From: Neolewinella aurantiaca
Lineage (GTDB): Bacteria > Bacteroidota > Bacteroidia > Chitinophagales > Saprospiraceae
Assembly (NCBI RefSeq): GCF_008014675.1
Contig: NZ_VOXD01000006.1
Location: 132,521-196,520 of the forward strand
Length of the DNA: 64,000 nt
Direction: 5' to 3'
Shown here: positions 1-64,000 of the stretch, piece after piece
Layout of the letters: the number at the start of each line of letters is the position of its first letter
How positions within the stretch are numbered: position 1 is the first letter of the stretch
Notes under the pieces: model-generated
Told to the model about the DNA's origin: nothing
Databases searched by the model: none
The model's input: only the letters and a program-made list of their open reading frames with translations
Program-made: the position numbers and the translations under genes

Positions 1-174
1 CGCTGCTGTACGCCTTAAATGAGAGACGGTAACAGCCTGTTAGCCCGATACTTTGTTCCGTGTTCCGGTAAAATTTCTGGCGGAATTTCGGCTTATCGGA
101 TATTTTATTCTTTCGGCGGACTTCTTCTGATTTGTCCCGTTCCGGCCCGGGTAAAAAGAGGAACAAAACGAAAT

Positions 175-204
175 GCGCCCGCCTCCACAAGTGGAAGCGG
201 GCGC
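175..204 (-). terminator. recA transcription terminator hairpin
   Basis: A G+C-rich inverted repeat (arms GCGCCCGC and GCGGGCGC with further pairing inward) lies 80 nt past the recA stop codon. Read on the minus strand it is followed by ATTTCGTTTTG, a weak T-rich tract, so it fits a factor-independent terminator for recA. Upstream of position 175 to the window edge I see no convincing gene; a reading frame ending ...AAVRLK-stop at 20-22 (+) could be the tail of a gene that starts outside the window, but this is not supported further. Confidence 0.7.
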
Positions 205-284
205 TGATTTCAGTTCAGGGATCATCGTCGCTAAAACGATAAACAAGTAAAACTTCTTGGTGCATGAAGCACTAAGCCGAAGGC

Positions 285-1346
285 TTAAACTTCAACAGCG
301 TCTTTAGCATTATCTGCTTCAGCTGCCTCATCTTCCGTTCCCATCAGGTGGGCTTTGATGCGGGCTTCAATTTCCTGAGCTACTTCAGGGTTGTCCATCA
401 TGAAGGTTTTCGCAGCCTCACGCCCCTGGGCGATTTTAGCATCGCCGTAGCCGTACCATGCACCAGACTTGCTGATGATGTTAAGGTCTACGCCTATATC
501 GACGATTTCTCCTGTTTTGGAGATTCCTTCACCGTACATGATATCGAACTCAGCAATCCGGAAGGGAGCAGCCAGTTTGTTCTTTGCGATTTTGACCTTC
601 ACGTGGTTACCGATCACGTTGCCTTCTTTGTCCTTGATGGCTGCACCGGAGCGACGAATGTCGATCCGCATGGAAGCATAGAATTTGAGGGCATTACCAC
701 CCGTCGTTGTTTCGGGATTACCGAACATTACGCCGATTTTTTCGCGAAGCTGGTTGATGAAGATACAGCAGCATCCCGTTTTACCGATGGTACCGGTGAG
801 CTTACGCATTGCCTGACTCATGAGGCGTGCCTGAAGCCCCATTTTGGAGTCTCCCATTTCACCTTCTATTTCAGCGCGGGGTACGAGTGCCGCTACGGAA
901 TCGACAACAAGAATATCTACCGCGCCGGAGCGGATAAGATTCTCGGTGATTTCCAGCGCCTGCTCGCCGTTGTCCGGCTGGCTGATGAGGAGGTTGTCGG
1001 TATCTACTCCGAGTGCTTCTGCGTAGAAACGGTCGAAGGCGTGTTCTGCATCAACGATGGCGGCGATGCCGCCACGTTTCTGGCATTCAGCGATGGCGTG
1101 GATGGCCAGCGTTGTTTTACCGGATGATTCCGGTCCGTAGATTTCGATGATCCGGCCTTTGGGAAAGCCGCCGATGCCAACGGCCACATCAAGACCAAGC
1201 GACCCCGTAGGAATGGCCTCTACGTTAGCGGCCTGGGATTCGCCGAGGCGCATGATGGTACCTTTTCCGTAGGCTTTGTCGAGACGATCGATCGTCATCT
1301 GGAGCGCCTTGAGTTTAGCGGCGGTATCCTTGTTTTTATCTGCCAT
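285..1346 (-). CDS. recA: Recombinase RecA
   Basis: RecA is the ATP-dependent filament-forming recombinase that pairs single-stranded DNA with homologous duplex and induces the SOS response. The 353-residue protein has the full family length. Walker [10 protein letters not shown] lies at about residues 71-79, followed by VDAEHAF, the Walker B strand [10 protein letters not shown] and the L2-side segment [10 protein letters not shown] in the usual order. The C-terminus is acidic (EDEAAEAD), as in most RecA proteins. The start ATG at 1346 is preceded by a Bacteroidota-type promoter and the stop is followed by a hairpin, so the gene is probably transcribed alone. It is a housekeeping gene and nothing in it looks unusual. 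I saw no clear SOS operator upstream. Confidence 0.99.
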
Positions 1347-1389
1347 GATAACTGCTGTTTAAAAGAACTTGTTTTGTTTTGCGATAACA

Positions 1390-1420
1390 CAAATATAAAC
1401 ACTTCAACAATACCACACAA
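1390..1420 (-). promoter_or_regulatory. recA promoter, TTG-N20-TATATTTG
   Basis: On the minus strand a TTG (1418-1420) is followed 20 nt later by TATATTTG (1390-1397), matching the Bacteroidota -33 TTG and -7 TAnnTTTG consensus with normal spacing. The recA ATG begins 43 nt downstream. The rest of the 387-nt gap up to dnaB (1347-1733) holds one copy of the 17-bp dispersed motif and no other gene that I can support. Confidence 0.75.
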
Positions 1421-1659
1421 CACTTTGCTTATTAAAAAGCGAAATTCTTTCACTTTTTGTCTATTTTATTCAAAATGTAAATTTATCGCGTACAAAATTT
1501 GTTTGAAATAAAACAATTGTTGGGACTTCCCCGTGGTTCACAGCTACTCCCCGGCCATCCTGAACGTTATACTGCTCAAACGGGACGCGGGAAAAACAAC
1601 AGGCTGCGGAAAAGTGTGTTTCCGGCAGGCGGTTCTGGTATTCCCGGAAACTTTTCTTT

Positions 1660-1676
1660 GCACCTGCGCCCGCGCC
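1660..1676 (+). repeat. Dispersed 17-bp motif, copy 1
   Basis: GCACCTGCGCCCGCGCC, between the dnaB stop and the recA promoter. The upstream flank CTTT is shared with several other copies. Confidence 0.8.
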
Positions 1677-1733
1677 ACCGCGATCAGGTAACCTTATTAA
1701 CGACAAAAGTAAAGTTGCTGCTTACAGCATTGG

Positions 1734-3272
1734 CTAGAAAGGAATGTCCTCGTCCGTATTGTTCATCTTAGACGGGATGGTCGTTGAGCCATATGGCTGA
1801 CCAGCCTGGATCGCAGTATCTGGCAGCAAGTCGAAGTCGGGGTCATCGAGGTCGCTGAAGCGGGCGAAGTCGCTTTCGAAGGCCAGGCGAATATCTTTGG
1901 CTTCACCGTGGCGGTTTTTACCAACGATGACCGTTGCGGTTCCGCGCAGGGAGTTACCCTGTTCGTCTTCCTCGATACCGTAGTATTCGGGGCGGTAGAG
2001 GAACATTACCATGTCGGCATCTTGTTCGATGGATCCGGACTCCCTCAAATCGGAGAGTTGCGGTCGCTTATCCCCACCACGTGTTTCTACGGCACGCGAG
2101 AGCTGAGAGAGCGCGATCACCGGCACCTCCAGTTCTTTGGCCAGGCCTTTGAGGGCGCGGCTGATACCGGAAACTTCCTGTTCCCGGTTCATCCCTTTGT
2201 TGGATTCTCCGGAACCGGACATCAGCTGGAGGTAATCGATGATGACCATCGAGATGTCTTTCTCGAGTTTGAGGCGGCGACACTTCGCACGTAGCTCAAA
2301 GACGTTGATACCGGCGGTATCGTCGATGTAGATCGGTGCTTCGCCGATGCGGTTCATGGCGTCTACGAGGCGGGTCCACTCGTCGTCGTCGAACTTACCG
2401 TTACGCATTTTCTGTCCGTTCACTTCGGCGTCCTGACTGAAGATACGACCGGCCAGCTGGGCGGCACTCATCTCCAGGCTGAACAGGGCGACACCGCGCC
2501 CGTACTCGACGGCCGCGGAGCGGGCGAGGCTGAGGACGAAACTCGTTTTACCCATGGCCGGGCGGGCGGCGATGATGATGAGGTCGGAAGGCTGAAGGCC
2601 GGAGGTAAGGCGATCGAGTTCCGTGAAGCCAGTCGGCACACCGGTAAGGCCGTCCTCTTTATCGCGCAGCATCGTGAGTTGCTCCAGCAGTTGGTTGGCA
2701 AGCGTACCCATATCGGCCACCTGCTTACCCATGTTTCGTTCGGTGATTTCGAAGACGTAATTACCGGCTTTGTCGAGCAGATCGAGTACATCGGTACCGT
2801 CTTCGTAAGCGTCTTTGATGATTTCCGTACTGGTACGGATGAGTTCGCGCTGGATGAATTTTTCGGTTACAATCCGGGCGTGGTACTCGATGTTGGCCGA
2901 GCTGGTCACCTTACTCGTCAGTTGGGCGAGGTAGGCGGCACCGCCGATGGTTTCCAGTTCCCCGGCTTTTTTGAGGTCTTCCATGACCATCAAAAGATCG
3001 ATCGGCTGGCTGCGCTCAAACAAGCGGCGCATGCTGCGGTAGATCGACTGATGCGCAGGCTTGTAGAAGGAATCCGCTTCCAGGATGTCGAGCACCTTGG
3101 TCATCGCTTCTTTTTCAATCAGGATGGCAGACAATACCGCCTCCTCCAGGTCGGGCGCCTGGGGCGGAAGTTTACTGTACTCGGGCAGGTTCGCTTCCTG
3201 GAGCCGGGCGCGGTTGCTCCAGGTACTGGAGGTTCCGTTTGCTCGCCGATCTTGTTGTTTGTCTTTAGCCAT
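1734..3272 (-). CDS. dnaB: Replicative DNA helicase DnaB
   Basis: DnaB is the hexameric 5'-3' helicase that opens the replication fork. The 512-residue protein has the N-terminal helical domain (about residues 38-145, starting PPQAPDLEEAVLSAIL), a linker, and the RecA-like C-terminal domain with Walker A ARPAMGKTS at about 237-245, Walker B VIIDYLQLM, and the arginine-finger region near GKNRHGEAKD. The tail after about residue 470 is short and low in complexity. No intein is present. The ATG at 3272 sits 10 nt after a TACATTTG element. The leader upstream carries three DnaA-box-like TGTGGAAA sequences, which could link its expression to DnaA, though that is inference. A DciA-like helicase loader is encoded in the same window. 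Confidence 0.98.
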   Translation of the reverse strand: MAKDKQQDRRANGTSSTWSNRARLQEANLPEYSKLPPQAPDLEEAVLSAILIEKEAMTKVLDILEADSFYKPAHQSIYRSMRRLFERSQPIDLLMVMEDLKKAGELETIGGAAYLAQLTSKVTSSANIEYHARIVTEKFIQRELIRTSTEIIKDAYEDGTDVLDLLDKAGNYVFEITERNMGKQVADMGTLANQLLEQLTMLRDKEDGLTGVPTGFTELDRLTSGLQPSDLIIIAARPAMGKTSFVLSLARSAAVEYGRGVALFSLEMSAAQLAGRIFSQDAEVNGQKMRNGKFDDDEWTRLVDAMNRIGEAPIYIDDTAGINVFELRAKCRRLKLEKDISMVIIDYLQLMSGSGESNKGMNREQEVSGISRALKGLAKELEVPVIALSQLSRAVETRGGDKRPQLSDLRESGSIEQDADMVMFLYRPEYYGIEEDEQGNSLRGTATVIVGKNRHGEAKDIRLAFESDFARFSDLDDPDFDLLPDTAIQAGQPYGSTTIPSKMNNTDEDIPF

Positions 3273-3282
3273 ACTTCAAACA

Positions 3283-3290
3283 CAAATGTA
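3283..3290 (-). promoter_or_regulatory. dnaB -7 promoter element TACATTTG
   Basis: TACATTTG on the minus strand matches TAnnTTTG and ends 10 nt before the dnaB ATG, so the transcript would have almost no leader. No clean TTG was found at the expected -33 distance. The rest of the 372-nt gap to lgt (3273-3644) contains two copies of the dispersed motif in opposite orientation and TGTGGAAA-type boxes at 3334-3342, 3357-3365 and 3400-3408. Confidence 0.6.
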
Positions 3291-3418
3291 CGAAAATGGG
3301 ATTTAGGGTCAGCTATCTTTTCTCCACGCGAAATGTGGAAAGGGGTTGGAAAACGGGGTGGAAAACCTCCTTTTTTGCGTGGAGTAAATTGTTAAGTGCT
3401 GTGGAAAATGTTATTCAG

Positions 3419-3435
3419 GGCGCAGACGCAGGTGC
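3419..3435 (-). repeat. Dispersed 17-bp motif, copy 2
   Basis: GCACCTGCGTCTGCGCC on the minus strand, in the lgt-dnaB gap. It faces copy 3 in inverted orientation, 146 nt away. Confidence 0.75.
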
Positions 3436-3581
3436 AGTGGAAGTTAGGAAAGCGCTCTCATTCGGGGAGTGCAGGAACTTCACCGCCGGGTGAGTTCATC
3501 GGGCAGGGTAGGAGAGCGATTACGAGGATGAAACAGCGAACTGAATTATTCGGGGTGGGGAAGTCCTCGAAAACGATCTGT

Positions 3582-3598
3582 GCACCCGCGTTCGCGCC
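3582..3598 (+). repeat. Dispersed 17-bp motif, copy 3 (variant)
   Basis: GCACCCGCGTTCGCGCC; differs from the main form at the sixth base (C for T). It lies 46 nt beyond the lgt stop. Confidence 0.6.
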
Positions 3599-3644
3599 TG
3601 CTGAACCTGACTTTCGCCCTAAGCAAAGGATTCCAGGTTTCCGT

Positions 3645-4445
3645 TTACGCAAGTTTCCGTTTCCGGTTGCTCATGGCAATCATCACCGCCCCGGCCAGTA
3701 CGCACGGTACGCTGAGCCATTGCCCGGTAGTGAGGGTAGTGCCAAATCCTCCCTGATCGCTCTTGAAGTACTCCCAGATGAAGCGGAAGCCGAAGATGAG
3801 TACGAACCACAGGCCGGTCAGGAAGCCCGGTTTTTCACCAGCATCTTTTTTCCAGTACAGCCAGAACAGGATACCGAAAGTAAAAAGGTAGCTGAGCGAT
3901 TCGTAGATCTGCACCGGATGCCGCGGCACGTCGGCCAGGCTTTCACGGGCGGCATTCACAAATTTGAACGCCCACGGTTTATCGCTCGGCAAGCCCACGA
4001 TCTCAGAATTCATCAAGTTGCCGAAACGGATCATCGCTCCTACCAGCGCGATTGGCGCAGCAACTTTATCTGAAGTCCAGAAAAAAGATTTTTTACTTAC
4101 GAAGTAACTGAACAGAGCAATCGCGGTAACCACCCCGACAACGCCACCGTGCGACGCCAGGCCGCCTTCCCATATTTTGGGGATTTCGGACAAGTGCTGA
4201 CTGTAGTAATCCCATTGGTAAAAAACCACGTGCCCGAAGCGTGCGCCGAGTACCGTACCACCGATGAGAAAGTAAAACAGGTAATCCAGCCATTCCTCCG
4301 GAGCTCCTTCCCGGATAAACATTTTACGAACCAATTGGAAGCCGATCATAAATCCGGCGGCAAACATCAGGCCGTACCAACGGAGAGCGAAGCCGCCGAT
4401 ATTGAAAATTTCGGGGGATGCATCCCAGGTAATATAAGCGAGCAT
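3645..4445 (-). CDS. lgt: Prolipoprotein diacylglyceryl transferase Lgt
   Basis: Lgt moves diacylglycerol from phosphatidylglycerol to the lipobox cysteine of prolipoproteins, the first step of lipoprotein maturation in the inner membrane. The 266-residue protein has about seven hydrophobic segments. The family signature appears as RFGNLMNSEIVG (around residue 140), matching the Lgt consensus R-x-GN-x-x-N-x-E-x-x-G, and the essential HGG motif is present as SHGGVVGV just before. Several predicted lipoproteins in this window are potential substrates. The ATG at 4445 follows directly after a repeat array, which leaves almost no room for a conventional promoter, so its transcript may start within or beyond the array. 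Confident call. Confidence 0.97.
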   Translation of the reverse strand: MLAYITWDASPEIFNIGGFALRWYGLMFAAGFMIGFQLVRKMFIREGAPEEWLDYLFYFLIGGTVLGARFGHVVFYQWDYYSQHLSEIPKIWEGGLASHGGVVGVVTAIALFSYFVSKKSFFWTSDKVAAPIALVGAMIRFGNLMNSEIVGLPSDKPWAFKFVNAARESLADVPRHPVQIYESLSYLFTFGILFWLYWKKDAGEKPGFLTGLWFVLIFGFRFIWEYFKSDQGGFGTTLTTGQWLSVPCVLAGAVMIAMSNRKRKLA

Positions 4446-4446
4446 G

Positions 4447-4612
4447 ATTAGGAATTAGAAGCTAGGAATTAGGGAGCTAGAAGCTAGGAATTAGGAACTA
4501 GGGAACTAGAAGCTAGGAATTAGAAGCTAGGAATTAGAAACTAGGGAACTAGAAGCTAGGAACTAGAAGACTGGCCTTAATGAATGACGGGCTGGTTCCT
4601 AATTTCTAGTTC
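4447..4612. repeat. Short-unit repeat array with inverted partner arm (family A)
   Basis: From 4447 to about 4567 the sequence is built from degenerate repeats of GAATTAGAAGCTAG and GGAACTAG. After a core of about 28 nt (4568-4595) an inverted arm TTCCTAATTTCTAGTTC (4596-4612) follows, so the element can fold back on itself. It fills the entire space between the start of lgt and the stop of lysS. Two other elements in the window share this architecture with unrelated units (36291-36370 and 57386-57522). Confidence 0.85.
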
Positions 4613-6136
4613 TTAAACCTCCGGCTTCATTTGCGGGAAGAACAGTACTTCCTGTATAGATTTCTGCCCGGTAACGAGCATCACGAGACGATCAATACCG
4701 AAGCCGATACCCGCCGTTGGCGGCATACCGTACTCGAGGGCACGGAGGAAATCTTCGTCGATAGGCATCGCTTCGTCATCACCACGGTCGGCGAGTTTCA
4801 CCTGATCTTCGAAGCGTTCGCGCTGGTCGATCGGGTCGTTGAGCTCAGAGTAGGAGTTTCCGATCTCTTTGCCGTTCACGAAAAGCTCAAAACGCTCCAC
4901 GAGACCTGGTTTGCTACGGTGCTTCTTGGTGAGAGGAGACATCTCGACGGGGTAGTCGGTAATGAAAGTCGGTTGAATGAGGTTTGCTTCCACGTGCTCG
5001 CCGAAGATCTCGTCGATGATTTTACCACGGCCCATTGTTTCGTCGAGTTCGACGTGCAGGCGCTTCGCGATGGCGCGCAGTTCGTCCTCGTCGGCACCGC
5101 TGATATCTTCGCCGGTGTATTCTTTGATCGAATCTGCCATGGTCAGGCGGCGGTAAGGCCCTGCGAAATCGATTTCGTGGCCATCGGCCATCACCTTGGC
5201 GTTGTCACCTCCGTTAACTTCCTTGATGATGTACTCCAACATCTTTTCGGTGGTGTCCATCATCCAGTTGTAGTCTTTGTAAGCTACGTAGAACTCGATG
5301 GCGGTGAACTCGGGGTTGTGGGTCCGGTCCATCCCTTCGTTGCGGAAGTTCTTGCTGAATTCGTAGACGGCATCGAAACCACCAACGATGAGGCGCTTGA
5401 GATAAAGTTCGTTAGCAATACGCAGGTACATCGGGATGTCGAGCGTATTGTGGTGGGTAGCAAAAGGGCGGGCCGCCGCGCCACCGTGGATGGCCTGCAG
5501 AACGGGGGTTTCTACTTCGATCATCCCCATACCGTCGAGGAAAGAGCGGATAGCGGTAACCAGTTTGGTCCGCTTCAGGAAAACCTCTTTTACTTCGGGG
5601 TTAACCACGAGGTCGACGTAACGCTGGCGGTAGCGCAGTTCCGGATTATCGAACTTATCGTATACATTGCCCTCGTCGTCCGTTTTAGGTGTAGGCAGCG
5701 GACGCAGACTTTTGCCGAGGAAGGTAAACTCCTTGACGTGGATGCTCGTCTCGCCGGTCCGGGTCTTAAATACGTGACCGGTGACGCCGATAAAGTCGCC
5801 CAGATCTAGCAGCTTCTTGAACAGCGTATTGTAGAGCGCCTTGTCTTCGCCGGGGGCGATGTCGTCGCGGCTGACGTAGACCTGAATGCGGCCGGAGCTG
5901 TCCTGAATGCTGGCAAATGATGCCTTACCCATAACGCGGCGGGCCATCAGGCGGCCGGCAACGGTAACCTCTTTGAAGTTGGTCGACATATTTTCCTCGT
6001 CAAACTCCGCCTTCTCGTTGATCTCTTTGGCGAGGTGGGTAACGGGAAAAGTGGCTGCGGGGAAGGGCTCGATGCCCATTTCGCGGATTTTAGTCAGGTT
6101 GTCTCTGCGGACGAGTTCTTGTTCGCTGCGTTCCAT
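4613..6136 (-). CDS. lysS: Lysyl-tRNA synthetase, class II
   Basis: LysS charges tRNA-Lys with lysine. The 507-residue protein has the N-terminal OB-fold anticodon-binding domain (about residues 55-155, with [17 protein letters not shown]) and the class II catalytic domain. Motif 2 is seen as [14 protein letters not shown], and motif 3 as [12 protein letters not shown] near the C-terminus. The length is normal for bacterial LysS. The ATG at 6136 lies 18 nt after a TACCTTCG promoter element. The stop codon directly abuts the repeat array between lysS and lgt, so read-through into lgt is possible but would have to pass that fold-back structure. Confidence 0.99.
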
Positions 6137-6154
6137 TTCTTGATTTTTCAGGGG

Positions 6155-6184
6155 CGAAGGTAAGTCAAACAGTTCCTAAGTCAA
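6155..6184 (-). promoter_or_regulatory. lysS promoter, TTG-N19-TACCTTCG
   Basis: Minus-strand TTG (6182-6184) and TACCTTCG (6155-6162) with a 19-nt spacer. The -7 element differs by one base from TAnnTTTG. The lysS ATG lies 18 nt downstream. Confidence 0.65.
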
Positions 6185-6315
6185 ATTGTCAGACGGTCTT
6201 GCGCGTAGTATCAGGCACTAAAGCCTGACGACTTAACTCAAAACTGATTCACAGGGTTGAACACTTCAGTCGTAACTGGTTCACGATTTCCAGCTTAAAT
6301 AGCTCGCTGAACTCC

Positions 6316-6780
6316 TTAGTCTGCCTGGCCAAAAGTGAAAAGAATCTCCATTTCATCGGCTGCGACCAGAGCGTAGAGCGAGTCGGCCCTGCGGTCGTAG
6401 CTGATTACTTTCGGAAAGTCGTGCTCCGGGTTCAGGCTGGTGAATCCGGAATCCGACACTTTATCCAGTTTGAAGGGGATTTTTTCTCCTTCTCCCGATA
6501 CCTCCAGTGTCCAGCCACTTCCTCTTTTGTAGAGTCGCATAGACTCCTGCCACACGGTATCCTGTTTTTCTGTAGTATACGCAAAGCCGGAATACAGGAT
6601 ATTGGTGCTTCTTTTCCAGCGCTCGAAAGTCTGGCGGCCGGGTTCATCGTTGCTGCGTTTCCAGTGTCCGATCAGCCAATCAAAATCATTAGCCTCAACT
6701 TCCATCTCCGTGCCGGAATTTTCCGGTGATCCGCATGCTACAAAAATGAAGAGCGAAGTGATCATCAATAGTCTTTTCAT
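6316..6780 (-). CDS. Predicted lipoprotein, DUF6265-like
   Basis: The protein begins MKRLLMITSLFIFVACGS, a lipoprotein signal with lipobox FVAC, so the mature form would be lipid-anchored. I chose the ATG at 6780 because the 13 residues encoded upstream of it would push the signal peptide inward. The mature part is about 135 residues, with NDFDWLIGHWKRSND near its start, a WxxGxW pattern typical of the DUF6265 and lipocalin-like families, and LNPEHDFPKVISYDR later. Such proteins are expected to form a small beta-barrel; no ligand or enzymatic role is known to me. It stands alone between lysS and a TetR gene. The family assignment is from memory of the pattern. Confidence 0.75.
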   Translation of the reverse strand: MKRLLMITSLFIFVACGSPENSGTEMEVEANDFDWLIGHWKRSNDEPGRQTFERWKRSTNILYSGFAYTTEKQDTVWQESMRLYKRGSGWTLEVSGEGEKIPFKLDKVSDSGFTSLNPEHDFPKVISYDRRADSLYALVAADEMEILFTFGQAD

Positions 6781-6972
6781 ACCCGAAACCAATAGTTTTA
6801 TTCGCAAGGTGCGTTTCATCGTTCTTACGGTATTTACCGGGGAAAGTTCGGTTATTCCCCGATAGCTTCCTGATTCTTAATATTTTCAAGATTCATTCTG
6901 GTGTGATTTACGGAAAACTGAGCCATCTACCTGGATTCCTGAGAGCACAACCTAATTGGCCGCCGGACTTTT

Positions 6973-6980
6973 TACCTTTG
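6973..6980 (+). promoter_or_regulatory. TetR-gene -7 promoter element TACCTTTG
   Basis: A perfect TAnnTTTG match ends only 4 nt before the GTG start at 6985, so the mRNA is probably leaderless or nearly so. Confidence 0.65.
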
Positions 6981-6984
6981 TGCC

Positions 6985-7533
6985 GTGAAAAGAAAGAATA
7001 TTCTCGATGCAGCGGTAAAATTATTGGCAACGAACGGTTTGCACGCAACCCCCATGTCCGCCATCGCCAAAGCCGCCGGAACCGGAATGGGAACGATCTA
7101 CAATTATTTCGGTACCAAAGAAATTCTGATCAACGCCATCTACGTCGACATCAAGCAACAGCAGGAAAGCCTGATTCCCGGTTTCAATCCTGAAGAAAGC
7201 GTGAAAGAACAATTCGAACGCTATTACCTGACGGTAACCAATTTCTACCTCGAACATCCGGGATACTACCGCGTCATGGACCAACTCCGTGGGTCCCCCA
7301 TTATTACTGCAGAGAGCAAACTTCTCGGCGAGAAAGGCATCCAGCCCGTAATCGCCCTGCTACAGCAAGGCCAGCAGGAAGGCCTGATAAAAGATTTCAG
7401 TATGGACGAACTGCTTCAGTTCATTTCCGGCACCATTCTCGCGCACCTCGGTTGGCAACTGAATTCTCCCGGCCGCAATCCGTCCTCTCTCAGTAATCAA
7501 CTGAAGATGGTCTGGGATGCCGTAAAAAAATAA
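6985..7533 (+). CDS. TetR/AcrR family transcriptional regulator
   Basis: A 182-residue TetR-type repressor. The N-terminal helix-turn-helix is clear: ILDAAVKLLATNGLHATPMSAIAKAAGTGMGTIYNYFGTKEIL in total, with the recognition helix near GMGTIYNYFGTKE (about residues 32-45). The C-terminal part would bind an unknown ligand and form the dimer. The start is GTG at 6985, chosen because the HTH begins at the usual distance and a promoter element ends just upstream. The next gene, 62 nt downstream and on the same strand, encodes a short-chain dehydrogenase whose leader holds a GAACGTTC palindrome, a likely operator. Regulation of that gene and self-regulation are inference from this arrangement. Confidence 0.9.
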   Translation: MKRKNILDAAVKLLATNGLHATPMSAIAKAAGTGMGTIYNYFGTKEILINAIYVDIKQQQESLIPGFNPEESVKEQFERYYLTVTNFYLEHPGYYRVMDQLRGSPIITAESKLLGEKGIQPVIALLQQGQQEGLIKDFSMDELLQFISGTILAHLGWQLNSPGRNPSSLSNQLKMVWDAVKK

Positions 7534-7545
7534 TGGCATTTTTTT
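7517..7545 (+). terminator. Weak hairpin with T-tract after the TetR gene
   Basis: ATGCC/GGCAT arms (7517-7521 and 7535-7539) followed by a run of T. The stem is only 5 bp and overlaps the end of the gene, so it may attenuate rather than stop transcription into the SDR gene. Confidence 0.3.
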
Positions 7546-7563
7546 CGAACCATTAATTGGAAT

Positions 7564-7571
7564 GAACGTTC
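7564..7571. promoter_or_regulatory. Candidate TetR operator GAACGTTC
   Basis: The perfect 8-bp palindrome GAACGTTC, within AATGAACGTTCGCT, lies 25 nt before the SDR start and 31 nt after the TetR stop. TetR-family operators are commonly of this kind. No second copy was seen upstream of the TetR gene itself. Confidence 0.5.
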
Positions 7572-7595
7572 GCTCTATAAATAAAAACTCATTTT

Positions 7596-8405
7596 ATGTC
7601 AACGATTTTCATGACTGGGACCTCTACCGGTTTAGGCAAAGCAGCGGCGCTGCTTTTTGCAGAAAGAGGATGGAACGTAATTGCAACCATGCGCAACACA
7701 GCGAAGGGTAGTGACCTCGAGAAGCACCCTAAAATCAGTCTGATGGCGCTCGACGTTACGGACAACGCCCAAATACAGGAGGTAGCCGCCGCAGCCACGG
7801 CCAAACACGACATCGACGTAGTGTTCAATAACGCCGGCTACGGTCTGGCCGGGCCTTTCGAGGGATCTACCGACGAGCAGATGCTTCAGAACATCAATAC
7901 CAATCTGATTGGTGTGATGCGGGTGACCAAAGCTTTTTTGCCTCATTTCCGCGCCCGGAAAGCCGGTCTTTTCATTACCACTACCTCCATCGGAGGTAGT
8001 ATTGCTCTTCCGTTTAACTCCGTGTACCACGCCGCCAAATTTGGGGTAGAAGGCTGGAGCGAAAGTATGGATCTTGAGCTCAGAAAACTGGGTATAGGAA
8101 TCAAAACCGTTGCTCCGGGTGGAATAAAGACTGATTTTGCCAGCCGTTCGCTCGACGTCAGCAATCACGAAGCTTACCAGGAGTATTTCGAGAAAGTTGA
8201 GAAAAAATTCCTCGATCCGGAACGCGCAAAAGGCTATTCATCGCCCGAAGCCATCGCTGAGGTCGTGTACGAAGCTGCAACCGACGGGAAAGACCAACTG
8301 CGCTACCTCGCGGGAGAAGACGCTAAAGGTTTTTACAAAATGCGCCAGGAAATGGGGTACTCGAAATTCAGAGACACCATCGATCAGATGTTCTTCGGAG
8401 ACTAG
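7596..8405 (+). CDS. Short-chain dehydrogenase/reductase (SDR)
   Basis: A 269-residue NAD(P)-dependent oxidoreductase of the classical SDR type. The nucleotide-binding motif TGTSTGLGKA lies at about residues 7-16, NNAGYGL marks the central strand, the catalytic Ser is in TTTSIGGS, and the catalytic Tyr/Lys pair is in SVYHAAKFG. The Arg in ATMRNTA after the second strand suggests NADPH preference. The substrate cannot be read from sequence. The gene follows a TetR regulator and its leader contains a candidate operator, so it is probably a stress- or xenobiotic-induced reductase, as is common for TetR-SDR pairs. A strong hairpin follows the stop. Confidence 0.92.
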   Translation: MSTIFMTGTSTGLGKAAALLFAERGWNVIATMRNTAKGSDLEKHPKISLMALDVTDNAQIQEVAAAATAKHDIDVVFNNAGYGLAGPFEGSTDEQMLQNINTNLIGVMRVTKAFLPHFRARKAGLFITTTSIGGSIALPFNSVYHAAKFGVEGWSESMDLELRKLGIGIKTVAPGGIKTDFASRSLDVSNHEAYQEYFEKVEKKFLDPERAKGYSSPEAIAEVVYEAATDGKDQLRYLAGEDAKGFYKMRQEMGYSKFRDTIDQMFFGD

Positions 8406-8433
8406 CGGTCTGCGTTCAGGCGATCAGAACCAT

Positions 8434-8474
8434 GTAAGCGCCCATCAGACCTTTGCTGTCTGGTGGGCGCTTAC
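8434..8474 (+). terminator. Strong hairpin after the SDR gene
   Basis: A 17-bp stem (8434-8450 with 8458-8474, one wobble pair) and a 7-nt loop lie 29 nt after the stop codon. There is no T-tract, so it may act mainly as an mRNA 3' end. Its right arm runs into copy 4 of the dispersed motif. Confidence 0.6.
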
Positions 8475-8482
8475 GCAGGTAC
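8466..8482 (-). repeat. Dispersed 17-bp motif, copy 4 (variant)
   Basis: GTACCTGCGTAAGCGCC on the minus strand. It overlaps the right arm of the preceding hairpin, so part of the match may be coincidence. Confidence 0.45.
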
Positions 8483-8565
8483 AGGGTAGGGTTTGAGGAG
8501 CAAATCCGGTTTTTACACTTTTCTTTGCGGTCAGTCCTTCAAGAAAAGAATATGCCCTGGCCACC

Positions 8566-9144
8566 ATGCACCACCATTACCTTCTCAACAAACCTCATTC
8601 CTATCTTTCGCAGTTCACCAACCAACACACTACCCGCCGCAACAAAAAAATGCTCGGCGAACTGCACGATTTTGCCCCCGGTACGATGAGCGTTGGTCGG
8701 CTCGACGAAAACTCGGAGGGTTTGCTTTTGCTTACCACCGATGGAAAAGTGAGCTACGCCATTGCCGGAGCTAAAAAGGTAGAAAAAGAGTACTACGCTC
8801 AGGTACTGGGCGAAGTTACCCCCGAGGCCATTGCGCAACTTAACGCAGGTGTTGAAATTGGTTTTAACGGGAAGCGTTACCAAACCCTTCCCTGTACCTC
8901 CCGTCTGCTCGATCCTGCGCCCGAATTTTCTTTTCCTCCCAGGCGGGTCCACAGTCCAAGCCACGGGCCTACGAGTTGGATATCGATAACCCTCCGTGAA
9001 GGTAAATACCGCCAGGTACGCAAAATGGCAGCGGCCGTCGGGCATCCCGTAATTCGCCTCATCAGGGTACGGATAGGGAAAATAGAGCTTGGGTCACTCG
9101 CGGCCGGCGAAGTAGTGGAAGTAGATAAACTCAACTTCCGGTAA
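8566..9144 (+). CDS. Pseudouridine synthase, RluE/RsuA type
   Basis: A 192-residue enzyme of the RsuA/RluB/RluE family, which converts a specific uridine in rRNA to pseudouridine. The catalytic motif GRLDENSEGLLLLTTDG is at about residues 44-60, with Asp47 as the nucleophile. KVEKEYYAQVLG and the C-terminal EGKYRQVRKM are further family marks. There is no N-terminal S4 domain, which points to the RluE branch (in E. coli this modifies 23S rRNA U2457); the exact target here is inference. The start at 8566 (MHHHYLLNKP) places the usual 'NKP' motif near the N-terminus as expected. The next gene follows after a 40-nt gap on the same strand. Confidence 0.9.
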   Translation: MHHHYLLNKPHSYLSQFTNQHTTRRNKKMLGELHDFAPGTMSVGRLDENSEGLLLLTTDGKVSYAIAGAKKVEKEYYAQVLGEVTPEAIAQLNAGVEIGFNGKRYQTLPCTSRLLDPAPEFSFPPRRVHSPSHGPTSWISITLREGKYRQVRKMAAAVGHPVIRLIRVRIGKIELGSLAAGEVVEVDKLNFR

Positions 9145-9184
9145 ACCTGTTCCCTCCATTCTTGTATCAGCTAGCAAAAGACCG

Positions 9185-9838
9185 ATGCCTCCCAACCCCT
9201 CAAAGCCTCAATGTATCATTTTCGACTGCGACGGTGTCCTCGTCGACAGCGAAGCCATCACCTTTGGGGTGTTGGGTGAACTCTGCGCCGAACAGGGCCT
9301 CCATATGTCTGACGACGAACGGGAAGATCACTTCCTCGGCAAGTCGCTGAACGACGTAATGGCCTTTATAGCCGCACGTACCGGCCGGGAATTACCCGAT
9401 GATTTCGAGACGCGGTTCCGGGCAATGACTTTCGAAAAATTCAAAACCGACATCCGGCCGGTGGCCGGAATCGAAGATCTGCTCAACAGAATTAACGTGC
9501 CCTTCTGTGTGGCCTCCAGCGGGCCACCCCACAAAATCAGGCTTAACCTGGAACTTACCGGACTGGCCGATTACTTCGGCGAAAACATCTTCAGCTGTTA
9601 CGATCTCGGTAAGTGGAAGCCCGACCCGGCCGTATTCCTGCACGCCGCCACAACGATGGGTTTCGCGCCAGCGAACTGCGTAGTGATCGAGGACAGCCCC
9701 GCAGGAGTGAAAGGCGCTGTAGCTGGCGGCTTCCGGGTATTCGGGCTCGCTCATCAGAAAAACGCATCGGTACTGGAAGATGCAGGAGCTGAAGTCATCT
9801 TCGGGTTGAACGAATTACACGGCGTCATAACTTCATAA
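9185..9838 (+). CDS. HAD-superfamily phosphatase, beta-phosphoglucomutase-like
   Basis: A 217-residue HAD hydrolase of subfamily IA. Motif I is FDCDGVLVDSE with the nucleophile Asp14 and acid/base Asp16; a helical cap follows; motif II is VASSGPP; the motif III lysine is in GKWKPDP; motif IV is VIEDSPAGV. This pattern is shared by beta-phosphoglucomutases and by phosphatases such as YieH/YqaB. The exact substrate is unknown. I preferred the ATG at 9185 to an earlier one at 9162 in another frame because only this frame carries the motifs. It lies in a small plus-strand group with the pseudouridine synthase upstream and a SpoIIAA-like gene downstream. Confidence 0.92.
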   Translation: MPPNPSKPQCIIFDCDGVLVDSEAITFGVLGELCAEQGLHMSDDEREDHFLGKSLNDVMAFIAARTGRELPDDFETRFRAMTFEKFKTDIRPVAGIEDLLNRINVPFCVASSGPPHKIRLNLELTGLADYFGENIFSCYDLGKWKPDPAVFLHAATTMGFAPANCVVIEDSPAGVKGAVAGGFRVFGLAHQKNASVLEDAGAEVIFGLNELHGVITS

Positions 9839-9947
9839 TTGCCGGATGAACCCCGGCCGGCCCCGAACGCTGCGGCAGTAAACCGGGTTGAAGCAAGGTA
9901 GCACCTGCTCGCCGGGCACTAACCGGTTCTTCCTCAATCCGTTCACT

Positions 9948-9964
9948 GCACCTGCGTGCGCGCC
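9948..9964 (+). repeat. Dispersed 17-bp motif, copy 5
   Basis: GCACCTGCGTGCGCGCC, ending 7 nt before the ATG of the SpoIIAA-like gene, so it lies in that gene's leader or core promoter region. Confidence 0.75.
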
Positions 9965-9971
9965 CGAAAAC

Positions 9972-10304
9972 ATGCTGAGATTCACTTACAAGTCGGGTAA
10001 AAACCTTCACTACGAGATCAGTGGCCGTCTCGACGCCAAAGACCTATGCCGGTACTACGCTGAAATCGATGCCAGTTACCAGCAGTACGGCAAGCTGATG
10101 CTATCGGTGACGGTTGATGACTTCAGGGGATATACCGGAGCCCGGGCCCTTTACTTGTTCTTCACCCACGAGCCCGCTTTGCTGTGGAAAGTTGAAGCGT
10201 ACAGTCTGCAGGGCGGGCCCGCCTGGCTGCGGGGAGCAGTATCCCTGCTGGGTGCCTGCCTCTTCTGGATCAGATTCGAGGTAAAAAAAATAAAGGCAAC
10301 CTGA
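9972..10304 (+). CDS. SpoIIAA-like (STAS-type) protein
   Basis: A 110-residue protein starting MLRFTYKSGKNLHYEISG. Its pattern (beta strand, GRLDAKDLCRYYAEID, then KLMLSVTVDDFRGYTGA) resembles the SpoIIAA-like STAS_2 family, small soluble proteins possibly binding lipids or membrane surfaces. The C-terminal region is rather hydrophobic (GAVSLLGACLFWIRF), which would be unusual for a free cytosolic STAS domain and may be a membrane contact. I chose the ATG at 9972; an upstream ATG at 9888 would add 28 residues that contain the dispersed motif and look non-coding. The stop codon lies inside a terminator stem. The function is not known. Confidence 0.7.
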   Translation: MLRFTYKSGKNLHYEISGRLDAKDLCRYYAEIDASYQQYGKLMLSVTVDDFRGYTGARALYLFFTHEPALLWKVEAYSLQGGPAWLRGAVSLLGACLFWIRFEVKKIKAT

Positions 10305-10333
10305 AAAGCCGTGACGCTTTCTTTCAGGTTGCC
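10295..10333 (+). terminator. Hairpin overlapping the SpoIIAA-like stop codon
   Basis: A perfect 12-bp stem (GGCAACCTGAAA at 10295-10306, TTTCAGGTTGCC at 10322-10333). The TGA stop (10302-10304) is inside the left arm. It sits between the convergent SpoIIAA-like gene and the DUF4407 gene and could end both transcripts. Confidence 0.65.
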
Positions 10334-10378
10334 TCGATAATGGTATTTTCACCTAAGCAGAAGAGGTTAGATAAAGGG

Positions 10379-11485
10379 TTATCCGCTCCAGCCAAACGGC
10401 CTGAGTTCCTTCTTGCGCTGCTCCAGTTCGGCGTTGATTTCAGCCTTTTTCGCTGCAATGTCGGCAGTAGTTTGGTGAACTCCGACTTCGGCGTGTATCC
10501 GCAATCGGTTTTTCACGTCGTTGGCTCGCGTATTCACACTTTCCTTCGTTGCCATTTCGTACACGTGCTCATGCTCGTGGAGCAGGTGATCGTAGGGGCT
10601 GGCCGGAGAGATGAGTTTCGTGAAAATCGGGGCGGTTTCGATCGCGACAAAAAGAAGGGTTACGAACAAACTGGCCCAAAGGATAGCTTCGCTTTCCTGT
10701 CCGAGGCGATCAAGAGCATCGATACGGGCGGCGATTCCTCCGTAAGCGCCCCGCTCGAGACCGGAGGCCTCTTCCGCCATTTCGGAGCGCAGAGTATTTG
10801 CCTGAGCCCGCTGGGCATCGATCTGGGGCTGCAGGGCAGCGAGGGTAGCATCCAGTTCGTTTTGTGCCTGCTCGGCGGCTGCCATTTTTGCCCGGTAAAT
10901 CGGCCCCATATTCCGGACGCCGGAGCCCCCACTGCCGTCGGCTTCTGCGAGGGCTGCAGCAGCTGCAGCATCACGGGCTTTCGTTTTGGCATCGATCTCG
11001 GCCTGAAGACCGGAGATTGCGCTTTCAGTCTCCGCCAGGCGGCCCGTGAAACGGGCACTGAGGCGGTCTTCCTGCGTTTTGAACGTCTCCTGCTCCATAA
11101 CGATGAGTTCCGCATTGATCTCCTTCTCGAAGATTTTCAGCTCCAGGGGTTTCGAGATCACGAGAGCGAGCAGCACCGCCATAGCAAGGCGGGGAAGGGC
11201 GACCATAAACTTACCGAAAAAGCCACCGCGGGACTTCATACTGGAAACGATGTAGCGATCGAGGTTAAAAATCATAGCTCCCCAACCGACGCCGAAGAGG
11301 AGAGAGAGGGCGACACTGTCGAAGATCGTATACAGTGCGTACCCCGCCGAGACGAAGGCAAGCACGCCGGTAAAGAAGATCGTTGCCCCGATGCCGAGGT
11401 ATTTGTTCTCGTCGGATGGTACCTGAGCGAGGATACTCAGGTCTGCGCCCGAGCAAAAAAGGAAGAAATTTTTCAAAGAAGACAT
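10379..11485 (-). CDS. DUF4407 membrane protein with coiled coil
   Basis: A 368-residue membrane protein of the DUF4407 type. The start MSSLKNFFLFCSGAD at 11485 was chosen because the conserved 'FxxxCSGAD' motif of the family stands near the N-terminus; the 36 residues encoded further upstream look unrelated. Two or three hydrophobic segments lie at about residues 30-75 and 95-120. An Ala/Glu/Gln-rich coiled coil follows at about 125-260, then another hydrophobic segment (ILWASLFVTLLFVAIE) and a charged C-terminal helix. The function of the family is not established. It is convergent with the SpoIIAA-like gene and divergent from apaG. Confidence 0.88.
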   Translation of the reverse strand: MSSLKNFFLFCSGADLSILAQVPSDENKYLGIGATIFFTGVLAFVSAGYALYTIFDSVALSLLFGVGWGAMIFNLDRYIVSSMKSRGGFFGKFMVALPRLAMAVLLALVISKPLELKIFEKEINAELIVMEQETFKTQEDRLSARFTGRLAETESAISGLQAEIDAKTKARDAAAAAALAEADGSGGSGVRNMGPIYRAKMAAAEQAQNELDATLAALQPQIDAQRAQANTLRSEMAEEASGLERGAYGGIAARIDALDRLGQESEAILWASLFVTLLFVAIETAPIFTKLISPASPYDHLLHEHEHVYEMATKESVNTRANDVKNRLRIHAEVGVHQTTADIAAKKAEINAELEQRKKELRPFGWSG

Positions 11486-11876
11486 AATAGGATGGTTTAG
11501 CGGCTGCGGGAGAATTGCTACCCTGTTTGTGAACGAGTGGGCTTCCTGCAGAAAGGGACTGTTCTCAATTCGGGCGAGGCACCTCTCCGGCACCCAGGTT
11601 TAAGGATTTCAATTACGCAATGCTTGATTGCACAGCTAAATTGGTCCCTGACCGCCGGCCTGCAAATCTTTTTCTATAAGCTTCTTGTAAAACAAGATGA
11701 ACGCCCGTCCTGGCATCCGATGTGGCAAGGGTGAAACAATTAAACCGCACCAAAACGTCTGATTTTCAGGCGCGGCCGCAGGTGCCGGGTGATGGATAAA
11801 AAAGCAAAGTTGTTGATCGCTGAACCATTATTCCCGGTTTCGCGTCTTAACTTACAGACCTTCAATTATCAATGTC
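11486..11876. other. Divergent intergenic region, DUF4407/apaG
   Basis: 391 nt between two divergent genes. It holds one copy of the dispersed motif (11769-11785). I found no supported gene or clear TAnnTTTG box for either gene. Confidence 0.6.
11769..11785 (-). repeat. Dispersed 17-bp motif, copy 6
   Basis: GCACCTGCGGCCGCGCC on the minus strand; the same central triplet occurs in copy 8. Confidence 0.8.
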
Positions 11877-12272
11877 ATGGTTAGTCTTACCACCCAGGAT
11901 ATCCGCGTCAGCGCCGAGAGCATGTACCAACGACAGTACAGTGTGCCGGCCAAACGCCAATACGTTTACGCTTACCGCATTCGAATCGGTAACGAAGGCA
12001 ATGTTCCCGTACAGTTACTCAGCCGTACCTGGGAAGTGATCGACGGCACGGGTGCCCGCCGCCTGGTAGAAGGAGAGGGCGTGGTTGGCCGGCAACCGGT
12101 CATTATGCCCGGGCAGTTTCATGAGTACACCAGCTGGGTACAGTTCGAGACACCGATTGGCGCCATGAAGGGTAACTACGTTATGCAGCGGACCGGCCAG
12201 TTCAAAGAAGGAGAGTTTTTTGAGGTGAAAGTTCCCAAGTTTGTGCACGTTGCTCCGGAGCTACTCAACTAA
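11877..12272 (+). CDS. apaG: ApaG-domain protein
   Basis: A 131-residue protein, the full length of ApaG (usually about 125 residues), a single fibronectin-like beta-sandwich. Conserved segments are YAYRIRIGNEGNVPVQLLSRTW (given here as a region, about residues 33-54), VEGEGVVGRQPVIMPGQ with the G-x-G-x-x-G-x-x-P pattern, and YTSWVQFETPIGAMKGNY. ApaG was linked genetically to Co2+ and Mg2+ efflux in enteric bacteria, but its biochemical role is unsettled. The gene is single, divergent from the DUF4407 gene and followed after 143 nt by the ABC exporter. Confidence 0.95.
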   Translation: MVSLTTQDIRVSAESMYQRQYSVPAKRQYVYAYRIRIGNEGNVPVQLLSRTWEVIDGTGARRLVEGEGVVGRQPVIMPGQFHEYTSWVQFETPIGAMKGNYVMQRTGQFKEGEFFEVKVPKFVHVAPELLN

Positions 12273-12362
12273 ACCGAAAGCCAGCGAAAAAACCATTTCG
12301 TGACGTCGTGGAACAAGTTTGTTGCCAAACCGAGGAACCATCCCGGGTTTTCAACTTTCCCT

Positions 12363-12380
12363 GCATCCTGCGCGCGCGCC
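12363..12380 (+). repeat. Dispersed motif, copy 7 (18-bp form)
   Basis: GCATCCTGCGCGCGCGCC, an 18-bp form with an extra T after GCA; copies at 24219 and 47507 share this form. It lies 35 nt before the ABC exporter start. Confidence 0.65.
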
Positions 12381-12415
12381 TTAATCTTTATTCCCTAAAG
12401 CGCGTTACTGAATAA

Positions 12416-14182
12416 ATGGCTGAGAAACCAGAGCAAAAAAAATTCGACTTAGAAACCCTTCTGCGGGTGTTGAAGCTAGCGCTTCCCTACAAGAAAGTAG
12501 CAGCCCTGGCGCTGTTGCTGGCAGTGTTATTGGCGCCGCTCGCCATCGCACGGCCCCGGCTGATCCAGAAGATGATCGACGATTACGTTTTCGTGGGCGA
12601 TGTAGAAGGGCTGACCTTCTGGGCCTTTGTTATTGCGGGCTTACTGATCGTCGAGGCTATTTGCCGCTATGCCTTCATTTACAGTTCAAACTGGCTGGGA
12701 CAATCCATCATTCGCGACTTACGGGTTCGCGTGTTCAAACACATAAACAGCCTGAAGCTTAGTTATTTCGACAAAACGCCGATTGGGACCTCTACTACCC
12801 GGACCATCAGTGACATCCAGAGTATCAATTCTGTTTTTGCGGAAGGTATTATCACGATTCTGGCGGATTTGCTCTCAATTATTGCCGTTCTGGCCATAAT
12901 GATCACGACCAGCTGGAAACTGACGCTGATTTGCCTGACCACGATGCCTTTCCTGATGCTGGCCAGCTATATCTTCAAAGAAGCCGTCAAGAAGTCTTAC
13001 CAGCAGGTCCGGACCCAGATTCAAAAGATGAACGCGTTCCTGCAGGAACGCATAACGGGTATGCGGATTGTACAGTTTTTCAACGCTGAAAAACAGGAAC
13101 GTGAATCTTTCGCCGAGATCAACGCCGGTTTACGCAAAGCCAACATCAACGCAATTCTCTACTACGCCATTTTCTTTCCTACCGTAGACCTGATTGCCGC
13201 AGCTTCTTTGGCGCTGATGGTTTGGTGGGGCGCACAGGACGTAGCCCGTGCCGGAGGCGTAACGCTCGGAGCACTCGTCGCTTTCCCGATCTATATAAAT
13301 ATGCTGTTCCGCCCGATTCGGGTGCTTGCAGACAAGTTCAATACCTTACAGATGGGTCTTGTGGCGGCAGAACGGGTGTTTGCTGTTATCGACCGTACCG
13401 ATCAGATCGAGAATAATGGAACCATCGCTCCGAAACGTCTGAAAGGAGAGATAAACTTCAAGGATGTATGGTTTTCTTACGTCGGCAACGATTGGATTCT
13501 CAAAGACCTTAGTTTCGAGTTGAAAGAAAACGAAACCCTGGCCATCGTCGGAAGCACCGGCTCCGGGAAAACGACGATTACCAACATCATCAACCGCTTC
13601 TACGAATACCAGAAGGGGGATATCTCTATCGATGGGGTACCGTTGCGTGATTACGATATGTACGCCCTGCGTTCACGTATGGCTATGGTATTACAGGACG
13701 TTTTTCTGTTCACCGGCTCAGTATTCGATAACATCAGCCTGCGGGACCCTGAGATCACCCACGACCAGGTGATTTCTGCCGCCAAAATGATCGGAGCCCA
13801 TGAGTTCATCGAAAAACTACCCGGTGGCTACGATTATGACGTACAGGAGCGTGGAGCAACGCTGAGTATGGGACAGCGCCAACTGATTTCCTTCGTTCGG
13901 GCGCTTGTCTTTGATCCCGACATCCTGATTCTCGATGAAGCCACCTCAAGCGTAGACCCCGAAACGGAAGGCGTGATTCAGCACGCCATCGAGAAACTGA
14001 TGGATGCCCGCACCAGTATTGTGATCGCTCACCGTCTTAGTACCATCCGTAACGCCAACAACATTATGGTGCTGGAGAAAGGAGAGATCAAAGAATTTGG
14101 TCCACACGATGAACTCGTGGAACTCGATAACGGACGGTACCGCGAACTTTACGAGATGCAATTTCTCGAAATGTCGGAGTAA
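12416..14182 (+). CDS. ABC transporter, fused permease and ATPase (MsbA-like)
   Basis: A 588-residue half-transporter that would work as a homodimer in the inner membrane. The N-terminal part (about residues 20-330) has six membrane helices of the type IV exporter fold. The C-terminal nucleotide-binding domain has Walker A GSTGSGKTT (about residues 379-387), a Q-loop in MVLQDVFLFTGS, the signature LSMGQRQ, Walker B ILILDEATSS and the switch His in VIAHRLST. This layout is shared by MsbA lipid A flippases and multidrug exporters; sequence alone does not decide between them. Two small overlapping genes start 41 nt downstream and are probably in the same transcript. Confidence 0.92.
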   Translation: MAEKPEQKKFDLETLLRVLKLALPYKKVAALALLLAVLLAPLAIARPRLIQKMIDDYVFVGDVEGLTFWAFVIAGLLIVEAICRYAFIYSSNWLGQSIIRDLRVRVFKHINSLKLSYFDKTPIGTSTTRTISDIQSINSVFAEGIITILADLLSIIAVLAIMITTSWKLTLICLTTMPFLMLASYIFKEAVKKSYQQVRTQIQKMNAFLQERITGMRIVQFFNAEKQERESFAEINAGLRKANINAILYYAIFFPTVDLIAAASLALMVWWGAQDVARAGGVTLGALVAFPIYINMLFRPIRVLADKFNTLQMGLVAAERVFAVIDRTDQIENNGTIAPKRLKGEINFKDVWFSYVGNDWILKDLSFELKENETLAIVGSTGSGKTTITNIINRFYEYQKGDISIDGVPLRDYDMYALRSRMAMVLQDVFLFTGSVFDNISLRDPEITHDQVISAAKMIGAHEFIEKLPGGYDYDVQERGATLSMGQRQLISFVRALVFDPDILILDEATSSVDPETEGVIQHAIEKLMDARTSIVIAHRLSTIRNANNIMVLEKGEIKEFGPHDELVELDNGRYRELYEMQFLEMSE

Positions 14183-14223
14183 ATGCTTTGGCTCAACCAC
14201 AATAAGCACACAGACAACTAGTT

Positions 14224-14379
14224 ATGCCGGATTCCCCGCTGTCCTCAGAACTTAAAGCACTGGTAAACTCCCTGAACCGGCGCGACGGTAACATCAAAGT
14301 CCGTCGGGCCCGCATCGATACCATCATCGATGATGATTTTGCCGTTCTCAGCCCCGTTTATCAACAACTTGCGAAATGA
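14224..14379 (+). CDS. Small protein upstream of a Doc-like gene
   Basis: A 51-residue reading frame starting MPDSPLSSELKALVNSLNRR and ending VLSPVYQQLAK. It is charged and probably helical, with a basic middle (KVRRARID) and an acidic run (DDD). Its TGA stop overlaps the ATG of the next gene (ATGA), so translation is probably coupled. I do not recognise the family; it has no clear Phd-type DNA-binding domain. Its position directly before a Doc-fold gene is that of an antitoxin, which is a guess from gene order only. The gene also sits 41 nt after the ABC exporter gene and may belong to that operon. It is too short to be certain that it is expressed. Confidence 0.6.
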   Translation: MPDSPLSSELKALVNSLNRRDGNIKVRRARIDTIIDDDFAVLSPVYQQLAK

Positions 14380-14819
14380 CCGATCACCTGACCGCCAACG
14401 ACATCGTTCATATGAATGAACGGTGCATACGGGCCTACGGCGGTACCTTCACTCCACCCGAAAACCTTTCTGACGAAGAAGTTCTCAACAAGGTAGTTGA
14501 GGAAGCAGCTGCGGAGCAGCTGCAAAAACCTGCCAGCAAAGCCGCTTTCTACTTTCACGCCATAATTACCCGGAAAGCTTTTCTGGACGCAAACGAAAGC
14601 ACCGCACTTTTGGCCTCCCGCACCTTCATTTTGCTGAACGGTGGATCGTTCCATAAAAAGCTCAAGGTGGTTGCCCAAAACGAACAGCAAATTCCTGAAA
14701 ATGCCGCCGGAAACCAGCAAATATGGCTGCGGCTGGTAGCTCAGACCTCGTCCGGCGCCCTCTCCCTGGAAAATCTGGAGGAATGGTTCAGCAGGAACAC
14801 CACGGTCCCCAAAATATAG
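14376..14819 (+). CDS. Doc/Fic-fold protein with degenerate active site
   Basis: A 147-residue protein that aligns by eye along its length with phage P1 Doc (126 residues). An N-terminal helix ends in IRAYGG (P1 Doc: ISRYGG). The motif region reads KAFLDANESTALL at about residues 67-79, where Doc has HIFNDANKRTALN, and both end in a helix finishing ...LxxNG. The C-terminal SSGALSLENLEEWF parallels the last Doc helix. The catalytic His is Lys67, and the Lys-Arg pair that holds phosphate is Glu74-Ser75, while D-A-N (71-73) is kept. So the fold is probably that of Doc, a kinase of EF-Tu, but the chemistry should be lost or changed. It overlaps the preceding 51-residue gene by four bases. Confidence 0.7.
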   Translation: MTDHLTANDIVHMNERCIRAYGGTFTPPENLSDEEVLNKVVEEAAAEQLQKPASKAAFYFHAIITRKAFLDANESTALLASRTFILLNGGSFHKKLKVVAQNEQQIPENAAGNQQIWLRLVAQTSSGALSLENLEEWFSRNTTVPKI

Positions 14820-14888
14820 ACAAACACAGCAACTGTATGTTTAAACAGGCTTTATTAGTTGATGCTATTTGTAAACAGGTGTTAAGAC

Positions 14889-15989
14889 TTATTCACTGAC
14901 TTCTAACCTTTCGGGGCCTTTTCCGACCCGGTCGGCCAGGTACATTTTGTCTTCGCAGAAATAAAGCAGTTGCTCCCGGATGAACTTCTTAACCTCCGCA
15001 GCGATGCTGTGGGGATAGAGGAGGTGCAAGTTGGGTCCTGCATCGAGGGTGAAGTACAGCGGTAATCCGGTATCCGCCCGGTACTGATGAATCTTCTCGA
15101 TAACAGTTAGTGTATTAGGGCGAATGAGGATATAAGGTGGGTGGCTACTCATCATCAGCGCATGAAGCGTGAGCGCCTCAGACTCAAGAATCTCTCCGAA
15201 GCGTTCAACGTTACCCTGGCGGAGAACAGAGAGCATTTCATCCGTTCGTCTCGTAGCCTGGGCGTAACGGGCCGTTGCGTAAGGATTTCCTTCCATCAGG
15301 CCGTGCCCGGCACGGCTGCTCACCGATTTCTCCGACTTCGAAATCAGGAGGATGTCATCATGGTAGTCCTGAAAGACCGTATGGAGGCTTTCAGACACCG
15401 GCACGGCAAACTCGTCACTGCTTCCCTCTAAGGCCGTCAGAGCGCCCCAAACGGCCGCTCCGCCGTATACAGACCTGCACGCGCTTCCAGACCCAAGGCG
15501 GGCGAGGTAACTCGCCTTCTTATTGAATTCGGAGCGTTCCTTTAAGGGTTCGAACAGCTCCTCTTCCAGACTGACCAGACACAAGGCCAAAGCACTCATC
15601 CCCGAGGCCGAGCTCGCGATCCCCGCTGAATGCGGAAAACTGTTACTTGTCTTAATTTTTAAACTAAGCTGCTTAAGGAACGGGTAAACGGGCAGGAGTT
15701 TCTCGAGGAAAAGCTTCGTTCGTTCGGTAAATCCTTTATTCAATTCTCCGTCGAGGTATAACTCTACTTCGACACCTTCGCCCGCCAGCTCGCGTGCCTT
15801 ATAGCTAAGGGTCGTATCTGTTGCTGCACCATCTAGAGTAAAACTAACCGAAGGGTTTCGGGGCAACTGAACACCATGCTTTCCCCAGTACTTAACTAGA
15901 GCGATATTGGAAGGGCTCCGCCAGCGGATAGCTCCCGGACTTACTTCGCTGCTGATGAGCGTCAGGCCCGGATTCTTGTAATCTGTCAT
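14889..15989 (-). CDS. mvaD: Diphosphomevalonate decarboxylase
   Basis: A 366-residue GHMP-family enzyme that turns mevalonate diphosphate into isopentenyl diphosphate with ATP, the last step of the mevalonate pathway. WRSPSNIALVKYWGKHG near the N-terminus is the family signature, and the ATP-binding loop is PHSAGIASSASG at about residues 115-126. Later DAGPNLHLLYP matches the C-terminal conserved segment. Its presence means that this organism makes isoprenoids through mevalonate rather than the MEP route, as several Saprospiria and Flavobacteriia do. The ATG at 15989 lies 31 nt after a small hairpin. No other pathway gene is in the window. Confidence 0.95.
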   Translation of the reverse strand: MTDYKNPGLTLISSEVSPGAIRWRSPSNIALVKYWGKHGVQLPRNPSVSFTLDGAATDTTLSYKARELAGEGVEVELYLDGELNKGFTERTKLFLEKLLPVYPFLKQLSLKIKTSNSFPHSAGIASSASGMSALALCLVSLEEELFEPLKERSEFNKKASYLARLGSGSACRSVYGGAAVWGALTALEGSSDEFAVPVSESLHTVFQDYHDDILLISKSEKSVSSRAGHGLMEGNPYATARYAQATRRTDEMLSVLRQGNVERFGEILESEALTLHALMMSSHPPYILIRPNTLTVIEKIHQYRADTGLPLYFTLDAGPNLHLLYPHSIAAEVKKFIREQLLYFCEDKMYLADRVGKGPERLEVSE

Positions 15990-16019
15990 TCTTATTTTTA
16001 TTTGGCCACAAAGTACGAA

Positions 16020-16041
16020 GGGGCGGACTTGCGTCCGCCCC
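16020..16041 (-). terminator. Hairpin between the M1 peptidase and mvaD
   Basis: A perfect 8-bp stem (GGGGCGGA/TCCGCCCC, 6-nt loop) without a T-tract. It may be a second stop signal for the peptidase transcript or a leader structure of mvaD. Confidence 0.4.
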
Positions 16042-16091
16042 TAAGGGATTAAAAGTATAATTGAAGTAGGCTACATAATAATCCTTTTCCC

Positions 16092-16116
16092 GAGCCGGAT
16101 GATTTTTCTCCGGCTC
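16092..16116 (-). terminator. M1 peptidase terminator
   Basis: An 8-bp stem (GAGCCGGA at 16092-16099, TCCGGCTC at 16109-16116) right after the peptidase stop. On the minus strand it is followed by GGGAAAAGGATTATTA, so a proper T-tract is lacking. Confidence 0.45.
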
Positions 16117-16121
16117 ATCAA

Positions 16122-18455
16122 TTAGTTTGAGCCAGCCCTTTCCTTAGCCCGGGCGTCGCGCTGCATCGGATTTTCGCTGCTGCGGCGACCGCGGCTTTGG
16201 AAAAGATCGAAGCGGTTCGTTTCGGACTTAGAAGGGTAGTAGTTGTTACTACGATCGGTGTCGGCAGTTTCCAGGAAAGGATCAAGGTTGATGCCAGTTA
16301 CTTCCTTAGTGAAGGGGAAAACCTTGCTGACCTTCTTGTAGTCCATTTTCCAGATCTCTGCCGGAATTCTCTGAACTTCTTTAGTTCCGTCGGCAAAGGT
16401 GAACTCAAGAATGATCGGCATGATCAAACCACCTTTGTTTTCGAACGTGAGTTCGTAGTAATACTTGTCGGCATCGATGACTGCGCGTTCTTCTTCGCTC
16501 AGACCTTCGTAGTACTTCTTGTATTCCTCTTCGTCAAGGATCGTTGCTTTCAGCGGATCGTAATCAGTGTAGAAGTCACGAAGCGACGGATCGAGTTCGT
16601 CGTAGGTCTTTGCGATTTCTTCACGGTTGCGGATAGAACTGATGTTTTCGCCTTCTGCCTTTTGCATCTTGCGAGTGTTTTCATTCTCCACCATCGGGTT
16701 GCGGGTATTGACCCGGAATGGCTTAACGCTGGTCAGCGCAATGTCGGTATGGTCCGTAGTAAAGAACCAACCGCGCCAGAACCAATCGAGATCGATGGCC
16801 GATGCGTCTTCCATCGTACGGAACAGATCGGCAGGGGCGGGGTGCTTGAATTTCCAACGGTTAGCGTATTTCTTGAACGCATAGTCGAACTGCTCACGCC
16901 CCATGATGGTTTCGCGAAGAATGTTGAGTCCGGTTGCAGGTTTGCCGTATGCGTTGTTACCGAACTGCCAGATGGATTCGGAGTTGGTCATGATGGGAGA
17001 AATGAATTCTTTGTCACCCTTCATGTAGTCAACGATTTTGTTTGCTGGTCCGCGACGGCTAGGGTAGTCACGTTCCCACTGCTGCTCGGTGAGGTACTGC
17101 AAAAAAGTATTGAGGCCTTCGTCCATCCAGGTCCACTGACGCTCGTCGGAGTTGACGATCATCGGGAAGTAGTTGTGGCCAACTTCGTGGATGATTACGC
17201 CAATCATTCCGTACTTGGTGCGCTCGCTGTAAGTACCGTCCTTTTCGACCCGGCCGAAGTTGAAGCAAATCATAGGGTATTCCATTCCGATGCTGGCGGC
17301 GTTGATAGACCATGCGACGGGGTAGGGGTAATCGAAAGTGTAGTGGCTGTACCACTTCAGGGTATGAGCAACAGCTTTTGTGCTAAAGCGTTCCCACAGC
17401 GGGTTTCCTTCTTTAGGGTACATAGACATTGCCATCGTGGTACTGCCGTCAGATTGTTTAACGGCCATTGCATCCCAGATGAACTTCCGGCTAGAAGCAA
17501 AAGCGAAGTCACGAACGTTTTCCGCTTCGAAGTGCCAGGTCTTCTCCTTGGTTACTTTCGTCTTCTCCCGTTCGATTGCCTCTTCCTGGGTAGCGATGAT
17601 TACTGGCTGTACGAATTCCTTCCGGGCTTCATCCATCCGGTTGCGTTGCTTACGCGTAAGCACGTCGTTAGGGTTTTGAAGCGTACCGGTTGCTGCCACC
17701 AGATGATCAGCAGGAACAGTGATCTTCACATCGTAGTCTCCGAAGGTAAGAGCAAACTCACCACGGCCAAGGAACTGTTTATTCTGCCATCCTTCGTTAT
17801 CGGCGTAAACAGCCATACGGGGGAAGAACTGAGCAATGGTGTAGAGATAGTTATCGTCTTCTTCGAAGTACTCAGAGCCGGAACGTCCACCACCGTCTTT
17901 CATACGATCGTTTACGTTATACCACCATTTGATCATGACATCGGTTTCCTCGCCGGGCATCAGAACTTCTTTGAGGTCTACCCGCATCATGGTTTTCTCG
18001 ATGGTGTAATCGGCAGCGGAACCGTCGCCGTTTTTCACGTAGTCGATCTTGAAGCCACCGTCGAAGGTAGGTTCGAGACCGGACAGTCCCCGAAGGGTCA
18101 TTCGTTCGTTTACTTTGCTGGTGCCGATTTTGTAAGTGTCGCTATCGAGGGCGCGTACGTTTTGGTCCAGTTGAATCCACAAGTAATCGAGGGCGTCAGG
18201 AGAGTTGTTGTGGTAAGTAATTTTCGACGAACCGTAGATTCGTTGCTGCTCATCGTCGAGGCGAATCTCCATCTCGTAATCTGCCTGCTGCTGCCAGTAC
18301 ATGTGGCCGGGTGCGCCAGCAGCATTGCGGTAAACGTTCGGGGTAGGGAGTTCCTGACCAAGCTGGCGGAATGGGTTCTTGTTTATGTTTTCTGACTGAG
18401 CACTAAGGCTGACGACAGTCAACAAACAAAGAACCAGTAAAGCAAATTTATTCAT
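16122..18455 (-). CDS. M1-family zinc metallopeptidase, secreted
   Basis: A 777-residue protein with a signal peptide (MNKFALLVLCLLTVVSLSAQ, cleavage after SAQ likely). The gluzincin motif HEVGHN places the zinc ligands at His423 and His427, with the third ligand Glu in WMDEGLNTF about 19 residues later. This identifies the M1 aminopeptidase family, although the exopeptidase GxMEN motif appears here as IGMEYP, so the protein may differ in substrate handling. The region after about residue 600 is charged and contains long helical stretches. It would act in the periplasm or outside the cell. Tight homologues are common in Bacteroidota. It is flanked by two hairpins downstream and by the parS array upstream. 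Confidence 0.92.
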   Translation of the reverse strand: MNKFALLVLCLLTVVSLSAQSENINKNPFRQLGQELPTPNVYRNAAGAPGHMYWQQQADYEMEIRLDDEQQRIYGSSKITYHNNSPDALDYLWIQLDQNVRALDSDTYKIGTSKVNERMTLRGLSGLEPTFDGGFKIDYVKNGDGSAADYTIEKTMMRVDLKEVLMPGEETDVMIKWWYNVNDRMKDGGGRSGSEYFEEDDNYLYTIAQFFPRMAVYADNEGWQNKQFLGRGEFALTFGDYDVKITVPADHLVAATGTLQNPNDVLTRKQRNRMDEARKEFVQPVIIATQEEAIEREKTKVTKEKTWHFEAENVRDFAFASSRKFIWDAMAVKQSDGSTTMAMSMYPKEGNPLWERFSTKAVAHTLKWYSHYTFDYPYPVAWSINAASIGMEYPMICFNFGRVEKDGTYSERTKYGMIGVIIHEVGHNYFPMIVNSDERQWTWMDEGLNTFLQYLTEQQWERDYPSRRGPANKIVDYMKGDKEFISPIMTNSESIWQFGNNAYGKPATGLNILRETIMGREQFDYAFKKYANRWKFKHPAPADLFRTMEDASAIDLDWFWRGWFFTTDHTDIALTSVKPFRVNTRNPMVENENTRKMQKAEGENISSIRNREEIAKTYDELDPSLRDFYTDYDPLKATILDEEEYKKYYEGLSEEERAVIDADKYYYELTFENKGGLIMPIILEFTFADGTKEVQRIPAEIWKMDYKKVSKVFPFTKEVTGINLDPFLETADTDRSNNYYPSKSETNRFDLFQSRGRRSSENPMQRDARAKERAGSN

Positions 18456-18550
18456 ATGGAGGTGATTTGGTTTCTAAAGGGGCTAAGATAACTATTGAGC
18501 ACAACACGGATAATAGGAAGGTGTTTACAAGTCTTCAGGATTGCAATGTA

Positions 18551-18567
18551 GGCGCGGCCGCAGGTGC
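18551..18567 (-). repeat. Dispersed 17-bp motif, copy 8
   Basis: GCACCTGCGGCCGCGCC on the minus strand, upstream of the tandem units and facing the opposite way from copies 9 and 10. Confidence 0.8.
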
Positions 18568-18705
18568 AGGGCGGGGTAGGGCATCGTTCCTTCCGCCTCT
18601 TTATCAGTGGACCAGTAAATTACTTATCAACCACCTTTATCCTAAAGGCATAGAAAAGCTACCTACGAAGCATTCCCCTCAATTGTCTTCAGCCCTGCGC
18701 TATGT

Positions 18706-18745
18706 GCCGCGTCTCATTGTTCCACGTGGAACAATGAGACGCGGC
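18706..18745. promoter_or_regulatory. parS site 1 inside a perfect 40-bp palindrome
   Basis: The core GTTCCACGTGGAAC (18719-18732) matches the ParB-binding parS consensus found across bacteria. Here the dyad continues without a mismatch for 13 bp on each side, giving a 40-bp perfect palindrome. Confidence 0.8.
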
Positions 18746-18885
18746 GCACATGAACACAAGGATTAAGCGCTGACGGCACACCTCTCGACATCCCGAGCAA
18801 GAAGACACCTTGAGCCTGGCAAGCTATCCTCCCTGACTACGAATCACAGACAGGTCCAAGAGCCCCTGCCTACCTACGGCTCATT

Positions 18886-18902
18886 GCACCTGCGCCCGCG
18901 CC
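18886..18902 (+). repeat. Dispersed 17-bp motif, copy 9
   Basis: GCACCTGCGCCCGCGCC, within tandem unit 1, ending 9 nt before parS site 2. Confidence 0.85.
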
Positions 18903-18911
18903 CTCATGAAT

Positions 18912-18925
18912 GTTCCACGTGGAAC
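18912..18925. promoter_or_regulatory. parS site 2
   Basis: GTTCCACGTGGAAC, exactly 193 bp from site 1. The flanking dyad is less extended than at site 1. Confidence 0.8.
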
Positions 18926-19078
18926 AACGAGACGTGGCACACGTGAACACTAGGATTAAGCGCTGACGGCACACGCCTCGATGTCCCGAGCAAGAAGACA
19001 CCTTAAGCCTGGCAAGCTATCCTCCCTGACTACGAATCACAGACAGGTCCAAGAGACCCTGCCTACCTCCGGCTCATT

Positions 19079-19095
19079 GCACCTGCGCCCGCGCC
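19079..19095 (+). repeat. Dispersed 17-bp motif, copy 10
   Basis: GCACCTGCGCCCGCGCC, within tandem unit 2, ending 9 nt before parS site 3. Confidence 0.85.
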
Positions 19096-19104
19096 CTCAT
19101 GATT

Positions 19105-19118
19105 GTTCCACGTGGAAC
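19105..19118. promoter_or_regulatory. parS site 3
   Basis: GTTCCACGTGGAAC, exactly 193 bp from site 2 and 48 bp from site 4. Confidence 0.8.
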
Positions 19119-19142
19119 AATAGCGCCAAAGCTCAAAAGAAA

Positions 19143-19176
19143 AGGCCCGGATGTTCCACGTGGAACATCCGGGCCT
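19143..19176 (-). terminator. parS site 4 within the thr operon terminator
   Basis: A perfect 34-bp palindrome whose centre is the parS core GTTCCACGTGGAAC (19153-19166), extended by AGGCCCGGAT on the left and its complement on the right. On the minus strand the palindrome is followed at once by TTTTCTTTT, so in the thrA-thrB-thrC transcript it forms a textbook factor-independent terminator 22 nt after the thrC stop. One sequence seems to serve as both parS site and terminator. Confidence 0.75.
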
Positions 19177-19198
19177 GAACTATCAGCGATGATTGATG

Positions 19199-20533
19199 CT
19201 AGAGATACTTAGCCTTGAGCCATTCCTTTACTGGCTCATAGTCCGTGCCCACCTGAGTGGCAACTTTCTCCCTGTCTTCCATTTCTGCCAGACGCTGGGG
19301 CACTTCAATTTCGTGGCCAAGAATGCGCTCTACGTCGGGCTTAAACTTGCTCGGGTGAGCCGTTTCAAGAACAACACCTCTGGTGTTTGGATTAGCCTGT
19401 TGCCACTCAGTAAGCGCCAGGTAACCAACTGCTCCGTGCGGATCAATGACATACCCAAAACGCTCTTCAACCTCCTTAACGGCTTGCTCCGTAGCAGCGT
19501 CACCGTAAGCGTATCCGGTAATTAGTTCTTTCATTGCAGCGTGCGTCGAAGGAGACAATGGATCCAGTCCGTTGACATGGCCGTAAAGATTCAGCATCCG
19601 CGCGAAGTTACTGGGTGCCCCTACATCCATTGCATTAGAGATGGTAGCTACACTTGGCCGCGGTATATACTTGCCCGTAGCCAGGAATTCAGGAACAACG
19701 TCGTTGCGGTTAGTAGCAGCAATGAAGTGATGAACAGGAAGCCCCATCCGCTGGGCCAGAAGCCCCGCTGTAAGGTTGCCGAAGTTACCGCTAGGAATAC
19801 AGAAAGCAACTGGATCACCGTCAGCGCCCAGTTGTTTGTACGCCTCGAAGTAGTAGAACGACTGCGGTATGAGGCGGGAGATATTGATACTGTTAGCAGA
19901 GCTGAGACGAAGCTCGCTGCGAAGCTCCTGATCGAGAAAGGCCTTCTTTACGATAGCCTGGCAGTCATCGAAAGTGCCATCTACTTCCAGTGCATGAATG
20001 TTATGCCCCAGGGTGGTAAGTTGTTTCTCCTGTAGTAAACTCACTTTACCCTTGGGGTAAAGAATCACCACCTCGATCCCCGGAGTCTTATAAAACCCAG
20101 CAGCAACGGCCCCTCCTGTATCGCCTGATGTAGCAACCAGAATTACGAGCTGCTTATCGTTTCCTTTATTGAAATGCCCCATAAGCCGGGACATGAAGCG
20201 AGCACCAAAATCTTTGAATGCAAGACTAGGACCGTGAAAGAGTTCCAGTACACTGCGCTTATCATCTAACTGAACTACCGGTGCGGGGAAGTTAATGGCG
20301 TCATACACCAACTCTTTCAGGTCTTCCTCCGGCACATCATCTCCCAGCAAATGCTTGCTGACCTGAAAGCCAATCTCAGCAAAAGACATGTCGGGTAAGT
20401 CCCTGAAGAAAGAATCGGGCAAGGGATCAAGCCGCTCGGGCATGTAGAGGCCATTATCAGCAGGCAGTCCCCGGAAGATGGCGGTAGCTAAATCAGCTGT
20501 ATGGGTAGAATCGTTGGTACTGTAAAACTTCAT
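19199..20533 (-). CDS. thrC: Threonine synthase
   Basis: A 444-residue pyridoxal-phosphate enzyme that converts O-phosphohomoserine to threonine. The PLP lysine lies in GPSLAFKDFGARF (about residues 106-118), and VATSGDTGGAVAAGF and PSGNFGNLTAGLLA are the phosphate- and cofactor-binding segments. The N-terminus MKFYSTND with the 'GLPADNGLYMP' segment is typical of the long, E. coli-like type. It is the last gene of the thrA-thrB-thrC operon, 75 nt after thrB, and is followed by a terminator that contains a parS site. Confidence 0.98.
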   Translation of the reverse strand: MKFYSTNDSTHTADLATAIFRGLPADNGLYMPERLDPLPDSFFRDLPDMSFAEIGFQVSKHLLGDDVPEEDLKELVYDAINFPAPVVQLDDKRSVLELFHGPSLAFKDFGARFMSRLMGHFNKGNDKQLVILVATSGDTGGAVAAGFYKTPGIEVVILYPKGKVSLLQEKQLTTLGHNIHALEVDGTFDDCQAIVKKAFLDQELRSELRLSSANSINISRLIPQSFYYFEAYKQLGADGDPVAFCIPSGNFGNLTAGLLAQRMGLPVHHFIAATNRNDVVPEFLATGKYIPRPSVATISNAMDVGAPSNFARMLNLYGHVNGLDPLSPSTHAAMKELITGYAYGDAATEQAVKEVEERFGYVIDPHGAVGYLALTEWQQANPNTRGVVLETAHPSKFKPDVERILGHEIEVPQRLAEMEDREKVATQVGTDYEPVKEWLKAKYL

Positions 20534-20608
20534 AATTAGAGATTAGGAGTACGCGGAGTGGGGGAGATTACTTCTCCTGCGCTTACTTGAAAGAGGAAAT
20601 ACAAGAGG

Positions 20609-21553
20609 CTAGAGTACAACTACTCCTTCCTGATTGATAGGGGAAACGTAGAGCTGGCTATTGATGCCATGCGCTGCAAACGCTTCGATCATACCTTGGC
20701 CGACAGCCTGAGCCAGATAACCGGAATCGCAAATGGCGAACATACTTGGTCCGGCACCACTGATGCTACAGCCTAAGGCTCCCCGGCTCATTGCCGCAGC
20801 TTTCACGTCATCGAAGCCTTTGATGAGTTGCTTGCGCTGGGGCTCGATGATGTGATCGTGCAATGAACGTCCCAGCAGAGGCAGGTCATTGGTATAGAGC
20901 GCAACGATGAAACTGGCCAGACTCCCCATTTGATGTACGGCTGTACCCAGCGGAACGGTATCGGAAAGAACTGCTCGTGCGTCCTTCGTCAATATTTCCA
21001 GGTCAGGGTGTATAACCGCTACGTGGAGGTTTTCAGGAACGGGCAGGTGGTGAATATCCAGAGATTCATTAGAACGAATCAGGGTTATACCACCAACCAA
21101 TGAAGGCGCAACGTTGTCGGCGTGGAAGCTGCCATCAGCAACTACCTCTCCCAGAACGGTGAAATACAACAGTGACTCCCGCGAGAGGGGAGCACCGAGT
21201 AATTCGTTGACCGCAACCACTGCTCCTGCGGAGCTAGCGGCACTTGACCCCAAACCAGATCCGAAGGGCATTCGCTTGTGTACTTCCAGTTCGATTCCAA
21301 CGTCTGCTTTACCAAGGTGCTCAAGCAGACGCTGAGCCGAAACTCCTGCGGTGTTCTTCTCTACATCGAAGGGTAAAACTTTATTACCCGTACCTGTAAT
21401 TGCGGTAATCTTCAGTCCGTCGAGTTCAGGATTAAACCGGGCGACAATCTCATCTCCGGGCCGGTTGATCGCGAACCCCAGGATGTCGTATCCGACCGCG
21501 ACGTTTGCTACCGTAGCGGGAGCAAATACACGTACTTCTTTGTGGTTACTCAT
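20609..21553 (-). CDS. thrB: Homoserine kinase
   Basis: A 314-residue GHMP kinase that phosphorylates homoserine with ATP. The ATP loop PFGSGLGSSAAS is at about residues 93-104, and the C-terminal GCSISGAGPSMFAI is the third GHMP motif. Its start ATG at 21553 shares a base with the end of the thrA coding region (stop at 21553-21555), so the two are probably coupled in translation. It is the middle gene of the thr operon. Confidence 0.98.
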   Translation of the reverse strand: MSNHKEVRVFAPATVANVAVGYDILGFAINRPGDEIVARFNPELDGLKITAITGTGNKVLPFDVEKNTAGVSAQRLLEHLGKADVGIELEVHKRMPFGSGLGSSAASSAGAVVAVNELLGAPLSRESLLYFTVLGEVVADGSFHADNVAPSLVGGITLIRSNESLDIHHLPVPENLHVAVIHPDLEILTKDARAVLSDTVPLGTAVHQMGSLASFIVALYTNDLPLLGRSLHDHIIEPQRKQLIKGFDDVKAAAMSRGALGCSISGAGPSMFAICDSGYLAQAVGQGMIEAFAAHGINSQLYVSPINQEGVVVL

Positions 21554-24018
21554 TAGCTTAAGAATTTACCGATCTTGATAATTTCAGCGAAGACGCCCGC
21601 TGCAGTCACTTCTGCTCCCGCGCCCGGACCACGAACGACCAAGGGGCGTTCGTTGTAGCGGTCAGTAGTGAACACCACCATATTATCGCTGCCACTTAAA
21701 CCATGGAAAGGATTGTCGGGGCCAACCGCCTGAACACCTACACTGGCCTGCTCGCCTTCGAGGGTAGCAATCATCCGTAGAACTTTACCTTCTTCGGCAG
21801 CACTTGCGTAGAGCTTCGTGAAGTAGTCCGTATTCTCTTCGAGTACCGAGAAGAAGTCATCCACCGAAGGAGCATCCATGGCTCCTTCGGGGAGGAAGCC
21901 TTTAAGTTCGATATGTTCTGTCTCCATCGAAATTCCGGTTTCACGGGCAAGGATGAGAATTTTACGGCCGACATCTTTACCGGACAGATCAATACGGGGG
22001 TCCGGCTCGGTGAAGCCTTTCTCTTTTGCTTCGCGTACTATTTCGTGGAATGGTCGTGTGCCATCGAAGTTATTGAAGATGAAACTGAGCGATCCGCTCA
22101 GTACTCCTTCTATTTTCCGGATCTGATCTCCGCTGTCCAGAAGATCCTGCAGCGTAGAGATGATTGGAAGTCCTGCCCCGACGTTGGTTTCGTAATGGAA
22201 CTGAACACCACGTTTAGCTGCGATGGATTTCAGACGCTGGTACTGAAGGTAGCTGCTGGAATTTGCGACTTTATTCGGGGTAGAGATGCTGATGCTCTCA
22301 TCGAGAATACCTGCGTAGTACCCGGCTATTTTATCGTTGGCGGTATTGTCCACAAAGATGCTGTTACTCAGGTTGAGGTCCCGCATCCGGCCGATGAAGA
22401 CAGCGAGGTCGGCATCGTCTCCTTTGGTCATCAGTTGATCTTTCCAGTTTGTATCCAGTTCCAGACCTTCTTCATCGAAGATCATCTTACGGGAATTCGC
22501 CATACCGACTACCTTAACTTCCATGCCCAGCTTGGACCGGAGGTAATCATTTTGGTTTCGGATTTGTTCGAGCAGCGTACTACCGATCAGGCCAACACCA
22601 ACGATAAAGAGGTGCAGGGTTTTGTAATCGGACAAAAAGAATGCTTCGTGCAGCGCGTTGAGCGCTTTGTTTTCGTCTTCCTTAGGAATAACGACAGATA
22701 CGTTCAGTTCGCTCGATCCCTGAGCGATGGCCACAGCATTGATGCCGTTCTTGCCCAGCGCCTGGAACAGGCGCCCGGAGACTCCCGGCTGATAACGCAT
22801 GTTTTCTCCGATGATGGCCACGACGCTCAGGTCGCGTTCCATCTTGACGGCGTTCACCACACCACGATCTATTTCATAGGCAAATGCTTCTTCGACAGCT
22901 TTCTTTGCCAGATCGGAATCTGAAGGCTGAACAGCAAAACTGATGGCGTGCTCGCTGGAGCCCTGGGTGATGAGGATAATGTTGACACTCTTTTGAGCCA
23001 AGGCTCCGAAAAGGCGTGCACTGATACCCGGAACCCCGAACAAGCCAGAACCGGAGAGCGTAAGTAATGCTACATTGTTAATGGAACTGATACCGCGTAC
23101 AGCAGCTTCATCTTCAGAGGAGCTTTCTTCGCTCACCTTCGTTCCCGGGAAAGACGGATCGAAAGTGTTCTTGATGTAGAGCGGAATCCGGCTATGGAGC
23201 GCGGGCATCAGGGTAGGGGGGTAAATCACTTTCGCTCCGAAGTGGGACATCTCCATCGCCTCGGCGTAAGTGAGCCGGGGAATCGTGAATGCCTTTTTCA
23301 CCCGGCGTGGATCGGCGGTGAGAACTCCGCTCACATCGGTCCATATTTCAATGGCGTCGGCCTTCAGACCGGCTGCGATGAGCGAAGCTGTATAATCTGA
23401 TCCTCCGCGGCCGAGCGTTGTGGTCAGGCCACCTTTCGCCGAAGCCACAAAACCCGTAACTACCTGAACCTTAGAATGTTCTGCGTAGTAATCTCTGATT
23501 TGTTCGTAAGATTTATCGAAGTTTACTTTGGCGGAGCCAAAGGTTTTATCCGTCCGTATAATTTTCCGCGCGTCGAGGTATTCTGCGGGGATTCCGGCCT
23601 GTTGCAGCACCTGTGATATGATATAGGAAGAAGAACGCTCGCCGAAGCTGAGCACATAGTCCATCGTTCGGGGGCTTGCTTCCCGGACCAGAAAGATTCC
23701 GTAGAGCAGGTTCTTGAGAACGTCGTGAGACTTTCTCATTTTCGTTGATGTTTCTTTGCGGAGAGCTCCTTCGGGCAACAACGCTGTGATAGCTTCCTGA
23801 TGCCGATCGGCAAAAGCCTGGAAGGCTTCTCCATAGCGGTCGTCTCCTGCTGCGGCCAGTCGGCTCATTTCGATAAGGCTATCCGTCACTCCTCCGAAAG
23901 CGGAAAACACAACGGTAAAATGGTCCCCGGAGGCGTAGTAATCTTTGAGGATATCAACAATGCCGAGGATACGCTCCGGGCGGGCGACGGACGAGCCGCC
24001 GAATTTTAGAACTTTCAT
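21553..24018 (-). CDS. thrA: Bifunctional aspartokinase / homoserine dehydrogenase I
   Basis: An 821-residue fusion enzyme catalysing the first and third steps of threonine synthesis. The N-terminal aspartokinase starts MKVLKFGGSSVA and carries RGGSDYTASL; two ACT-type regulatory segments follow at about residues 310-460 (LSGSGLFGVPG and VVAIIGENM). The C-terminal homoserine dehydrogenase starts near residue 465 with the NAD(P) motif VGVGLIGSTLL and includes ETNVGAGLPIIS and the catalytic-region ERPLVVRGPGAGAEVTAAG. The ACT domains imply feedback inhibition, usually by threonine. It heads the thrA-thrB-thrC operon. A possible weak promoter element (CATCTTTG, 24070-24077, minus strand) lies upstream. 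I saw no attenuator with threonine codons. Confidence 0.98.
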   Translation of the reverse strand: MKVLKFGGSSVARPERILGIVDILKDYYASGDHFTVVFSAFGGVTDSLIEMSRLAAAGDDRYGEAFQAFADRHQEAITALLPEGALRKETSTKMRKSHDVLKNLLYGIFLVREASPRTMDYVLSFGERSSSYIISQVLQQAGIPAEYLDARKIIRTDKTFGSAKVNFDKSYEQIRDYYAEHSKVQVVTGFVASAKGGLTTTLGRGGSDYTASLIAAGLKADAIEIWTDVSGVLTADPRRVKKAFTIPRLTYAEAMEMSHFGAKVIYPPTLMPALHSRIPLYIKNTFDPSFPGTKVSEESSSEDEAAVRGISSINNVALLTLSGSGLFGVPGISARLFGALAQKSVNIILITQGSSEHAISFAVQPSDSDLAKKAVEEAFAYEIDRGVVNAVKMERDLSVVAIIGENMRYQPGVSGRLFQALGKNGINAVAIAQGSSELNVSVVIPKEDENKALNALHEAFFLSDYKTLHLFIVGVGLIGSTLLEQIRNQNDYLRSKLGMEVKVVGMANSRKMIFDEEGLELDTNWKDQLMTKGDDADLAVFIGRMRDLNLSNSIFVDNTANDKIAGYYAGILDESISISTPNKVANSSSYLQYQRLKSIAAKRGVQFHYETNVGAGLPIISTLQDLLDSGDQIRKIEGVLSGSLSFIFNNFDGTRPFHEIVREAKEKGFTEPDPRIDLSGKDVGRKILILARETGISMETEHIELKGFLPEGAMDAPSVDDFFSVLEENTDYFTKLYASAAEEGKVLRMIATLEGEQASVGVQAVGPDNPFHGLSGSDNMVVFTTDRYNERPLVVRGPGAGAEVTAAGVFAEIIKIGKFLS

Positions 24019-24218
24019 GTGGGGATTTTCACTGCCCGGTTACGATCGGGATACAACTTAGAAATTACACAAAGATGTAGAAAATCAGTCGGTATTAGGT
24101 GACAACGGTTTTGGGATTTACGACGCCGACCGAGGACACTATTATCCTGGGGCTGGCGCCCACAGGGTTTTCCTGAAGCAATGAATACAGCGTGGAACGG
24201 ACTTAGAAAGCCTTCATT

Positions 24219-24236
24219 GCATCCTGCGTGCGCGCC
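24219..24236 (+). repeat. Dispersed motif, copy 11 (18-bp form)
   Basis: GCATCCTGCGTGCGCGCC, between thrA and ybeY. Confidence 0.7.
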
Positions 24237-24267
24237 ATCTATTTAATGAGAAAGCAGGTTCTTTAAA

Positions 24268-24714
24268 TTACCCGATTAAAAGAGAAGCCGGACGTAAGCT
24301 GAGAGCTCGGTCTTCGAGTTCCCGCATCTCTTTTGCTTCCTCGTCGGTCTTGTCTCCCTGCCCGCACAGGTGCAGGATACCGTGGATGATTACCCGGTGC
24401 AACTCGTCTGTGTAAGATGAGCCTAGATCGGAAGCATTATCGGCTACTCTTTCGGTAGAAATGAAGAGGTCTCCGGAGACCAAAGGAAAGGCTTCGTAGG
24501 GGAAAGTGATGATGTCCGTGAGAGTATCGTGATCGAGATACTCGACGTTCATTTGGTGGAGATAATTGTCTCCGCAGAAGATATAATTGATTGCGCTGGC
24601 TTTGCCACCGCGCTGTGTAATTACAGCCACTATCCAGGTACGAAGTTCTTGCCACGAGCCTTCTGCCGGTGGGTTTCCACCTTCTTCGGTGTGGAACAAA
24701 ATTTCTGAGGCCAT
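24268..24714 (-). CDS. ybeY: Endoribonuclease YbeY
   Basis: A 148-residue zinc-dependent RNase needed for 16S rRNA 3'-end maturation and ribosome quality control. The metal motif is HGILHLCGQGDKTDEE near residue 110; the third ligand position is Asp rather than the His of E. coli, as is usual in Bacteroidota. INYIFCGDNYLHQMN and DTLTDIITFPY are further family marks. Its ATG overlaps the stop of the upstream RsbW-like gene (TAATG), so the two form a coupled pair. Confidence 0.95.
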   Translation of the reverse strand: MASEILFHTEEGGNPPAEGSWQELRTWIVAVITQRGGKASAINYIFCGDNYLHQMNVEYLDHDTLTDIITFPYEAFPLVSGDLFISTERVADNASDLGSSYTDELHRVIIHGILHLCGQGDKTDEEAKEMRELEDRALSLRPASLLIG

Positions 24715-25139
24715 TACTTAAGGCGAAATTGCATTTCTACCGTAGTGCCTCCGTTGATGTAACGAAGCTTGTCGCACAATTGATTCATCAGGAATACGCC
24801 GCGGCCACCACATTCACAAAGACGTTCGGGAGAAGTTGGATCAGGCAGGTCTTCGTAACAGAAGCCACGGCCCTGGTCAGAAACACGAACAGCCAGGCCC
24901 GTGCGGGTTTGAGCAAGTTTGATGCTTACCATTTTCGTCCGATCCTGCTTGTTACCGTGGATAATGGCATTGTTAACAGCTTCGGTTAAACTGATCAGCA
25001 AGTTGGCGTGCTTTTCGCTGTCAAGTTTGTAGCGGTCTGCGATTTGGCTGACGTAACCTTCCACCTTAGTGATATTGCTGGGATCGGAAGCGAGCTTAAG
25101 CATAAATGTATGAGCTGTTTGAGTTCTGACGATAGACAA
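24714..25139 (-). CDS. RsbW-like serine-protein kinase / anti-sigma ATPase
   Basis: A 141-residue HATPase_c-type protein without a histidine-kinase dimerisation domain. The N-box is ISLTEAVNNAIIHGNK, the G1 box is VSDQGRGFCYEDLP, and GGRGVFLMNQLCD is the G2-like segment. This is the pattern of RsbW/SpoIIAB proteins, which bind and inactivate sigma factors or phosphorylate STAS-domain antagonists. No sigma factor or antagonist is adjacent; the SpoIIAA-like gene at 9972 is distant and of another family. The stop overlaps the ybeY start. The partner is unknown. Confidence 0.88.
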   Translation of the reverse strand: MSIVRTQTAHTFMLKLASDPSNITKVEGYVSQIADRYKLDSEKHANLLISLTEAVNNAIIHGNKQDRTKMVSIKLAQTRTGLAVRVSDQGRGFCYEDLPDPTSPERLCECGGRGVFLMNQLCDKLRYINGGTTVEMQFRLK

Positions 25140-25313
25140 GGGGAAAGACTTTTAACCAGAAAACACCATAACCCTGTAAAAAGGTTGTAATTGTCTGGTT
25201 TACATTACGATAGACGCTAAGATCAGGAAGCGTCACTGTACCTGTTTCCTAATATACGTTGAAAGAATAATAAGGTTCGTTATCCGTATAAAAAAATTAA
25301 ATGTCCGTTCGGG

Positions 25314-28300
25314 TTAATTTTCCCGGAGAGAGCGGAAATATTCGTCGACCAGCCCTTGGAAATAAGGGTTGAGTTCGGGAGTAACGCGCTTGAACATTTC
25401 AATTTCGGATTTGCGTTTCTTGATGTATTCTTCGATGCTGGGTGGCAGTTCTTTGCGGCGCTGCTTGGCGACTTCAGATTTGCGCTGCTCGTCCATTTCC
25501 TGCTGACGCTCTGCTTTCTCGTGATCAAGCATCTTGCTGAGAATTTCCTGTTGCCGTTGGATCAGTTCATTGGTCAGGCGCTTATTCACCATATCTTCTT
25601 CAGCCTTGTTCATCTCCTCGATCAACTCCTGGAGTTCCGGATCGGTTCCTTCGCCTCCCTGCTGCTTTGCTTTTTGCTTAGCTTCCAGGGCGCGACGCAG
25701 AGCTGCTTGTTTCTGGGCCATCTTGGCAAATTCCTCGGCAGATCCGCCTTCACCTTTGCCTCCTTTTTCAAGTCCTTTTTTCATCCCTTCCACGGCATCG
25801 TTGAGGCTGCGTTGTCCGTCGGAACCATCTCCGGGGTTAGAACTTGGTTTTCCGGGTTTATTACCTTTTCCTTCTCCCGGGCTTTCACACTGTTGGTCTC
25901 CGGCCATCGAGCCAGCCATTTGCTGTTGCATGTTTTCCATGCTTTCGCTGAGCATCAGGGCGAGATCATTCAGCCCGGTCATCGCAAGCTGCTGTACGTT
26001 TGCCGCCTGAGGAGTACGACGTTCTTCAAGCTGAGCGATGGTTTCCTTCATGTTCCCCTTGATCTCAGTCACCTTTTCGGTGATGAAAGTTTCGATCTGG
26101 AAGTTCCGCTTAGCGAGTGCATTTAACGAATCACGTACAAGTTCGAAATCGTTATTGATCTGAAACTGATTCTGTACGAGCTCTACATAACGAGGAGTAT
26201 TAACGGTGGTTACGTTGAGTTGATCCATAACATCTTCCTGATCGAAGCTGAGATCAACGATGTTTTCCAGCAACTGGCGGATGGCTTTCATGTCTTCTTC
26301 CATGCCCTCCTGCTGCATACTCTGCATCGCAGCTCCCATAGAATCTGCCATTTCCTGCATTTTCTGAGCGGCGTCTTTCTGCTTCTGAGAGGCGTCGGAG
26401 TTTTCCTGTTTTTCCATTTTCTCCTGCGCCTCTTTCATGTCTTCCTTAACGGCTTCCTTCTGCTCGTCGTCCTCGGGCATATCCATGGGCTTCTCGAGTT
26501 CCTCATTCTTTTCCTCGGTTTCCTCCATTTCCTTTTCGAGCTCTTCGAATTCCTTCTGAATCTCTTCCTGTTTTTTCTGAAGTTCTTCCTGAGGTTTTTC
26601 TCCTTTTTCGGTTTCTTCGGCCAGTTCTTCCTGCTCTTTAGCCAGTTCTTCCAGCTTTTCGAGTTGTTCCTGCATTTCCTTCTCTACTTCAAGCTGCTTG
26701 AAGAGTTCGAGCATACGATCGAGTTCTGCCTCGGTTTCCTCGTCGTTAAGCTCCATTTCCTCCATCTTCTCAAGGGCTTCCTCCTTATTGAGTTCTTCCA
26801 TGAGTTCCTGGATTTGCTCCATCAACTGTTGCATCTCCTCGTTCAGAGACTCTTGGAACATCTCCTGAAGTTTTTCCTGCTTTTCGAGAATCTGCTCGTC
26901 CTGGCTTTTCTCTTGTTCCATGTTTTCTTCGAAAGCTTTCTGAGCCTCGTTGATTTGCTTCTGGACATCTTGCTGGCGTTCCTGGAGTTTCTCCAGTTCT
27001 TTTTTCATCTTCCAGTCCAACTCTTTTTCCTGCAGCATTTTTTCACGCAGCTCTTTGGTATCTTCCTGGAGTTTCTTGGTGGCATCGAGGGCTTTCTTGA
27101 GTTCCTCCTTCACCTTGCTGTCGTTCTTATTTGCCTGTTCCTTCAGCTCTTCTTCACTCGGGTTCCGGAATGCCATTACTCCGGTACGTGCAGATTTTGC
27201 GCCGTTGACTCCGTCGTTATCGTAGACTTCGAAGAAGTAGGTGAGTTCGTCTCCCGGCTTCATATCGATGTCGGTCGTCAGGTCCCAAACGTGGTCGTAG
27301 CGGGTTTGCTTACCGGCAGGACCACTGATGCCTACCCGTTTTGGGTCTGCTTCGCGTCCGGTTTCCCCGTCTTTGAGGATGTAGACGAAGTCGATTTTGT
27401 TGACGCCGTGGTCATCGGATGCTTCGCCGACGAAGAAGAGCAGTTTTTCGTCGGTACTGTCGCGGAAGCTCTCTACCGAAATTTGCGGGTACAGATCGGG
27501 GATGACGGAGAGGCTGTAGCTCACCGAATCGGCCAATGGCAGGCGTTCGTTGCCGATAAACAGGGTGTAACGATCGTTTTTCAGTGCTTGCTTCTCGAAG
27601 CTGTAAAGGTCTGAACCATCTCTGCGCAGTTCACTCACTTCATCGGAAGAGTTGAAACGCAGGCCGATATTGTCGGTATTTTCAGTGTCAAAAGACCATT
27701 TCATACGGGTTCCCGCCGGAACGGTGAGGTCACCGATATTGGCGAGTTGCTCATCACGGCGGCCGAGGTAACCGGGGTAATCGAGTTCCACGGTAAACGC
27801 TGCGATATTCGGTTTAGGCAGTACAGCCAGGGTAAAATCTTTGCTTTCTACCTCGGCGGTCGAAAGTTTGAATTTGGTGTCTTCCTGAACATTGCTGAAC
27901 TGGTAGCTGAACGTATTGGCGTTGTCTTTTTGCAGCCGGTAGCGGTAACCATCCACTTCGATGTACGCTTCGGCGGGTAGTACGTCGCCTTCAACCTTTA
28001 CCGTGAGTGGAAAATCGCCGTACTGAATCACCTCCAGTTCGTCGGGCTTGTCGACCACAAAAGAGAACGGCGCCGGTGGCACGAATTCATCGTTGTTACG
28101 GATCAGCCGGTTCGTACCATCGGTGATCAGGCTGGGAGCCGCAAAAAGAATTATGATCAGCAACAACAGGGGAGGAAGAGCATATTTCAGGTATTTGCGG
28201 TTGTTCCGCAGGTCAATTGCTGCCGGGAAAGGTACCGGGCTGATTTCCGAAGCTTTCTGATCGATAGATGCCAGCACCAGACTTGTGTCTCCACCCGCAC

Positions 28301-28664
28301 TTGCCTGACGGCGCAGCTGAAGAACATTGAGCAGTTTATCTTTCACGTTAGTGAAGTGGGAACCGATCATTTCGGCCGCTTTGTCGTGACTGATCACATC
28401 GCCCAGCCGGAAGTAACGGCTCAGCGGTAAAAGCACCCAACCGGCGAATGCGACAATACTCAGACCGAGGAAGCCATAAAACATCATTTTACGCGTCCCG
28501 GTATTGAAATAGAACTGTGATTCGAGCAAGCTTACTGCCAGAAACAAAGCAAGTACCAAGCCGGTGGTGTACAGTAAACCACGGATTACCTGGTTGATGT
28601 AGTATTTCCGCGTGAAGCGGTCGAGCTTGGCGATCAGCTGATCGTAGTGATTAGTTTGGGGCAT
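25314..28664 (-). CDS. DUF4175 membrane protein with very long coiled coil
   Basis: A 1116-residue protein. Two hydrophobic helices lie at about residues 27-47 and 57-80, and a third at about 148-170 (LKYALPPLLLLIIILFAAP). A region of about 300 residues of beta-rich sequence follows, then from about residue 500 to 830 an extreme Glu/Lys/Gln/Met-rich coiled coil, and further charged helical segments to the C-terminus. This is the layout of DUF4175 proteins of Bacteroidota, whose function I do not know. A large periplasmic part anchored by N-terminal helices is likely. The composition of the coiled coil causes long antisense reading frames on the plus strand, which are not genes. Confidence 0.88.
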   Translation of the reverse strand: MPQTNHYDQLIAKLDRFTRKYYINQVIRGLLYTTGLVLALFLAVSLLESQFYFNTGTRKMMFYGFLGLSIVAFAGWVLLPLSRYFRLGDVISHDKAAEMIGSHFTNVKDKLLNVLQLRRQASAGGDTSLVLASIDQKASEISPVPFPAAIDLRNNRKYLKYALPPLLLLIIILFAAPSLITDGTNRLIRNNDEFVPPAPFSFVVDKPDELEVIQYGDFPLTVKVEGDVLPAEAYIEVDGYRYRLQKDNANTFSYQFSNVQEDTKFKLSTAEVESKDFTLAVLPKPNIAAFTVELDYPGYLGRRDEQLANIGDLTVPAGTRMKWSFDTENTDNIGLRFNSSDEVSELRRDGSDLYSFEKQALKNDRYTLFIGNERLPLADSVSYSLSVIPDLYPQISVESFRDSTDEKLLFFVGEASDDHGVNKIDFVYILKDGETGREADPKRVGISGPAGKQTRYDHVWDLTTDIDMKPGDELTYFFEVYDNDGVNGAKSARTGVMAFRNPSEEELKEQANKNDSKVKEELKKALDATKKLQEDTKELREKMLQEKELDWKMKKELEKLQERQQDVQKQINEAQKAFEENMEQEKSQDEQILEKQEKLQEMFQESLNEEMQQLMEQIQELMEELNKEEALEKMEEMELNDEETEAELDRMLELFKQLEVEKEMQEQLEKLEELAKEQEELAEETEKGEKPQEELQKKQEEIQKEFEELEKEMEETEEKNEELEKPMDMPEDDEQKEAVKEDMKEAQEKMEKQENSDASQKQKDAAQKMQEMADSMGAAMQSMQQEGMEEDMKAIRQLLENIVDLSFDQEDVMDQLNVTTVNTPRYVELVQNQFQINNDFELVRDSLNALAKRNFQIETFITEKVTEIKGNMKETIAQLEERRTPQAANVQQLAMTGLNDLALMLSESMENMQQQMAGSMAGDQQCESPGEGKGNKPGKPSSNPGDGSDGQRSLNDAVEGMKKGLEKGGKGEGGSAEEFAKMAQKQAALRRALEAKQKAKQQGGEGTDPELQELIEEMNKAEEDMVNKRLTNELIQRQQEILSKMLDHEKAERQQEMDEQRKSEVAKQRRKELPPSIEEYIKKRKSEIEMFKRVTPELNPYFQGLVDEYFRSLREN

Positions 28665-28986
28665 AACAAAGAAAGCTTACTGAAACACAAAATGGAAACA
28701 CGTAGTAAATAGGTCTCCAAAATACGTAAAAGATTACAAGTGTAGTTTGGTTGTGTCTTAACGTCGGAGCAGATGTTAAAATTACAGCGCTTTTTCGTTG
28801 GCCCTTAGTCAGTTTGGGGCGAGGTCGCAGGTGCAAAGCAAGTTTTGGCAATGGCCCCATATGCATCTATCGCTCCCGAGCTATTTGGGCGCAAACCAGA
28901 TTATCGCGATTGCTCCTCCCCAGCGCAGCGGTGTGGGGAGGCTGGGAGGGGGGGGGGCTGAGCGACAATCTGGTTTACTCCCCGAG
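28665..28986. other. Intergenic region with nested inverted repeats
   Basis: 322 nt between DUF4175 and the Nramp gene. Besides one dispersed-motif copy it contains AAACCAGATT (28893-28902) inverted at 28967-28976, and inside it CCTCCCCA (28915-28922) inverted at 28934-28941. A run of ten G (28948-28957) lies between. It could be the 3' end of the Nramp transcript. No gene is supported. Confidence 0.6.
28818..28834 (-). repeat. Dispersed 17-bp motif, copy 12 (variant)
   Basis: GCACCTGCGACCTCGCC on the minus strand, preceded by GCTTT as in copies 14 and 15. Confidence 0.6.
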
Positions 28987-30222
28987 TTACCTGGGCCGCC
29001 GCACCATCAGCCAAAGAGAAATCAGGAGCACAATGCCATAAGTCCCCGTCAGTACATCAGCCCATAAGCCGTCGTGACTGGGTGAAATTTTCCCGATTAG
29101 CAAATCAAAGTTCTTATAGGCCAAAAAGCCGGCCACCAGCACTCCTGCAATATTTTGCCACCAGGTATTTACCTGCTCACCAAGCAGGGAGCGGTCGTTG
29201 GCCATCACCAGAACAATTGCGGCGATGAAGGGAAGCAGGAGTCCGTTTGCCACCTGCGCGGCCAGTATTACCGAAATGATGTTCAGTTCGAGGCAGGCAA
29301 CCAGGAGACCAACCAGAAGCACGCCGCCCCAAATGCCCCGGAACCAAAGCGAAGTATTGGCAAAATCCGTTTCCTTGCGCCCGAGCAGTTCCCGGCCAGC
29401 CAGTGCGGCAGCCAGAGGAGCCGTTACCGCAGAGCTGAACCCAGCGGCAAAAAGACCGAAGCCAAGGACAACTTTGCTCAGTCCGCCCAGGCTTGCATCC
29501 AGCGTGCGCGCCAAATCGGCAAAACTGCTGAACGAAACTGCTACGCTCCCCACCAGAATAATACTGATTGTGATGATGCCTCCCACCAAAAAAGATCCCG
29601 CAAGCCCCATCCGCATTTCGCCCAAAGTCTGTCCTTTACTGAGCCCTGCCGCCAGAAAAAAATTATACGGCACAATGGTAGTGCCCACCAACCCGATGAT
29701 GGTAGCCGAAGTTACCGTTTCGCTGCCCGTAAGGGGCCCATCTCCAACGAGGAGTAACGAGGCCGAAACCACAAACACGACTCCCATCAGCACCACAATA
29801 GCAGAAAGCGCCCGCGCAATAATCTTCGTGTCCCCTTTCCACAAAACCGCAAAAGCCGCCGCCCCCAGCAGTAACACCCACAAACGGTGAACCGGTACCA
29901 ATAACTGAGCTCCACTCAGGGCCCCGAGTAAGTTCCCCGCCTGATAAGCCATACACCCCAGGAGTACCGCCCCGAAACAAATAATGGCCAACCATCTCCC
30001 CCGGTGGCCAAGTACCTGACCCAAGGATTGGCCGCTTACCAGCGTAATCCGGGCCACCATTTCCATGAGTAACAGTCCCGCTACCGCAGCGAGTAGTAAG
30101 TAAGGTGTGTAATACCAGCCCCCCTGACTCCCAGCCTTTGCCGCAGTTGTAACCGTGCCCGGTCCAATAAAGGCGGCAGCAATGAGGGACCAAACAAGTG
30201 CGCGGGAGTAAGAAGCTTTCAT
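28987..30222 (-). CDS. Nramp-family transporter with altered metal-site motifs
   Basis: A 411-residue protein with eleven or so hydrophobic helices and the overall pattern of Nramp divalent-metal transporters. In canonical members helix 1 carries D-P-G-N and helix 6 carries M-P-H; these supply the metal ligands. Here helix 1 reads G20-P21-G22-T23 (FIGPGTVTTA) and helix 6 reads V184-P185-Y186-N187 (TTIVPYNFF). So the helix breaks are kept but the Asp, Asn and Met ligands are gone. It probably does not handle Mn2+/Fe2+ in the standard way; a different ion or substrate is possible. The gene stands alone. It is not the usual MntH. Confidence 0.82.
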   Translation of the reverse strand: MKASYSRALVWSLIAAAFIGPGTVTTAAKAGSQGGWYYTPYLLLAAVAGLLLMEMVARITLVSGQSLGQVLGHRGRWLAIICFGAVLLGCMAYQAGNLLGALSGAQLLVPVHRLWVLLLGAAAFAVLWKGDTKIIARALSAIVVLMGVVFVVSASLLLVGDGPLTGSETVTSATIIGLVGTTIVPYNFFLAAGLSKGQTLGEMRMGLAGSFLVGGIITISIILVGSVAVSFSSFADLARTLDASLGGLSKVVLGFGLFAAGFSSAVTAPLAAALAGRELLGRKETDFANTSLWFRGIWGGVLLVGLLVACLELNIISVILAAQVANGLLLPFIAAIVLVMANDRSLLGEQVNTWWQNIAGVLVAGFLAYKNFDLLIGKISPSHDGLWADVLTGTYGIVLLISLWLMVRRPR

Positions 30223-30417
30223 AAATGAAGGTTATGAGCACAAGTTACACGATGGGCTCTGAAAACTTCGCGCCCCCAAACCATAGGTAAGCATAAACGT
30301 GTTACTACCAAGCAAATCTTGGCTTAACACAGAATTTGCGTGCAGATAATTTTGCAGACCTTATTTCAGCGAAAATTCACACCATACGACCCCGTCTTAA
30401 CAGTTGCAACTATTTTA

Positions 30418-31548
30418 TTAGGGTTTTTCCACCGATTTATCCACAGTTACTAACAGCTCTCCCGGATGGAACAGATAATTGAGGAAAACAAGCACTCCAA
30501 CCAGTACAATTGCACCGAATTGATGGGCTACTCCGAGGCCTACAGGAACCTGTCCTATACTAGCCATTACGGTAGCCACTCCAATAGAAGCTTGTGTTAT
30601 CAACAAAGTTACCAACAGGGCATTGGTTTTTACTAACATAGCGCTTTTCAGCCTGCTAAAAGCCTTGAAAAAGTAAACTAACACAATGATTATCAGTATA
30701 TAAGCAGTAGTTCGGTGCAAGAACTGAATTAAGGCCGGAAGGAAGCGGCTACCTTCGTAATCAACGAAGTTATCCACATTCCACATGCTTGAGTCCGTTA
30801 TTACGGACGGCAAAAACTCGCCGGCCATTAGTGGCCACTCGGGATAGACGATTGCGGTGCGTGCTCCACTCATGATTCCTCCCAGGATAAGCTGCAGGAT
30901 TACGACGACATTCAGGGCTTTCAACCACTTCTCCACACCATTTTGTGGATAACCTTGCCTAATTGGATACAAAACCTTTAGGGTTGTCCACAATAGGTAA
31001 GAAAACAGAACAATTCCTAAACTAAGGTGGATTGTTAACTTATATGCATTCACCCACGGGCGGTCATGAAGACCGCTGGCGACCATTATCCAGCCAAAAC
31101 TAGCAGCCAGAGCTGCCAGTAGGACCGTAATGCCCAAACGACGCATCAGACGGCCTCTCAGCCATCCCTTGCGCCAGAAGACGAGAAAGCCAACGATGAA
31201 CACAAGCCCCATGATGCGGGCCCACTGCCGGTGAAACCACTCCCAGAAGTAGATGAACTTGAAATCCTCCATGGAAATATCGGCAAACACCTTCTCGAAC
31301 TGCGGGCTGGCGGCGTATTTCTCGTATTCCGTTTGCCAGTCGGCAGCATTAAGCGGTGGCATAGCGCCGCTGAGCGGCTTCCACTCGGTAATCGACAGCC
31401 CCGATTCGGTCAGGCGCGTTATGCCGCCAATCACAATCTGACCAACAACCATCACGAGCCCAACGATCAGCCAGATCTTCACGGCACGGTGGTAGCTGCT
31501 TCGCTCTGTGCTCAAATTCGTATCCGTTTTTTTCTCGATCACCTCCAT
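30418..31548 (-). CDS. ctaA: Heme A synthase (COX15/CtaA)
   Basis: A 376-residue, eight-helix membrane enzyme that oxidises heme O to heme A for cytochrome c oxidase. GGITRLTESGLSITEWKPLSG and the long first extracytoplasmic loop ending FIYFWEWFHRQWAR are typical of the COX15 (type 2) form; the conserved His residues in EWFHRQW, HDRPWV (as GLHDRPWVNAYKLTIH) and FLHRTTAY are seen. It indicates an aerobic, aa3-type respiratory chain. Three exact DnaA boxes and one near-match lie inside this gene (30437-30992), an extension of the origin cluster. The start ATG at 31548 abuts the A+T-rich stretch of the candidate origin. Confidence 0.95.
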   Translation of the reverse strand: MEVIEKKTDTNLSTERSSYHRAVKIWLIVGLVMVVGQIVIGGITRLTESGLSITEWKPLSGAMPPLNAADWQTEYEKYAASPQFEKVFADISMEDFKFIYFWEWFHRQWARIMGLVFIVGFLVFWRKGWLRGRLMRRLGITVLLAALAASFGWIMVASGLHDRPWVNAYKLTIHLSLGIVLFSYLLWTTLKVLYPIRQGYPQNGVEKWLKALNVVVILQLILGGIMSGARTAIVYPEWPLMAGEFLPSVITDSSMWNVDNFVDYEGSRFLPALIQFLHRTTAYILIIIVLVYFFKAFSRLKSAMLVKTNALLVTLLITQASIGVATVMASIGQVPVGLGVAHQFGAIVLVGVLVFLNYLFHPGELLVTVDKSVEKP

Positions 31549-31602
31549 CTCTTAATAGTTATTAACTTCTTTTTAAAATTTAAATCTATTATCGTTATTA
31601 AG
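31549..31602. other. A+T-rich stretch, candidate DNA unwinding element
   Basis: About 54 nt made mostly of A and T (for example TTTTTAAAATTTAAATCTAT) directly before the ctaA start and next to the intergenic DnaA boxes. It stands out from the surrounding G+C-rich sequence. It could also be the ctaA promoter region. Confidence 0.6.
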
Positions 31603-31860
31603 GCTGTGGAAACGGGGAGAAAAGAGCTCCGATAAATTCTTCTTTCTCGTTCTTACCATTTACAAGCCCGTTATCCACGTCTGGCTAACAGCAAAAACCC
31701 TTTATTGATGCGGGTTTCGCAAAATTATCCACAGGGAGCTCCTCCTTTGTCAACAGAAAAACTTTTTTGCTCAACGCTGGGGATTTATGACCCCACTATG
31801 TCAGTAATGAGTGGAAAGAGAGACCCGAAAAATGTGGAAATGTGGATAACTGCACCTTTT

Positions 31861-31877
31861 GGCGCGACCGCGGGTGC
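31861..31877 (-). repeat. Dispersed 17-bp motif, copy 13 (variant)
   Basis: GCACCCGCGGTCGCGCC on the minus strand, lying between two DnaA boxes in the candidate origin. Confidence 0.55.
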
Positions 31878-32200
31878 TATGGTGTGGATAAAGGCACGGT
31901 TGTCAACGTTTTTCCCCAAACAGGGCGTGGAAAACGCTCTTTGCTAAAGTGCTGATAAATAGCAGGCTTACGGATGAAGATAAAACAGGGTGTGGATAAC
32001 GTTTTTGCAGATGTAGCGTCGCCAACGCTGCCCCACAGCAGCCTGAAGGGCTGCCGAACGGAGGAGGACGTTGCCAGGCACCAGTAAATAGACCGGCTTC
32101 AGCCGGTGGCTTGGGAAATGAAAATGCCACGCCAATTGGAGCTTTGACTACGGCCCTGTTGGTTCAATTCAAGGGCGTTTTAACCGCCCGGAAATAGAAT

Positions 32201-32208
32201 TACCTTTG
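32201..32208 (+). promoter_or_regulatory. TrpF-like gene -7 promoter element TACCTTTG
   Basis: A perfect TAnnTTTG match, 16 nt before the ATG at 32225. No good -33 TTG was found at normal spacing. Confidence 0.55.
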
Positions 32209-32224
32209 TCGAAAATTTCAGACC

Positions 32225-32875
32225 ATGTTAGCGACCAAAGTTTTGGCATCCGGCATTACTCACCTTACCGACGCTCGTTACTTCGCCGCCTGGGAAGTAG
32301 ACTACCTGGCATTCCCCCTGGGAGATGGAGTAGCCGAGGCCATCAGCCTGGAATACCTCAACGCTCTCCGCGAATGGGTGGAAGGACCGGAAATCGTAGC
32401 AGAAATAGGCCTCGTTGACAGCGCTGATACCTGGGTAGAGACACTAAGCACCAATAACATCAAAACGGTGCTGCTGCACGAAGACTCTCCCAACGGAGTA
32501 GCGGAAAGCCTGAAGGACAAAGGTATTTCAGTTATCCGCCAGCTTACCATCGATCAGTTCCGTAAAGGGGATGATATAGAGGAGATGATCGCTGGGCACC
32601 CGGCTACGGATCTTTTCATCCTCAGTTTCGAAGAGTGGGTTACTTATAAGGACGTAGCCGAAGGCGCAATTTTTGGCGTCGAAGCCCTCAACCGGATTTT
32701 GGCCGCTCACCAGTGTTTACTCCAACTGAATCTGGGCGACGAAAACCCGAAGGCCATCAAAAACCTGCACCCGGTTGCGGGCTTCGCAGTGCGCGGCAGC
32801 AGCGAGGAAAAAGTTGGTTATAAAAGCTTTGATGACCTGGACGATCTCTTCGAAGGACTAGAGGTCTTTGAGTAA
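32225..32875 (+). CDS. TrpF-like (PRAI-fold) protein lacking the catalytic Cys
   Basis: A 216-residue protein whose N-terminus KVLASGITHLTDARYFAAW follows the phosphoribosylanthranilate isomerase pattern K-x-C-G-I-T-x-x-x-D-A. The catalytic Cys is replaced by Ser9, and the acid in the later I-L-L-D strand seems missing (LFILSFEEW). So it probably has the TIM-barrel fold of TrpF but not its activity in tryptophan synthesis. The C-terminal half is acidic and poorly conserved. There are no other trp genes nearby. It is the first gene to the right of the candidate origin. The fold assignment rests on a short motif, so it is tentative. Confidence 0.65.
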   Translation: MLATKVLASGITHLTDARYFAAWEVDYLAFPLGDGVAEAISLEYLNALREWVEGPEIVAEIGLVDSADTWVETLSTNNIKTVLLHEDSPNGVAESLKDKGISVIRQLTIDQFRKGDDIEEMIAGHPATDLFILSFEEWVTYKDVAEGAIFGVEALNRILAAHQCLLQLNLGDENPKAIKNLHPVAGFAVRGSSEEKVGYKSFDDLDDLFEGLEVFE

Positions 32876-32926
32876 GCAGCCCTCCTCGCTCTCAGGCACC
32901 GTTTTCATAAACAGATGCTCGGCGGT

Positions 32927-33733
32927 TTAGAGACCACTGAATCGTTCCTCACCGCAATAGCAATTGAAGCCCCGCTCGGAGGTGAAGCCACAAACGGTGA
33001 GCCCGAGTTCTTCGCCCAGCGAGACGGCGAGGCTGGATGGGGCTCCCACCGCTGCAACCAACCCGATGCCAGCCATAGCGGCTTTCTGGATAAGCTCGAA
33101 GCTGGCCCGGCCGCTCAACAAAAGAATGTTTTCGTCCAGGGGCAACAGGTCCTGACCAAAATAATGCCCGACGAGTTTGTCGAGGGCATTGTGGCGGCCT
33201 ACGTCTTCGGCAAAATGCAGGAGTTTACCCGCCGGATCGAACAATCCCGCAGCGTGAATTCCCCCGGTCTGGCTGAAGAGCTCCTGCGCCGCCCTGAGTT
33301 TGGCTGGCAAAGACTGAATGATTTCCGGCGCTATTGGCCTGGCACCGGAAACGGTGTCACCGTAGGGAACAGCAGCGTAGACCTGCTCCAGCGAAGTCTT
33401 GCCGCACACACCACAACTGCTACTGGTATAAGAGTGGCGTTCGAGGCGTTTCCAGTCTACGGTGGCTTCCGGAGGAAGGCTCACCGTTACCACATTGCTC
33501 TTACTAACCTTTGCCTGCACCCGCGTGCCCGCCTCCAAAATACCTTCGCTGAAAAGGAAACCCAGAGCGAGGTCGACATCCCGGCCCGGCGTGCGCATAG
33601 TAATGGCTACTGATCGTTTGCCGATCCGGATATCGAGAGGCTCTTCGACGGCGAGTACGTCTTCCACGTGGGTTCCTTTCCCGGAGCGGAAGCGGTAAAT
33701 ACTACGAAAATGCAAGCCGGAGTTCGGAGACAT
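32927..33733 (-). CDS. fdhD: Formate dehydrogenase accessory sulfurtransferase FdhD
   Basis: A 268-residue protein that passes sulfur from a cysteine desulfurase to the molybdenum cofactor, making formate dehydrogenase-type enzymes active. The active Cys pair is in SSSCGVCGK (Cys107 and Cys110). TPGRDVDLALGFLFSEGI, FAEDVGRHNALDK and GRASFELIQKA are the family motifs. No formate dehydrogenase or molybdenum gene is in the window, so its client is elsewhere. The first seven codons lie inside one arm of a perfect 27-bp inverted repeat, and the same seven codons occur in mirror orientation just upstream. This is odd for a housekeeping gene and could affect initiation. It converges with the TrpF-like gene. 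Confidence 0.95.
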   Translation of the reverse strand: MSPNSGLHFRSIYRFRSGKGTHVEDVLAVEEPLDIRIGKRSVAITMRTPGRDVDLALGFLFSEGILEAGTRVQAKVSKSNVVTVSLPPEATVDWKRLERHSYTSSSCGVCGKTSLEQVYAAVPYGDTVSGARPIAPEIIQSLPAKLRAAQELFSQTGGIHAAGLFDPAGKLLHFAEDVGRHNALDKLVGHYFGQDLLPLDENILLLSGRASFELIQKAAMAGIGLVAAVGAPSSLAVSLGEELGLTVCGFTSERGFNCYCGEERFSGL

Positions 33734-33779
33734 AGTCTTTTGCCGGCAAGGTAAAGACTATGTCTCCGAACTCCGGCTT
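33714..33779. repeat. Perfect 27-bp inverted repeat containing the fdhD start codon
   Basis: Arms at 33714-33740 and 33753-33779 are perfect complements, with a 12-nt loop (TGCCGGCAAGGT on the plus strand). The fdhD ATG and codons 2-7 are in one arm; the other arm holds the same ATG TCT CCG AAC TCC on the plus strand. On the minus strand the loop contains TACCTTGC, which resembles a -7 element. There is no T-tract. Confidence 0.9.
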
Positions 33780-33833
33780 AAAATATGCTCTAAGGTGAGA
33801 ACATCCGAAAGGAGATACGGGGGAAACGTTGAG

Positions 33834-35552
33834 TTAAATCACGCCGTCCCGCTTCATCTCTTTGGCGAGGTAGTCTACCGCCCGCGCGGTAAAGGCCATG
33901 TAGGTAATGGATGGGTTCTGCGTTCCCGCACTGGTCATGAACGAGCCGTCGGTAACGAAAACATTAGGCACGGCGTGTACCTGATTCCATTTGTTGAGGA
34001 CGCTAGTCCGCGGATCACGGCCCATGCGGGCGGTGCCCATTTCGTGGATGGCAGCGCCGGGCGCCGTGGGGTTATTGTGTACCTGTACGTTTTCGCAACC
34101 CGCAGCGAGTAGCATTTCTTCCAGGCAGTTTACGCCGTCAAGACGAAGTTTTCGTTCGTTTTCTTTCAGGCCCGCATCGAATACCAGCTTCGGGATGCCG
34201 TACTGATCGGTATCTGTTTCGTGGAAGTAAAATCTGTTCTCGTGGTACGGCAACAATTCACCGAAGCAGGTTGCGCCTACCCACCATTCGTCTGAAGGGG
34301 AGGTGATGGCCTCTTTGAAACCCGGCCCCAGCGGAGCGTTGGTGTTCATATTGCGCCTTGCTGCACCCTGGTAACCAAATCCGCGGATGTAATCGTCGCG
34401 TTTAGTCGCTTCGTCGATGTTGCGGAAGCGGGGGATATAGAAGCCGCCGTTTGGCTTGCGGCCGCTGTAGTATTTGTCTTTTTTGCCGGTGTAAACACCA
34501 GAGCCTCCCATGCCGTAATGATGGTCCATAATATTATGGCCCAATTCACCGCTGTCATTACCCAAACCATCCGGGAAGCGCTCGGATTTCGAATTCATCA
34601 GGATGGCTGTTGAGCCGATGGTACTTGCGTTCAGGAAAATGATCTTGGCGAAATATTCCCGTGTTTCTTTGGTCTCGGAATCAATGACGCGTACACCGGT
34701 GGCGCGTTGGGTTTTGTCGTCGTAGATAACGGAGTGGACAATGCTGTTGGCCATCAGGGTGAGGTTACCCGTGTCGTTGGCAACGGGAATGGTCGCCGAG
34801 AGTGAGCTGAAGTAGCCACCAAAGGGGCAACCTCGCCAACAACGGTCGCGTGCCTGGCACTGTCCGCGTGTACCGTGGTGAAGCTCCGGAATGTATTTTG
34901 TGAGGTTGGCTGTCCGGCCCGGTGTGATACGGCGGACGGGCCACTTGGATTCGACGGACTGCTTGAAGTGGTCTTCCACGCAGTTCAGATCGAAGGGGGG
35001 CAGGAATTCACCGTCGGGCAGGTGAGCCAGCCCTTCTTTTTTTCCCTGTACCCCAACGAATTTTTCGGCGTAGGTATACCAGGGCTCAATGTCTTTATAA
35101 CGAACGGGCCAGTCTACGGCAACACCGTCCTTCATGTTTGCTTCAAAGTCGAGATCGCTCCAGCGGTAGCAGTGTCTGCCCCACATAATGGAGCGGCCAC
35201 CGACGTGCTCGCCCCGGATCCAGTCGAAGCGCTGGTCTTCGTCGTAGTCGCGCTCGTCGTCTTTTACGATCCAGTGCTTATTGTCTTGCTTTACCCACCA
35301 GTTCAGTCGGTTTTGCTTGTAGTAGTGGGCCGCGATTTCTTCGCGGGGTACTGCACCCTGAAATTCAAGATCCCAGGAGTCGAGGTTGGCGGTGGGGTAT
35401 TCTCCGTGCTTCACCATGCGTCCGCGTTCGAGCATGAGTGTTTTGTAGCCCTTTTTACAAAGTTCCATTGCAGCGTAGCCGCCGCTAATCCCGGAACCTA
35501 CAACGATTGCGTCGTAGGTTACTTCGTCTTTTCCCTGAGTGTTGAAATTCAT
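33834..35552 (-). CDS. GMC-family oxidoreductase, [FeS]-Cys type
   Basis: A 572-residue flavin dehydrogenase. The FAD-binding motif VVGSGISGGYAAMEL is at about residues 17-31, and the C-terminal SAGTQNPSITYMAFTARA is the second FAD segment. The cysteine cluster CQARDRCWRGCPFGG (C-x5-C-x3-C) matches the iron-sulfur site of bacterial FAD-dependent glucose/gluconate dehydrogenases. A conserved His in the substrate region is in DHHYGMG or PGAAIHEMG. It is the last gene of a three-gene group with a Gdh subunit 3 protein and a second GMC protein. A sugar or sugar-acid substrate is likely but unknown. Confidence 0.9.
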   Translation of the reverse strand: MNFNTQGKDEVTYDAIVVGSGISGGYAAMELCKKGYKTLMLERGRMVKHGEYPTANLDSWDLEFQGAVPREEIAAHYYKQNRLNWWVKQDNKHWIVKDDERDYDEDQRFDWIRGEHVGGRSIMWGRHCYRWSDLDFEANMKDGVAVDWPVRYKDIEPWYTYAEKFVGVQGKKEGLAHLPDGEFLPPFDLNCVEDHFKQSVESKWPVRRITPGRTANLTKYIPELHHGTRGQCQARDRCWRGCPFGGYFSSLSATIPVANDTGNLTLMANSIVHSVIYDDKTQRATGVRVIDSETKETREYFAKIIFLNASTIGSTAILMNSKSERFPDGLGNDSGELGHNIMDHHYGMGGSGVYTGKKDKYYSGRKPNGGFYIPRFRNIDEATKRDDYIRGFGYQGAARRNMNTNAPLGPGFKEAITSPSDEWWVGATCFGELLPYHENRFYFHETDTDQYGIPKLVFDAGLKENERKLRLDGVNCLEEMLLAAGCENVQVHNNPTAPGAAIHEMGTARMGRDPRTSVLNKWNQVHAVPNVFVTDGSFMTSAGTQNPSITYMAFTARAVDYLAKEMKRDGVI

Positions 35553-35647
35553 AGTCAGATCGTCAATTAAATAAGAAAACGGATTTTGAAATCGCCAGGC
35601 AGACAGTCAGTTCGAACCGACTGACTGCCTGCCTGACAGTTTGATTT

Positions 35648-36286
35648 CTACAAAGCCCAGGCTTTTCCGCCCGTCAGCTCCTGCAAATTTCCACAGGCAA
35701 TGTACTCTCCGGGAACCGGGTCGTAAGCGAGCATTGTCGTCGCTACTTCCTCTGTTTGGAAGTACATGCCGATGATAGCAGACTTCAGATTGAAGTAAGC
35801 TGACTTAGCCGTTGCTTCGGCTTCTTCAACCATCTTCTCCTGAGGTACGTCCTCGCCGGACATGGTGGTTTTTACCTTTCCGGTTTTGTAGTGGAGGTCC
35901 TGGTCCTGCAGGTAGATAAGGGCTTTGTCCGCATCCAGTTTCCCAAAGCCTCCGGGGTTGTCGGCATCCATTTTACTCATCAGAGCCTGAAGACCTTTGC
36001 GGTTCTTTTCGGCATCTTCTTTGCTGTAAACTTCTCCGACGACCTTATCGATCATCTGCGGAACACCTACTTCAACAGCACCGGGAGTGTCTGTTTTTGG
36101 AAGCATCGTATCGGCAAACTTGGTTATATACTCGTATTCAGCTTCGCTGAAAAAGCCGGGCTTATAGTCCGGAGCCATCATTTCAGCATCGGGTTTACAA
36201 CCGGTGAGTAGCACTGAAGCCAGCGGTGCACTGATGGCAAATCCGGTGGCATAAGCAGTGTAGCGTAATATTTCTCTTCTGTTCAT
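35648..36286 (-). CDS. Gluconate 2-dehydrogenase subunit 3-like protein
   Basis: A 212-residue small subunit. The start MNRREILRYTAYATGFAISA at 36286 gives a twin-arginine-like N-terminus followed by a lipobox (VLLTGC), so it may be exported folded with its GMC partner and anchored as a lipoprotein. I rejected an earlier ATG at 36367 because the extra 27 residues come from a repeat element. The mature part has the Gdh3 pattern FFSEAEYEYITKFADTMLPKTDTPGA near residue 45 and TMLAYDPVPGEYIAC at the end. In known complexes this subunit is needed for export or assembly of the GMC subunit. It lies between two GMC genes. Confidence 0.88.
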   Translation of the reverse strand: MNRREILRYTAYATGFAISAPLASVLLTGCKPDAEMMAPDYKPGFFSEAEYEYITKFADTMLPKTDTPGAVEVGVPQMIDKVVGEVYSKEDAEKNRKGLQALMSKMDADNPGGFGKLDADKALIYLQDQDLHYKTGKVKTTMSGEDVPQEKMVEEAEATAKSAYFNLKSAIIGMYFQTEEVATTMLAYDPVPGEYIACGNLQELTGGKAWAL

Positions 36287-36290
36287 CTTG

Positions 36291-36370
36291 TTGGTATTTT
36301 GGTGTTTTGGCTTGTTGGCATTTTGGAGCGCTGCCGGGAGCAGTGCGCCAAAATGCCAATAGACCAAAAT
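36291..36370. repeat. Short-unit repeat with inverted partner arm (family C)
   Basis: Degenerate units such as TTGGTATTTTGG fill 36291-36326. The segment TTGGCATTTTGG (36315-36326) is perfectly inverted at 36348-36359, around a 21-nt G+C-rich core. It fills the gap between the second GMC gene and the Gdh3-like gene. Confidence 0.85.
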
Positions 36371-36377
36371 ACTGATA

Positions 36378-38105
36378 TTAGAGGTTCATTTTTTTGAGTT
36401 CCTTCACGGCGTGATCCGCTGCGCGAGCAGTGAATGCCATGTAGGTAAGCGATGGGTTTACACAAGCGGCAGAAGCCATGAATGCTCCGTCGGTCATGTA
36501 AACATTGGGCGCAGCCCAGAGACGGTTGTGCTTGTCTACTACCGAGTTGCGCTTGCTGGACCCCATACGTGCCATGCCCATTTCGTGGATGCCGAGCCCC
36601 GGGAAGCTGTGAGCGTCGTACGTGCTCACATCCTTGAAGCCGGCGGCTTCCAGCATTTCTGCGGCATCGTTCATCATGCGGTCCTTCATCGCGTAGGCGT
36701 TGGAGGTCCATTTTGCGTTGAACGACATTGTTGGCAGACCGTCTTTATCCGTTACGTCACGGTTGATGGTCATACGGTTGTTGGTGTCGGGAAGGGCTTC
36801 GGCGAATGCCGTCATACCCACCTGCCACGGTCCGGGAGCAACAAGTGCCTCCTTCATTGCGGGGCCTACCTTCACGTTCATTTCCCGTACGGCACGCATC
36901 CAGTTGGTCCGGCTGCCGCCGCCCTGGTAACCCCAGCCACGAACGAAGTCTTTGCTGGCACTCTGCTTATCGCCGAGGTTTTGGTAACGTGGAATGTAAA
37001 TACCGTTGGGCTTGCGGCCTTTGTAGTACTGGTCTCCGTACTCGTCGAGTTTGCCGGAGGCACCAACGCGGAAGTGGTGATCCATGATGTTTCCGCCCAG
37101 CTCTCCACTCACGTCGAGCGTCATTTCTTCTTCGTGCTCCGTATTCATTACGATGAAGCTGGAAGGAATAGCCGAAGCACACAGGAAAACAACTTTGGCG
37201 TAAAACTCGTGGTCTTCGCCCGTTTCTGTATCCCGAACCCGAACTCCTTTTGCTTTGCCGGCTTCCTTATCCATAATAAGGCTGTAGACAGAACTGTTGG
37301 GGCGCAGCGTAACGTTGCCGGTAGCCTGAGCAACCGGGATGGTTGAACTGACACTGCTGAAGTAGCCGCCGTAAGGACAACCACGAATACACCGGTTGCG
37401 GTACTGACACGCACCGCGGGTTCCTTTATGGACCGCAGGGTCGTAAGCTGTGAGGTGAGCCACCCGGCCCGCAGTAATGGTCCGGCCCATTTTATCCATA
37501 ACTCCTTTGCGCAGGTGGTCTTCTGCACAGTTAAGGGGCATCATCGGCAAAAACTTGCCGTCGGGGAGTTGAGGCAAACCGAGGAGTTCGCCGCTGATGC
37601 CGGCGAAGGTTTCTACGTAGTCGTACCAGGGAGCAATTTCGTCGTAGTTGACGGGCCAGGGGGTACCGTGGCCATCGCGGGCGTTGGCCTCGAAGTCCAT
37701 CTGGCTCCAGCGGTAAGAGTGACGGCCCCACATGATGGAACGACCGCCTACGTGGTAACCGCGCATCCAGTCGAAGCGGGCTTTTTCGTCGTCGTAAGGG
37801 TGCTCATCGTCTTTTACGAACCAGTGCTTATTGGGCTCACGGATCGTGTAGCCCGTGCGGCTTTGCTTAGGGTAATGCTTATCGATTACTTCCTGGGGAA
37901 CCCGTCCGCCAGGATAGTCGAAGTCCCAATCGTCGAGGTTGGCAGTGGGATAATCGCCGTGTTTTACCATTCGCCCTTTTTCGAGGACAAGGGTTTTGAG
38001 CCCTTTGGTCGCCAGTTCCATGGCGGCCCAGCCGCCACTAATACCGGTTCCGACCACAATGGCGTCGTAGGTAACTTCATCGTCACCCTGAGAGTTAAAC
38101 TTCAT
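36378..38105 (-). CDS. GMC-family oxidoreductase, [FeS]-Cys type (first of pair)
   Basis: A 575-residue paralogue of the gene at 33834. It shares the N-terminal pattern (MKFNSQGDDEVTYDAIVVGT against MNFNTQGKDEVTYDAIVVGS), the FAD motif, the cysteine cluster CQYRNRCIRGCPYGG and the C-terminal segment SAACVNPSLTYMAFTARA. The two seem to have arisen by duplication and diverged in the substrate domain. It is first in the group GMC - Gdh3 - GMC, so two alternative or paired catalytic subunits may share one small subunit. No cytochrome c subunit follows, unlike in classical three-subunit dehydrogenases. Substrate unknown. Confidence 0.9.
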   Translation of the reverse strand: MKFNSQGDDEVTYDAIVVGTGISGGWAAMELATKGLKTLVLEKGRMVKHGDYPTANLDDWDFDYPGGRVPQEVIDKHYPKQSRTGYTIREPNKHWFVKDDEHPYDDEKARFDWMRGYHVGGRSIMWGRHSYRWSQMDFEANARDGHGTPWPVNYDEIAPWYDYVETFAGISGELLGLPQLPDGKFLPMMPLNCAEDHLRKGVMDKMGRTITAGRVAHLTAYDPAVHKGTRGACQYRNRCIRGCPYGGYFSSVSSTIPVAQATGNVTLRPNSSVYSLIMDKEAGKAKGVRVRDTETGEDHEFYAKVVFLCASAIPSSFIVMNTEHEEEMTLDVSGELGGNIMDHHFRVGASGKLDEYGDQYYKGRKPNGIYIPRYQNLGDKQSASKDFVRGWGYQGGGSRTNWMRAVREMNVKVGPAMKEALVAPGPWQVGMTAFAEALPDTNNRMTINRDVTDKDGLPTMSFNAKWTSNAYAMKDRMMNDAAEMLEAAGFKDVSTYDAHSFPGLGIHEMGMARMGSSKRNSVVDKHNRLWAAPNVYMTDGAFMASAACVNPSLTYMAFTARAADHAVKELKKMNL

Positions 38106-38246
38106 ACTTTTCGGATCTAATCAAGAAATGAATCTTTCCTTGCGCATAGGCAAGAGAATCCGCAAAATACAAATAAAGTTGGGGCAGCAAAGGCTTGTTG
38201 CCGACTTTATAGAGGTTTAGTTACGGCTGGCGAAAACTTCTTCTCC

Positions 38247-39338
38247 TCATGATTTTTGTAAAAGGGATTCCTTGATGTCGCGAACAAGTCCCGGACCAGC
38301 GTAGACCAAGCCGGAGTAAACCTGGATCAGCCTGGCGCCGGCGGCTAGTTTTTCCTGGGCGGAGACGGGGTCATCGATGCCGCCTACCCCAATAATATCC
38401 AGTGTTTTACCGCTGTTTTCGTAGAGGTAACGAATCACTTCCGTAGAACGGGCGCGAACGGGCGCACCACTGAGTCCGCCGTTACCGATCGCAGCGACCT
38501 CGTCGGAATCGGTGATTAATGGTTTTCGGGCAATGGTCGTATTTGTTGCGATGATGCCGGCAATACCGGTGTCTTGTACGATGCCCAGAATGTCGTCGAG
38601 CTGGCCTTCGGTGAGGTCCGGAGCAATCTTCAGCAGGATCGGTTTTTCGGCCCACAGCTCACCTGGTACTCCGAGCGGGGCGCCAATCATGCTGACCGAA
38701 GGCCTGGAAAGTTTCACGTTCAGGTCCTGTAGTGTAGCGAGCAGGGCCGTGAGGGGTTCTTTGTCTTGTAGTGCCCGCAGGTTTGGGGTGTTGGGCGAGC
38801 TTACGTTGACCACAAAATAATCGACCAGAGGGAAGAGGCGCTCGAAGCATTTTACGTAATCGCTCACCGCATCTTCGTTGGGTGTTGCTTTGTTTTTACC
38901 GATGTTTCCGCCCAGTACTGTTTTCCCGGGGCGACCTTGTTTCAACAATCTTTGCACCAGCGCTTCGACGCCCTCATTATTGAAACCCATCCGATTGATG
39001 AGGGCACGATCTTGCGGAAGCCGGAAGAGGCGCGGCCGCGGGTTGCCGGGTTGGGGTAAAGGGGTAACGGTACCTAGCTCCAGAAATCCGAATCCAAGGG
39101 ACGCCATGTCTTTGTAGTACTTGCCGTCTTTGTCGAAGCCAGCTGCGAGGCCAACGGGGTTGGGGAACGGAAGCCCGAACACGGTGCGCTCGAGCGCTTT
39201 GTCTTCAAAATCATAAACAGACCGGAAGGCATGACTGATGCCCGGGACGGCCAACGTTGCGGCCAGGCCGGAGACAGTGATGTGATGGGCCCGCTCAGGA
39301 GCCATCTGGAAGAGAAGGGGTTTCAGAAGTTGGTACAT
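38247..39338 (-). CDS. pyrD: Dihydroorotate dehydrogenase (quinone), class 2
   Basis: A 363-residue FMN enzyme that oxidises dihydroorotate to orotate in pyrimidine synthesis, passing electrons to quinone at the inner membrane. The start MYQLLKPLLFQMAPERAHH at 39338 was chosen because the class 2 membrane-contact helix begins so; the longer frame would add 39 unlikely residues. GLAAGFDKDGKY, GNPRPRLFRLP and NVSSPNTPNLR are family motifs, the last carrying the catalytic Ser of class 2. ITATNTT-type IIATNTT and IGVGGI near the end bind FMN phosphate. A TATCTTTA sequence just upstream may be the promoter. Confident. Confidence 0.97.
   Translation of the reverse strand: MYQLLKPLLFQMAPERAHHITVSGLAATLAVPGISHAFRSVYDFEDKALERTVFGLPFPNPVGLAAGFDKDGKYYKDMASLGFGFLELGTVTPLPQPGNPRPRLFRLPQDRALINRMGFNNEGVEALVQRLLKQGRPGKTVLGGNIGKNKATPNEDAVSDYVKCFERLFPLVDYFVVNVSSPNTPNLRALQDKEPLTALLATLQDLNVKLSRPSVSMIGAPLGVPGELWAEKPILLKIAPDLTEGQLDDILGIVQDTGIAGIIATNTTIARKPLITDSDEVAAIGNGGLSGAPVRARSTEVIRYLYENSGKTLDIIGVGGIDDPVSAQEKLAAGARLIQVYSGLVYAGPGLVRDIKESLLQKS
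39029..39046 (-). repeat. Possible dispersed-motif relative inside pyrD
   Basis: GCAACCCGCGGCCGCGCC on the minus strand resembles the 18-bp form with changes. It encodes the conserved GNPRPRLF segment, so it may be coincidence driven by protein sequence. Confidence 0.2.
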
Positions 39339-39539
39339 GGGGTAAAGATATTGATCGGCGATTATAAGGCGGGTACACCAATAGCTATTGCTGCTAAAAA
39401 AGCTTATTTGAAGGAGCGACGCCGGAGCCGCCAACAAAAAAAGGGCGGAAGCCAACCAACATCTTCGCGAAAAGAATGCTGGTCGGTTTCCGCCCTAATG
39501 GTGAAAACTCAGGTCAGAGACCTTGCGTCTTCTTAAAAC

Positions 39540-42395
39540 CTACTGCTTAACAATCTGCTTGCTGTAGATCTTGCCACCTACTACTACCTGGAGGTTGTAA
39601 ACACCGGCAGGTACGTTGGTGAAGTCAACACGGTTGTTGCTACCGCTGAAACGGTTAGCCTTCAGGATGCGACCAGTCTGGTCAGCAACCACGAGGGTGA
39701 ACTGCTCAATGGTAGTTTCGTCGTTGCGAACGTTGAGGATGTCCTGAGTTGGGTTCGGGAAGAACGTGATGTCAAGACCGCTGTTCTCAATCGGCTCAGC
39801 GGTAGAAACTGCACCCTGATCGGCTTCGTAGGCGCCGATGTCAGGGAAATCACCACGTGGGTTACCACGTACGTCGGTGTCAGGAACAAGGGCGTTAGTT
39901 ACACCACCGTTGATGAGTGGGTTGTCGGAGAGTGGGTCAGTAATCACCAGGTCAGCGTTGGGGCCTTCACCTGCGTCATCTTCGATGTCAACAAAAACAT
40001 CAGTTGCTTCAACGTCTTCGTTGACGATATCGCTGGCGTTGAGCTCGAAGTCGGGAGATATCTCAGCGTTGTAGAAGTTACCACCGAGTGATTCAACGAA
40101 CACGTCGCCAACAGCAACGAAACCAAATTCTGCGTTGTCAGCACCAGGCTCGATCTCGATGCTTGGTCTTTCGGTGTTGCCGATGAAAGCGTTGTTCAGG
40201 AGAACAATCTTCATAGAGTTAGAATCAGTGTCGTTGATGTCTCCGGGCTGGAAAAGAGCGAGGTCGTCACCAAAACCTTCGTCTTCAATGTAGCTGTTGA
40301 TGGCGAAAGTGTTGTGGATGAAGTTTGCGTCGAGAACGAAAGAACCGTTTTCACGGACGTTGTCGTTGTTGTCGCCGTCCAGAGATGGGCCGTTACCGTT
40401 GAAGATGATGGCACCACCACTCTTACCTGCGTCGGGGTCGCTACCGGTAGCGAGGTTGTTAACAAATACGCTGTTGGAGATGTCCATTACTGAACCCTGA
40501 GTCGCGATTGCACCACCCTGTGTACCAGCCACAGAGTTGAAGAAGCGTGAGCTGTTGATTGTACCAGCGAAAACTTCAGGAGTTACGGTGATCACACCGT
40601 CGGTAGTGTCGCGGCTGAATTCGTCAACGATAACGTTGATTGCGCCACCTTCACCACCTGCGGTGTTGTCGATGAAGTCAGAGTTGTCGACGTTGAAGCC
40701 GAAAGAACCGAGGGCCAGGATAGCGCCACCAGTTGTTCCGTCAGCAGCAGCGTTGCTGCTGAAAGTAGAGTTGGTAACAACGAAAGGCATCTCAGAAAGC
40801 TCGTTGCCAAGCGCGTAGATGGCAGCACCACCGGAACGGATGTTGTCACCGTTCTGGGTAACTGTGTTGCCGATGAACTCAGAGCTGTCTACGCTGAAAC
40901 CGGTAGATCCCGGATCCATGTAGATCGCAACACCAGCACCCTGGAAAGCATCGGTAGAGTTTCCGTTGTCTTCGAAAGTAGTGTTGACGATATCCATGCC
41001 AACAGCACCACGGGAGATGATGGTACCGAAGCCAGCCACGTTTTCTGAGAACTCAGAATCAGTAATGGTGAAGTGGTTGATGCCCTGGAGGTAAGCTACA
41101 GCACCCTGTCCACCATTAGAAACGTTGCCGTTCATGGTAGAGTTAATGATGGTTCCTTCTACGTCGGCAGTACCGAAAACGAGAAGACAGATCGCACCAC
41201 CGGCACCAGAATCCTGGTTGTCGCTTACGGTTGTGTTTTCGAAGTTGAAGAGGTAAGAACGACCATCAGCAGGCTGAAGGTAGAAAGCACCACCGATAGT
41301 ACCACCGCGGTTGTCGGTGAAAGTACTTCCAACGAGGTTGGCGTTGGCGTTGAAAGAAGTGATTGCGGCACCACGCTGGAGAGCGAAGTTGTTGGTGAAG
41401 GTACAGTTCTCGAAAACGTAGTCATCGAGGCCCATTGTTTCACCATCTACCGGAGCAGCATCGGCGGTTTGAGAGATCTGTACTGCACCGCCAAGGTCAG
41501 CCGTGAGGCCGTCGAAAGTGGAGTTAGATACAGTGAAACGATCACAGTCAGCAGCACGGATGCCAGCGCCACGGCTGGCTGGGGTGCTCAGGCTGGAGAA
41601 GCTACAGTTGTCGATGGTTACACCCACCGCAAAGTTTGCGCTGATGAAACCAGAAGCCTGCTCTTCGCCGTCTGCGCCAATGAAGTTGGAGTTGGAAACG
41701 GTGATGTCGTTCACGGAGTTCATGTAGAACTGGTGGCTGGTACTGGAAGTGTTGCCCGTAAGGGTAATGTCATCGAAAGTAGAGCCATCAGTGGTAGGGA
41801 AGATCAGCGCGAGTGCAGAACCGAAGTTAGCACGGTTGGCGGTGAACGTCAGGCGGCTGGCAGCAAGACGAGCGTAAGAACGAAGGCCACCACCTGAGTA
41901 GTCAAGCAGTGAGCCGTCAGCAGGGATGTCTTCAGCAAGACCGCCGTTGGCGATCGTGAATCCGTCGAGGGTAACGGTGTAAGCCGAAACGTCGTTGGTG
42001 TCCTGGATGAACAGAACGCGGTTGTTGTCGAGAAAAGCGAGACTGTCGTAAGAACCAGCAATGTCGTTGCCCATTACGTCTCCGCTAAGGATGGTAAGGT
42101 TGGTGGTGGGGTCTGCCGCAGATGCTTCGGTTTCGGTTCCGTTGAAACCACCGAGTACGGTCATTTCCTTGTCGATGAAAAAAGACGCAGATTCAGGGGT
42201 AGTGTAAGTACCATCAGCGATCCAGACGGATGAGCCTGAGGTGGCGGCCAGTAGAGCCTCGTTTAGATCAGTGTAAGCATCGGCCCAGGAAGAACCGTCG
42301 CCTGTGCCGGTAGCATCAGCATCCACGTAAATAACCTGCGCGCTGAGGCCCAGGGTGAACATGGATAGTAGGGTGAAAAGTAAGAATTGCTTCAT
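39540..42395 (-). CDS. Secreted parallel beta-helix protein with T9SS sorting domain
   Basis: A 951-residue exported protein. The start MKQFLLFTLLSMFTLGLSAQ at 42395 is a clear signal peptide; the longer frame adds 31 unlikely residues. IYVDADATGTGDGSSWADAY follows, the usual opening of Bacteroidota right-handed beta-helix proteins. Most of the length is made of irregular helix turns with S-x-F-x-x-N and G-G-A-I patterns. The last 80 residues (ITFFPNPTQDILNV ... GVYNLQVVVGGKIYSKQIVK) are a type A sorting domain of the type IX secretion system. It is therefore expected on the cell surface or outside. A role as adhesin or polysaccharide-binding protein is possible but not shown by sequence. Confidence 0.92.
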   Translation of the reverse strand: MKQFLLFTLLSMFTLGLSAQVIYVDADATGTGDGSSWADAYTDLNEALLAATSGSSVWIADGTYTTPESASFFIDKEMTVLGGFNGTETEASAADPTTNLTILSGDVMGNDIAGSYDSLAFLDNNRVLFIQDTNDVSAYTVTLDGFTIANGGLAEDIPADGSLLDYSGGGLRSYARLAASRLTFTANRANFGSALALIFPTTDGSTFDDITLTGNTSSTSHQFYMNSVNDITVSNSNFIGADGEEQASGFISANFAVGVTIDNCSFSSLSTPASRGAGIRAADCDRFTVSNSTFDGLTADLGGAVQISQTADAAPVDGETMGLDDYVFENCTFTNNFALQRGAAITSFNANANLVGSTFTDNRGGTIGGAFYLQPADGRSYLFNFENTTVSDNQDSGAGGAICLLVFGTADVEGTIINSTMNGNVSNGGQGAVAYLQGINHFTITDSEFSENVAGFGTIISRGAVGMDIVNTTFEDNGNSTDAFQGAGVAIYMDPGSTGFSVDSSEFIGNTVTQNGDNIRSGGAAIYALGNELSEMPFVVTNSTFSSNAAADGTTGGAILALGSFGFNVDNSDFIDNTAGGEGGAINVIVDEFSRDTTDGVITVTPEVFAGTINSSRFFNSVAGTQGGAIATQGSVMDISNSVFVNNLATGSDPDAGKSGGAIIFNGNGPSLDGDNNDNVRENGSFVLDANFIHNTFAINSYIEDEGFGDDLALFQPGDINDTDSNSMKIVLLNNAFIGNTERPSIEIEPGADNAEFGFVAVGDVFVESLGGNFYNAEISPDFELNASDIVNEDVEATDVFVDIEDDAGEGPNADLVITDPLSDNPLINGGVTNALVPDTDVRGNPRGDFPDIGAYEADQGAVSTAEPIENSGLDITFFPNPTQDILNVRNDETTIEQFTLVVADQTGRILKANRFSGSNNRVDFTNVPAGVYNLQVVVGGKIYSKQIVKQ

Positions 42396-43005
42396 GAATG
42401 TCTTGGTTTTATACAGAATTGATTGAAGAGGAACGGTTGCCACAGAGCGATCTGGCAGCAACGCGCGGGTTGTACGTTGAAAATGCACACTTGTTCAGTA
42501 ATAAAGACAAAAAGTGGTGTAGAATAGCCTTTTTATAATTGTCCGAATAGAAGGTCAGTGTACCGTGTTAAAACAGGGTAAGGAGGACAGCAAAGATATA
42601 AAATTACCTTAAAGCGGAGTGTGGCGAAATTTCTTCGTAAATGGGAAGTGTCGGCTTGCCGCCAGTTAAAGTTTGTGGCCGGGCAATTCAGGTCGAGAGA
42701 AACAAGGTGGAAAGAAAAGAGCCGAGGGTATCTTTTTCGGCCCTTTTTACTGCGCAGTTTGTTTAACTTCGTCGTATCACAATGATTCAGGTACTTCGTG
42801 CTCGCAGTGTAGCTTATGCATAAAATTGCTGCGCGTACCTGAGAGAGCTGGTTCGTGCCGGCGGCAAACTCGTGATGGTAGTAAGTCGGAGCGGATGTGC
42901 GCTAAAAGAATACTGTTTGTTGTGGTCTGAGTGCAGTGGCCTACACCATCCGGGCTATGTAAACAAGATTTACAAACTGATCCTGTCATCTAAAAAATAC
43001 AAAAC
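42396..43005. other. 610-nt intergenic region
   Basis: Divergent region between the beta-helix gene and a lipoprotein gene. I see no supported gene. A small hairpin (GCCGA at 42721, TCGGC at 42737-42741) followed by CCTTTTTAC lies in the middle; without an upstream plus-strand gene its role is unclear. An 85-residue frame at 42673-42930 lacks any coding features. Confidence 0.5.
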
Positions 43006-43584
43006 ATGAATAAATTATTATGGTCTCCTGTCGTAGCATGCTTTGGCGTCCTGCTGGCTTTTTTCTCCTGCTCTGCCGATCAGGCCCCGGCCACGGACTC
43101 TGCTGAAACCGATATGATCGACGCGCCTGCTATTAGTGTATCGCTGAAGGGAAGTAAGGAAACGCTGTTTTCTATAGGGTTGAAGGACAACAAACCTGTG
43201 ATAGCTGATGACGATAAATCGGAAATCCTCCGGTACGCCAACCTGAAGGCCGGTACGAAAGCAAACGAAATCTTTAAAACGGTGGTAGACCGCAACGGGG
43301 CAGGGGTAGTGAAGAACATTATCTTTTACCTGAAAAACACCACCGAGGACGTTAACAGCCCCTTTGCGATCGTGGTGAAGCCGCAAGACGATACTTCGGC
43401 GAAAGAAGGTGCCGGGGAGAAGTTGAGTATCGTCTTCAACCACGCTTGTACCGGAGGCGCCTGCGGTTTCATGAAAGACGAAAAAGGAAACATTACCGGT
43501 TGCAAGTGCGACGACGCACCATGGGAGACCAACGATTGCGCCGACGAGAACGAGCCGAAATGCAACCACTTTGTCTCTACCTGA
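43006..43584 (+). CDS. Predicted lipoprotein of unknown function
   Basis: A 192-residue protein starting MNKLLWSPVVACFGVLLAFFSCSADQ; the lipobox is LAFFSC, or Cys22 region, so it should be lipid-anchored. The mature part is acidic (many Asp and Glu), contains FSIGLKDNKPVIADDDKSE and ends in a Cys-rich tail with six cysteines (CTGGACGFMKDEKGN, CKCDDAPWETNDC, then CNHFVST), suggesting disulfides or a metal site. I do not recognise the family. It is flanked by long non-coding stretches and followed by a hairpin at 43653-43695. Confidence 0.7.
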   Translation: MNKLLWSPVVACFGVLLAFFSCSADQAPATDSAETDMIDAPAISVSLKGSKETLFSIGLKDNKPVIADDDKSEILRYANLKAGTKANEIFKTVVDRNGAGVVKNIIFYLKNTTEDVNSPFAIVVKPQDDTSAKEGAGEKLSIVFNHACTGGACGFMKDEKGNITGCKCDDAPWETNDCADENEPKCNHFVST

Positions 43585-43652
43585 TCTGAACAGACTACCG
43601 GCGATAGTGACTTGCCGGTAGTTGGAGCAACTGCAAATTACTGCTACTACAA

Positions 43653-43695
43653 CGATGGGCTGATCGAAGGGGCATTCGCCGCGGTCAGCCCATCG
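43653..43695 (+). terminator. Hairpin after the lipoprotein gene
   Basis: An 11-bp perfect stem (CGATGGGCTGA at 43653-43663, TCAGCCCATCG at 43685-43695) with a 21-nt loop and no T-tract; it lies between the lipoprotein gene and the convergent tRNA gene. Confidence 0.45.
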
Positions 43696-43761
43696 TGATT
43701 AGGAGAGGGCATTCTACTTAGGCGAGCGTTAGGGATAAACAGTTTCGTCCCCAAAACAAAA

Positions 43762-43789
43762 AAGCTCCTCCACCGAAGTGAAGGAGCTG
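43762..43789 (-). terminator. tRNA-Gln terminator
   Basis: On the minus strand, arms AGCTCCTTCAC and GTGGAGGAGCT pair around a TTCG-type loop and are followed by TTTTTTGTTTTGG. It starts a few bases after the tRNA 3' end and is a typical factor-independent terminator. Confidence 0.85.
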
Positions 43790-43795
43790 TTTCTG

Positions 43796-43867
43796 TAGAC
43801 CCACAAGGACTCGAACCTTGAACGACAGAACCAAAATCTGATGTGTTGCCAATTACACCATGGGTCT
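43796..43867 (-). tRNA. tRNA-Gln (anticodon TTG)
   Basis: The acceptor arms AGACCCA and TGGGTCT pair perfectly, with discriminator A. The anticodon loop reads TTTTGGT, so the anticodon is TTG, decoding CAA/CAG. The T arm is AAGGTTCGAGTCCTT-like (stem CAAGG/CCTTG with loop TTCGAGT). The 3' CCA is not encoded. The anticodon stem has a T-T mismatch at its outer pair, as read by eye. Confidence 0.95.
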
Positions 43868-44322
43868 ATGCTATTGGAGACTAAGTCTCTAAGCGGCCGC
43901 AAATATACTGCCGTTGTTTCCCTTGCGCAAGTAGTAAGGCGATATTTTTTTAGTTAGTAGCTATATTCCGGGCGTTTAGGGGGCTGACGCCCCCGGAATT
44001 GTTGGCTTAAGCAGGAAAGCGGGGCGAGTCGGGCCAGCAGATTAAGGACTGAAAATCAGGACGAAACGCGGACGCCGGTTGCGCTGGGGTGGGGGAGATG
44101 GAGTGCGGGTATCAGTTTGAGTACATTTTTCCCGGAGGCTTTGCCTCACAACCCACTTTTGCACCTGCGTTTGCGCCCTTAAAGCATCTGTTCGTAACTT
44201 GTAGGTAGTTACCGGGGCGGTTGGGAGAACTACAACTCCCACGGTTAATGCCTTGTTAATGGAGCCAACGAGCATAAGAACGCGGGGTTTTACTTCCTTC
44301 TTACTCCTTTATTCTTCACCTC
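43868..44322. other. 455-nt intergenic region
   Basis: Between the tRNA and the histidine kinase gene, divergent. It contains a nested hairpin (ATTCCGGG at 43965-43972 with CCCGGAAT at 43992-43999; GGGGGC/GCCCCC inside) and one dispersed-motif copy. No gene is supported. Confidence 0.5.
44161..44177 (+). repeat. Dispersed 17-bp motif, copy 14
   Basis: GCACCTGCGTTTGCGCC, 145 nt upstream of the histidine kinase start, preceded by CTTTT. Confidence 0.8.
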
Positions 44323-45636
44323 ATGCAGCAGTACACAGTCAATCGGGTCATCTTTCTGGGCGTTGTGGCCATCATCGGCATCGTCGGGATGCAAACCTAT
44401 TGGGTTGCAACCACCTGGAACCTGAACGATACGGAATTCCGGCAAAAAGCGCAGTTGGCGCTGTACGGCGTTGCACGTCAGCTGGCCGCAGCGAACAACT
44501 CGGACCTGCCGAGTCAGGACATCGTCCGGCAGCGCAGCAGCAATTATTTTCTCGTTAACATTGAGTCCGAAATCCAATCAGTGCGGCTGGAAGAGCTGAT
44601 GCAAAAAGAATTGGTGAGCCTGGGGCTCGACGTCCCTTTTGAATACTCCATTTTCGATTGTGGGAGCAATTGCATGGTTTACGGCGCCCGCTGCGAGCCC
44701 ACGACCGAACCGGCATCCGGCGAGGCCTCCAGTGCCAGCACATTCCCCATCGATGAGGACCTGCTCTATTATTTTAGTGTGAAGTTTCCCGAACGGACCG
44801 GTTACCTGTGGGAGAAAATGCAGGTGGTTTTCTTCTTTACGGCCGTACTGTTACTTACTGTTACCTTCTTCATCTTCTCGATGATCGTGATTCTGCGTCA
44901 GCGCCGCCTGGCCGGAATGCAAAAGGATTTCATCGATAACATGACCCACGAGTTTAAGACGCCGCTGTCAACCATTCGTATTGCTGCCGGGGTATTTCAG
45001 CGAGACGAGCGCATCTCGGCCGATGCCCGGTTGAGCCGCTACGCCACCCTGATTTACGAACAGTACGAACGCCTGAACAACCAGGTGGAAAAAGTACTGC
45101 AAATCAGCCGCATCGAAAAGGGAAATTTCGAAATCGAAAAAGAGCAGGTCGACCTCAAAGAGCTCCTGCCTCCGTTGCTGAGCGGCATCACGCTAAGAGC
45201 CGGAGAGCGTGGCGGCAAACTGATCTCCCACCTGCCCGAAGGGTCTCTGATGGTAGACGCAGACCCCGTTCACCTGTCTAACATCCTTCATAATTTGCTC
45301 GATAATGCGGTGAAGTACGGTGGGGATAATCCGCAGATCACCATCGGTGGACGCCGCAAAAACGGCCAGCTGCACTTGTATGTAGCCGACAAAGGCCCCG
45401 GCATCAGCAAAGAACACCAGGATCGGCTTTTCGAGAAATTCTACCGCGTCCCCACCGGAGACGTCCACGATGTTAAAGGGTTTGGTCTTGGCTTGTTTTA
45501 TGTTTTCCAGATTTGTAAAGCCCACGGTTGGACGATACGGGTGGAAAGCGAGGAAGGCAAAGGGGCCACTTTCCATATACAAATGCCACTCCTGGCCGTA
45601 AAAAAACAAACAGTAGCCGTGGATGCGGTGATGTAG
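44323..45636 (+). CDS. Sensor histidine kinase (RprX-like)
   Basis: A 437-residue membrane kinase. Two hydrophobic helices at about residues 8-28 and 165-190 bracket a periplasmic sensor of about 135 residues with several cysteines (FDCGSNCMVYGARCE). There is no HAMP domain; the dimerisation helix follows the second helix directly, with the phospho-acceptor His209 in MTHEFKTPLSTI. The ATPase domain has the N-box NLLDNAVKYGG, G1 DKGPGIS and G2 GFGLGLFYV. This is the layout of Bacteroidota RprX-type kinases. The response regulator gene starts 55 nt downstream and is its likely partner. The signal is unknown. Confidence 0.93.
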   Translation: MQQYTVNRVIFLGVVAIIGIVGMQTYWVATTWNLNDTEFRQKAQLALYGVARQLAAANNSDLPSQDIVRQRSSNYFLVNIESEIQSVRLEELMQKELVSLGLDVPFEYSIFDCGSNCMVYGARCEPTTEPASGEASSASTFPIDEDLLYYFSVKFPERTGYLWEKMQVVFFFTAVLLLTVTFFIFSMIVILRQRRLAGMQKDFIDNMTHEFKTPLSTIRIAAGVFQRDERISADARLSRYATLIYEQYERLNNQVEKVLQISRIEKGNFEIEKEQVDLKELLPPLLSGITLRAGERGGKLISHLPEGSLMVDADPVHLSNILHNLLDNAVKYGGDNPQITIGGRRKNGQLHLYVADKGPGISKEHQDRLFEKFYRVPTGDVHDVKGFGLGLFYVFQICKAHGWTIRVESEEGKGATFHIQMPLLAVKKQTVAVDAVM

Positions 45637-45691
45637 CGCGAATAGATACCTCCTTGCCCAATTTTTTGAACGAGCCCACCCAAGCAAACCT

Positions 45692-46396
45692 ATGTCTAAA
45701 GCACATTTACTCTACGTAGAAGACGATGAATCGTTAAGTTTTGTAACCAGAGATAACCTGGAACTGAGCGACTTCACCGTTACCCACTGTCAGGACGGAC
45801 GCAGCGCCCTGGAAGAAATCAAAAAAAGCGACTTCGAATACGATCTCTGCCTGCTCGACGTGATGCTGCCAGGGGTAGACGGTTTTGAACTTGCACGCCA
45901 GATCCGCGATAAAAACCAAGATGTACCCATCTTATTTCTCACGGCCAAGAGCCTCAAGGAAGACCGGCTGCAAGGGCTTCGCCTGGGAGCCGATGATTAT
46001 ATCACCAAACCATTCAGTATTGAGGAACTCATTCTGAAAATAGAAGTGTTTCTGCGACGCAACAAGGTGCGGCCTTCATCTCCGGCGTTCGATCCACGAC
46101 AGATCGGAGACTATACTTTCGAACTGGAGAAACTGCAACTGCAGTATAAAAACGAGGCTCCCCGCCGACTTACCCGCCGTGAAGCCGAACTACTGTGTTA
46201 CCTGAGCAAACGCCGTGACCAGGTGAGTGAGCGCGGTGACATCCTCGAGAAAATATGGGGGGAGAACGATTACTTCCTGGGCCGGAGTCTCGATGTGTTC
46301 ATCAGCCGCTTGCGCAAATACCTCAAAGAAGACCCCCGGATCAAGATTGAGAACATCCACGGAGTCGGGTTTTCTTTTGTGGTGGGCCGGGCGTAA
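45692..46396 (+). CDS. OmpR-family response regulator (RprY-like)
   Basis: A 234-residue regulator. The receiver domain has the acidic pair in VEDDES, phospho-acceptor Asp56 in CLLDVMLPG and the conserved Lys in LTAKSLKED. The C-terminal winged helix (from about residue 135) includes LTRREAELLCYLSKRRDQVSERGDIL and SLDVFISRLRKYL, the OmpR/PhoB DNA-binding helix. It is in an operon with the histidine kinase. The pair resembles RprX/RprY of Bacteroides; its targets here cannot be read from the window. Confidence 0.95.
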   Translation: MSKAHLLYVEDDESLSFVTRDNLELSDFTVTHCQDGRSALEEIKKSDFEYDLCLLDVMLPGVDGFELARQIRDKNQDVPILFLTAKSLKEDRLQGLRLGADDYITKPFSIEELILKIEVFLRRNKVRPSSPAFDPRQIGDYTFELEKLQLQYKNEAPRRLTRREAELLCYLSKRRDQVSERGDILEKIWGENDYFLGRSLDVFISRLRKYLKEDPRIKIENIHGVGFSFVVGRA

Positions 46397-46520
46397 CGAG
46401 GCAGTCTGATGGTGGTTTTTCCGCTGTAATTTCATCCGCTGGTTTTAAGAGTTTTGCGTTCCCAAATACTGCGGTTTCAACCGTCGTTAAGGTGTTGGTG
46501 CACCTCCGTGATCAATACCG

Positions 46521-48326
46521 ATGATACCTTTGCCTGCTTCCCTATCTTCACCGGTAAAAAACAACCCTTTGCGTACACTCTTCTGCCTTTGCTTTTTCAC
46601 TTTTTCTTTTCTTTCCGCTCAAGAGCTTCAGTACGATGCACCACTGGGTGGACCTTTGCTCGTAACGGGCACTTTCGGAGAACTGCGTGGTAACCATTTT
46701 CATGCAGGCCTGGATTTTCGGGCCAGCGTTAACACGCCGGTGTATGCGGTAGCCGACGGGTACGTCAGCCGGATACTTGTAAGCCCTGGTGGCTATGGTC
46801 AGGCAATTTACGTCGATCATCCCGACGGGCATCGCAGCGTTTATGGTCACCTGGAAACCCTCGCGCCGGAATTGCTGGATACCGTTCGGGCGCGGCAGTT
46901 TGCCGAAGAAGAATTCCGGCAGGATCTGCGGTTCGGGCCGGCAGTTTTTCCGGTAACCAGGGGGCAGCAGATCGGAGGAGTGGGGAACCGCGGGCACAGC
47001 TTTGGTCCGCATCTTCATTTCGAGATGCGCGAACAGGCGGGCGACGTTGCGCTCAATCCGCTGGCCTTCGGGTTCAGCATCCCGGACACACGGGCTCCGG
47101 CGATCCGAAAACTGAGGGTGTACGAACTCGATGATCGCGGACTGGAAACGGGAAGCCGAACGATTACGCCCCAGACGTTGCGCAGCGGTAACTACCAGGT
47201 AGACGATACGCTGGTGGTAACCAGCCGCCGCATCGGGCTGGCGCTGAAAAGCTACGACCGCCAGAACGCGATGCCGAACTGGAACGGAATTTTCGGAGGC
47301 AACCTTTATGCAGACTCCACTCTGATTTTCGAATTTCGCTTCGCGCGCATCCCGTTCGAAGAAACGGAGTACCTGAACGCCCTGACCGATTACGCCGACT
47401 GGATGGAGAACGAGAGTTGGTTTCACCGCTTCTGGGCCTTGTCTCCGCAGCAGTTCCGCGCTCCGATGCCGAAGGATACGGCCGGGCCTTTTGCCTTTCT
47501 CAATCAGGCGCGGCCGCAGGATGCAAAGCAGGTTGAAAGCCCCGGCTCTTACGACGGGAGCCTGGTGTTGCAGCCCGAAAAGCCGATCAATCTGCGACTA
47601 CAGACGGTCGACTTTGCGGGCAATACTTCGGAGCTCGGTCTGGTGGTGGTATATCGCCCAACCTCCACTGCACCTGCTGCCGAGCCCCATCAGTATTTTC
47701 TTCCTGCCGGTGAGGCAAGCGTTATCGACAACAACGATATGCGGCTGGAATTGAGCGCCGATGCTCTCTACCGCGATTGTTTTTTTCGTTACGCCCGCCT
47801 GCCCGATCGCTCGGCGAATCACCTGAGTGATGTTCATCAGGTTCACGACTACCGCACGCCCCTCCATGGCTCGGGGCGCCTGCACCTGCGGCCCGTTGGC
47901 CGCATAGCCGACGACCTGCGCGACCACGTCTTTCTGGGAAGCTGCGACGATGCCGGCCACCTGAGCAGCAACGGAGGAGATTGGACCGAAGACGGACGCA
48001 TGGCTGCCAATATATCAACCTTCGGTGATTACGGCCTTTTTCTGGATACCGTTCCGCCAACCGTAGAGGTAAACTACTTCAGTACCGACCTGCGCCGTGC
48101 TACTGGTTTCAGTATCGTTATGGACGACAACGTCTCCGGAGGCCGTATGAACTTCCGGGGAACCATAGACGGGAAGTGGGCACTGCTGGAGCACGACGGT
48201 AAAAGCGGTAAACTTATCTACTCCTTCGCCAACGGTGACCCCGGCCCCGGCGAGCACCTCTTCGAGCTGGAAGTGACGGATGCGCGGGGCAACGGTACCC
48301 AGTGGCAGCGCCGGTTCCGGCGCTGA
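46521..48326 (+). CDS. Secreted M23-family peptidoglycan peptidase
   Basis: A 601-residue exported protein. After a signal peptide (hydrophobic core LFCLCFFTFSFLSA, cleavage near SAQ34) comes a LytM domain with zinc ligands His61 and Asp65 in HAGLDF and His164/His166 in GPHLHFEM. A long C-terminal region (about residues 185-600) of beta-rich sequence follows, with an Ig-like end (LFELEVTDARGNGTQWQRRF). The catalytic domain cuts peptide cross-links in peptidoglycan or activates amidases. The large second half is not a domain I recognise. Two motif-family copies lie inside the coding region (47507 and 47670). Confidence 0.9.
   Translation: MIPLPASLSSPVKNNPLRTLFCLCFFTFSFLSAQELQYDAPLGGPLLVTGTFGELRGNHFHAGLDFRASVNTPVYAVADGYVSRILVSPGGYGQAIYVDHPDGHRSVYGHLETLAPELLDTVRARQFAEEEFRQDLRFGPAVFPVTRGQQIGGVGNRGHSFGPHLHFEMREQAGDVALNPLAFGFSIPDTRAPAIRKLRVYELDDRGLETGSRTITPQTLRSGNYQVDDTLVVTSRRIGLALKSYDRQNAMPNWNGIFGGNLYADSTLIFEFRFARIPFEETEYLNALTDYADWMENESWFHRFWALSPQQFRAPMPKDTAGPFAFLNQARPQDAKQVESPGSYDGSLVLQPEKPINLRLQTVDFAGNTSELGLVVVYRPTSTAPAAEPHQYFLPAGEASVIDNNDMRLELSADALYRDCFFRYARLPDRSANHLSDVHQVHDYRTPLHGSGRLHLRPVGRIADDLRDHVFLGSCDDAGHLSSNGGDWTEDGRMAANISTFGDYGLFLDTVPPTVEVNYFSTDLRRATGFSIVMDDNVSGGRMNFRGTIDGKWALLEHDGKSGKLIYSFANGDPGPGEHLFELEVTDARGNGTQWQRRFRR
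47507..47524 (-). repeat. Dispersed motif, copy 15 (18-bp form, in a gene)
   Basis: GCATCCTGCGGCCGCGCC on the minus strand, within the M23 peptidase coding region where it encodes ARPQDA on the plus strand. Confidence 0.65.
47670..47686 (+). repeat. Sister motif GCACCTGCTGCCGAGCC, copy 1
   Basis: Inside the M23 peptidase coding region (APAAEP). The 20-nt string GCACCTGCTGCCGAGCCCCA is identical at 58181-58200 in an unrelated gene. Confidence 0.65.
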
Positions 48327-48377
48327 GTTCCGGTCGACCAAAAGAACGCCTTCGGCTCTACCCTGTAACTACTACGA

Positions 48378-49625
48378 ATGATGGATCTGGATGACCTGCT
48401 AAACCAACCCTACGAGCGTGGCCGCGCCATGATGGCAATGAAGCGCTACGAGGCAGCCATCTGTGAGTTTAGTGAGCGACTGGCCGAGTGGCCGGAGGAT
48501 GCTTATCTCATGCTGCTGATCGGGCAATGCCAGTACGAACTGGGCCGGTTGAGCGACGCGGAGGCGAGTATTCGACAATCGGTAAGTACTGAGCCCAAAG
48601 ATCCTTTCGCTCACCATACCCTCGGCATGGTGCTGCTGATCCGGGGCAAGAACATCGAAGAAGCAAAGCAATGTTTCGATGCCGCCTTGGCGCTCGCCCC
48701 CGAAGAGGCACTTCCCCATTTGGGGCTGGCCCGCTATCACGTTGTGACCGACGACTACCGTACGGCAGAAACCTACGTCGATCGTTCGCTGGCCATCAAT
48801 CCTACGCTGCTGAAGGCGCTCCAGCTGAAGGCTATGCTGCTGGCCTGGCGCGGAGAAGTAGAACAGGCGAACAGGGTAGTGGAGCAGGCGTTGCGCCAGG
48901 AACCCGAAAATGCGGAAACTTTTCAGATCGCGGCGTACACCAGCGACCTGAAGGGAGACCTGCGGGCTGCCGTAGGTTTCCAGGAAGAAAGCTTGCGTAT
49001 TGCGCCCGGGCGGGAGCAGGCGCAACGCGTCCTGCAGGCGAAGGCAAAAGCAGCTACTGGCACAAATACGTCGTTGCGGGGAAGCTGGCTGACTATGGGC
49101 ATCGGGCTGCTGGCCCTGGTGCCGGTGAGTGCGCTGGCGTCAAAGATATCTGCTCTGTGGTTCGACTGGCTCCTGATCGTGCTCTGTGGCGTTGTAGTCG
49201 TCAAAACGCTGTTGCCGGTTGTTTACGTAAGCATCGCCAGCAAACGATCCTTCGGCAAAGTGATGCTCTTCGAGAACTGGCATCAGGCAAGGAATCTGGT
49301 CCATACCACCGGAGCACTAACCTGCTATTCGGTGTACGTGTATACGAGAGTCGACTTCTATTTTTCTGCCGCAGCCTTTTTGTTCGTTTACGGGCTGGTC
49401 GGGCTAATCGCCCAGGTGATGCCTCAGCGATGGCTCCGGCGCACTGGCTTCGGTTTTCTGGGCCTGGCCTATTTGTTGGGAGGTGTGAACTGTGTACTCA
49501 ATTTCACCGCCGCTGGTTCATCGCGTCTGATCAGTCAGGCTTTATTCGTGGGGGTGATTGTTTTCTTCGTGTTACTCGGTTTAATGCTGCCGTCAAATAA
49601 GAAAAACGAAGGAGCCGACTACTGA
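48378..49625 (+). CDS. TPR protein with C-terminal membrane helices
   Basis: A 415-residue protein. The first 220 residues are tetratricopeptide repeats (for example YEAAICEFSERLAEWPEDAYLML as a 34-residue unit start, then ELGRLSDAEASIRQSVSTEP and KALQLKAMLLAWRGEVEQAN). From about residue 235 there are four or five hydrophobic helices with short loops. TPR domains bind other proteins, so this is probably a cytosolic scaffold tethered to the membrane, but the partner is unknown. Comes 51 nt after the M23 peptidase and may share its transcript. The start MMDLDDLLNQPYERG is preceded by no clear promoter. Confidence 0.85.
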   Translation: MMDLDDLLNQPYERGRAMMAMKRYEAAICEFSERLAEWPEDAYLMLLIGQCQYELGRLSDAEASIRQSVSTEPKDPFAHHTLGMVLLIRGKNIEEAKQCFDAALALAPEEALPHLGLARYHVVTDDYRTAETYVDRSLAINPTLLKALQLKAMLLAWRGEVEQANRVVEQALRQEPENAETFQIAAYTSDLKGDLRAAVGFQEESLRIAPGREQAQRVLQAKAKAATGTNTSLRGSWLTMGIGLLALVPVSALASKISALWFDWLLIVLCGVVVVKTLLPVVYVSIASKRSFGKVMLFENWHQARNLVHTTGALTCYSVYVYTRVDFYFSAAAFLFVYGLVGLIAQVMPQRWLRRTGFGFLGLAYLLGGVNCVLNFTAAGSSRLISQALFVGVIVFFVLLGLMLPSNKKNEGADY

Positions 49626-49686
49626 AGCGAGCAGAGCTAAAAATTACTGTGACACTTTGCGGACGAACCGAAGTCGTTTGCCTGAT

Positions 49687-49694
49687 TACCTTTG
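49687..49694 (+). promoter_or_regulatory. -7 promoter element TACCTTTG before the gene at 49699
   Basis: A perfect TAnnTTTG match ending 4 nt before the ATG at 49699; it fixes this ATG as the likely start because an upstream TTG start would place the promoter inside the gene. Confidence 0.6.
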
Positions 49695-49698
49695 TGCT

Positions 49699-50148
49699 AT
49701 GTATCGCCTCTCCTCCAACGCTACCCTCTTTCTCAAGATTTTCCTTCCCGTTTTCTGGATCACCATTATGGCTATCCTGACCATGGTGGTCTGGCTGGTG
49801 GAACCCAGTAAATTCGGAGGGCTGAACATGACCTCGCTGCGTTGGGCGGCGAGCTTCACCCTGGTGGTGGGGGTCGTTAGTTTCTTCGTCCTCACCTGGC
49901 CGCTCAAACGGGTAGAAACCGATGGGGAAAAAGTGTACGTCAGTAATTATTTTCGTACCGCTTTTTACCGCTGGGATCAGGACGTGGAAGCTCTGAGTGA
50001 GTTCAGGTTCCTTTTCTTCCGGATTGGAGTGATCGAGCTCAACGGTATTGGCAGTTTTGGCCGGAAAATGCGCTTCGTTATCAGCCCGCGACTGATGAAA
50101 AAATTTCGCGAAGAAAACCCCGGGGTGTTGCCGGAAGCCAAAGGGTAA
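49699..50148 (+). CDS. Small membrane protein with PH-like C-terminal part
   Basis: A 149-residue protein, starting MYRLSSNATLFLKIFLPVFW. Two hydrophobic helices at about residues 10-35 and 50-68 are followed by a soluble part (ETDGEKVYVSNYFRTAFYRWDQDVEALSEF ... ISPRLMKKF), with the look of a bacterial PH-like domain as in YdbS/DUF304 proteins. The function is not known. I reject a longer frame beginning at 49657 (TTG start), as it would include the promoter element. It stands between the TPR gene and a small secreted protein. Confidence 0.75.
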   Translation: MYRLSSNATLFLKIFLPVFWITIMAILTMVVWLVEPSKFGGLNMTSLRWAASFTLVVGVVSFFVLTWPLKRVETDGEKVYVSNYFRTAFYRWDQDVEALSEFRFLFFRIGVIELNGIGSFGRKMRFVISPRLMKKFREENPGVLPEAKG

Positions 50149-50329
50149 GCCTGCTGCGATCGAGGGCGGTTTTCGGGGGCGCGAACCAACCTTCGAAACC
50201 TATGCGGACGGAATAAAAACGGAGAACTATAATCAGCGGGTGAGGCCCGCCGTTGTAAAAGAAGGGGCTTGCCACGCACCAAAACCCTCATACTTTGTAT
50301 TTTACGTCCTGACAGACCCGCCCCACTCC

Positions 50330-50788
50330 ATGACCAGATTCCGTATTCTCCTTACCTCCTTTATCTTTTTGCTTGTTTTCAGTCTTTCCGCTCAGGGTTC
50401 GCTTGACGGGAGTTGGGAAGGATTTATGACCGTTGGCGGAATCTATTCCAATGAGCAGTTGCCCATGCAACTGTACCTGACCAGTGAAGGCCGGAAAGTA
50501 AAAGGCCGCAGCTACGTACAACTTCCCGATGGCTCAACCCTGAGGATGGACCTGGAAGGGTACCGATATAAAGACCTCAGCATTTCGCTCACGGAGACCT
50601 CCTTTGCCGGGGATGTAACCAATGATATCATGCCCGAATTCAACCGGCAGTATCAGATAGTATTCAAGCCGGATTTGTGGGATCCTCATTTGCGGGGGTA
50701 CTGGCAGGAAGAAACCGATGAGGCTTTTCTACCCAAACGACGACGCGGCAGAATGCGTCTTACCCGGCAGAAGAAGAAGGGAGTTTAG
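50330..50788 (+). CDS. Small secreted protein of unknown function
   Basis: A 152-residue protein starting MTRFRILLTSFIFLLVFSLSAQG, a signal peptide with cleavage after SAQ. The mature part opens GSLDGSWEGFMTVGGIY, a pattern seen in small lipocalin-like or calycin beta-barrels of Bacteroidota, and continues with KVKGRSYVQLPDGSTLRM. The C-terminus is very basic (PKRRRGRMRLTRQKKKGV). I do not know a function. The start at 50330 is chosen for the signal peptide; 30 residues encoded upstream in frame have no coding character. Confidence 0.75.
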   Translation: MTRFRILLTSFIFLLVFSLSAQGSLDGSWEGFMTVGGIYSNEQLPMQLYLTSEGRKVKGRSYVQLPDGSTLRMDLEGYRYKDLSISLTETSFAGDVTNDIMPEFNRQYQIVFKPDLWDPHLRGYWQEETDEAFLPKRRRGRMRLTRQKKKGV

Positions 50789-50849
50789 GTGTAGGTTTTT
50801 GCTGCGAACAGTTGACATTCGGGCAGGATTGGACGGTTGTGAAGGTCTT

Positions 50850-51010
50850 AGAGCTTGTTCGGGCTTGACACTTCGGCTTGCTTGCGCCAAATTTAATGCT
50901 GCGCTTCTTCGCTCAAAATTTCCATAGCTATAACTATGCAAGTTTCTCGCTTATCGTTCAGCATCAAATTTGTCAGCAATCAGCCAGAAGGCAAAACCCG
51001 AACAAGCTCT
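50850..51010. repeat. MITE-like element with 14-bp terminal inverted repeats
   Basis: A 161-nt block bounded by AGAGCTTGTTCGGG (50850-50863) and its exact complement (50997-51010), lying in the gap between two genes. On the minus strand it encodes SYGNFERRSAALNLAQASRS, a short string I associate with many spurious Bacteroidota protein entries, which suggests a dispersed repeat. No transposase is encoded. Confidence 0.65.
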
Positions 51011-51079
51011 AAATGCTTTGCGCTAAATGCAGAATGCTGAAACTCTATTCTTACCTTACCCGCAAAGAAAAAATCCCTC

Positions 51080-52477
51080 ATGCAAATTCAATTCTGCGGC
51101 GCGGCCCGCGAAGTTACCGGTTCGGCTCACCTCATTACCCTTGATGACGGGTATACTATCCTTTTAGATTGCGGCCTGTACCAGGGGAGAAGTAAAGAAA
51201 TGGAAGACTTTAACGAGAACTTCATCTTCAAGCCGGAAAGTGTTGATTGCCTCATCCTCAGCCACGCTCACATCGATCATACGGGGCGGGTGCCAAAATT
51301 GGTGAAAGATGGTTTTCAGGGGCAGATTTATGCAACGCATGCTACCCGCAGCCTCTGCGCCATTTTGCTGCTCGACTCGGCTTTCATTCAGGAGAAAGAC
51401 GCGGAGTACTACAACAAAAAACACGGTAAATTCGGCAAATCCAAAAAGCCGCTTTACGTCCGTAAAGACGTGAAGCCAGCCATGGAGCGCTTTGTTGGTT
51501 TGCCCTACGACCGCTGGGAGCGCATCACCGATAACGTAGAGTTGCTCTATCGTGATGCCGGACACATCCTCGGCAGCGCCAGCGTGACGCTGCGCATAAA
51601 ACGCGCCGACGGAACCACCACAACCGTTGGCTTCACGGGAGACATCGGACGGCCCAACCGCCCGATTCTCCGGGATCCTCAACCCATGCCGGCCTGCGAT
51701 TACCTCCTCTGCGAGTCGACCTACGGCGATCGGGAGCACGATCTGAAACCGAACGAAATCGAGAAATTTCTCAAAATCGTCAAGGAAACATGTGTGGAAA
51801 AGCGTGGAAAACTCCTTATTCCTGCCTTTAGTGTGGGCCGTACGCAGGAGATCGTTCACATGCTCGACCAACTGGAAAGTGCTGGTCGGTTACCTAAGAT
51901 AAAAGTTTTTGTAGACAGCCCGTTGGCCGTCAACGCTACCACGGTCTTCGGGGCTCACCCCGAGTGTTACGACGCCGAATTGCAGGAATACATGCTCACC
52001 GACGACAACCCCTTCGGCTTCAACGACCTCACTTACATTCAGGATGTTCGGGAATCCAAAGCGCTGAACTTCCTCAAGGGGCCAGCCATCATCATTTCCG
52101 CTTCGGGCATGATGAACGCCGGTCGTAGCAAGCACCACTTGCGTAACACTATGGGCAACCCCAACAACACCATCTTCATCGTTGGATACTGTGCTCCACA
52201 GACACCCGGCGGTAAACTGCGTGACGGTGCCGAAGGCCTCAAACTCTACGGCGAATATCACGAGCTCAAGGCTGATGTCGTGATCATGGACAGTTTCTCG
52301 GCCCACGGCGATCGTTCCGAAATGACCGATTTTCTGCAGAACCAAAAGGAGAGCTGCAAGGAAATTTTCCTCGTTCACGGCACGATCGAACGGATGGAAA
52401 GTTTCGGCGAAACTCTGCTGGAAGACGGATTCAAATCATGGAAGGCACCAAAACTGGAAGAGGTCGTGAAGCTTTAA
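51080..52477 (+). CDS. Beta-CASP metallo-beta-lactamase RNase/nuclease
   Basis: A 465-residue MBL-fold enzyme of the beta-CASP type. The zinc-binding motif HAHIDHTG is at residues 62-69; later ligands are in DAGHILGSASV and TGDIGR. The beta-CASP region has FSVGRTQEI and IISASGMMNAGRSKHHL, and the C-terminal RNA-specificity (RMMBL) part includes DSFSAHGDRSEM and FLVHGT. Proteins of this type (YSH1/CPSF73-like) process RNA, as endonuclease and perhaps exonuclease. The exact target is unknown. The gene is single, with the MITE-like element upstream. Confidence 0.93.
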   Translation: MQIQFCGAAREVTGSAHLITLDDGYTILLDCGLYQGRSKEMEDFNENFIFKPESVDCLILSHAHIDHTGRVPKLVKDGFQGQIYATHATRSLCAILLLDSAFIQEKDAEYYNKKHGKFGKSKKPLYVRKDVKPAMERFVGLPYDRWERITDNVELLYRDAGHILGSASVTLRIKRADGTTTTVGFTGDIGRPNRPILRDPQPMPACDYLLCESTYGDREHDLKPNEIEKFLKIVKETCVEKRGKLLIPAFSVGRTQEIVHMLDQLESAGRLPKIKVFVDSPLAVNATTVFGAHPECYDAELQEYMLTDDNPFGFNDLTYIQDVRESKALNFLKGPAIIISASGMMNAGRSKHHLRNTMGNPNNTIFIVGYCAPQTPGGKLRDGAEGLKLYGEYHELKADVVIMDSFSAHGDRSEMTDFLQNQKESCKEIFLVHGTIERMESFGETLLEDGFKSWKAPKLEEVVKL

Positions 52478-52646
52478 GGATGCGCCAAAATTCACCTGGG
52501 GTGGCCGAGGCAACTTAGTAGTTTATGAGAAGTTTTACTTCAGTACTCGAAACATGGTAGCTCGCTCCGCTCGTAAGGCTAAGACACTCTTTGCCAGATG
52601 CTGGAAGGAACGCGACGCAGTTCCTGTAGTAGTCGTGGAGGGGACG

Positions 52647-53642
52647 GTGGCGGGATTGAGCGCGCAGCGAGCATCCCTGTTACTTTGCCTCTTAACCCTA
52701 CTCTGTACCTGCGGCCGCGCCCCTGAATTTTCTCCTCCCAAAACGACTTTTTACCACTGGGAAACCAGCCTGGCACCCGACAGTACTGCACGTAGTTTAC
52801 TGACGGAACACAATTGCGATCGCCTCTACGCAAAGGCTTTTGATGTTAGCTGGGCGAACGGCCAGCCCGAACCCACCGCACTAATTCGGATGACGGATAC
52901 GGTGGGGTTGCCGCAGCTGGTTCCCGTCGTTTTTATTACCAACGAGGTCTTTCTCCGGCAGCCGGCTCACAAGCTGGAAGCGCTGGCCGAAGACATAGTT
53001 GGGCTTACGGAGGAACTCTTCGGTACCGACTTCCCCGAGCTGCAAATTGATTGCGATTGGACGGCGCGGACGCAGGTGCCATATTTCGATTTTTTAAGAG
53101 CAGTGTACGCCCGTCTGGAACACCGCTCCCTGACCTGCACCATCCGTTTGCACCAATACCGTGACCGTGACACCCAGGGCGTTCCGCCATTGAACCGCGC
53201 AACGCTGATGGCCTACAACGTCGGCAACCTCAACGCCTGGGAAACGGAAAACTCCATCGTTGATACCAATATCCTGAAAACCTACCTCTCCGGTACGGAG
53301 CGCTACCCCATCAACCTCGACCTGGCCATCGCCGCCTACGACTGGGCGGCCGTTTACCGCCGCGATGAACTCACCTACCTCATCAATGAACCCGACATGC
53401 AGGAACTGGGAGATACCTCCCGCTTTGTGGCCTACGTGCCAACGGGAGCAAGCCAGCGCTGGCGGGTCAGGCAATCGACCTACCTCGACGGGATTTACCT
53501 CTACGAAGGAGACCTGCTCCGCCACGAAGTGGCTTTACCCGGAGCGGTAAACGCTCAGGTAGCGTTGCTGTCGCGCTACATCCCCGGCTTCGCCGGGCAG
53601 CGGGCGATGGTTTACCGGTTGGGGAGTCGGTTATGGGAGTAG
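52647..53642 (+). CDS. Predicted lipoprotein, TIM-barrel-like
   Basis: Starting from a GTG at 52647 (or a TTG at 52656) the protein opens with a good lipoprotein signal (SAQRASLLLCLLTLLCTCGR), about 331 residues long. A longer frame from an ATG at 52554 would put 31 charged residues before the signal, so I reject that start. The mature part contains LQIDCDWTARTQ followed by YFDFLRAVY, MAYNVGN and YLDGIYLYEGD, which resembles the TIM-barrel glycosidase-like DUF3142 family; the acidic residues D-x-D could be in an active site. I am not sure of the family. Two motif-family copies lie inside it (52705 and 53063). Confidence 0.7.
   Translation: MAGLSAQRASLLLCLLTLLCTCGRAPEFSPPKTTFYHWETSLAPDSTARSLLTEHNCDRLYAKAFDVSWANGQPEPTALIRMTDTVGLPQLVPVVFITNEVFLRQPAHKLEALAEDIVGLTEELFGTDFPELQIDCDWTARTQVPYFDFLRAVYARLEHRSLTCTIRLHQYRDRDTQGVPPLNRATLMAYNVGNLNAWETENSIVDTNILKTYLSGTERYPINLDLAIAAYDWAAVYRRDELTYLINEPDMQELGDTSRFVAYVPTGASQRWRVRQSTYLDGIYLYEGDLLRHEVALPGAVNAQVALLSRYIPGFAGQRAMVYRLGSRLWE
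52705..52721 (+). repeat. Dispersed 17-bp motif, copy 16 (variant, in a gene)
   Basis: GTACCTGCGGCCGCGCC, encoding the residues around the lipobox Cys of the lipoprotein (CTCGRA). Confidence 0.55.
53063..53079 (-). repeat. Dispersed 17-bp motif, copy 17 (in a gene)
   Basis: GCACCTGCGTCCGCGCC on the minus strand, in the same lipoprotein gene, encoding TARTQV on the plus strand. Confidence 0.65.
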
Positions 53643-53672
53643 GTCTTGGGGTGCTTTGTATGCCGTTCACCC

Positions 53673-54536
53673 TTACCGCCTCTTTTTCCGTTTCCCCACT
53701 GCATGCTTCCGCACCCGCGTCCCCTCGCTGCCGACGTAGAGCCACTGTTCGTTGTAAAAATCTACCGCTTCGAACTGGGTGGGCCAGAACCAGCTGAGGT
53801 TACGCCGGCGAACTTTTCCCCGGAGAAAATGCCCCTGCGGGAATTCGGTTATCGAGATCAGCGAGGCTGCGCTGGAAGGCCAGAAGCCGGCCAGGAATTT
53901 GAAATTGTAAGCGGTCAGTACCAGTTCTTTCCGCTCTGCGTCGTAGGCCGCGGCGGTAACCACGCGGCGGGGCAGGTGCAGGCTGTCTACCAGTTCGGCG
54001 ACGTAACGACCGGGCGTGGCGGGTAAACGAAAGTGATAGGTCTTGAATTTGCCCTTGTCGAAGAGTTGGTCTTTGGTGAAAAGGTGAAGGGTATCGTTGT
54101 GCCAAACCATTGCTTCGCAATCGTAGTTTCCGGGCTGGTCGCGGCCACCGCCATTCTGGCCGGGGTAAGTGAAGACGATTGAATCGGTGCCGGGCTTGTC
54201 GGGATGGTAGCGGAAAATGCGTTGATCCGTTCGCTTGCCGGCGTTGTTTCCGAAGTCGCCGAGGTATAAATTCCCGTTATTGTCGCGGGCGACGTCCTCG
54301 TAGTCTGAAGCAGTTGCCGAGAGAGTATCCCGGTGGATAATCGCCCCGGTTTTGCCAGTTACGTAGACATAAGGCCCGTCTCCGCTGTCATTGTGCCAGG
54401 AGAATTCGTTGCCGCTGATGCTCAGGCCCGAGGCTTCGCTTATCTGCGCGGGCAAACGGATGGTCTTCGGCGGTGCCGCAGCGCGGCAGCCAACGGCAAG
54501 GATGGGAATAAGCAAAAAAACGACTCTCAGGTTCAT
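53673..54536 (-). CDS. Predicted lipoprotein, beta-propeller type
   Basis: A 287-residue protein starting MNLRVVFLLIPILAVGCRAA, with lipobox LAVGC. The mature part has repeated blade-like stretches: ISEASGLSISGNEFSWHNDSGD, DYEDVARDNNGNLYLGDFGNN and YDCEAMVWHNDTLHLFTKD, which recall the SdiA-regulated / NHL-type propeller lipoproteins of Bacteroidota. The 'YEDVA' and 'YDCEAM' segments are conserved in that family. The function is unknown. The C-terminus is very basic (KHAVGKRKKRR). It converges with the preceding lipoprotein gene, 30 nt apart. Confidence 0.8.
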   Translation of the reverse strand: MNLRVVFLLIPILAVGCRAAAPPKTIRLPAQISEASGLSISGNEFSWHNDSGDGPYVYVTGKTGAIIHRDTLSATASDYEDVARDNNGNLYLGDFGNNAGKRTDQRIFRYHPDKPGTDSIVFTYPGQNGGGRDQPGNYDCEAMVWHNDTLHLFTKDQLFDKGKFKTYHFRLPATPGRYVAELVDSLHLPRRVVTAAAYDAERKELVLTAYNFKFLAGFWPSSAASLISITEFPQGHFLRGKVRRRNLSWFWPTQFEAVDFYNEQWLYVGSEGTRVRKHAVGKRKKRR

Positions 54537-54574
54537 GACGTGAAGTTACTGTTATTCATCTTCGTTACCCTACT

Positions 54575-55093
54575 CAGGGCCGGAGGCCCGTCTCCCGTGG
54601 CGATGGGTGAGCGATGATCCGCAGGATCGAGCGGAGCCCGTCGTTTGCGCTAGTCCGTCGTTTTCGCTAGCCTACAGTTTGTGTTAGTCCATCGTTTGCG
54701 CTAGTTGTTTGCGCCAGCTCATCATATCTGCCATTGTTTGTGTTAGCCATTGATTGTGTTAGTCCATCGTTTGAGTTATTGTGTTCGTCACTGTTTGTAT
54801 TAGTCCATCATGTCTGCCGTCGTTTGTGTTAATCCATATGATTGTGTTAGCCCATCGTGCCAGCCACTGTTTGCGCCAGCCCGTTGTTCATGCCAATGGT
54901 CTGAGCTATGCTGATAGTTTTCGCTAGTCGTGCCCGTTCACCATTCATGTTATCGTTTGCATCATCACTATCATCGCCACCATCGGTTTCGCTAATCGTG
55001 AGTCCCATCGGTTTTATCCAGTCTTTCAGAATGCCCGCAACGAAAACGATGGGGTGGAACCCCATCGCCACGAGAGGCGGACCTCCGGCCCTG
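54575..55093. repeat. 519-bp non-coding island bounded by 33-bp inverted repeats
   Basis: The left end (54575-54607) and right end (55061-55093) are inverted copies matching at 30 of 33 positions. Between them, at least eleven degenerate copies of GTTTGNGCTAG occur, at 54643, 54660, 54678, 54694, 54708, 54736, 54752, 54793, 54822, 54840, 54869 and 54917, mostly 14 to 29 nt apart and often followed by TCCATC. It makes up nearly all of the 586-nt gap between two genes. No protein of more than about 70 residues is possible inside and none looks coding. Confidence 0.85.
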
Positions 55094-55122
55094 GATCATA
55101 AGACAATAACTATCTTGCGCCA

Positions 55123-57384
55123 ATGCCCAGATTATTACAATTATTTATCGCTCTTCTGTTACCGGTTCTGGCAAAAGCCGACTGCACCCCCGCCTTCAGA
55201 GGCTATCAGTTTTTGAATCCGGACGTACTGGAGTACGACAGTCGGCTTGGCCCGTTTTACCGGGCCTTTACCAGTCGTTACGGTGATCCCGAAAAACTGG
55301 AACGCGAGGCCCGTAAAAACGATAACCTGAACGAATGGTACGAACGCTACTGCGAGCAGGTGGAAATTGCTGATCTGGAAAGCCTGATCTACGGCAATAC
55401 CACCACGCAACTGCGCGATCTGTTACGGTTGCTGGACAGAAAAGACGCAACTTCTTCGGGCCTGAAAGCCAACCTGCGCAACAATTCTTTTGCCCGCCAC
55501 CTGGTCGATTATAAATGCACCGAGGTGATCACCTATCTCTTATTCGCCAAGCGGGCCGAGCCTTACGTAACCAGCCGGGGTACCGGGTTCAAAAAACCGC
55601 AGACTGATCGTGTAGCGATGGAGCGGCTGATCGATGAGGGGCTTGATATTTTTAAGTCTACCGAGAGTCACTATGTCCGCTTGCGCTATGCTTACCAGTT
55701 GCTTCGTCTGGCGCATTACCTCGGAGAATACGACTATGTCCTGAAGCTCTACGACTATCTGATGCCTAAAATTGAGGCGAACTCCAGCCTGATTTACGAT
55801 TGGATCGAAGGGCACCGTGCCGGTGCACTACAGGCAAAAGGAGATTACGCGACCAGCGCCTACATCTTCAGCCGGATTTTTGAACGATGCCCTAGTAAAA
55901 GGGAAAGCGCTTATGCCAGTTTCAAAATCAAAACCGACGCCCAGTGGCAGGCCGCAAGTAACCTTTGTGCCAACGATCATGAGCGTGCGATGCTGCACGT
56001 GATGCGCGCTCAGAACCAACGCGCCGTAGTATTGGAAGAACTCAGGACCATCTATGAACTGGAGCCTGCCAATACCGCCCTGGAGCCACTCGTGATGCGG
56101 GAATTGTTGGAACTGGAAAAAGACCTGCTGGGCGAAGATTTCAACCCTTTTGCTAAGGAAAACAAGCGCAACAATAATCGGCCCCGTAGCAACGCAACCG
56201 CACGGCTGGTAGAGCTGCAGGCTTTTGTGAATAAAGTAGTTGTCGAGAAAAAATCGGCCAACCCCAAGCTCTGGCTTCTGGCCGAAGCCACGCTGGAAAT
56301 GCTGGCTGGTGACTATTTCTACGCCCGGGAATCCTTTGCCCGCCTGGCCCGCGAACGCCCGCAGGATACGATGGCGGAGCAACTCGGTATTCTGCGTGAA
56401 GTAACCAACGTCCTTGCACTGAACCGGATCAACGACTCGGTCGAGCTGTACTATTTCGATCTGCTCGCCGACCTGGAGCTGCGCGAGCAGTATCCGGACT
56501 TGCGCCCGCTGGTAAACGATAAACTCGAAGCCGTGTACCGGGCCAACGGCCGTGAGGGCAAAGCAGCGTTGCTGCAGTATGGTTTTGACGCCATCCAGAA
56601 AAACCCGGACATCACCGCGGTGAAAGAGATGCAGGCAATGGCGGATAGCCTGCTCGGCAACCGCTTCGACAAGGCCCTGCTCGCCGATCGGGTAGGCCCA
56701 AATCCTATCGATGATATCAACGACTTGCTGGGAACCTTTTACCTCCAGAAAGGGCAATGGGAAACCGCCCTCGAAGTATTTCAGCGTGTCCCTTCGGCCC
56801 GTAGAGATTCTTACGGGACGTATGCTCCCTTCAGTAAGCAGTTCAATGACCGTGTTCAGTTCCGGCCATCGGCAGCCCTGACGCGCTACAATAAAGTCGA
56901 ATTGCTGGAGCGGCTGCTGGAACTCGAAGATCAGGCACGGCGGACGACGAACGATACCATCGCTGCCCGTAATTTCTTCAACATTGGTCTGGCACACTAC
57001 AGTATGAGTTACTACGGCTACAACTGGCGGATGGGGGATTACTTCCGCTCCGGCAGCAGTGGACTGCGCGCCGCTCAGCGGCGAACAACAGATTGGGTGT
57101 TTCCGCACGTCGAAGCCCCGCTGGGTAACCGGGAAAATATGAACATGGACCGGGCAAGCTACTATTTCGAACGCGCACTCGAACGTGCGCCGGGCAGAGA
57201 AGCTGCAGCCGAAGCCGCTTTCTTCGCGGCCAAGTGTCAGCGAAATATGCACTATGCGGCAGGAAGCCCCGGGCAGCGACCATTCACCTATTTCAGACTG
57301 CTCAAAGAAGTCTACTTCGATACCGAGTTCTACCAACTGGCGATTGAAGAATGCCGTACGTTCGCCTGGTACGTAGGAAGGTAG
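55123..57384 (+). CDS. Large secreted helical-repeat protein
   Basis: A 753-residue protein starting MPRLLQLFIALLLPVLAKADC, a signal peptide. The rest is alpha-helical, with TPR-like pieces (YAYQLLRLAHYLGEYDYVLKLYDYLMP; later LGTFYLQKGQWETALEVFQRV; near the end DRASYYFERALERAPGREAAAEAAFFAAKCQ region). Such proteins are common in Bacteroidota and probably bind protein partners in the periplasm; no precise role is known. The stop codon is followed at once by a repeat element. The 502-residue antisense frame is a shadow. Confidence 0.8.
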   Translation: MPRLLQLFIALLLPVLAKADCTPAFRGYQFLNPDVLEYDSRLGPFYRAFTSRYGDPEKLEREARKNDNLNEWYERYCEQVEIADLESLIYGNTTTQLRDLLRLLDRKDATSSGLKANLRNNSFARHLVDYKCTEVITYLLFAKRAEPYVTSRGTGFKKPQTDRVAMERLIDEGLDIFKSTESHYVRLRYAYQLLRLAHYLGEYDYVLKLYDYLMPKIEANSSLIYDWIEGHRAGALQAKGDYATSAYIFSRIFERCPSKRESAYASFKIKTDAQWQAASNLCANDHERAMLHVMRAQNQRAVVLEELRTIYELEPANTALEPLVMRELLELEKDLLGEDFNPFAKENKRNNNRPRSNATARLVELQAFVNKVVVEKKSANPKLWLLAEATLEMLAGDYFYARESFARLARERPQDTMAEQLGILREVTNVLALNRINDSVELYYFDLLADLELREQYPDLRPLVNDKLEAVYRANGREGKAALLQYGFDAIQKNPDITAVKEMQAMADSLLGNRFDKALLADRVGPNPIDDINDLLGTFYLQKGQWETALEVFQRVPSARRDSYGTYAPFSKQFNDRVQFRPSAALTRYNKVELLERLLELEDQARRTTNDTIAARNFFNIGLAHYSMSYYGYNWRMGDYFRSGSSGLRAAQRRTTDWVFPHVEAPLGNRENMNMDRASYYFERALERAPGREAAAEAAFFAAKCQRNMHYAAGSPGQRPFTYFRLLKEVYFDTEFYQLAIEECRTFAWYVGR

Positions 57385-57385
57385 A

Positions 57386-57522
57386 GAGTCGGGAATTTAG
57401 GAGTCTGGAGTCGTGAGTCGGGAGTGGCTACCGCGTAGTGCGTTCGGGGCGAACGAGCGAAGCGAAGTAAGTGGTACCCCGACTCAAGACTCCCGACTCC
57501 TGACTCAAGACTCCCGACTCCC
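57386..57522. repeat. Short-unit repeat with inverted partner arm (family B)
   Basis: Left arm (57386-57425) with units AGTCGGGA and AGTCTGGAGTCGTGAGTCGG, a core of about 54 nt that also starts and ends with GGCTACC and GGTACC, and a longer right array (57478-57522) made of GACTCAAGACTCCC units in inverted sense. The right array overlaps the last codons and the TGA stop of the glycosyltransferase gene at 57505. Confidence 0.85.
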
Positions 57523-59094
57523 AGCCTTTCGTTCAAAAACGAGAGTTTCGCCCAGGAAGGTTTCGTAGTAGCCGAAGAAGTGAGCGTAGGCGATTCGCTC
57601 GGGGAACCAATTACGGGGCCGGAAAGCTTTGAGCAGCCGGGCTTTCTCGTCGGTGCCGGAAAGAAGCGACTGCATCCGGGCACATTCTTTTTCGCTCTTG
57701 CAATTGTAGACGCCGTCGCAGCATTCAGGGAGGCCAAAGGGGGTGGTCATGCTTTTCCAGTAACGACTGTAGTGGGTTTCGTGGATCACAGCGTAATCCC
57801 AGTTGCCGTTCATGAACCAGTCGGTCTTTCGGAGGCCTTCCAGTTTTACGTAACCCGAGACACCAATTTTTGCGTCTTCCGGTAGTTCGTTGTTAACGAA
57901 TTCGCGCATCTCGTAGCGGGTATCGAACCAGTGATTACTCTGGCCAACGATACCAAACAGAACCGTATAGATGACAACGGCCAGCGATAGCCAGCTGTGT
58001 TTACGCAGCTCATGCAGTCCGTAAGCGCACAGGATGCAAACAGCCGGCATGAAAACATTGACCCGCCGGATGAAGGCTGTATCTACAGACCAGCGGACGA
58101 TAAATTCGCTAACGATCCAGCCCGTCAGGTAGAGCAGGGTCCAGTGACGGTTGGTCCAGGCTTTTTTCTCAACACGCTTTGCACCTGCTGCCGAGCCCCA
58201 AAGACGCATCAGCCCGAACAAAGCAAAACCGAATGCAGGCAGCCCCACACCCGCAAGAACACCCGCGGGATAGACAATGAGGTTGTCACGGAAATGATCT
58301 TCGACCGGTACACCCTCGCGGTTGAGTTTGCTTAGGCCTTTGAAGGTCGACTGTATGTTGTCCCAAGACCAGCCGTACCAGGAAATACCCACAAATGCAA
58401 GTACCAGGCCCACCCCCACCGGAACGTACCACCACGGAATTGCCCGCCGCATAAAGGCCAGGTGAAGCAGGTAAAGCCCTCCCCAAGCCAACGGAAGAAC
58501 GTCGAACTTGAAGGCAACCGCCCCCGCCGAACCAAGGGCAAGCAGCGCCAGGCCGGAGAAAGACGAAGATTTATGACCCAGCCTCAGTGCCCCGAGCAGC
58601 GCCAGATAACACCAGAAAACGTAGCCGGCAGCTGGCAGGCAATAATGACTGATGGTCGCGTTGGCATCGCAGGCCGCCATCAGCAAAGCCGCCACGCCAG
58701 CGTAGGGAGGCGAAAGACCTCCCGCCCTTGCGAGTAGCCAAACGGACAAGATGAGTAATAAGGAAAACAACGTCGAAAGTTTACGGCCAAGCAGCACGAA
58801 TTCTTCCCAGGACGGCGGGTTATCCTGCAGGGCGTACCAACCGTAAGCAGTAGTTGCGATGAGGTGGCCGTAGCCGCGCACATTCCAGGGTGAATCGTTG
58901 TAGTCGCCTACTTTTTCGCCGTCGTACAGGTCGTTGTAGCGGTGTGTGGCGGCGTGGACGTGTTGCCCTTCGTCGGGCTCAAAAGTCACCCAGTTGTCCT
59001 TTATGTCCTGGGTGAACCAGCCAGGCACGCGCAACGCGAGACCCAGCAGAAGGGCCAGCGGCAACAACCAACGGGCATCAAATGGCAGTTTCAC
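57505..59094 (-). CDS. Membrane glycosyltransferase, GT-C (ArnT/PMT-like)
   Basis: A 529-residue protein with ten or more hydrophobic helices. The first periplasmic loop contains FEPDEGQHVHAATHRYNDL, with the D-E motif that binds the catalytic metal in GT-C enzymes using polyprenyl-phosphate sugars (GT39/83 type). The C-terminal part is soluble, with a conserved DTRYEMREFVNNELPEDAKIGV segment. It probably adds sugars to lipids, proteins or polysaccharide outside the inner membrane; the substrate is unknown. The last five residues (GSRES) and the stop come from a repeat element. It begins with the base directly after the stop of the small gene upstream, so they form an operon. Confidence 0.85.
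   Translation of the reverse strand: MKLPFDARWLLPLALLLGLALRVPGWFTQDIKDNWVTFEPDEGQHVHAATHRYNDLYDGEKVGDYNDSPWNVRGYGHLIATTAYGWYALQDNPPSWEEFVLLGRKLSTLFSLLLILSVWLLARAGGLSPPYAGVAALLMAACDANATISHYCLPAAGYVFWCYLALLGALRLGHKSSSFSGLALLALGSAGAVAFKFDVLPLAWGGLYLLHLAFMRRAIPWWYVPVGVGLVLAFVGISWYGWSWDNIQSTFKGLSKLNREGVPVEDHFRDNLIVYPAGVLAGVGLPAFGFALFGLMRLWGSAAGAKRVEKKAWTNRHWTLLYLTGWIVSEFIVRWSVDTAFIRRVNVFMPAVCILCAYGLHELRKHSWLSLAVVIYTVLFGIVGQSNHWFDTRYEMREFVNNELPEDAKIGVSGYVKLEGLRKTDWFMNGNWDYAVIHETHYSRYWKSMTTPFGLPECCDGVYNCKSEKECARMQSLLSGTDEKARLLKAFRPRNWFPERIAYAHFFGYYETFLGETLVFERKAGSRES
58181..58197 (+). repeat. Sister motif GCACCTGCTGCCGAGCC, copy 2
   Basis: In the coding region of the glycosyltransferase (encoding GSAAGA on the minus strand), preceded by CTTT as in the main motif. 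Confidence 0.65.
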
Positions 59095-59268
59095 TTACAG
59101 GCCGTTGAAGTAGGTACTGAAGTAGTTGTAGTACTCCCGCCAGTTACGGAGCAACAGCAGAATACCGATCAGTACTGCGAAAAACAGGATCTGTTTAAAG
59201 CGGCGTTCTGCAATATCATTGCGTTCGCGCCGGCTTTTGTAGGAGTGTCGGGTAGATTGTTTTGGCAT
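59095..59268 (-). CDS. Small single-helix membrane protein
   Basis: A 57-residue protein starting MPKQSTRHSYKSRRERNDIA: a basic N-terminal part, one hydrophobic helix (ILFFAVLIGILLLL) and a short aromatic tail (WREYYNYFSTYFNGL). The start at 59268 is chosen because a perfect -7 element ends 7 nt upstream; a longer frame from 59364 would include it. Its stop is directly followed by the glycosyltransferase start. It may be a helper subunit of that enzyme, which is inference from position. Confidence 0.75.
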   Translation of the reverse strand: MPKQSTRHSYKSRRERNDIAERRFKQILFFAVLIGILLLLRNWREYYNYFSTYFNGL

Positions 59269-59275
59269 GGTATTG

Positions 59276-59283
59276 CAAAGGTA
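59276..59283 (-). promoter_or_regulatory. -7 promoter element TACCTTTG of the glycosyltransferase operon
   Basis: A perfect TAnnTTTG match on the minus strand, 7 nt before the small membrane protein ATG. Confidence 0.6.
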
Positions 59284-59312
59284 AGTTGATTCTTGGTTCC
59301 GGATGTTTTTAT

Positions 59313-59329
59313 GGCTCGGCAGCAGGTGC
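59313..59329 (-). repeat. Sister motif GCACCTGCTGCCGAGCC, copy 3
   Basis: Minus strand, in the divergent region between the glycosyltransferase operon and recF. Confidence 0.65.
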
Positions 59330-59418
59330 AGAGCGGGTTGTTGGGCCGGGGAATTACCGGCCAACTAACTCCTGACGACTGTACTGCAGTGACGCACTAT
59401 TACCTACCTTCGCGGACA

Positions 59419-60525
59419 ATGCATCTTGCCAAGCTCAAATTAACCCAATTCAAGAACTACGCTGGTGGTGAGCTAAGCCTCAGCCCCCGCCTGAACTGCT
59501 TCGTTGGCCCCAACGGTGCGGGTAAAACCAATCTGCTGGAAGCCGTTTACTACCTCTGTATGGGTAAGAGCTACGCCAGTACGCCAGACCAGTATGCCAT
59601 TCAGCACGGTCTTGACGTCAGCCGCCTCGACGGAGAGTTTCGTACCGGCGAAGAAGGAGACCCGCCCGAGCGCATCGTAGTGAAACTCCAAAAGCGGAAG
59701 CGCAAAATCATCGAGCGCAACGGTGCTGCCTACGAGCGCCTGGCCGACCACGTCGGTCGCTACCCCGTCGTAATCATCGTACCGGACGACAGCCGACTGG
59801 TGTTGGAAGGGTCCGAAATCCGACGAAGATTGCTGGACAATAGTCTGAGCCAGACCGACCCGGCCTACCTCAATCACCTTCTGGCCTACAACAAGCTGCT
59901 GGCCAACCGCAACGCGATGCTAAAAGAGCTGGACGGACGAAAGGATACGTCGGGATTGCTTGAAGTGTATGACCTTCAGATGGCTGAGCCTGCGGCCTAT
60001 ATTCACGAAAAACGCTGGAACTTCATCGGGCCGTTCACCGAGTTGCTCACCGAGGCTTACGCTGCGATATCAGGCAATCGCGAAGAAGTGAGTGTAACTT
60101 ATAAGAGCCAGCTTTTAGAGATGCCCTGGGCTGAACTCATGGATGCCCGACGGGAGAAAGACCGTGTTCTTCAACGCACTACCGGCGGCATCCACCGCGA
60201 TGATCTGATCTTCAGCCAGGAAGGCCACCCGCTGCGCAGGGTAGCGAGCCAGGGGCAACTAAAGTCGTTTGTTCTTTCCCTGAAACTGGCCCAGTACCGT
60301 CTGTTGGAGCGAAACACCCGGCGCAGCCCGATTCTGCTCCTCGACGATATATTCGATAAGCTGGATCGAGACCGGGTACGACAACTTCTGGAACTGGTTC
60401 TTACTTCGGCCTTCGGTCAGGTATTCATTACCGATACCGATCCGCAGAGGGTTACCGGCCTGGTGGATAATGCAACAGACTGGCGGCGCTTTCTCGTTGC
60501 CGACGGAGTTGCCAGAGAGGAGTAG
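59419..60525 (+). CDS. recF: DNA replication and repair protein RecF
   Basis: A 368-residue SMC-like ATPase that helps load RecA at gaps in DNA. Walker A GPNGAGKTN is at residues 30-38, the signature near ASQGQLKSFVLSLK, and Walker B ILLLDDIFDKLD near residue 315. The start MHLAKLKLTQFKNY at 59419 is standard for RecF; a longer frame from 59293 has no conserved residues and would run through the promoter region. TACCTTCG just upstream may be its -7 element. In many bacteria recF lies near dnaA and dnaN; neither is adjacent here. Convergent with the DJ-1-like gene. Confidence 0.97.
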   Translation: MHLAKLKLTQFKNYAGGELSLSPRLNCFVGPNGAGKTNLLEAVYYLCMGKSYASTPDQYAIQHGLDVSRLDGEFRTGEEGDPPERIVVKLQKRKRKIIERNGAAYERLADHVGRYPVVIIVPDDSRLVLEGSEIRRRLLDNSLSQTDPAYLNHLLAYNKLLANRNAMLKELDGRKDTSGLLEVYDLQMAEPAAYIHEKRWNFIGPFTELLTEAYAAISGNREEVSVTYKSQLLEMPWAELMDARREKDRVLQRTTGGIHRDDLIFSQEGHPLRRVASQGQLKSFVLSLKLAQYRLLERNTRRSPILLLDDIFDKLDRDRVRQLLELVLTSAFGQVFITDTDPQRVTGLVDNATDWRRFLVADGVAREE

Positions 60526-60546
60526 GACCTCTTCGTTGGTTCAAAA

Positions 60547-60580
60547 AAAAGACCACTACAGTTTTCCTGTAGTGGCCATT
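60547..60580 (-). terminator. Terminator between recF and the DJ-1-like gene
   Basis: A 9-bp perfect stem (CCACTACAG at 60553-60561, CTGTAGTGG at 60567-60575) flanked on the left by a run of A. On the minus strand this is a T-tract, so it mainly serves the DJ-1-like gene; it is 65 nt past that gene's stop. Confidence 0.75.
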
Positions 60581-60644
60581 AAACTCAAATATAGTGTTGT
60601 TCATCGTGTTGCCTGTTCAGCAGGCGTCAGTTATACTTAGCTGT

Positions 60645-61328
60645 TCAATTGTTCAATTCTTTAAGAAGCATCTCGGCAACGAGCTCAGAAGAAGCGGGGT
60701 TTTGTCCTGTTATCAGTAACCCATCCTGTACGGCGTAAGAAGCCCAGTCGTCTCCTTTGCTGAAGGAGCCTCCGTTTTCTTGCAGCATGTCCTCAACCAG
60801 GAAAGGAACGACGTCGGTCAACTGTACCGCGTCCTCTTCGGTGTTGCTAAAACCTGTCACCTTTTTGCCTGATACCAGAGGCTTGCCATCGGCGCCTTTG
60901 GTGTGGCGGAAAACAGCGGGGGCGTGGCATACGGCGCTAACCGGCTTACCACTCTCGTAGAAGTTTTCGATGAGAGCGACAGAGTCTTTGTCTTCGGCGA
61001 GATCCCAAAGCGGGCCATGACCACCGGGGTAGAATACGGCGTCGAAATCTGCTGCGTTCACAGTAGATAGTTTGAGCGTATTGGCCAGAACTTCCTGCGT
61101 TGCTTTGTCATCATAGAAGCGGACGGTTGCCGGGGTCTGGTTATTCGGGTCTTCGCTGCTGGGATCGATAGGGGGCTGACCTCCTTTAGGCGAAGCGAGC
61201 GTAATTTCGACTCCTTTATCTTTCAGGAAATAGTAAGGGGCTGCAAATTCTTCGACCCAGAAACCTGTTTTTTTACCGGTGTCACCAAGTTGATCGTGGC
61301 TGGTCAGTACGAATAATACCTTTTTCAT
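60645..61328 (-). CDS. DJ-1/PfpI (HchA-like) family protein
   Basis: A 227-residue protein of the class I glutamine-amidotransferase-like fold. The nucleophile elbow is SAVCHAPA with the catalytic Cys, PGGHGPLWDLAED carries the conserved Glu-region, and TGQNPASSELVAEM ends the fold. It belongs to the type with N-terminal SHDQLGDTGKKTGFW, seen in Hsp31-like chaperones and glyoxalases III. It may remove glyoxal or repair glycated proteins; the precise role is not certain. A Crp/Fnr-type regulator gene lies upstream, 194 nt away on the same strand, and might control it. Confidence 0.92.
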   Translation of the reverse strand: MKKVLFVLTSHDQLGDTGKKTGFWVEEFAAPYYFLKDKGVEITLASPKGGQPPIDPSSEDPNNQTPATVRFYDDKATQEVLANTLKLSTVNAADFDAVFYPGGHGPLWDLAEDKDSVALIENFYESGKPVSAVCHAPAVFRHTKGADGKPLVSGKKVTGFSNTEEDAVQLTDVVPFLVEDMLQENGGSFSKGDDWASYAVQDGLLITGQNPASSELVAEMLLKELNN

Positions 61329-61522
61329 TTTTATAAAATTTTATGGTTCTGTAAAAGCGAAGAATGCTGTGATCGGATATTAAATAAATGGTTTCCAGCC
61401 TCGGGAAGAGACTGAATCGATCAACAGAAAACTCCGTCGGATAATTGTGCAGGCAAAATTAGGGGGGGCATCGGTCAAAAAAATTGACCTATGATAACAA
61501 GTTTGTTTTTCTGTACTGGATG

Positions 61523-62092
61523 TTATTGCCGGGCCAGTTTCTTTCTGATCCGACTGAGGCTTTCGGTCGTGATACCGAGGTAAGAGGCGATGTGATAATT
61601 TTTCACGATGCGTTCGATTTCAGGATAATCCGCCAGAAAAGCGAGGTACCTCTCTTCCGCAGAATCGGAGAGGATGGAGAGAACGCGCTTTTGCAGCATT
61701 GAGAATCCACCTTCTACTTTTTTACGCATAAAGGTTTCCAGCGCGGGAATGTCACGGCACAGGGTTTCGAGCCGCGGGCGTGACATTCGGTAAAGGGTGG
61801 CATCCTGAAGGCACTCAATGGTCATGATTGCTTTACGAGAATAGAAATAAGCGGTGTAGTCGCTGACCCACCAGTCTTTTATCCCGAACTGAAGGGTGTA
61901 TTCCTTATCTTTTTCGTCGATGAAGAAAGTTCTCAGGCAACCGCTTTGCACGTAGTATTGGTACTTGACGGTGTCGCCCAAATCCAGAATTATATCTCCT
62001 TTTTTATACTTGACTTCTTTGAACTCGGCAGTAATCAGGTCAAGTTCGGCGGGGGAGATAGCTATACCTTTAAATATTTCGGCGGGGGACAT
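61523..62092 (-). CDS. Crp/Fnr-family transcriptional regulator
   Basis: A 189-residue protein with an N-terminal cyclic-nucleotide-type beta-roll (YKKGDIILDLGDTVKYQYYVQSGCLRTFF) and a C-terminal winged helix (YHIASYLGITTESLSRIRKKLAR). The nucleotide-binding Arg/Ser pair of true CRP is not evident (KDWWVSDYTAYFYSRKAIM), so another ligand or none is likely, as in many Bacteroidota members. Targets are unknown; the DJ-1-like gene downstream is a candidate. Confidence 0.9.
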   Translation of the reverse strand: MSPAEIFKGIAISPAELDLITAEFKEVKYKKGDIILDLGDTVKYQYYVQSGCLRTFFIDEKDKEYTLQFGIKDWWVSDYTAYFYSRKAIMTIECLQDATLYRMSRPRLETLCRDIPALETFMRKKVEGGFSMLQKRVLSILSDSAEERYLAFLADYPEIERIVKNYHIASYLGITTESLSRIRKKLARQ

Positions 62093-62309
62093 CAGAGAGG
62101 TTAGTTCCGGGGGGAATTATAATTCAGAGGGCTTGGCGGAAGAATGCAGGAATCCGGGATCCACTTTTCCTCCCTATTGAATCTCAATAAGCGGGGGGCA
62201 CAACATTTCGATGTGTCCTTGTGGAGGAAAGCACAAGATAATATGTTTTTTGTGCCGGAGAAATTTATTGGCCGCATGATCACTCAAACCTCCGTACCTT
62301 GCCAACAGA

Positions 62310-62615
62310 ATGTACAAAAAGCCCCCACCCAAGAACGACCCCACGCCTCTGAAGGAGGCCTTCATGAAGCTGCTCCGCAATAAGCGCAACGAGCCTGGTT
62401 ACTTCAAAGCAAGGACGAAGTTGGTGTGGGAGAAGTTCTTTGGCAAAAATGTAGCGGACAACACCCGGGACCTAATGGTCCGTAATAAAAAACTCTACGT
62501 GTACGTCAACAATGCGCCATTGCGCAACCAGCTGATGATGCACCGGGAAGGTATCCTGAAACGACTGAACGAGGAGTTTGGGGAGGACTACCTGGAGGAG
62601 GTGGTTATTAAGTAA
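62310..62615 (+). CDS. DUF721 / DciA-like protein
   Basis: A 101-residue protein starting MYKKPPPKNDPTPLKEAF. The helix-strand pattern (LKEAFMKLLRNKRN, VWEKFFGKNVADNTRDL, KLYVYVNNAPLRNQLMMHR, LEEVVIK) is that of DUF721, the KH-like domain of DciA. DciA is the ancestral loader of the DnaB helicase, found in bacteria without DnaC or DnaI. That would fit with dnaB in the same window, though the Bacteroidota proteins are short and the role here is inferred. Start at 62310 lies after a TACCTTGC sequence that may be a -7 element. Confidence 0.85.
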   Translation: MYKKPPPKNDPTPLKEAFMKLLRNKRNEPGYFKARTKLVWEKFFGKNVADNTRDLMVRNKKLYVYVNNAPLRNQLMMHREGILKRLNEEFGEDYLEEVVIK

Positions 62616-62747
62616 AGCGAAAAGACTGCTCGGTAAGTGCAAGAGTGAGGCATGATGGTCTTGAGGCTCAATCGAGCTAAGACCTGAGCCGGCAGAAGCT
62701 GTTCATCCGAAAAGGATGAATTGCGAAATCAACCCTCCGGAACAAGA

Positions 62748-63869
62748 CTACCAGCGCCTGGCCGGTAACGTCCCCAGTAGCCCCAGCATCAGGTACCACG
62801 GAGCCAGCAGTGCATCGAATACAGCGACCACCCAGGCAGATTCGTACTGTGCCTTGTAGCCTTTTTTTGCACCTGCGTTAGCGCCCTGTAATCCCGATCT
62901 TCGAAAGCCCCTTAATACCAGAAGAAACCGGAGGGCATACACGAACAGGGCCAACCACCTCAGAGGGGTAAACAGTAAGAAAAGGCCCAGCAGAAAAAAT
63001 AAGCCGTGGCTGAGCGCCACCAGCCCCAGCAATACCTGATGCACCGGCCGGTACCGAAAACCGACCGATTGGTGCCGCATGCGCTGCCTGAGAAAAACAG
63101 GCCAACTGCCAGACAAACGAGACATGGTTCGCGCATGCATACGGGTGACACACACCGTGGATGGCCCCAGGGCGTTGTTGCCGATCAGGAGGTCATCGTC
63201 GCCCCCGGGAAGGTCGGTGTGGGCGGCGAAGCCGCCGGAGCGCTGGAAGAAGGATTTTTGATACGCCAGGTTACGGCCTACGCCCATGTAAGGGAGACCA
63301 AAGCGCGCGAAGCTAAGGTACTTGAGCGCAACGTACATCGCCTCGAAGCGCTGAAACCGGTCGATGATTTTCCACCCGTTGTATGCATATTCGCCAACCC
63401 CAAGAACTACCTCTGCGCCCTGGCGCAGGGGGCGCGTCATGAGGATAAGCCAATTGTGGCTACGGGTGAGGCAGTCGGCATCCGTAAGCAGGATGTGCTC
63501 GTGCCGCGCATTGTTGATGCCAAAGGCAAGCGCGTCTTTTTTGCCGGGCCGGGTTGGGCCGGGCTGAAGGAGGCGAACCCGACCATCCGTTTCATCGACG
63601 AGTTGGCGGACGATGGTAGCAGACTTGTCCGTAGAATTGTCATCTACCGCTACAATTTCGAAATCGCCGGGGTATTCCTGTTTGAGAATGCTGACGAGAC
63701 AGTTGTCAATCATCTCTTCCTCGTTACGGAAGCAGACGATGACAGATACGGGAGGAAACGGACCTGTCTCTGCTGGCTGAACCTGACTCTGTTTTGGAAA
63801 CGCGTAGTGGCTGAACATTCCCCAGAAAAAAAACTGTGCAGCGGCAGCAAAAAGAAAGACGGTGAGCAT
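62748..63869 (-). CDS. Glycosyltransferase family 2, membrane-bound
   Basis: A 373-residue enzyme with an N-terminal membrane helix (MLTVFLFAAAAQFFFW), a GT-A domain and three or four C-terminal hydrophobic helices. The GT2 signature is seen as VSVIVCFRNEEEMI, VDDNSTDKS, then LLTDADC (D-x-D for the metal) and PGGDDDLLI, with the R-x-R-W-like QRMRHQ. It would elongate or attach sugars from nucleotide donors at the inner face of the membrane. The start at 63869 is preferred over one at 63896 because it overlaps the stop of the upstream gene (TGATG). One dispersed-motif copy lies in the C-terminal part. Confidence 0.9.
   Translation of the reverse strand: MLTVFLFAAAAQFFFWGMFSHYAFPKQSQVQPAETGPFPPVSVIVCFRNEEEMIDNCLVSILKQEYPGDFEIVAVDDNSTDKSATIVRQLVDETDGRVRLLQPGPTRPGKKDALAFGINNARHEHILLTDADCLTRSHNWLILMTRPLRQGAEVVLGVGEYAYNGWKIIDRFQRFEAMYVALKYLSFARFGLPYMGVGRNLAYQKSFFQRSGGFAAHTDLPGGDDDLLIGNNALGPSTVCVTRMHARTMSRLSGSWPVFLRQRMRHQSVGFRYRPVHQVLLGLVALSHGLFFLLGLFLLFTPLRWLALFVYALRFLLVLRGFRRSGLQGANAGAKKGYKAQYESAWVVAVFDALLAPWYLMLGLLGTLPARRW
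62869..62885 (+). repeat. Dispersed 17-bp motif, copy 18 (in a gene)
   Basis: GCACCTGCGTTAGCGCC, encoding GANAGA in the glycosyltransferase on the minus strand; preceded by a run of T (TTTTTTT). Confidence 0.7.
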
Positions 63870-64000
63870 CAAACCTCCCCAACAATGTCTTGCCACTCAT
63901 CAGTGTGTCGGCTGATGTATGCTGCTACAAACGGGCAGTACGGAAGAACCTTCAATCCTTTCTCGCGGGCGTGCTGCAGTGCAGCAACTACCAGGGAACT
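63869..64000 (-). CDS. GNAT N-acetyltransferase-like protein, C-terminal part
   Basis: The gene runs off the right edge of the window, so only the last 43 residues are seen. They read SSLVVAALQHAREKG, then KVLPYCPFVAAYISRH and TDEWQDIVGEV. The combination of an 'L-x-x-A-R-x-x-G' helix and 'C-P-F-V-x-x-Y-I-x-R-H' is typical of the small GNAT-type YjdJ/Gtn1 acetyltransferases. The stop overlaps the start of the glycosyltransferase by one base pair step (TGATG), so they are probably in an operon. The family is inferred from a short piece. Confidence 0.75.
   Translation of the reverse strand, partial: SSLVVAALQHAREKGLKVLPYCPFVAAYISRHTDEWQDIVGEV

Follow-up and report, generated by a model that had tools for sequence, protein, structure and literature searches.

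A dispersed DNA word of Lewinella/Neolewinella as a possible self-DNA recognition sequence

What might a short DNA word be for when it recurs many times, mostly between genes, in one stretch of a bacterial chromosome? The original prediction, made for a window of 64 kb from Neolewinella aurantiaca (the whole stretch of DNA analysed here), described a 17-bp motif in about 18 copies, and offered three hypotheses: a protein-binding architectural site, a DNA-uptake-like sequence, or a small mobile repeat. All 18 listed copies are real, 15 with at most one mismatch to the 17-mer and three as insertion forms (12363, 24219 and 47507), but the list was incomplete, as there is a 19th copy at 29495 and a second spelling, GCACCTGCTGCCGAGCC, at three places (Table 1). 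The copies are indeed too constant for chance, with 19 matches found at two or fewer mismatches against 0.62 in shuffles of the window. As claimed, 14 of the 18 fall outside the genes predicted by our own gene caller, in intergenic DNA that makes up 15.7% of the window.

Table 1. Copies of the word and its variant spellings in the 64-kb window.
Form	Position	Strand	Remark
word, exact	1660..1676	+	
word, exact	3419..3435	-	left half of divergent pair with 3582
word, 1 mismatch (GCACCC)	3582..3598	+	right half of pair with 3419
word, 1 mismatch	8466..8482	-	
word, exact	9948..9964	+	G008 copy at same place, NNN different
word, exact	11769..11785	-	G008 copy at same junction
insertion form GCATCCTGCG	12363..12380	+	G008 also has insertion form here
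word, exact	18551..18567	-	G008 copy at same place
word, exact	18886..18902	+	in local direct repeat with 19079; no G008 counterpart
word, exact	19079..19095	+	second copy of local direct repeat with 18886; no G008 counterpart
insertion form	24219..24236	+	
word, 1 mismatch	28818..28834	-	
insertion form, 1 mismatch	29495..29512	+	antisense in Nramp gene; not in the original list
word, 1 mismatch	31861..31877	-	
word, exact	44161..44177	+	
insertion form	47507..47524	-	antisense in M23 peptidase gene
second spelling GCACCTGCTGCCGAGCC	47670..47686	+	arms GCT/AGC replacing GCG/CGC
word, 1 mismatch (CLLTLLCTCGRAP)	52705..52721	+	sense in predicted gene
word, exact	53063..53079	-	antisense in same predicted gene as 52705
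second spelling GCT/AGC	58181..58197	+	
second spelling GCT/AGC	59313..59329	-	
word, exact	62869..62885	+	antisense in predicted glycosyltransferase gene

The motif is longer than the 17 bp first proposed. It consists of a pyrimidine/AACC tract, TGCACCT and then GCG-N4-CGC-C, and its information extends over about 40 bp, past which the intergenic copies have no common sequence. The CTTT or TTTT noted in front of many copies stands just before the word in only five of the 18, and the part of that observation that holds is a T at position -1 in 89% of the intergenic copies. The 6.0-Mb genome contains 880 exact copies, whereas the reversed pattern used as a control has none. This copy number, in the hundreds and far above chance, and the lack of an overall strand bias (436 on the plus and 444 on the minus strand) are both hallmarks of the uptake words known as DUS in Neisseriaceae and USS in Pasteurellaceae. 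In an 859-kb sample, 142 exact copies modestly outnumber 108 with one mismatch, followed by 45 with two, and the 250 copies with at most one mismatch give a density of 0.29 per kb. The 95 single changes among copies of the 17-mer spare positions 3, 4, 6–8, 13 and 14.

According to gene calls from our own codon-score script, not an annotation, 148 of these 250 copies fall between genes, where 15% would be expected, and 102 lie inside genes on both strands, a non-coding preference with many coding copies as in USS/DUS; for the two-mismatch copies the enrichment is not clear (9 of 45 in gaps). The claim that most longer gaps hold a copy was too strong, the word being present in 8 of 17 gaps of at least 200 bp in the window and in 63 of 163 of at least 250 bp in the 859 kb. 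Because tandem, divergent and convergent gaps have similar densities (1.13, 1.19 and 0.93 words per kb), the word is not promoter-linked. A promoter was thereby rejected, as was a transcription terminator, given also that no T run follows the word; the original prediction had recognised neither. In a search of the window against Rfam, a tRNA was the sole match. Sense copies encode LCTCVRAQ-like signal-peptide ends, and 15 of 20 sense frame-1 copies start no more than 90 bases from the predicted start. Since antisense and intergenic copies carry the same DNA word, we rejected a signal-peptide motif at the protein level and regard signal peptides as a permissive place. The main flanking preferences are identical for coding and intergenic copies. 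The spacing is more even than random (coefficient of variation 0.70 vs 0.86, with none of 500 simulations as low), and this regularity, with some close opposite pairs, is again found in USS/DUS.

The intergenic location, conservation at gene junctions (see below) and a moderate bias of intergenic copies toward facing the closest gene (94 of 145, leaving out three of the 148 sites at contig ends) might suggest the binding site of a genus-specific protein, either architectural or a global regulator, that would organise the chromosome or tune transcription. We consider this explanation unlikely, because promoterless convergent gaps have nearly as many words per kb, genes contain 102 of the copies, on either strand, the loop length varies and species of this single genus have anywhere between 0 and more than 1000 copies. 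The consensus is also sharper than is usual for regulators, as judged from PMC1626085.

Does the word move, or does it stay? We compared syntenic gaps in three pairs of sister species, dropping gaps of <25 bp or >3 kb and genes located over <30%, and counted a gap as shared when each species had at least one word. All eight occupied gaps hold the word in both species and none is one-sided; the two farther comparisons gave one G020 word without a counterpart in G013 or G016. Next to the same gene (lgt), G008 also has the divergent pair found at 3419/3582. The word thus stays at the same gene junctions while its central bases drift: across 18 aligned pairs, NNN differs at 24 of 54 positions and the fixed bases at 14 of 254, the constancy of the latter being biased upward by some pairs that were chosen for having the word in both species. 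The gaps of the sister species fit an origin of the word by substitution rather than insertion, and for coding copies compared with proteins, 10 of 19 alignments are ungapped, the alignments coming from only 14 of 66 queries.

A small mobile repeat of the REP/REPIN or MITE kind, with a Y1 (RAYT) or some other transposase to mobilise it, would leave solo words as remains of inverted doublets. REP/REPIN elements with their RAYT have a GTAG-type head plus a hairpin, and like the word they are species-specific, dispersed and mainly intergenic, with inverted doublets and a short inverted repeat. Doublets of this type are favoured in two species: of the pairs <400 bp apart, 26 of 32 are divergent in G000, and in G002 8 of 9 are, 7 of 8 with starts 76–85 bp apart; G014 and G006 show no such preference (2 and 2; 1 and 1). 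The divergent pairs lie 62–369 bp apart, start to start. One G002 doublet even encloses a GTAG-type repeat, a composite that recurs elsewhere in G010. Against this, the head of the word is TGCACCT with no GTAG and no fixed element boundary, the interiors of 37 divergent doublets have no mutual resemblance at E 1e-4, and coding copies show the same word preferences. The word count is not linked to the Y1 transposase count, G018 (95% complete) having no Y1_Tnp match yet 675 words, and the other 20 genomes 1–7 matches. A mobile repeat therefore fits poorly, as no sequence is shared beyond about 40 bp and the sites are kept at the same junctions, and we regard it as quite improbable.

The word is confined to the genus Lewinella/Neolewinella, with counts from 0 to 1176 among 21 genomes, and so is not lost in all close relatives; in 393 sampled Bacteroidota outside the genus it is at chance (no more than 5 each). 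Several species spell it otherwise. G019 has 517 GCACCC against 181 GCACCT, and G001 has 235 copies of ACCTGCGCTCCGNCGCC and none of the main word. In G011, 80 kb contain 20 copies of TGCTACTTTG where 0.2 would be expected, and 12 of these copies are intergenic, compared with 12%. The count is low in G004, G007 and G017; a clearly enriched word was not found in 120–140 kb of G007 and G017, and the dialect sampling left out G009, G012 and G015. A word common to relatives, with dialects, is likewise characteristic of USS/DUS.

Together, the GCG and CGC arms make up an inverted repeat of only 3–4 bp, in which the arms can change on both sides or the loop length can vary. Pairing is kept in 32 of 50 non-standard sites, compared with a mean of 4.2 and a maximum of 11 in 500 controls, and in 19 of 37 without the 13 GCT/AGC sites. 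The GCT/AGC spelling may be one expanded allele, so its 12 copies are not independent. An inverted repeat with changeable arms is not known from USS or DUS. Here it could make the strands easier to melt or kink, or it could be recognised in the form of a folded strand.

Such paired changes, together with the even spacing, could also be accounted for by a mark of self inside the cell, either a Chi-like signal that stops a nuclease of end resection or defence, or a mini hairpin of folded single-stranded DNA to which a recombination enzyme or one of the HUH type binds. Word-bearing DNA would be spared or recombined, so that chromosome and phages keep the word. Some tailed phages do bear the word: one 38.7-kb phage contig has six in the 22.2 kb examined, which gives 0.16 per kb or more where the host has 0.29, a density biased upward because the phage stretches were chosen for holding the word. 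We think it rather unlikely that the word is such a mark. No enzyme was tied to the word, and known Chi sites, read by RecBCD/AddAB, have only 5–8 bp, far shorter than the word with its information over about 40 bp. Moreover, an accumulation in prophages is reported for uptake words as well (work cited in PMC7371117), so the phage copies do not decide between the readings. A transposon with the word as terminal repeats, considered for phage pairs about 4 kb apart, was rejected; each phage site has its own flanks, within homologous phage DNA. No match to a 38-base consensus was found in the plasmid collection.

Among the three hypotheses of the original prediction, the uptake-like sequence fits best in our analysis and is partly supported, because the hallmarks of USS/DUS (PMC1626085, PMC3630211, PMC2397512, PMC2346458) are matched in genome count, regular spacing and symmetry between strands as well as in dialects, coding frames and inverted pairs; the architectural site stays as a rival. 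We tentatively suggest that the word might be a self-DNA recognition sequence of Lewinella/Neolewinella, working like the DUS and USS of Neisseriaceae and Pasteurellaceae. Both of these known families use type IV pili (PMC7811141). ComEC is present in all 21 genomes of the genus, but a full-length ATPase of the PilB/PilT/GspE type was not found in any of them with the PF00437 profile, by which the type IV pilus uptake machine was judged absent. The matches are partial, spanning at most positions 109–222 of 370 and lying in frames of about 950 residues; in 11 of the 21 genomes the score attains the curated threshold of 24.9 bits, exceeding it by 0.6 bits or less. The literature searched gave no account of natural transformation in Lewinella. 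On our reading the word would be a self-DNA word of a new type, independent of pili and probably serving uptake, with the mechanism being our proposal.

From these patterns, we infer uptake, a receptor and drive. A cell-surface DNA-binding protein other than a type IV pilin would favour DNA with the dialect of the species, and the cells would take up word-bearing fragments and recombine them into the chromosome. Better copies would spread, and decayed ones be repaired, by biased gene conversion. Hundreds of near-identical words would thereby be kept in permissive places such as gaps, signal peptides and Ala/Pro linkers, and the spelling would shift in concert upon a change of the receptor. This could possibly represent an undescribed kind of self-DNA recognition, in a branch of the phylum without type IV pili, where an upstream sequence and a mini inverted repeat, changeable in arms and loop with pairing kept, would serve as a species badge on chromosomes and some phages, its spelling rewritten genome-wide as species diverge. 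If true, it would be a third independent case of abundant uptake words, in Bacteroidota, beside Neisseriaceae and Pasteurellaceae (PMC7811141). One could then ask whether drive is always the origin of such words, which receptor recognises them when there is no pilus, and by what route a new spelling spreads over a thousand sites. A natural experiment is offered by the series of dialects and by the copies in phages, and some carriers are named strains that have culture-collection numbers (N. agarilytica DSM 24740, N. lacunae KCTC 42187 and N. xylanilytica DSM 29526).

Within Bacteroidota, the closest comparison is Riemerella columbina, which prefers its own DNA (PMC7965970) as we propose for Lewinella; the candidates listed in that source are A/T-rich k-mers only. 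In its sister R. anatipestifer the essential set comprises ComEC, DprA, ComF and RecA, together with four transformation proteins that do not resemble any known machinery of competence, one of them with the domain DUF5689 (PMC8459023). This domain is absent from 20 of the 21 Lewinella genomes, only G011 having a match, and we therefore rejected a Riemerella-type machinery. Like the word, the USS of Pasteurellaceae have a core with weaker flanking segments, more regular positions than random, a non-coding preference and, in two subclades, dialects (PMC1626085), as well as a bias to one orientation and gene ends (PMC2346458). They differ in that their sequence and phylum are unrelated and that the Lewinella dialects diverge far more (G011 vs G000). 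The DUS of Neisseriaceae share with the word a copy number in the hundreds to thousands, dialects that differ between species, a location in permissive places with inverted pairs in gaps, and conservation of sites across species (PMC3630211, PMC2397512). Unlike DUS, the word belongs to another phylum and to a genus that yielded no full-length ATPase of a type IV pilus, is longer, contains a mini inverted repeat, forms divergent pairs at the distances given above rather than tight stem-loops, and has a lower density, USS/DUS having about one copy per kb.

Pattern search at up to two mismatches returned 19 matches to the word, the 17-bp dispersed motif, in the window, against 0.62 in shuffled sequences. 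All 18 places of the original prediction were recovered, three of them in the insertion form, which carries one extra base, and a further copy was added (see the table). The expectation that the word would exceed chance throughout the genome and persist in relatives was borne out: the 6.0 Mb genome (104 contigs) holds 880 exact copies, 436 on the plus and 444 on the minus strand, against zero copies of the reversed pattern, and exact counts in the 20 Lewinella and Neolewinella congeners range from 0 (G001) to 1176 (N. lacunae, G006). Among 39 genomes from other genera of the same family or order, the word was absent except in two (3 copies in G021, 1 in G049). The pattern GCACCYGCGNNNGCGCC was also sought in 395 genomes sampled across the phylum: of the 393 from other genera, 35 matched, none more than five times. 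We found no prior description of the word in Lewinella or Saprospiria in the open-licence PMC literature, including that on natural transformation, competence, uptake sequences and intergenic repeats.

Positions of individual features in the window and in N. agarilytica (G002); G008 and G010 are Lewinella MAGs
Sequence	Position	Feature	Comparison
Window	3419, 3582, 9948, 11769, 12363, 18551	word copies	G008 counterparts at the same place and orientation, insertion form included
Window	18886, 19079	word copies	no G008 counterpart
Window	1660, 8466	word copies	left out of the G008 comparison
Window	29495	word copy beyond the 18 predicted	
Window	47670, 58181, 59313	three identical words, two differences from the main word (second spelling)	
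Window	4446-4575	microrepeat of AGCTAGGAATTAG-like units between lgt and lysS	G008 has many matches to stretches of this kind
Window	8420-8482	long near-perfect hairpin (GTAAGCGCCCACCAGAC / GTCTGATGGGCGCTTAC), one arm being the word at 8466 (by eye)	
Window	18841-19130	local direct repeat, period about 190 bp; every repeat copy contains the word, then the palindrome TGTTCCACGTGGAACA	matching G008 gap much shorter
G002	45923	word site, member of a pair	degenerate in G010
G002/G010	25202	word site	degenerate in G002
G002 (C20)	L127:6329-6446	composite of about 118 bp, divergent words around a GTAG...CTAC REPIN-like double hairpin; also in stretches L144, L149, L157	further occurrences elsewhere in G010

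In 859 kb sampled from the window's genome, with the insertion form counted in, 142 copies are exact and 108 have one mismatch. The predicted preference for DNA between genes held, as 148 of these 250 copies are intergenic against 15% expected. Two-mismatch copies showed no clear enrichment (9 of 45 intergenic), and at three mismatches the 17-mer was at the control level (145, against 163 for the reversed pattern). Tandem gaps carry 1.13 copies per kb, divergent gaps 1.19 and convergent gaps 0.93. With close pairs merged, the coefficient of variation of spacing was 0.70, compared with 0.86 ± 0.06 when sites were simulated under the same division into genes and gaps; none of 500 simulations came as low. 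Five of the six frames are represented among the 88 coding 17-mer copies (GAxAGA, ARxQVQ, APAxAP, CTCxRAQ and HLRPR). Of all copies inside genes, the sense ones concentrate at gene starts, 21 of 48 lying within the first tenth, and the 54 antisense ones are spread along genes. Close pairs are chiefly divergent in the window's genome (26 of 32 under 400 bp) and in N. agarilytica (8 of 9), and the smaller sets of G014 (2 of 4) and N. lacunae (1 of 2) have no divergent majority.

The consensus was built on 133 intergenic copies from the 859 kb and compared with the 88 coding copies. Information spans about -20 to +23, with a mean of 0.00 bits beyond. Upstream, pyrimidines are preferred at -16/-15, A at -11/-10, C at -8 and -4, and T at -1; there follow GCACCTGCG, the variable central bases NNN with a C-rich third place, GCGCC and a weak A. 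The main preferences recur in coding copies, namely AA at -11/-10, C at both -8 and -4, and T at -1, over a faint outer background of 0.03 bits. Single mismatches fall almost entirely at positions 5, 12, 16, 1 and 0 (91 of 95), and none lies at positions 3, 4, 6, 7, 8, 13 or 14.

Absent from the original prediction was a mini inverted repeat within the word, in which GCG (positions 6-8) is complementary to CGC (13-15) across a four-base loop. A second spelling, GCACCTGCTGCCGAGCC, which occurs as 12 exact copies in the 859 kb and is absent from the stretches of G002 and G006, alters positions 8 and 13 jointly (G-C to T-A); a lone change at either position never occurs among the 95 single mismatches. 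We selected sites on the upstream half alone, obtaining 234 candidates, 184 standard and 50 non-standard. Complementary arms at a loop length of 3-7 were kept in 32 of the 50, through altered arms (GCT/AGC in 13, three others once each) or other loop lengths. In 500 control trials, with foreign downstream DNA joined to those left arms, 4.2 sites paired on average and never more than 11. Without the GCT/AGC sites, possibly one allele, 19 of 37 still pair. Non-standard sites agree in N. agarilytica (18 of 40; control mean 3.25, maximum 10) and N. lacunae (6 of 7; 0.77 and 4). G014 (3 of 7) and G019 (4 of 8) exceed control means, not control maxima, and G013, G016 and G020 (1 each) are at the control level. 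Variable spacing by itself could reflect a bipartite protein site; because the arms change in pairs, however, we think it likelier that the strand folds or that symmetry is strictly required.

Other spellings were found by k-mer enrichment in fetched stretches of some low-copy species. G001 spells the word TTTACCTGCGCTCCGCCGCC, with 235 copies of ACCTGCGCTCCGNCGCC and none of the main word. GCACCCGCG is favoured over the main form in G019 (517 against 181), G013 (157 against 59) and G016 (146 against 59), and GCACCTGCGGCAGCGCC is preferred in G014. In 80 kb of G004, GCTCCCGCGNNNCCGCC occurs in 8 exact copies and 3 of a one-base-shorter form, with 0.0 expected for each. In 80 kb of G011, TGCTACTTTG occurs 20 times on both strands against 0.2 expected, 12 of the 20 intergenic over a background of 12%, often followed by TTAG and A-rich DNA. 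Its arms, TTTG and CAAA, are present at loop 3-7 in 10 of the 20 copies against 0.023 expected per site, a ratio that a general A-rich tail may inflate. A G011 signal-peptide copy, MFIFLFLLCYFVSPN, lined up by eye, agrees codon by codon with the main dialect's LCTCVRAQ type. No clearly enriched word was found in the 120-140 kb searched of G007 (N. xylanilytica) and G017; genome-wide, G007 holds 57 copies of G001's word. Species-specific microrepeats unrelated to the word, with CTACCGC, ACTACCCG and TATTGTCGCGG units, were seen in G019 (L108, L109, L111), G014 (L114, L115, L120) and N. lacunae (L137, L138, L140).

Three sister pairs with median gene identities of 81%, 86% and 79% were compared. 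In syntenic gaps, the word stood in both species in 8 of 8 occupied gaps, and 73 gaps had none in either; one G020 word has a counterpart in neither G013 nor G016. Across 18 site pairs, some chosen for having the word in both, NNN differed at 24 of 54 bases against 14 of 254 fixed bases, 6 of these 14 at position 5. Sites turn over at larger distance: around the DUF4407 gene, four of eight loci have a word no more than 1.5 kb away. On whether coding copies are insertions, 10 of 19 alignments, drawn from 14 of 66 queries, were ungapped, a split compatible with either origin.

Scanning viral contigs with TGCACCTGCGNCCGCGCCC matched 32 stretches. Several are closely related, two of them with tailed-phage genes (terminase, head protease, tape measure, tail fibres); in this uncultured family (L282, L283, L272, L267 and relatives), word positions are common to stretches about 96% identical. 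Judged by eye, some of the others resemble host DNA that encodes signal peptides, and certain stretches of high GC are likely chance matches. The terminase had 51 phage-record matches, all below 60% identity, 43 named for Bacteroidota hosts, the top-ranked being Microcystis phages at 28%. A comparison of seven phage proteins with 3.1 Mb of bacterial DNA returned no match; from the word alone, we infer that the host would be Lewinella. From one 38.7 kb contig, a stretch of 14.4 kb contains 4 words and another of 7.8 kb contains 2; since this count covers all but 16.5 kb, the contig carries no fewer than 0.16 words per kb and, provided the remainder is not richer, no more than about 0.28. The 13 measured viral stretches, all selected for the word, have 0.10 to 0.40 per kb, and the host 0.29 (250 in 859 kb). 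Because Pasteurellaceae prophages accumulate uptake words, according to work cited in an excerpt of PMC7371117, the phage copies fit an uptake word; they also fit a self mark read in the cell.

All 21 genomes have ComEC. For PF00437, to which the ATPases of pili and type II secretion belong, matches were only short and partial, barely at the cut-off in 11 of 21; the frames of about 950 residues concerned probably belong to another ATPase family. Y1 transposases number 0 to 7 per genome, with none in G018, which has 675 words. The domain DUF5689 forms part of a protein that Riemerella anatipestifer needs for transformation (PMC8459023, in part); of the 21 genomes, only G011 had it. Riemerella columbina prefers its own DNA (PMC7965970, in part). 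The triple-domain DUF5689 frame lies in L255-L257 (G011 C115); G011 is also the species whose word diverges most.

Excerpts of PMC1626085 describe shared traits of the uptake signal sequence (USS, Pasteurellaceae) and the DNA uptake sequence (DUS, Neisseriaceae): a density near one copy per kb, both orientations used without bias, spacing more even than random, some close opposite pairs, non-coding preference, presence in relatives, and exact copies far outnumbering one-mismatch copies. The Lewinella word is less dense and its exact-copy excess mild, but it shares the other traits listed there. Further excerpts report dialects and inverted pairs (PMC3630211), conservation at permissive places (PMC2397512), and bias in orientation and toward gene ends (PMC2346458). 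The pilus expected from USS and DUS, sought through its ATPase family PF00437, gave no full-length match in the 21 genomes. Because of this, and because uptake is argued by analogy, we class the word as uptake-like: it might work as an uptake word does, yet be a member of neither known family.
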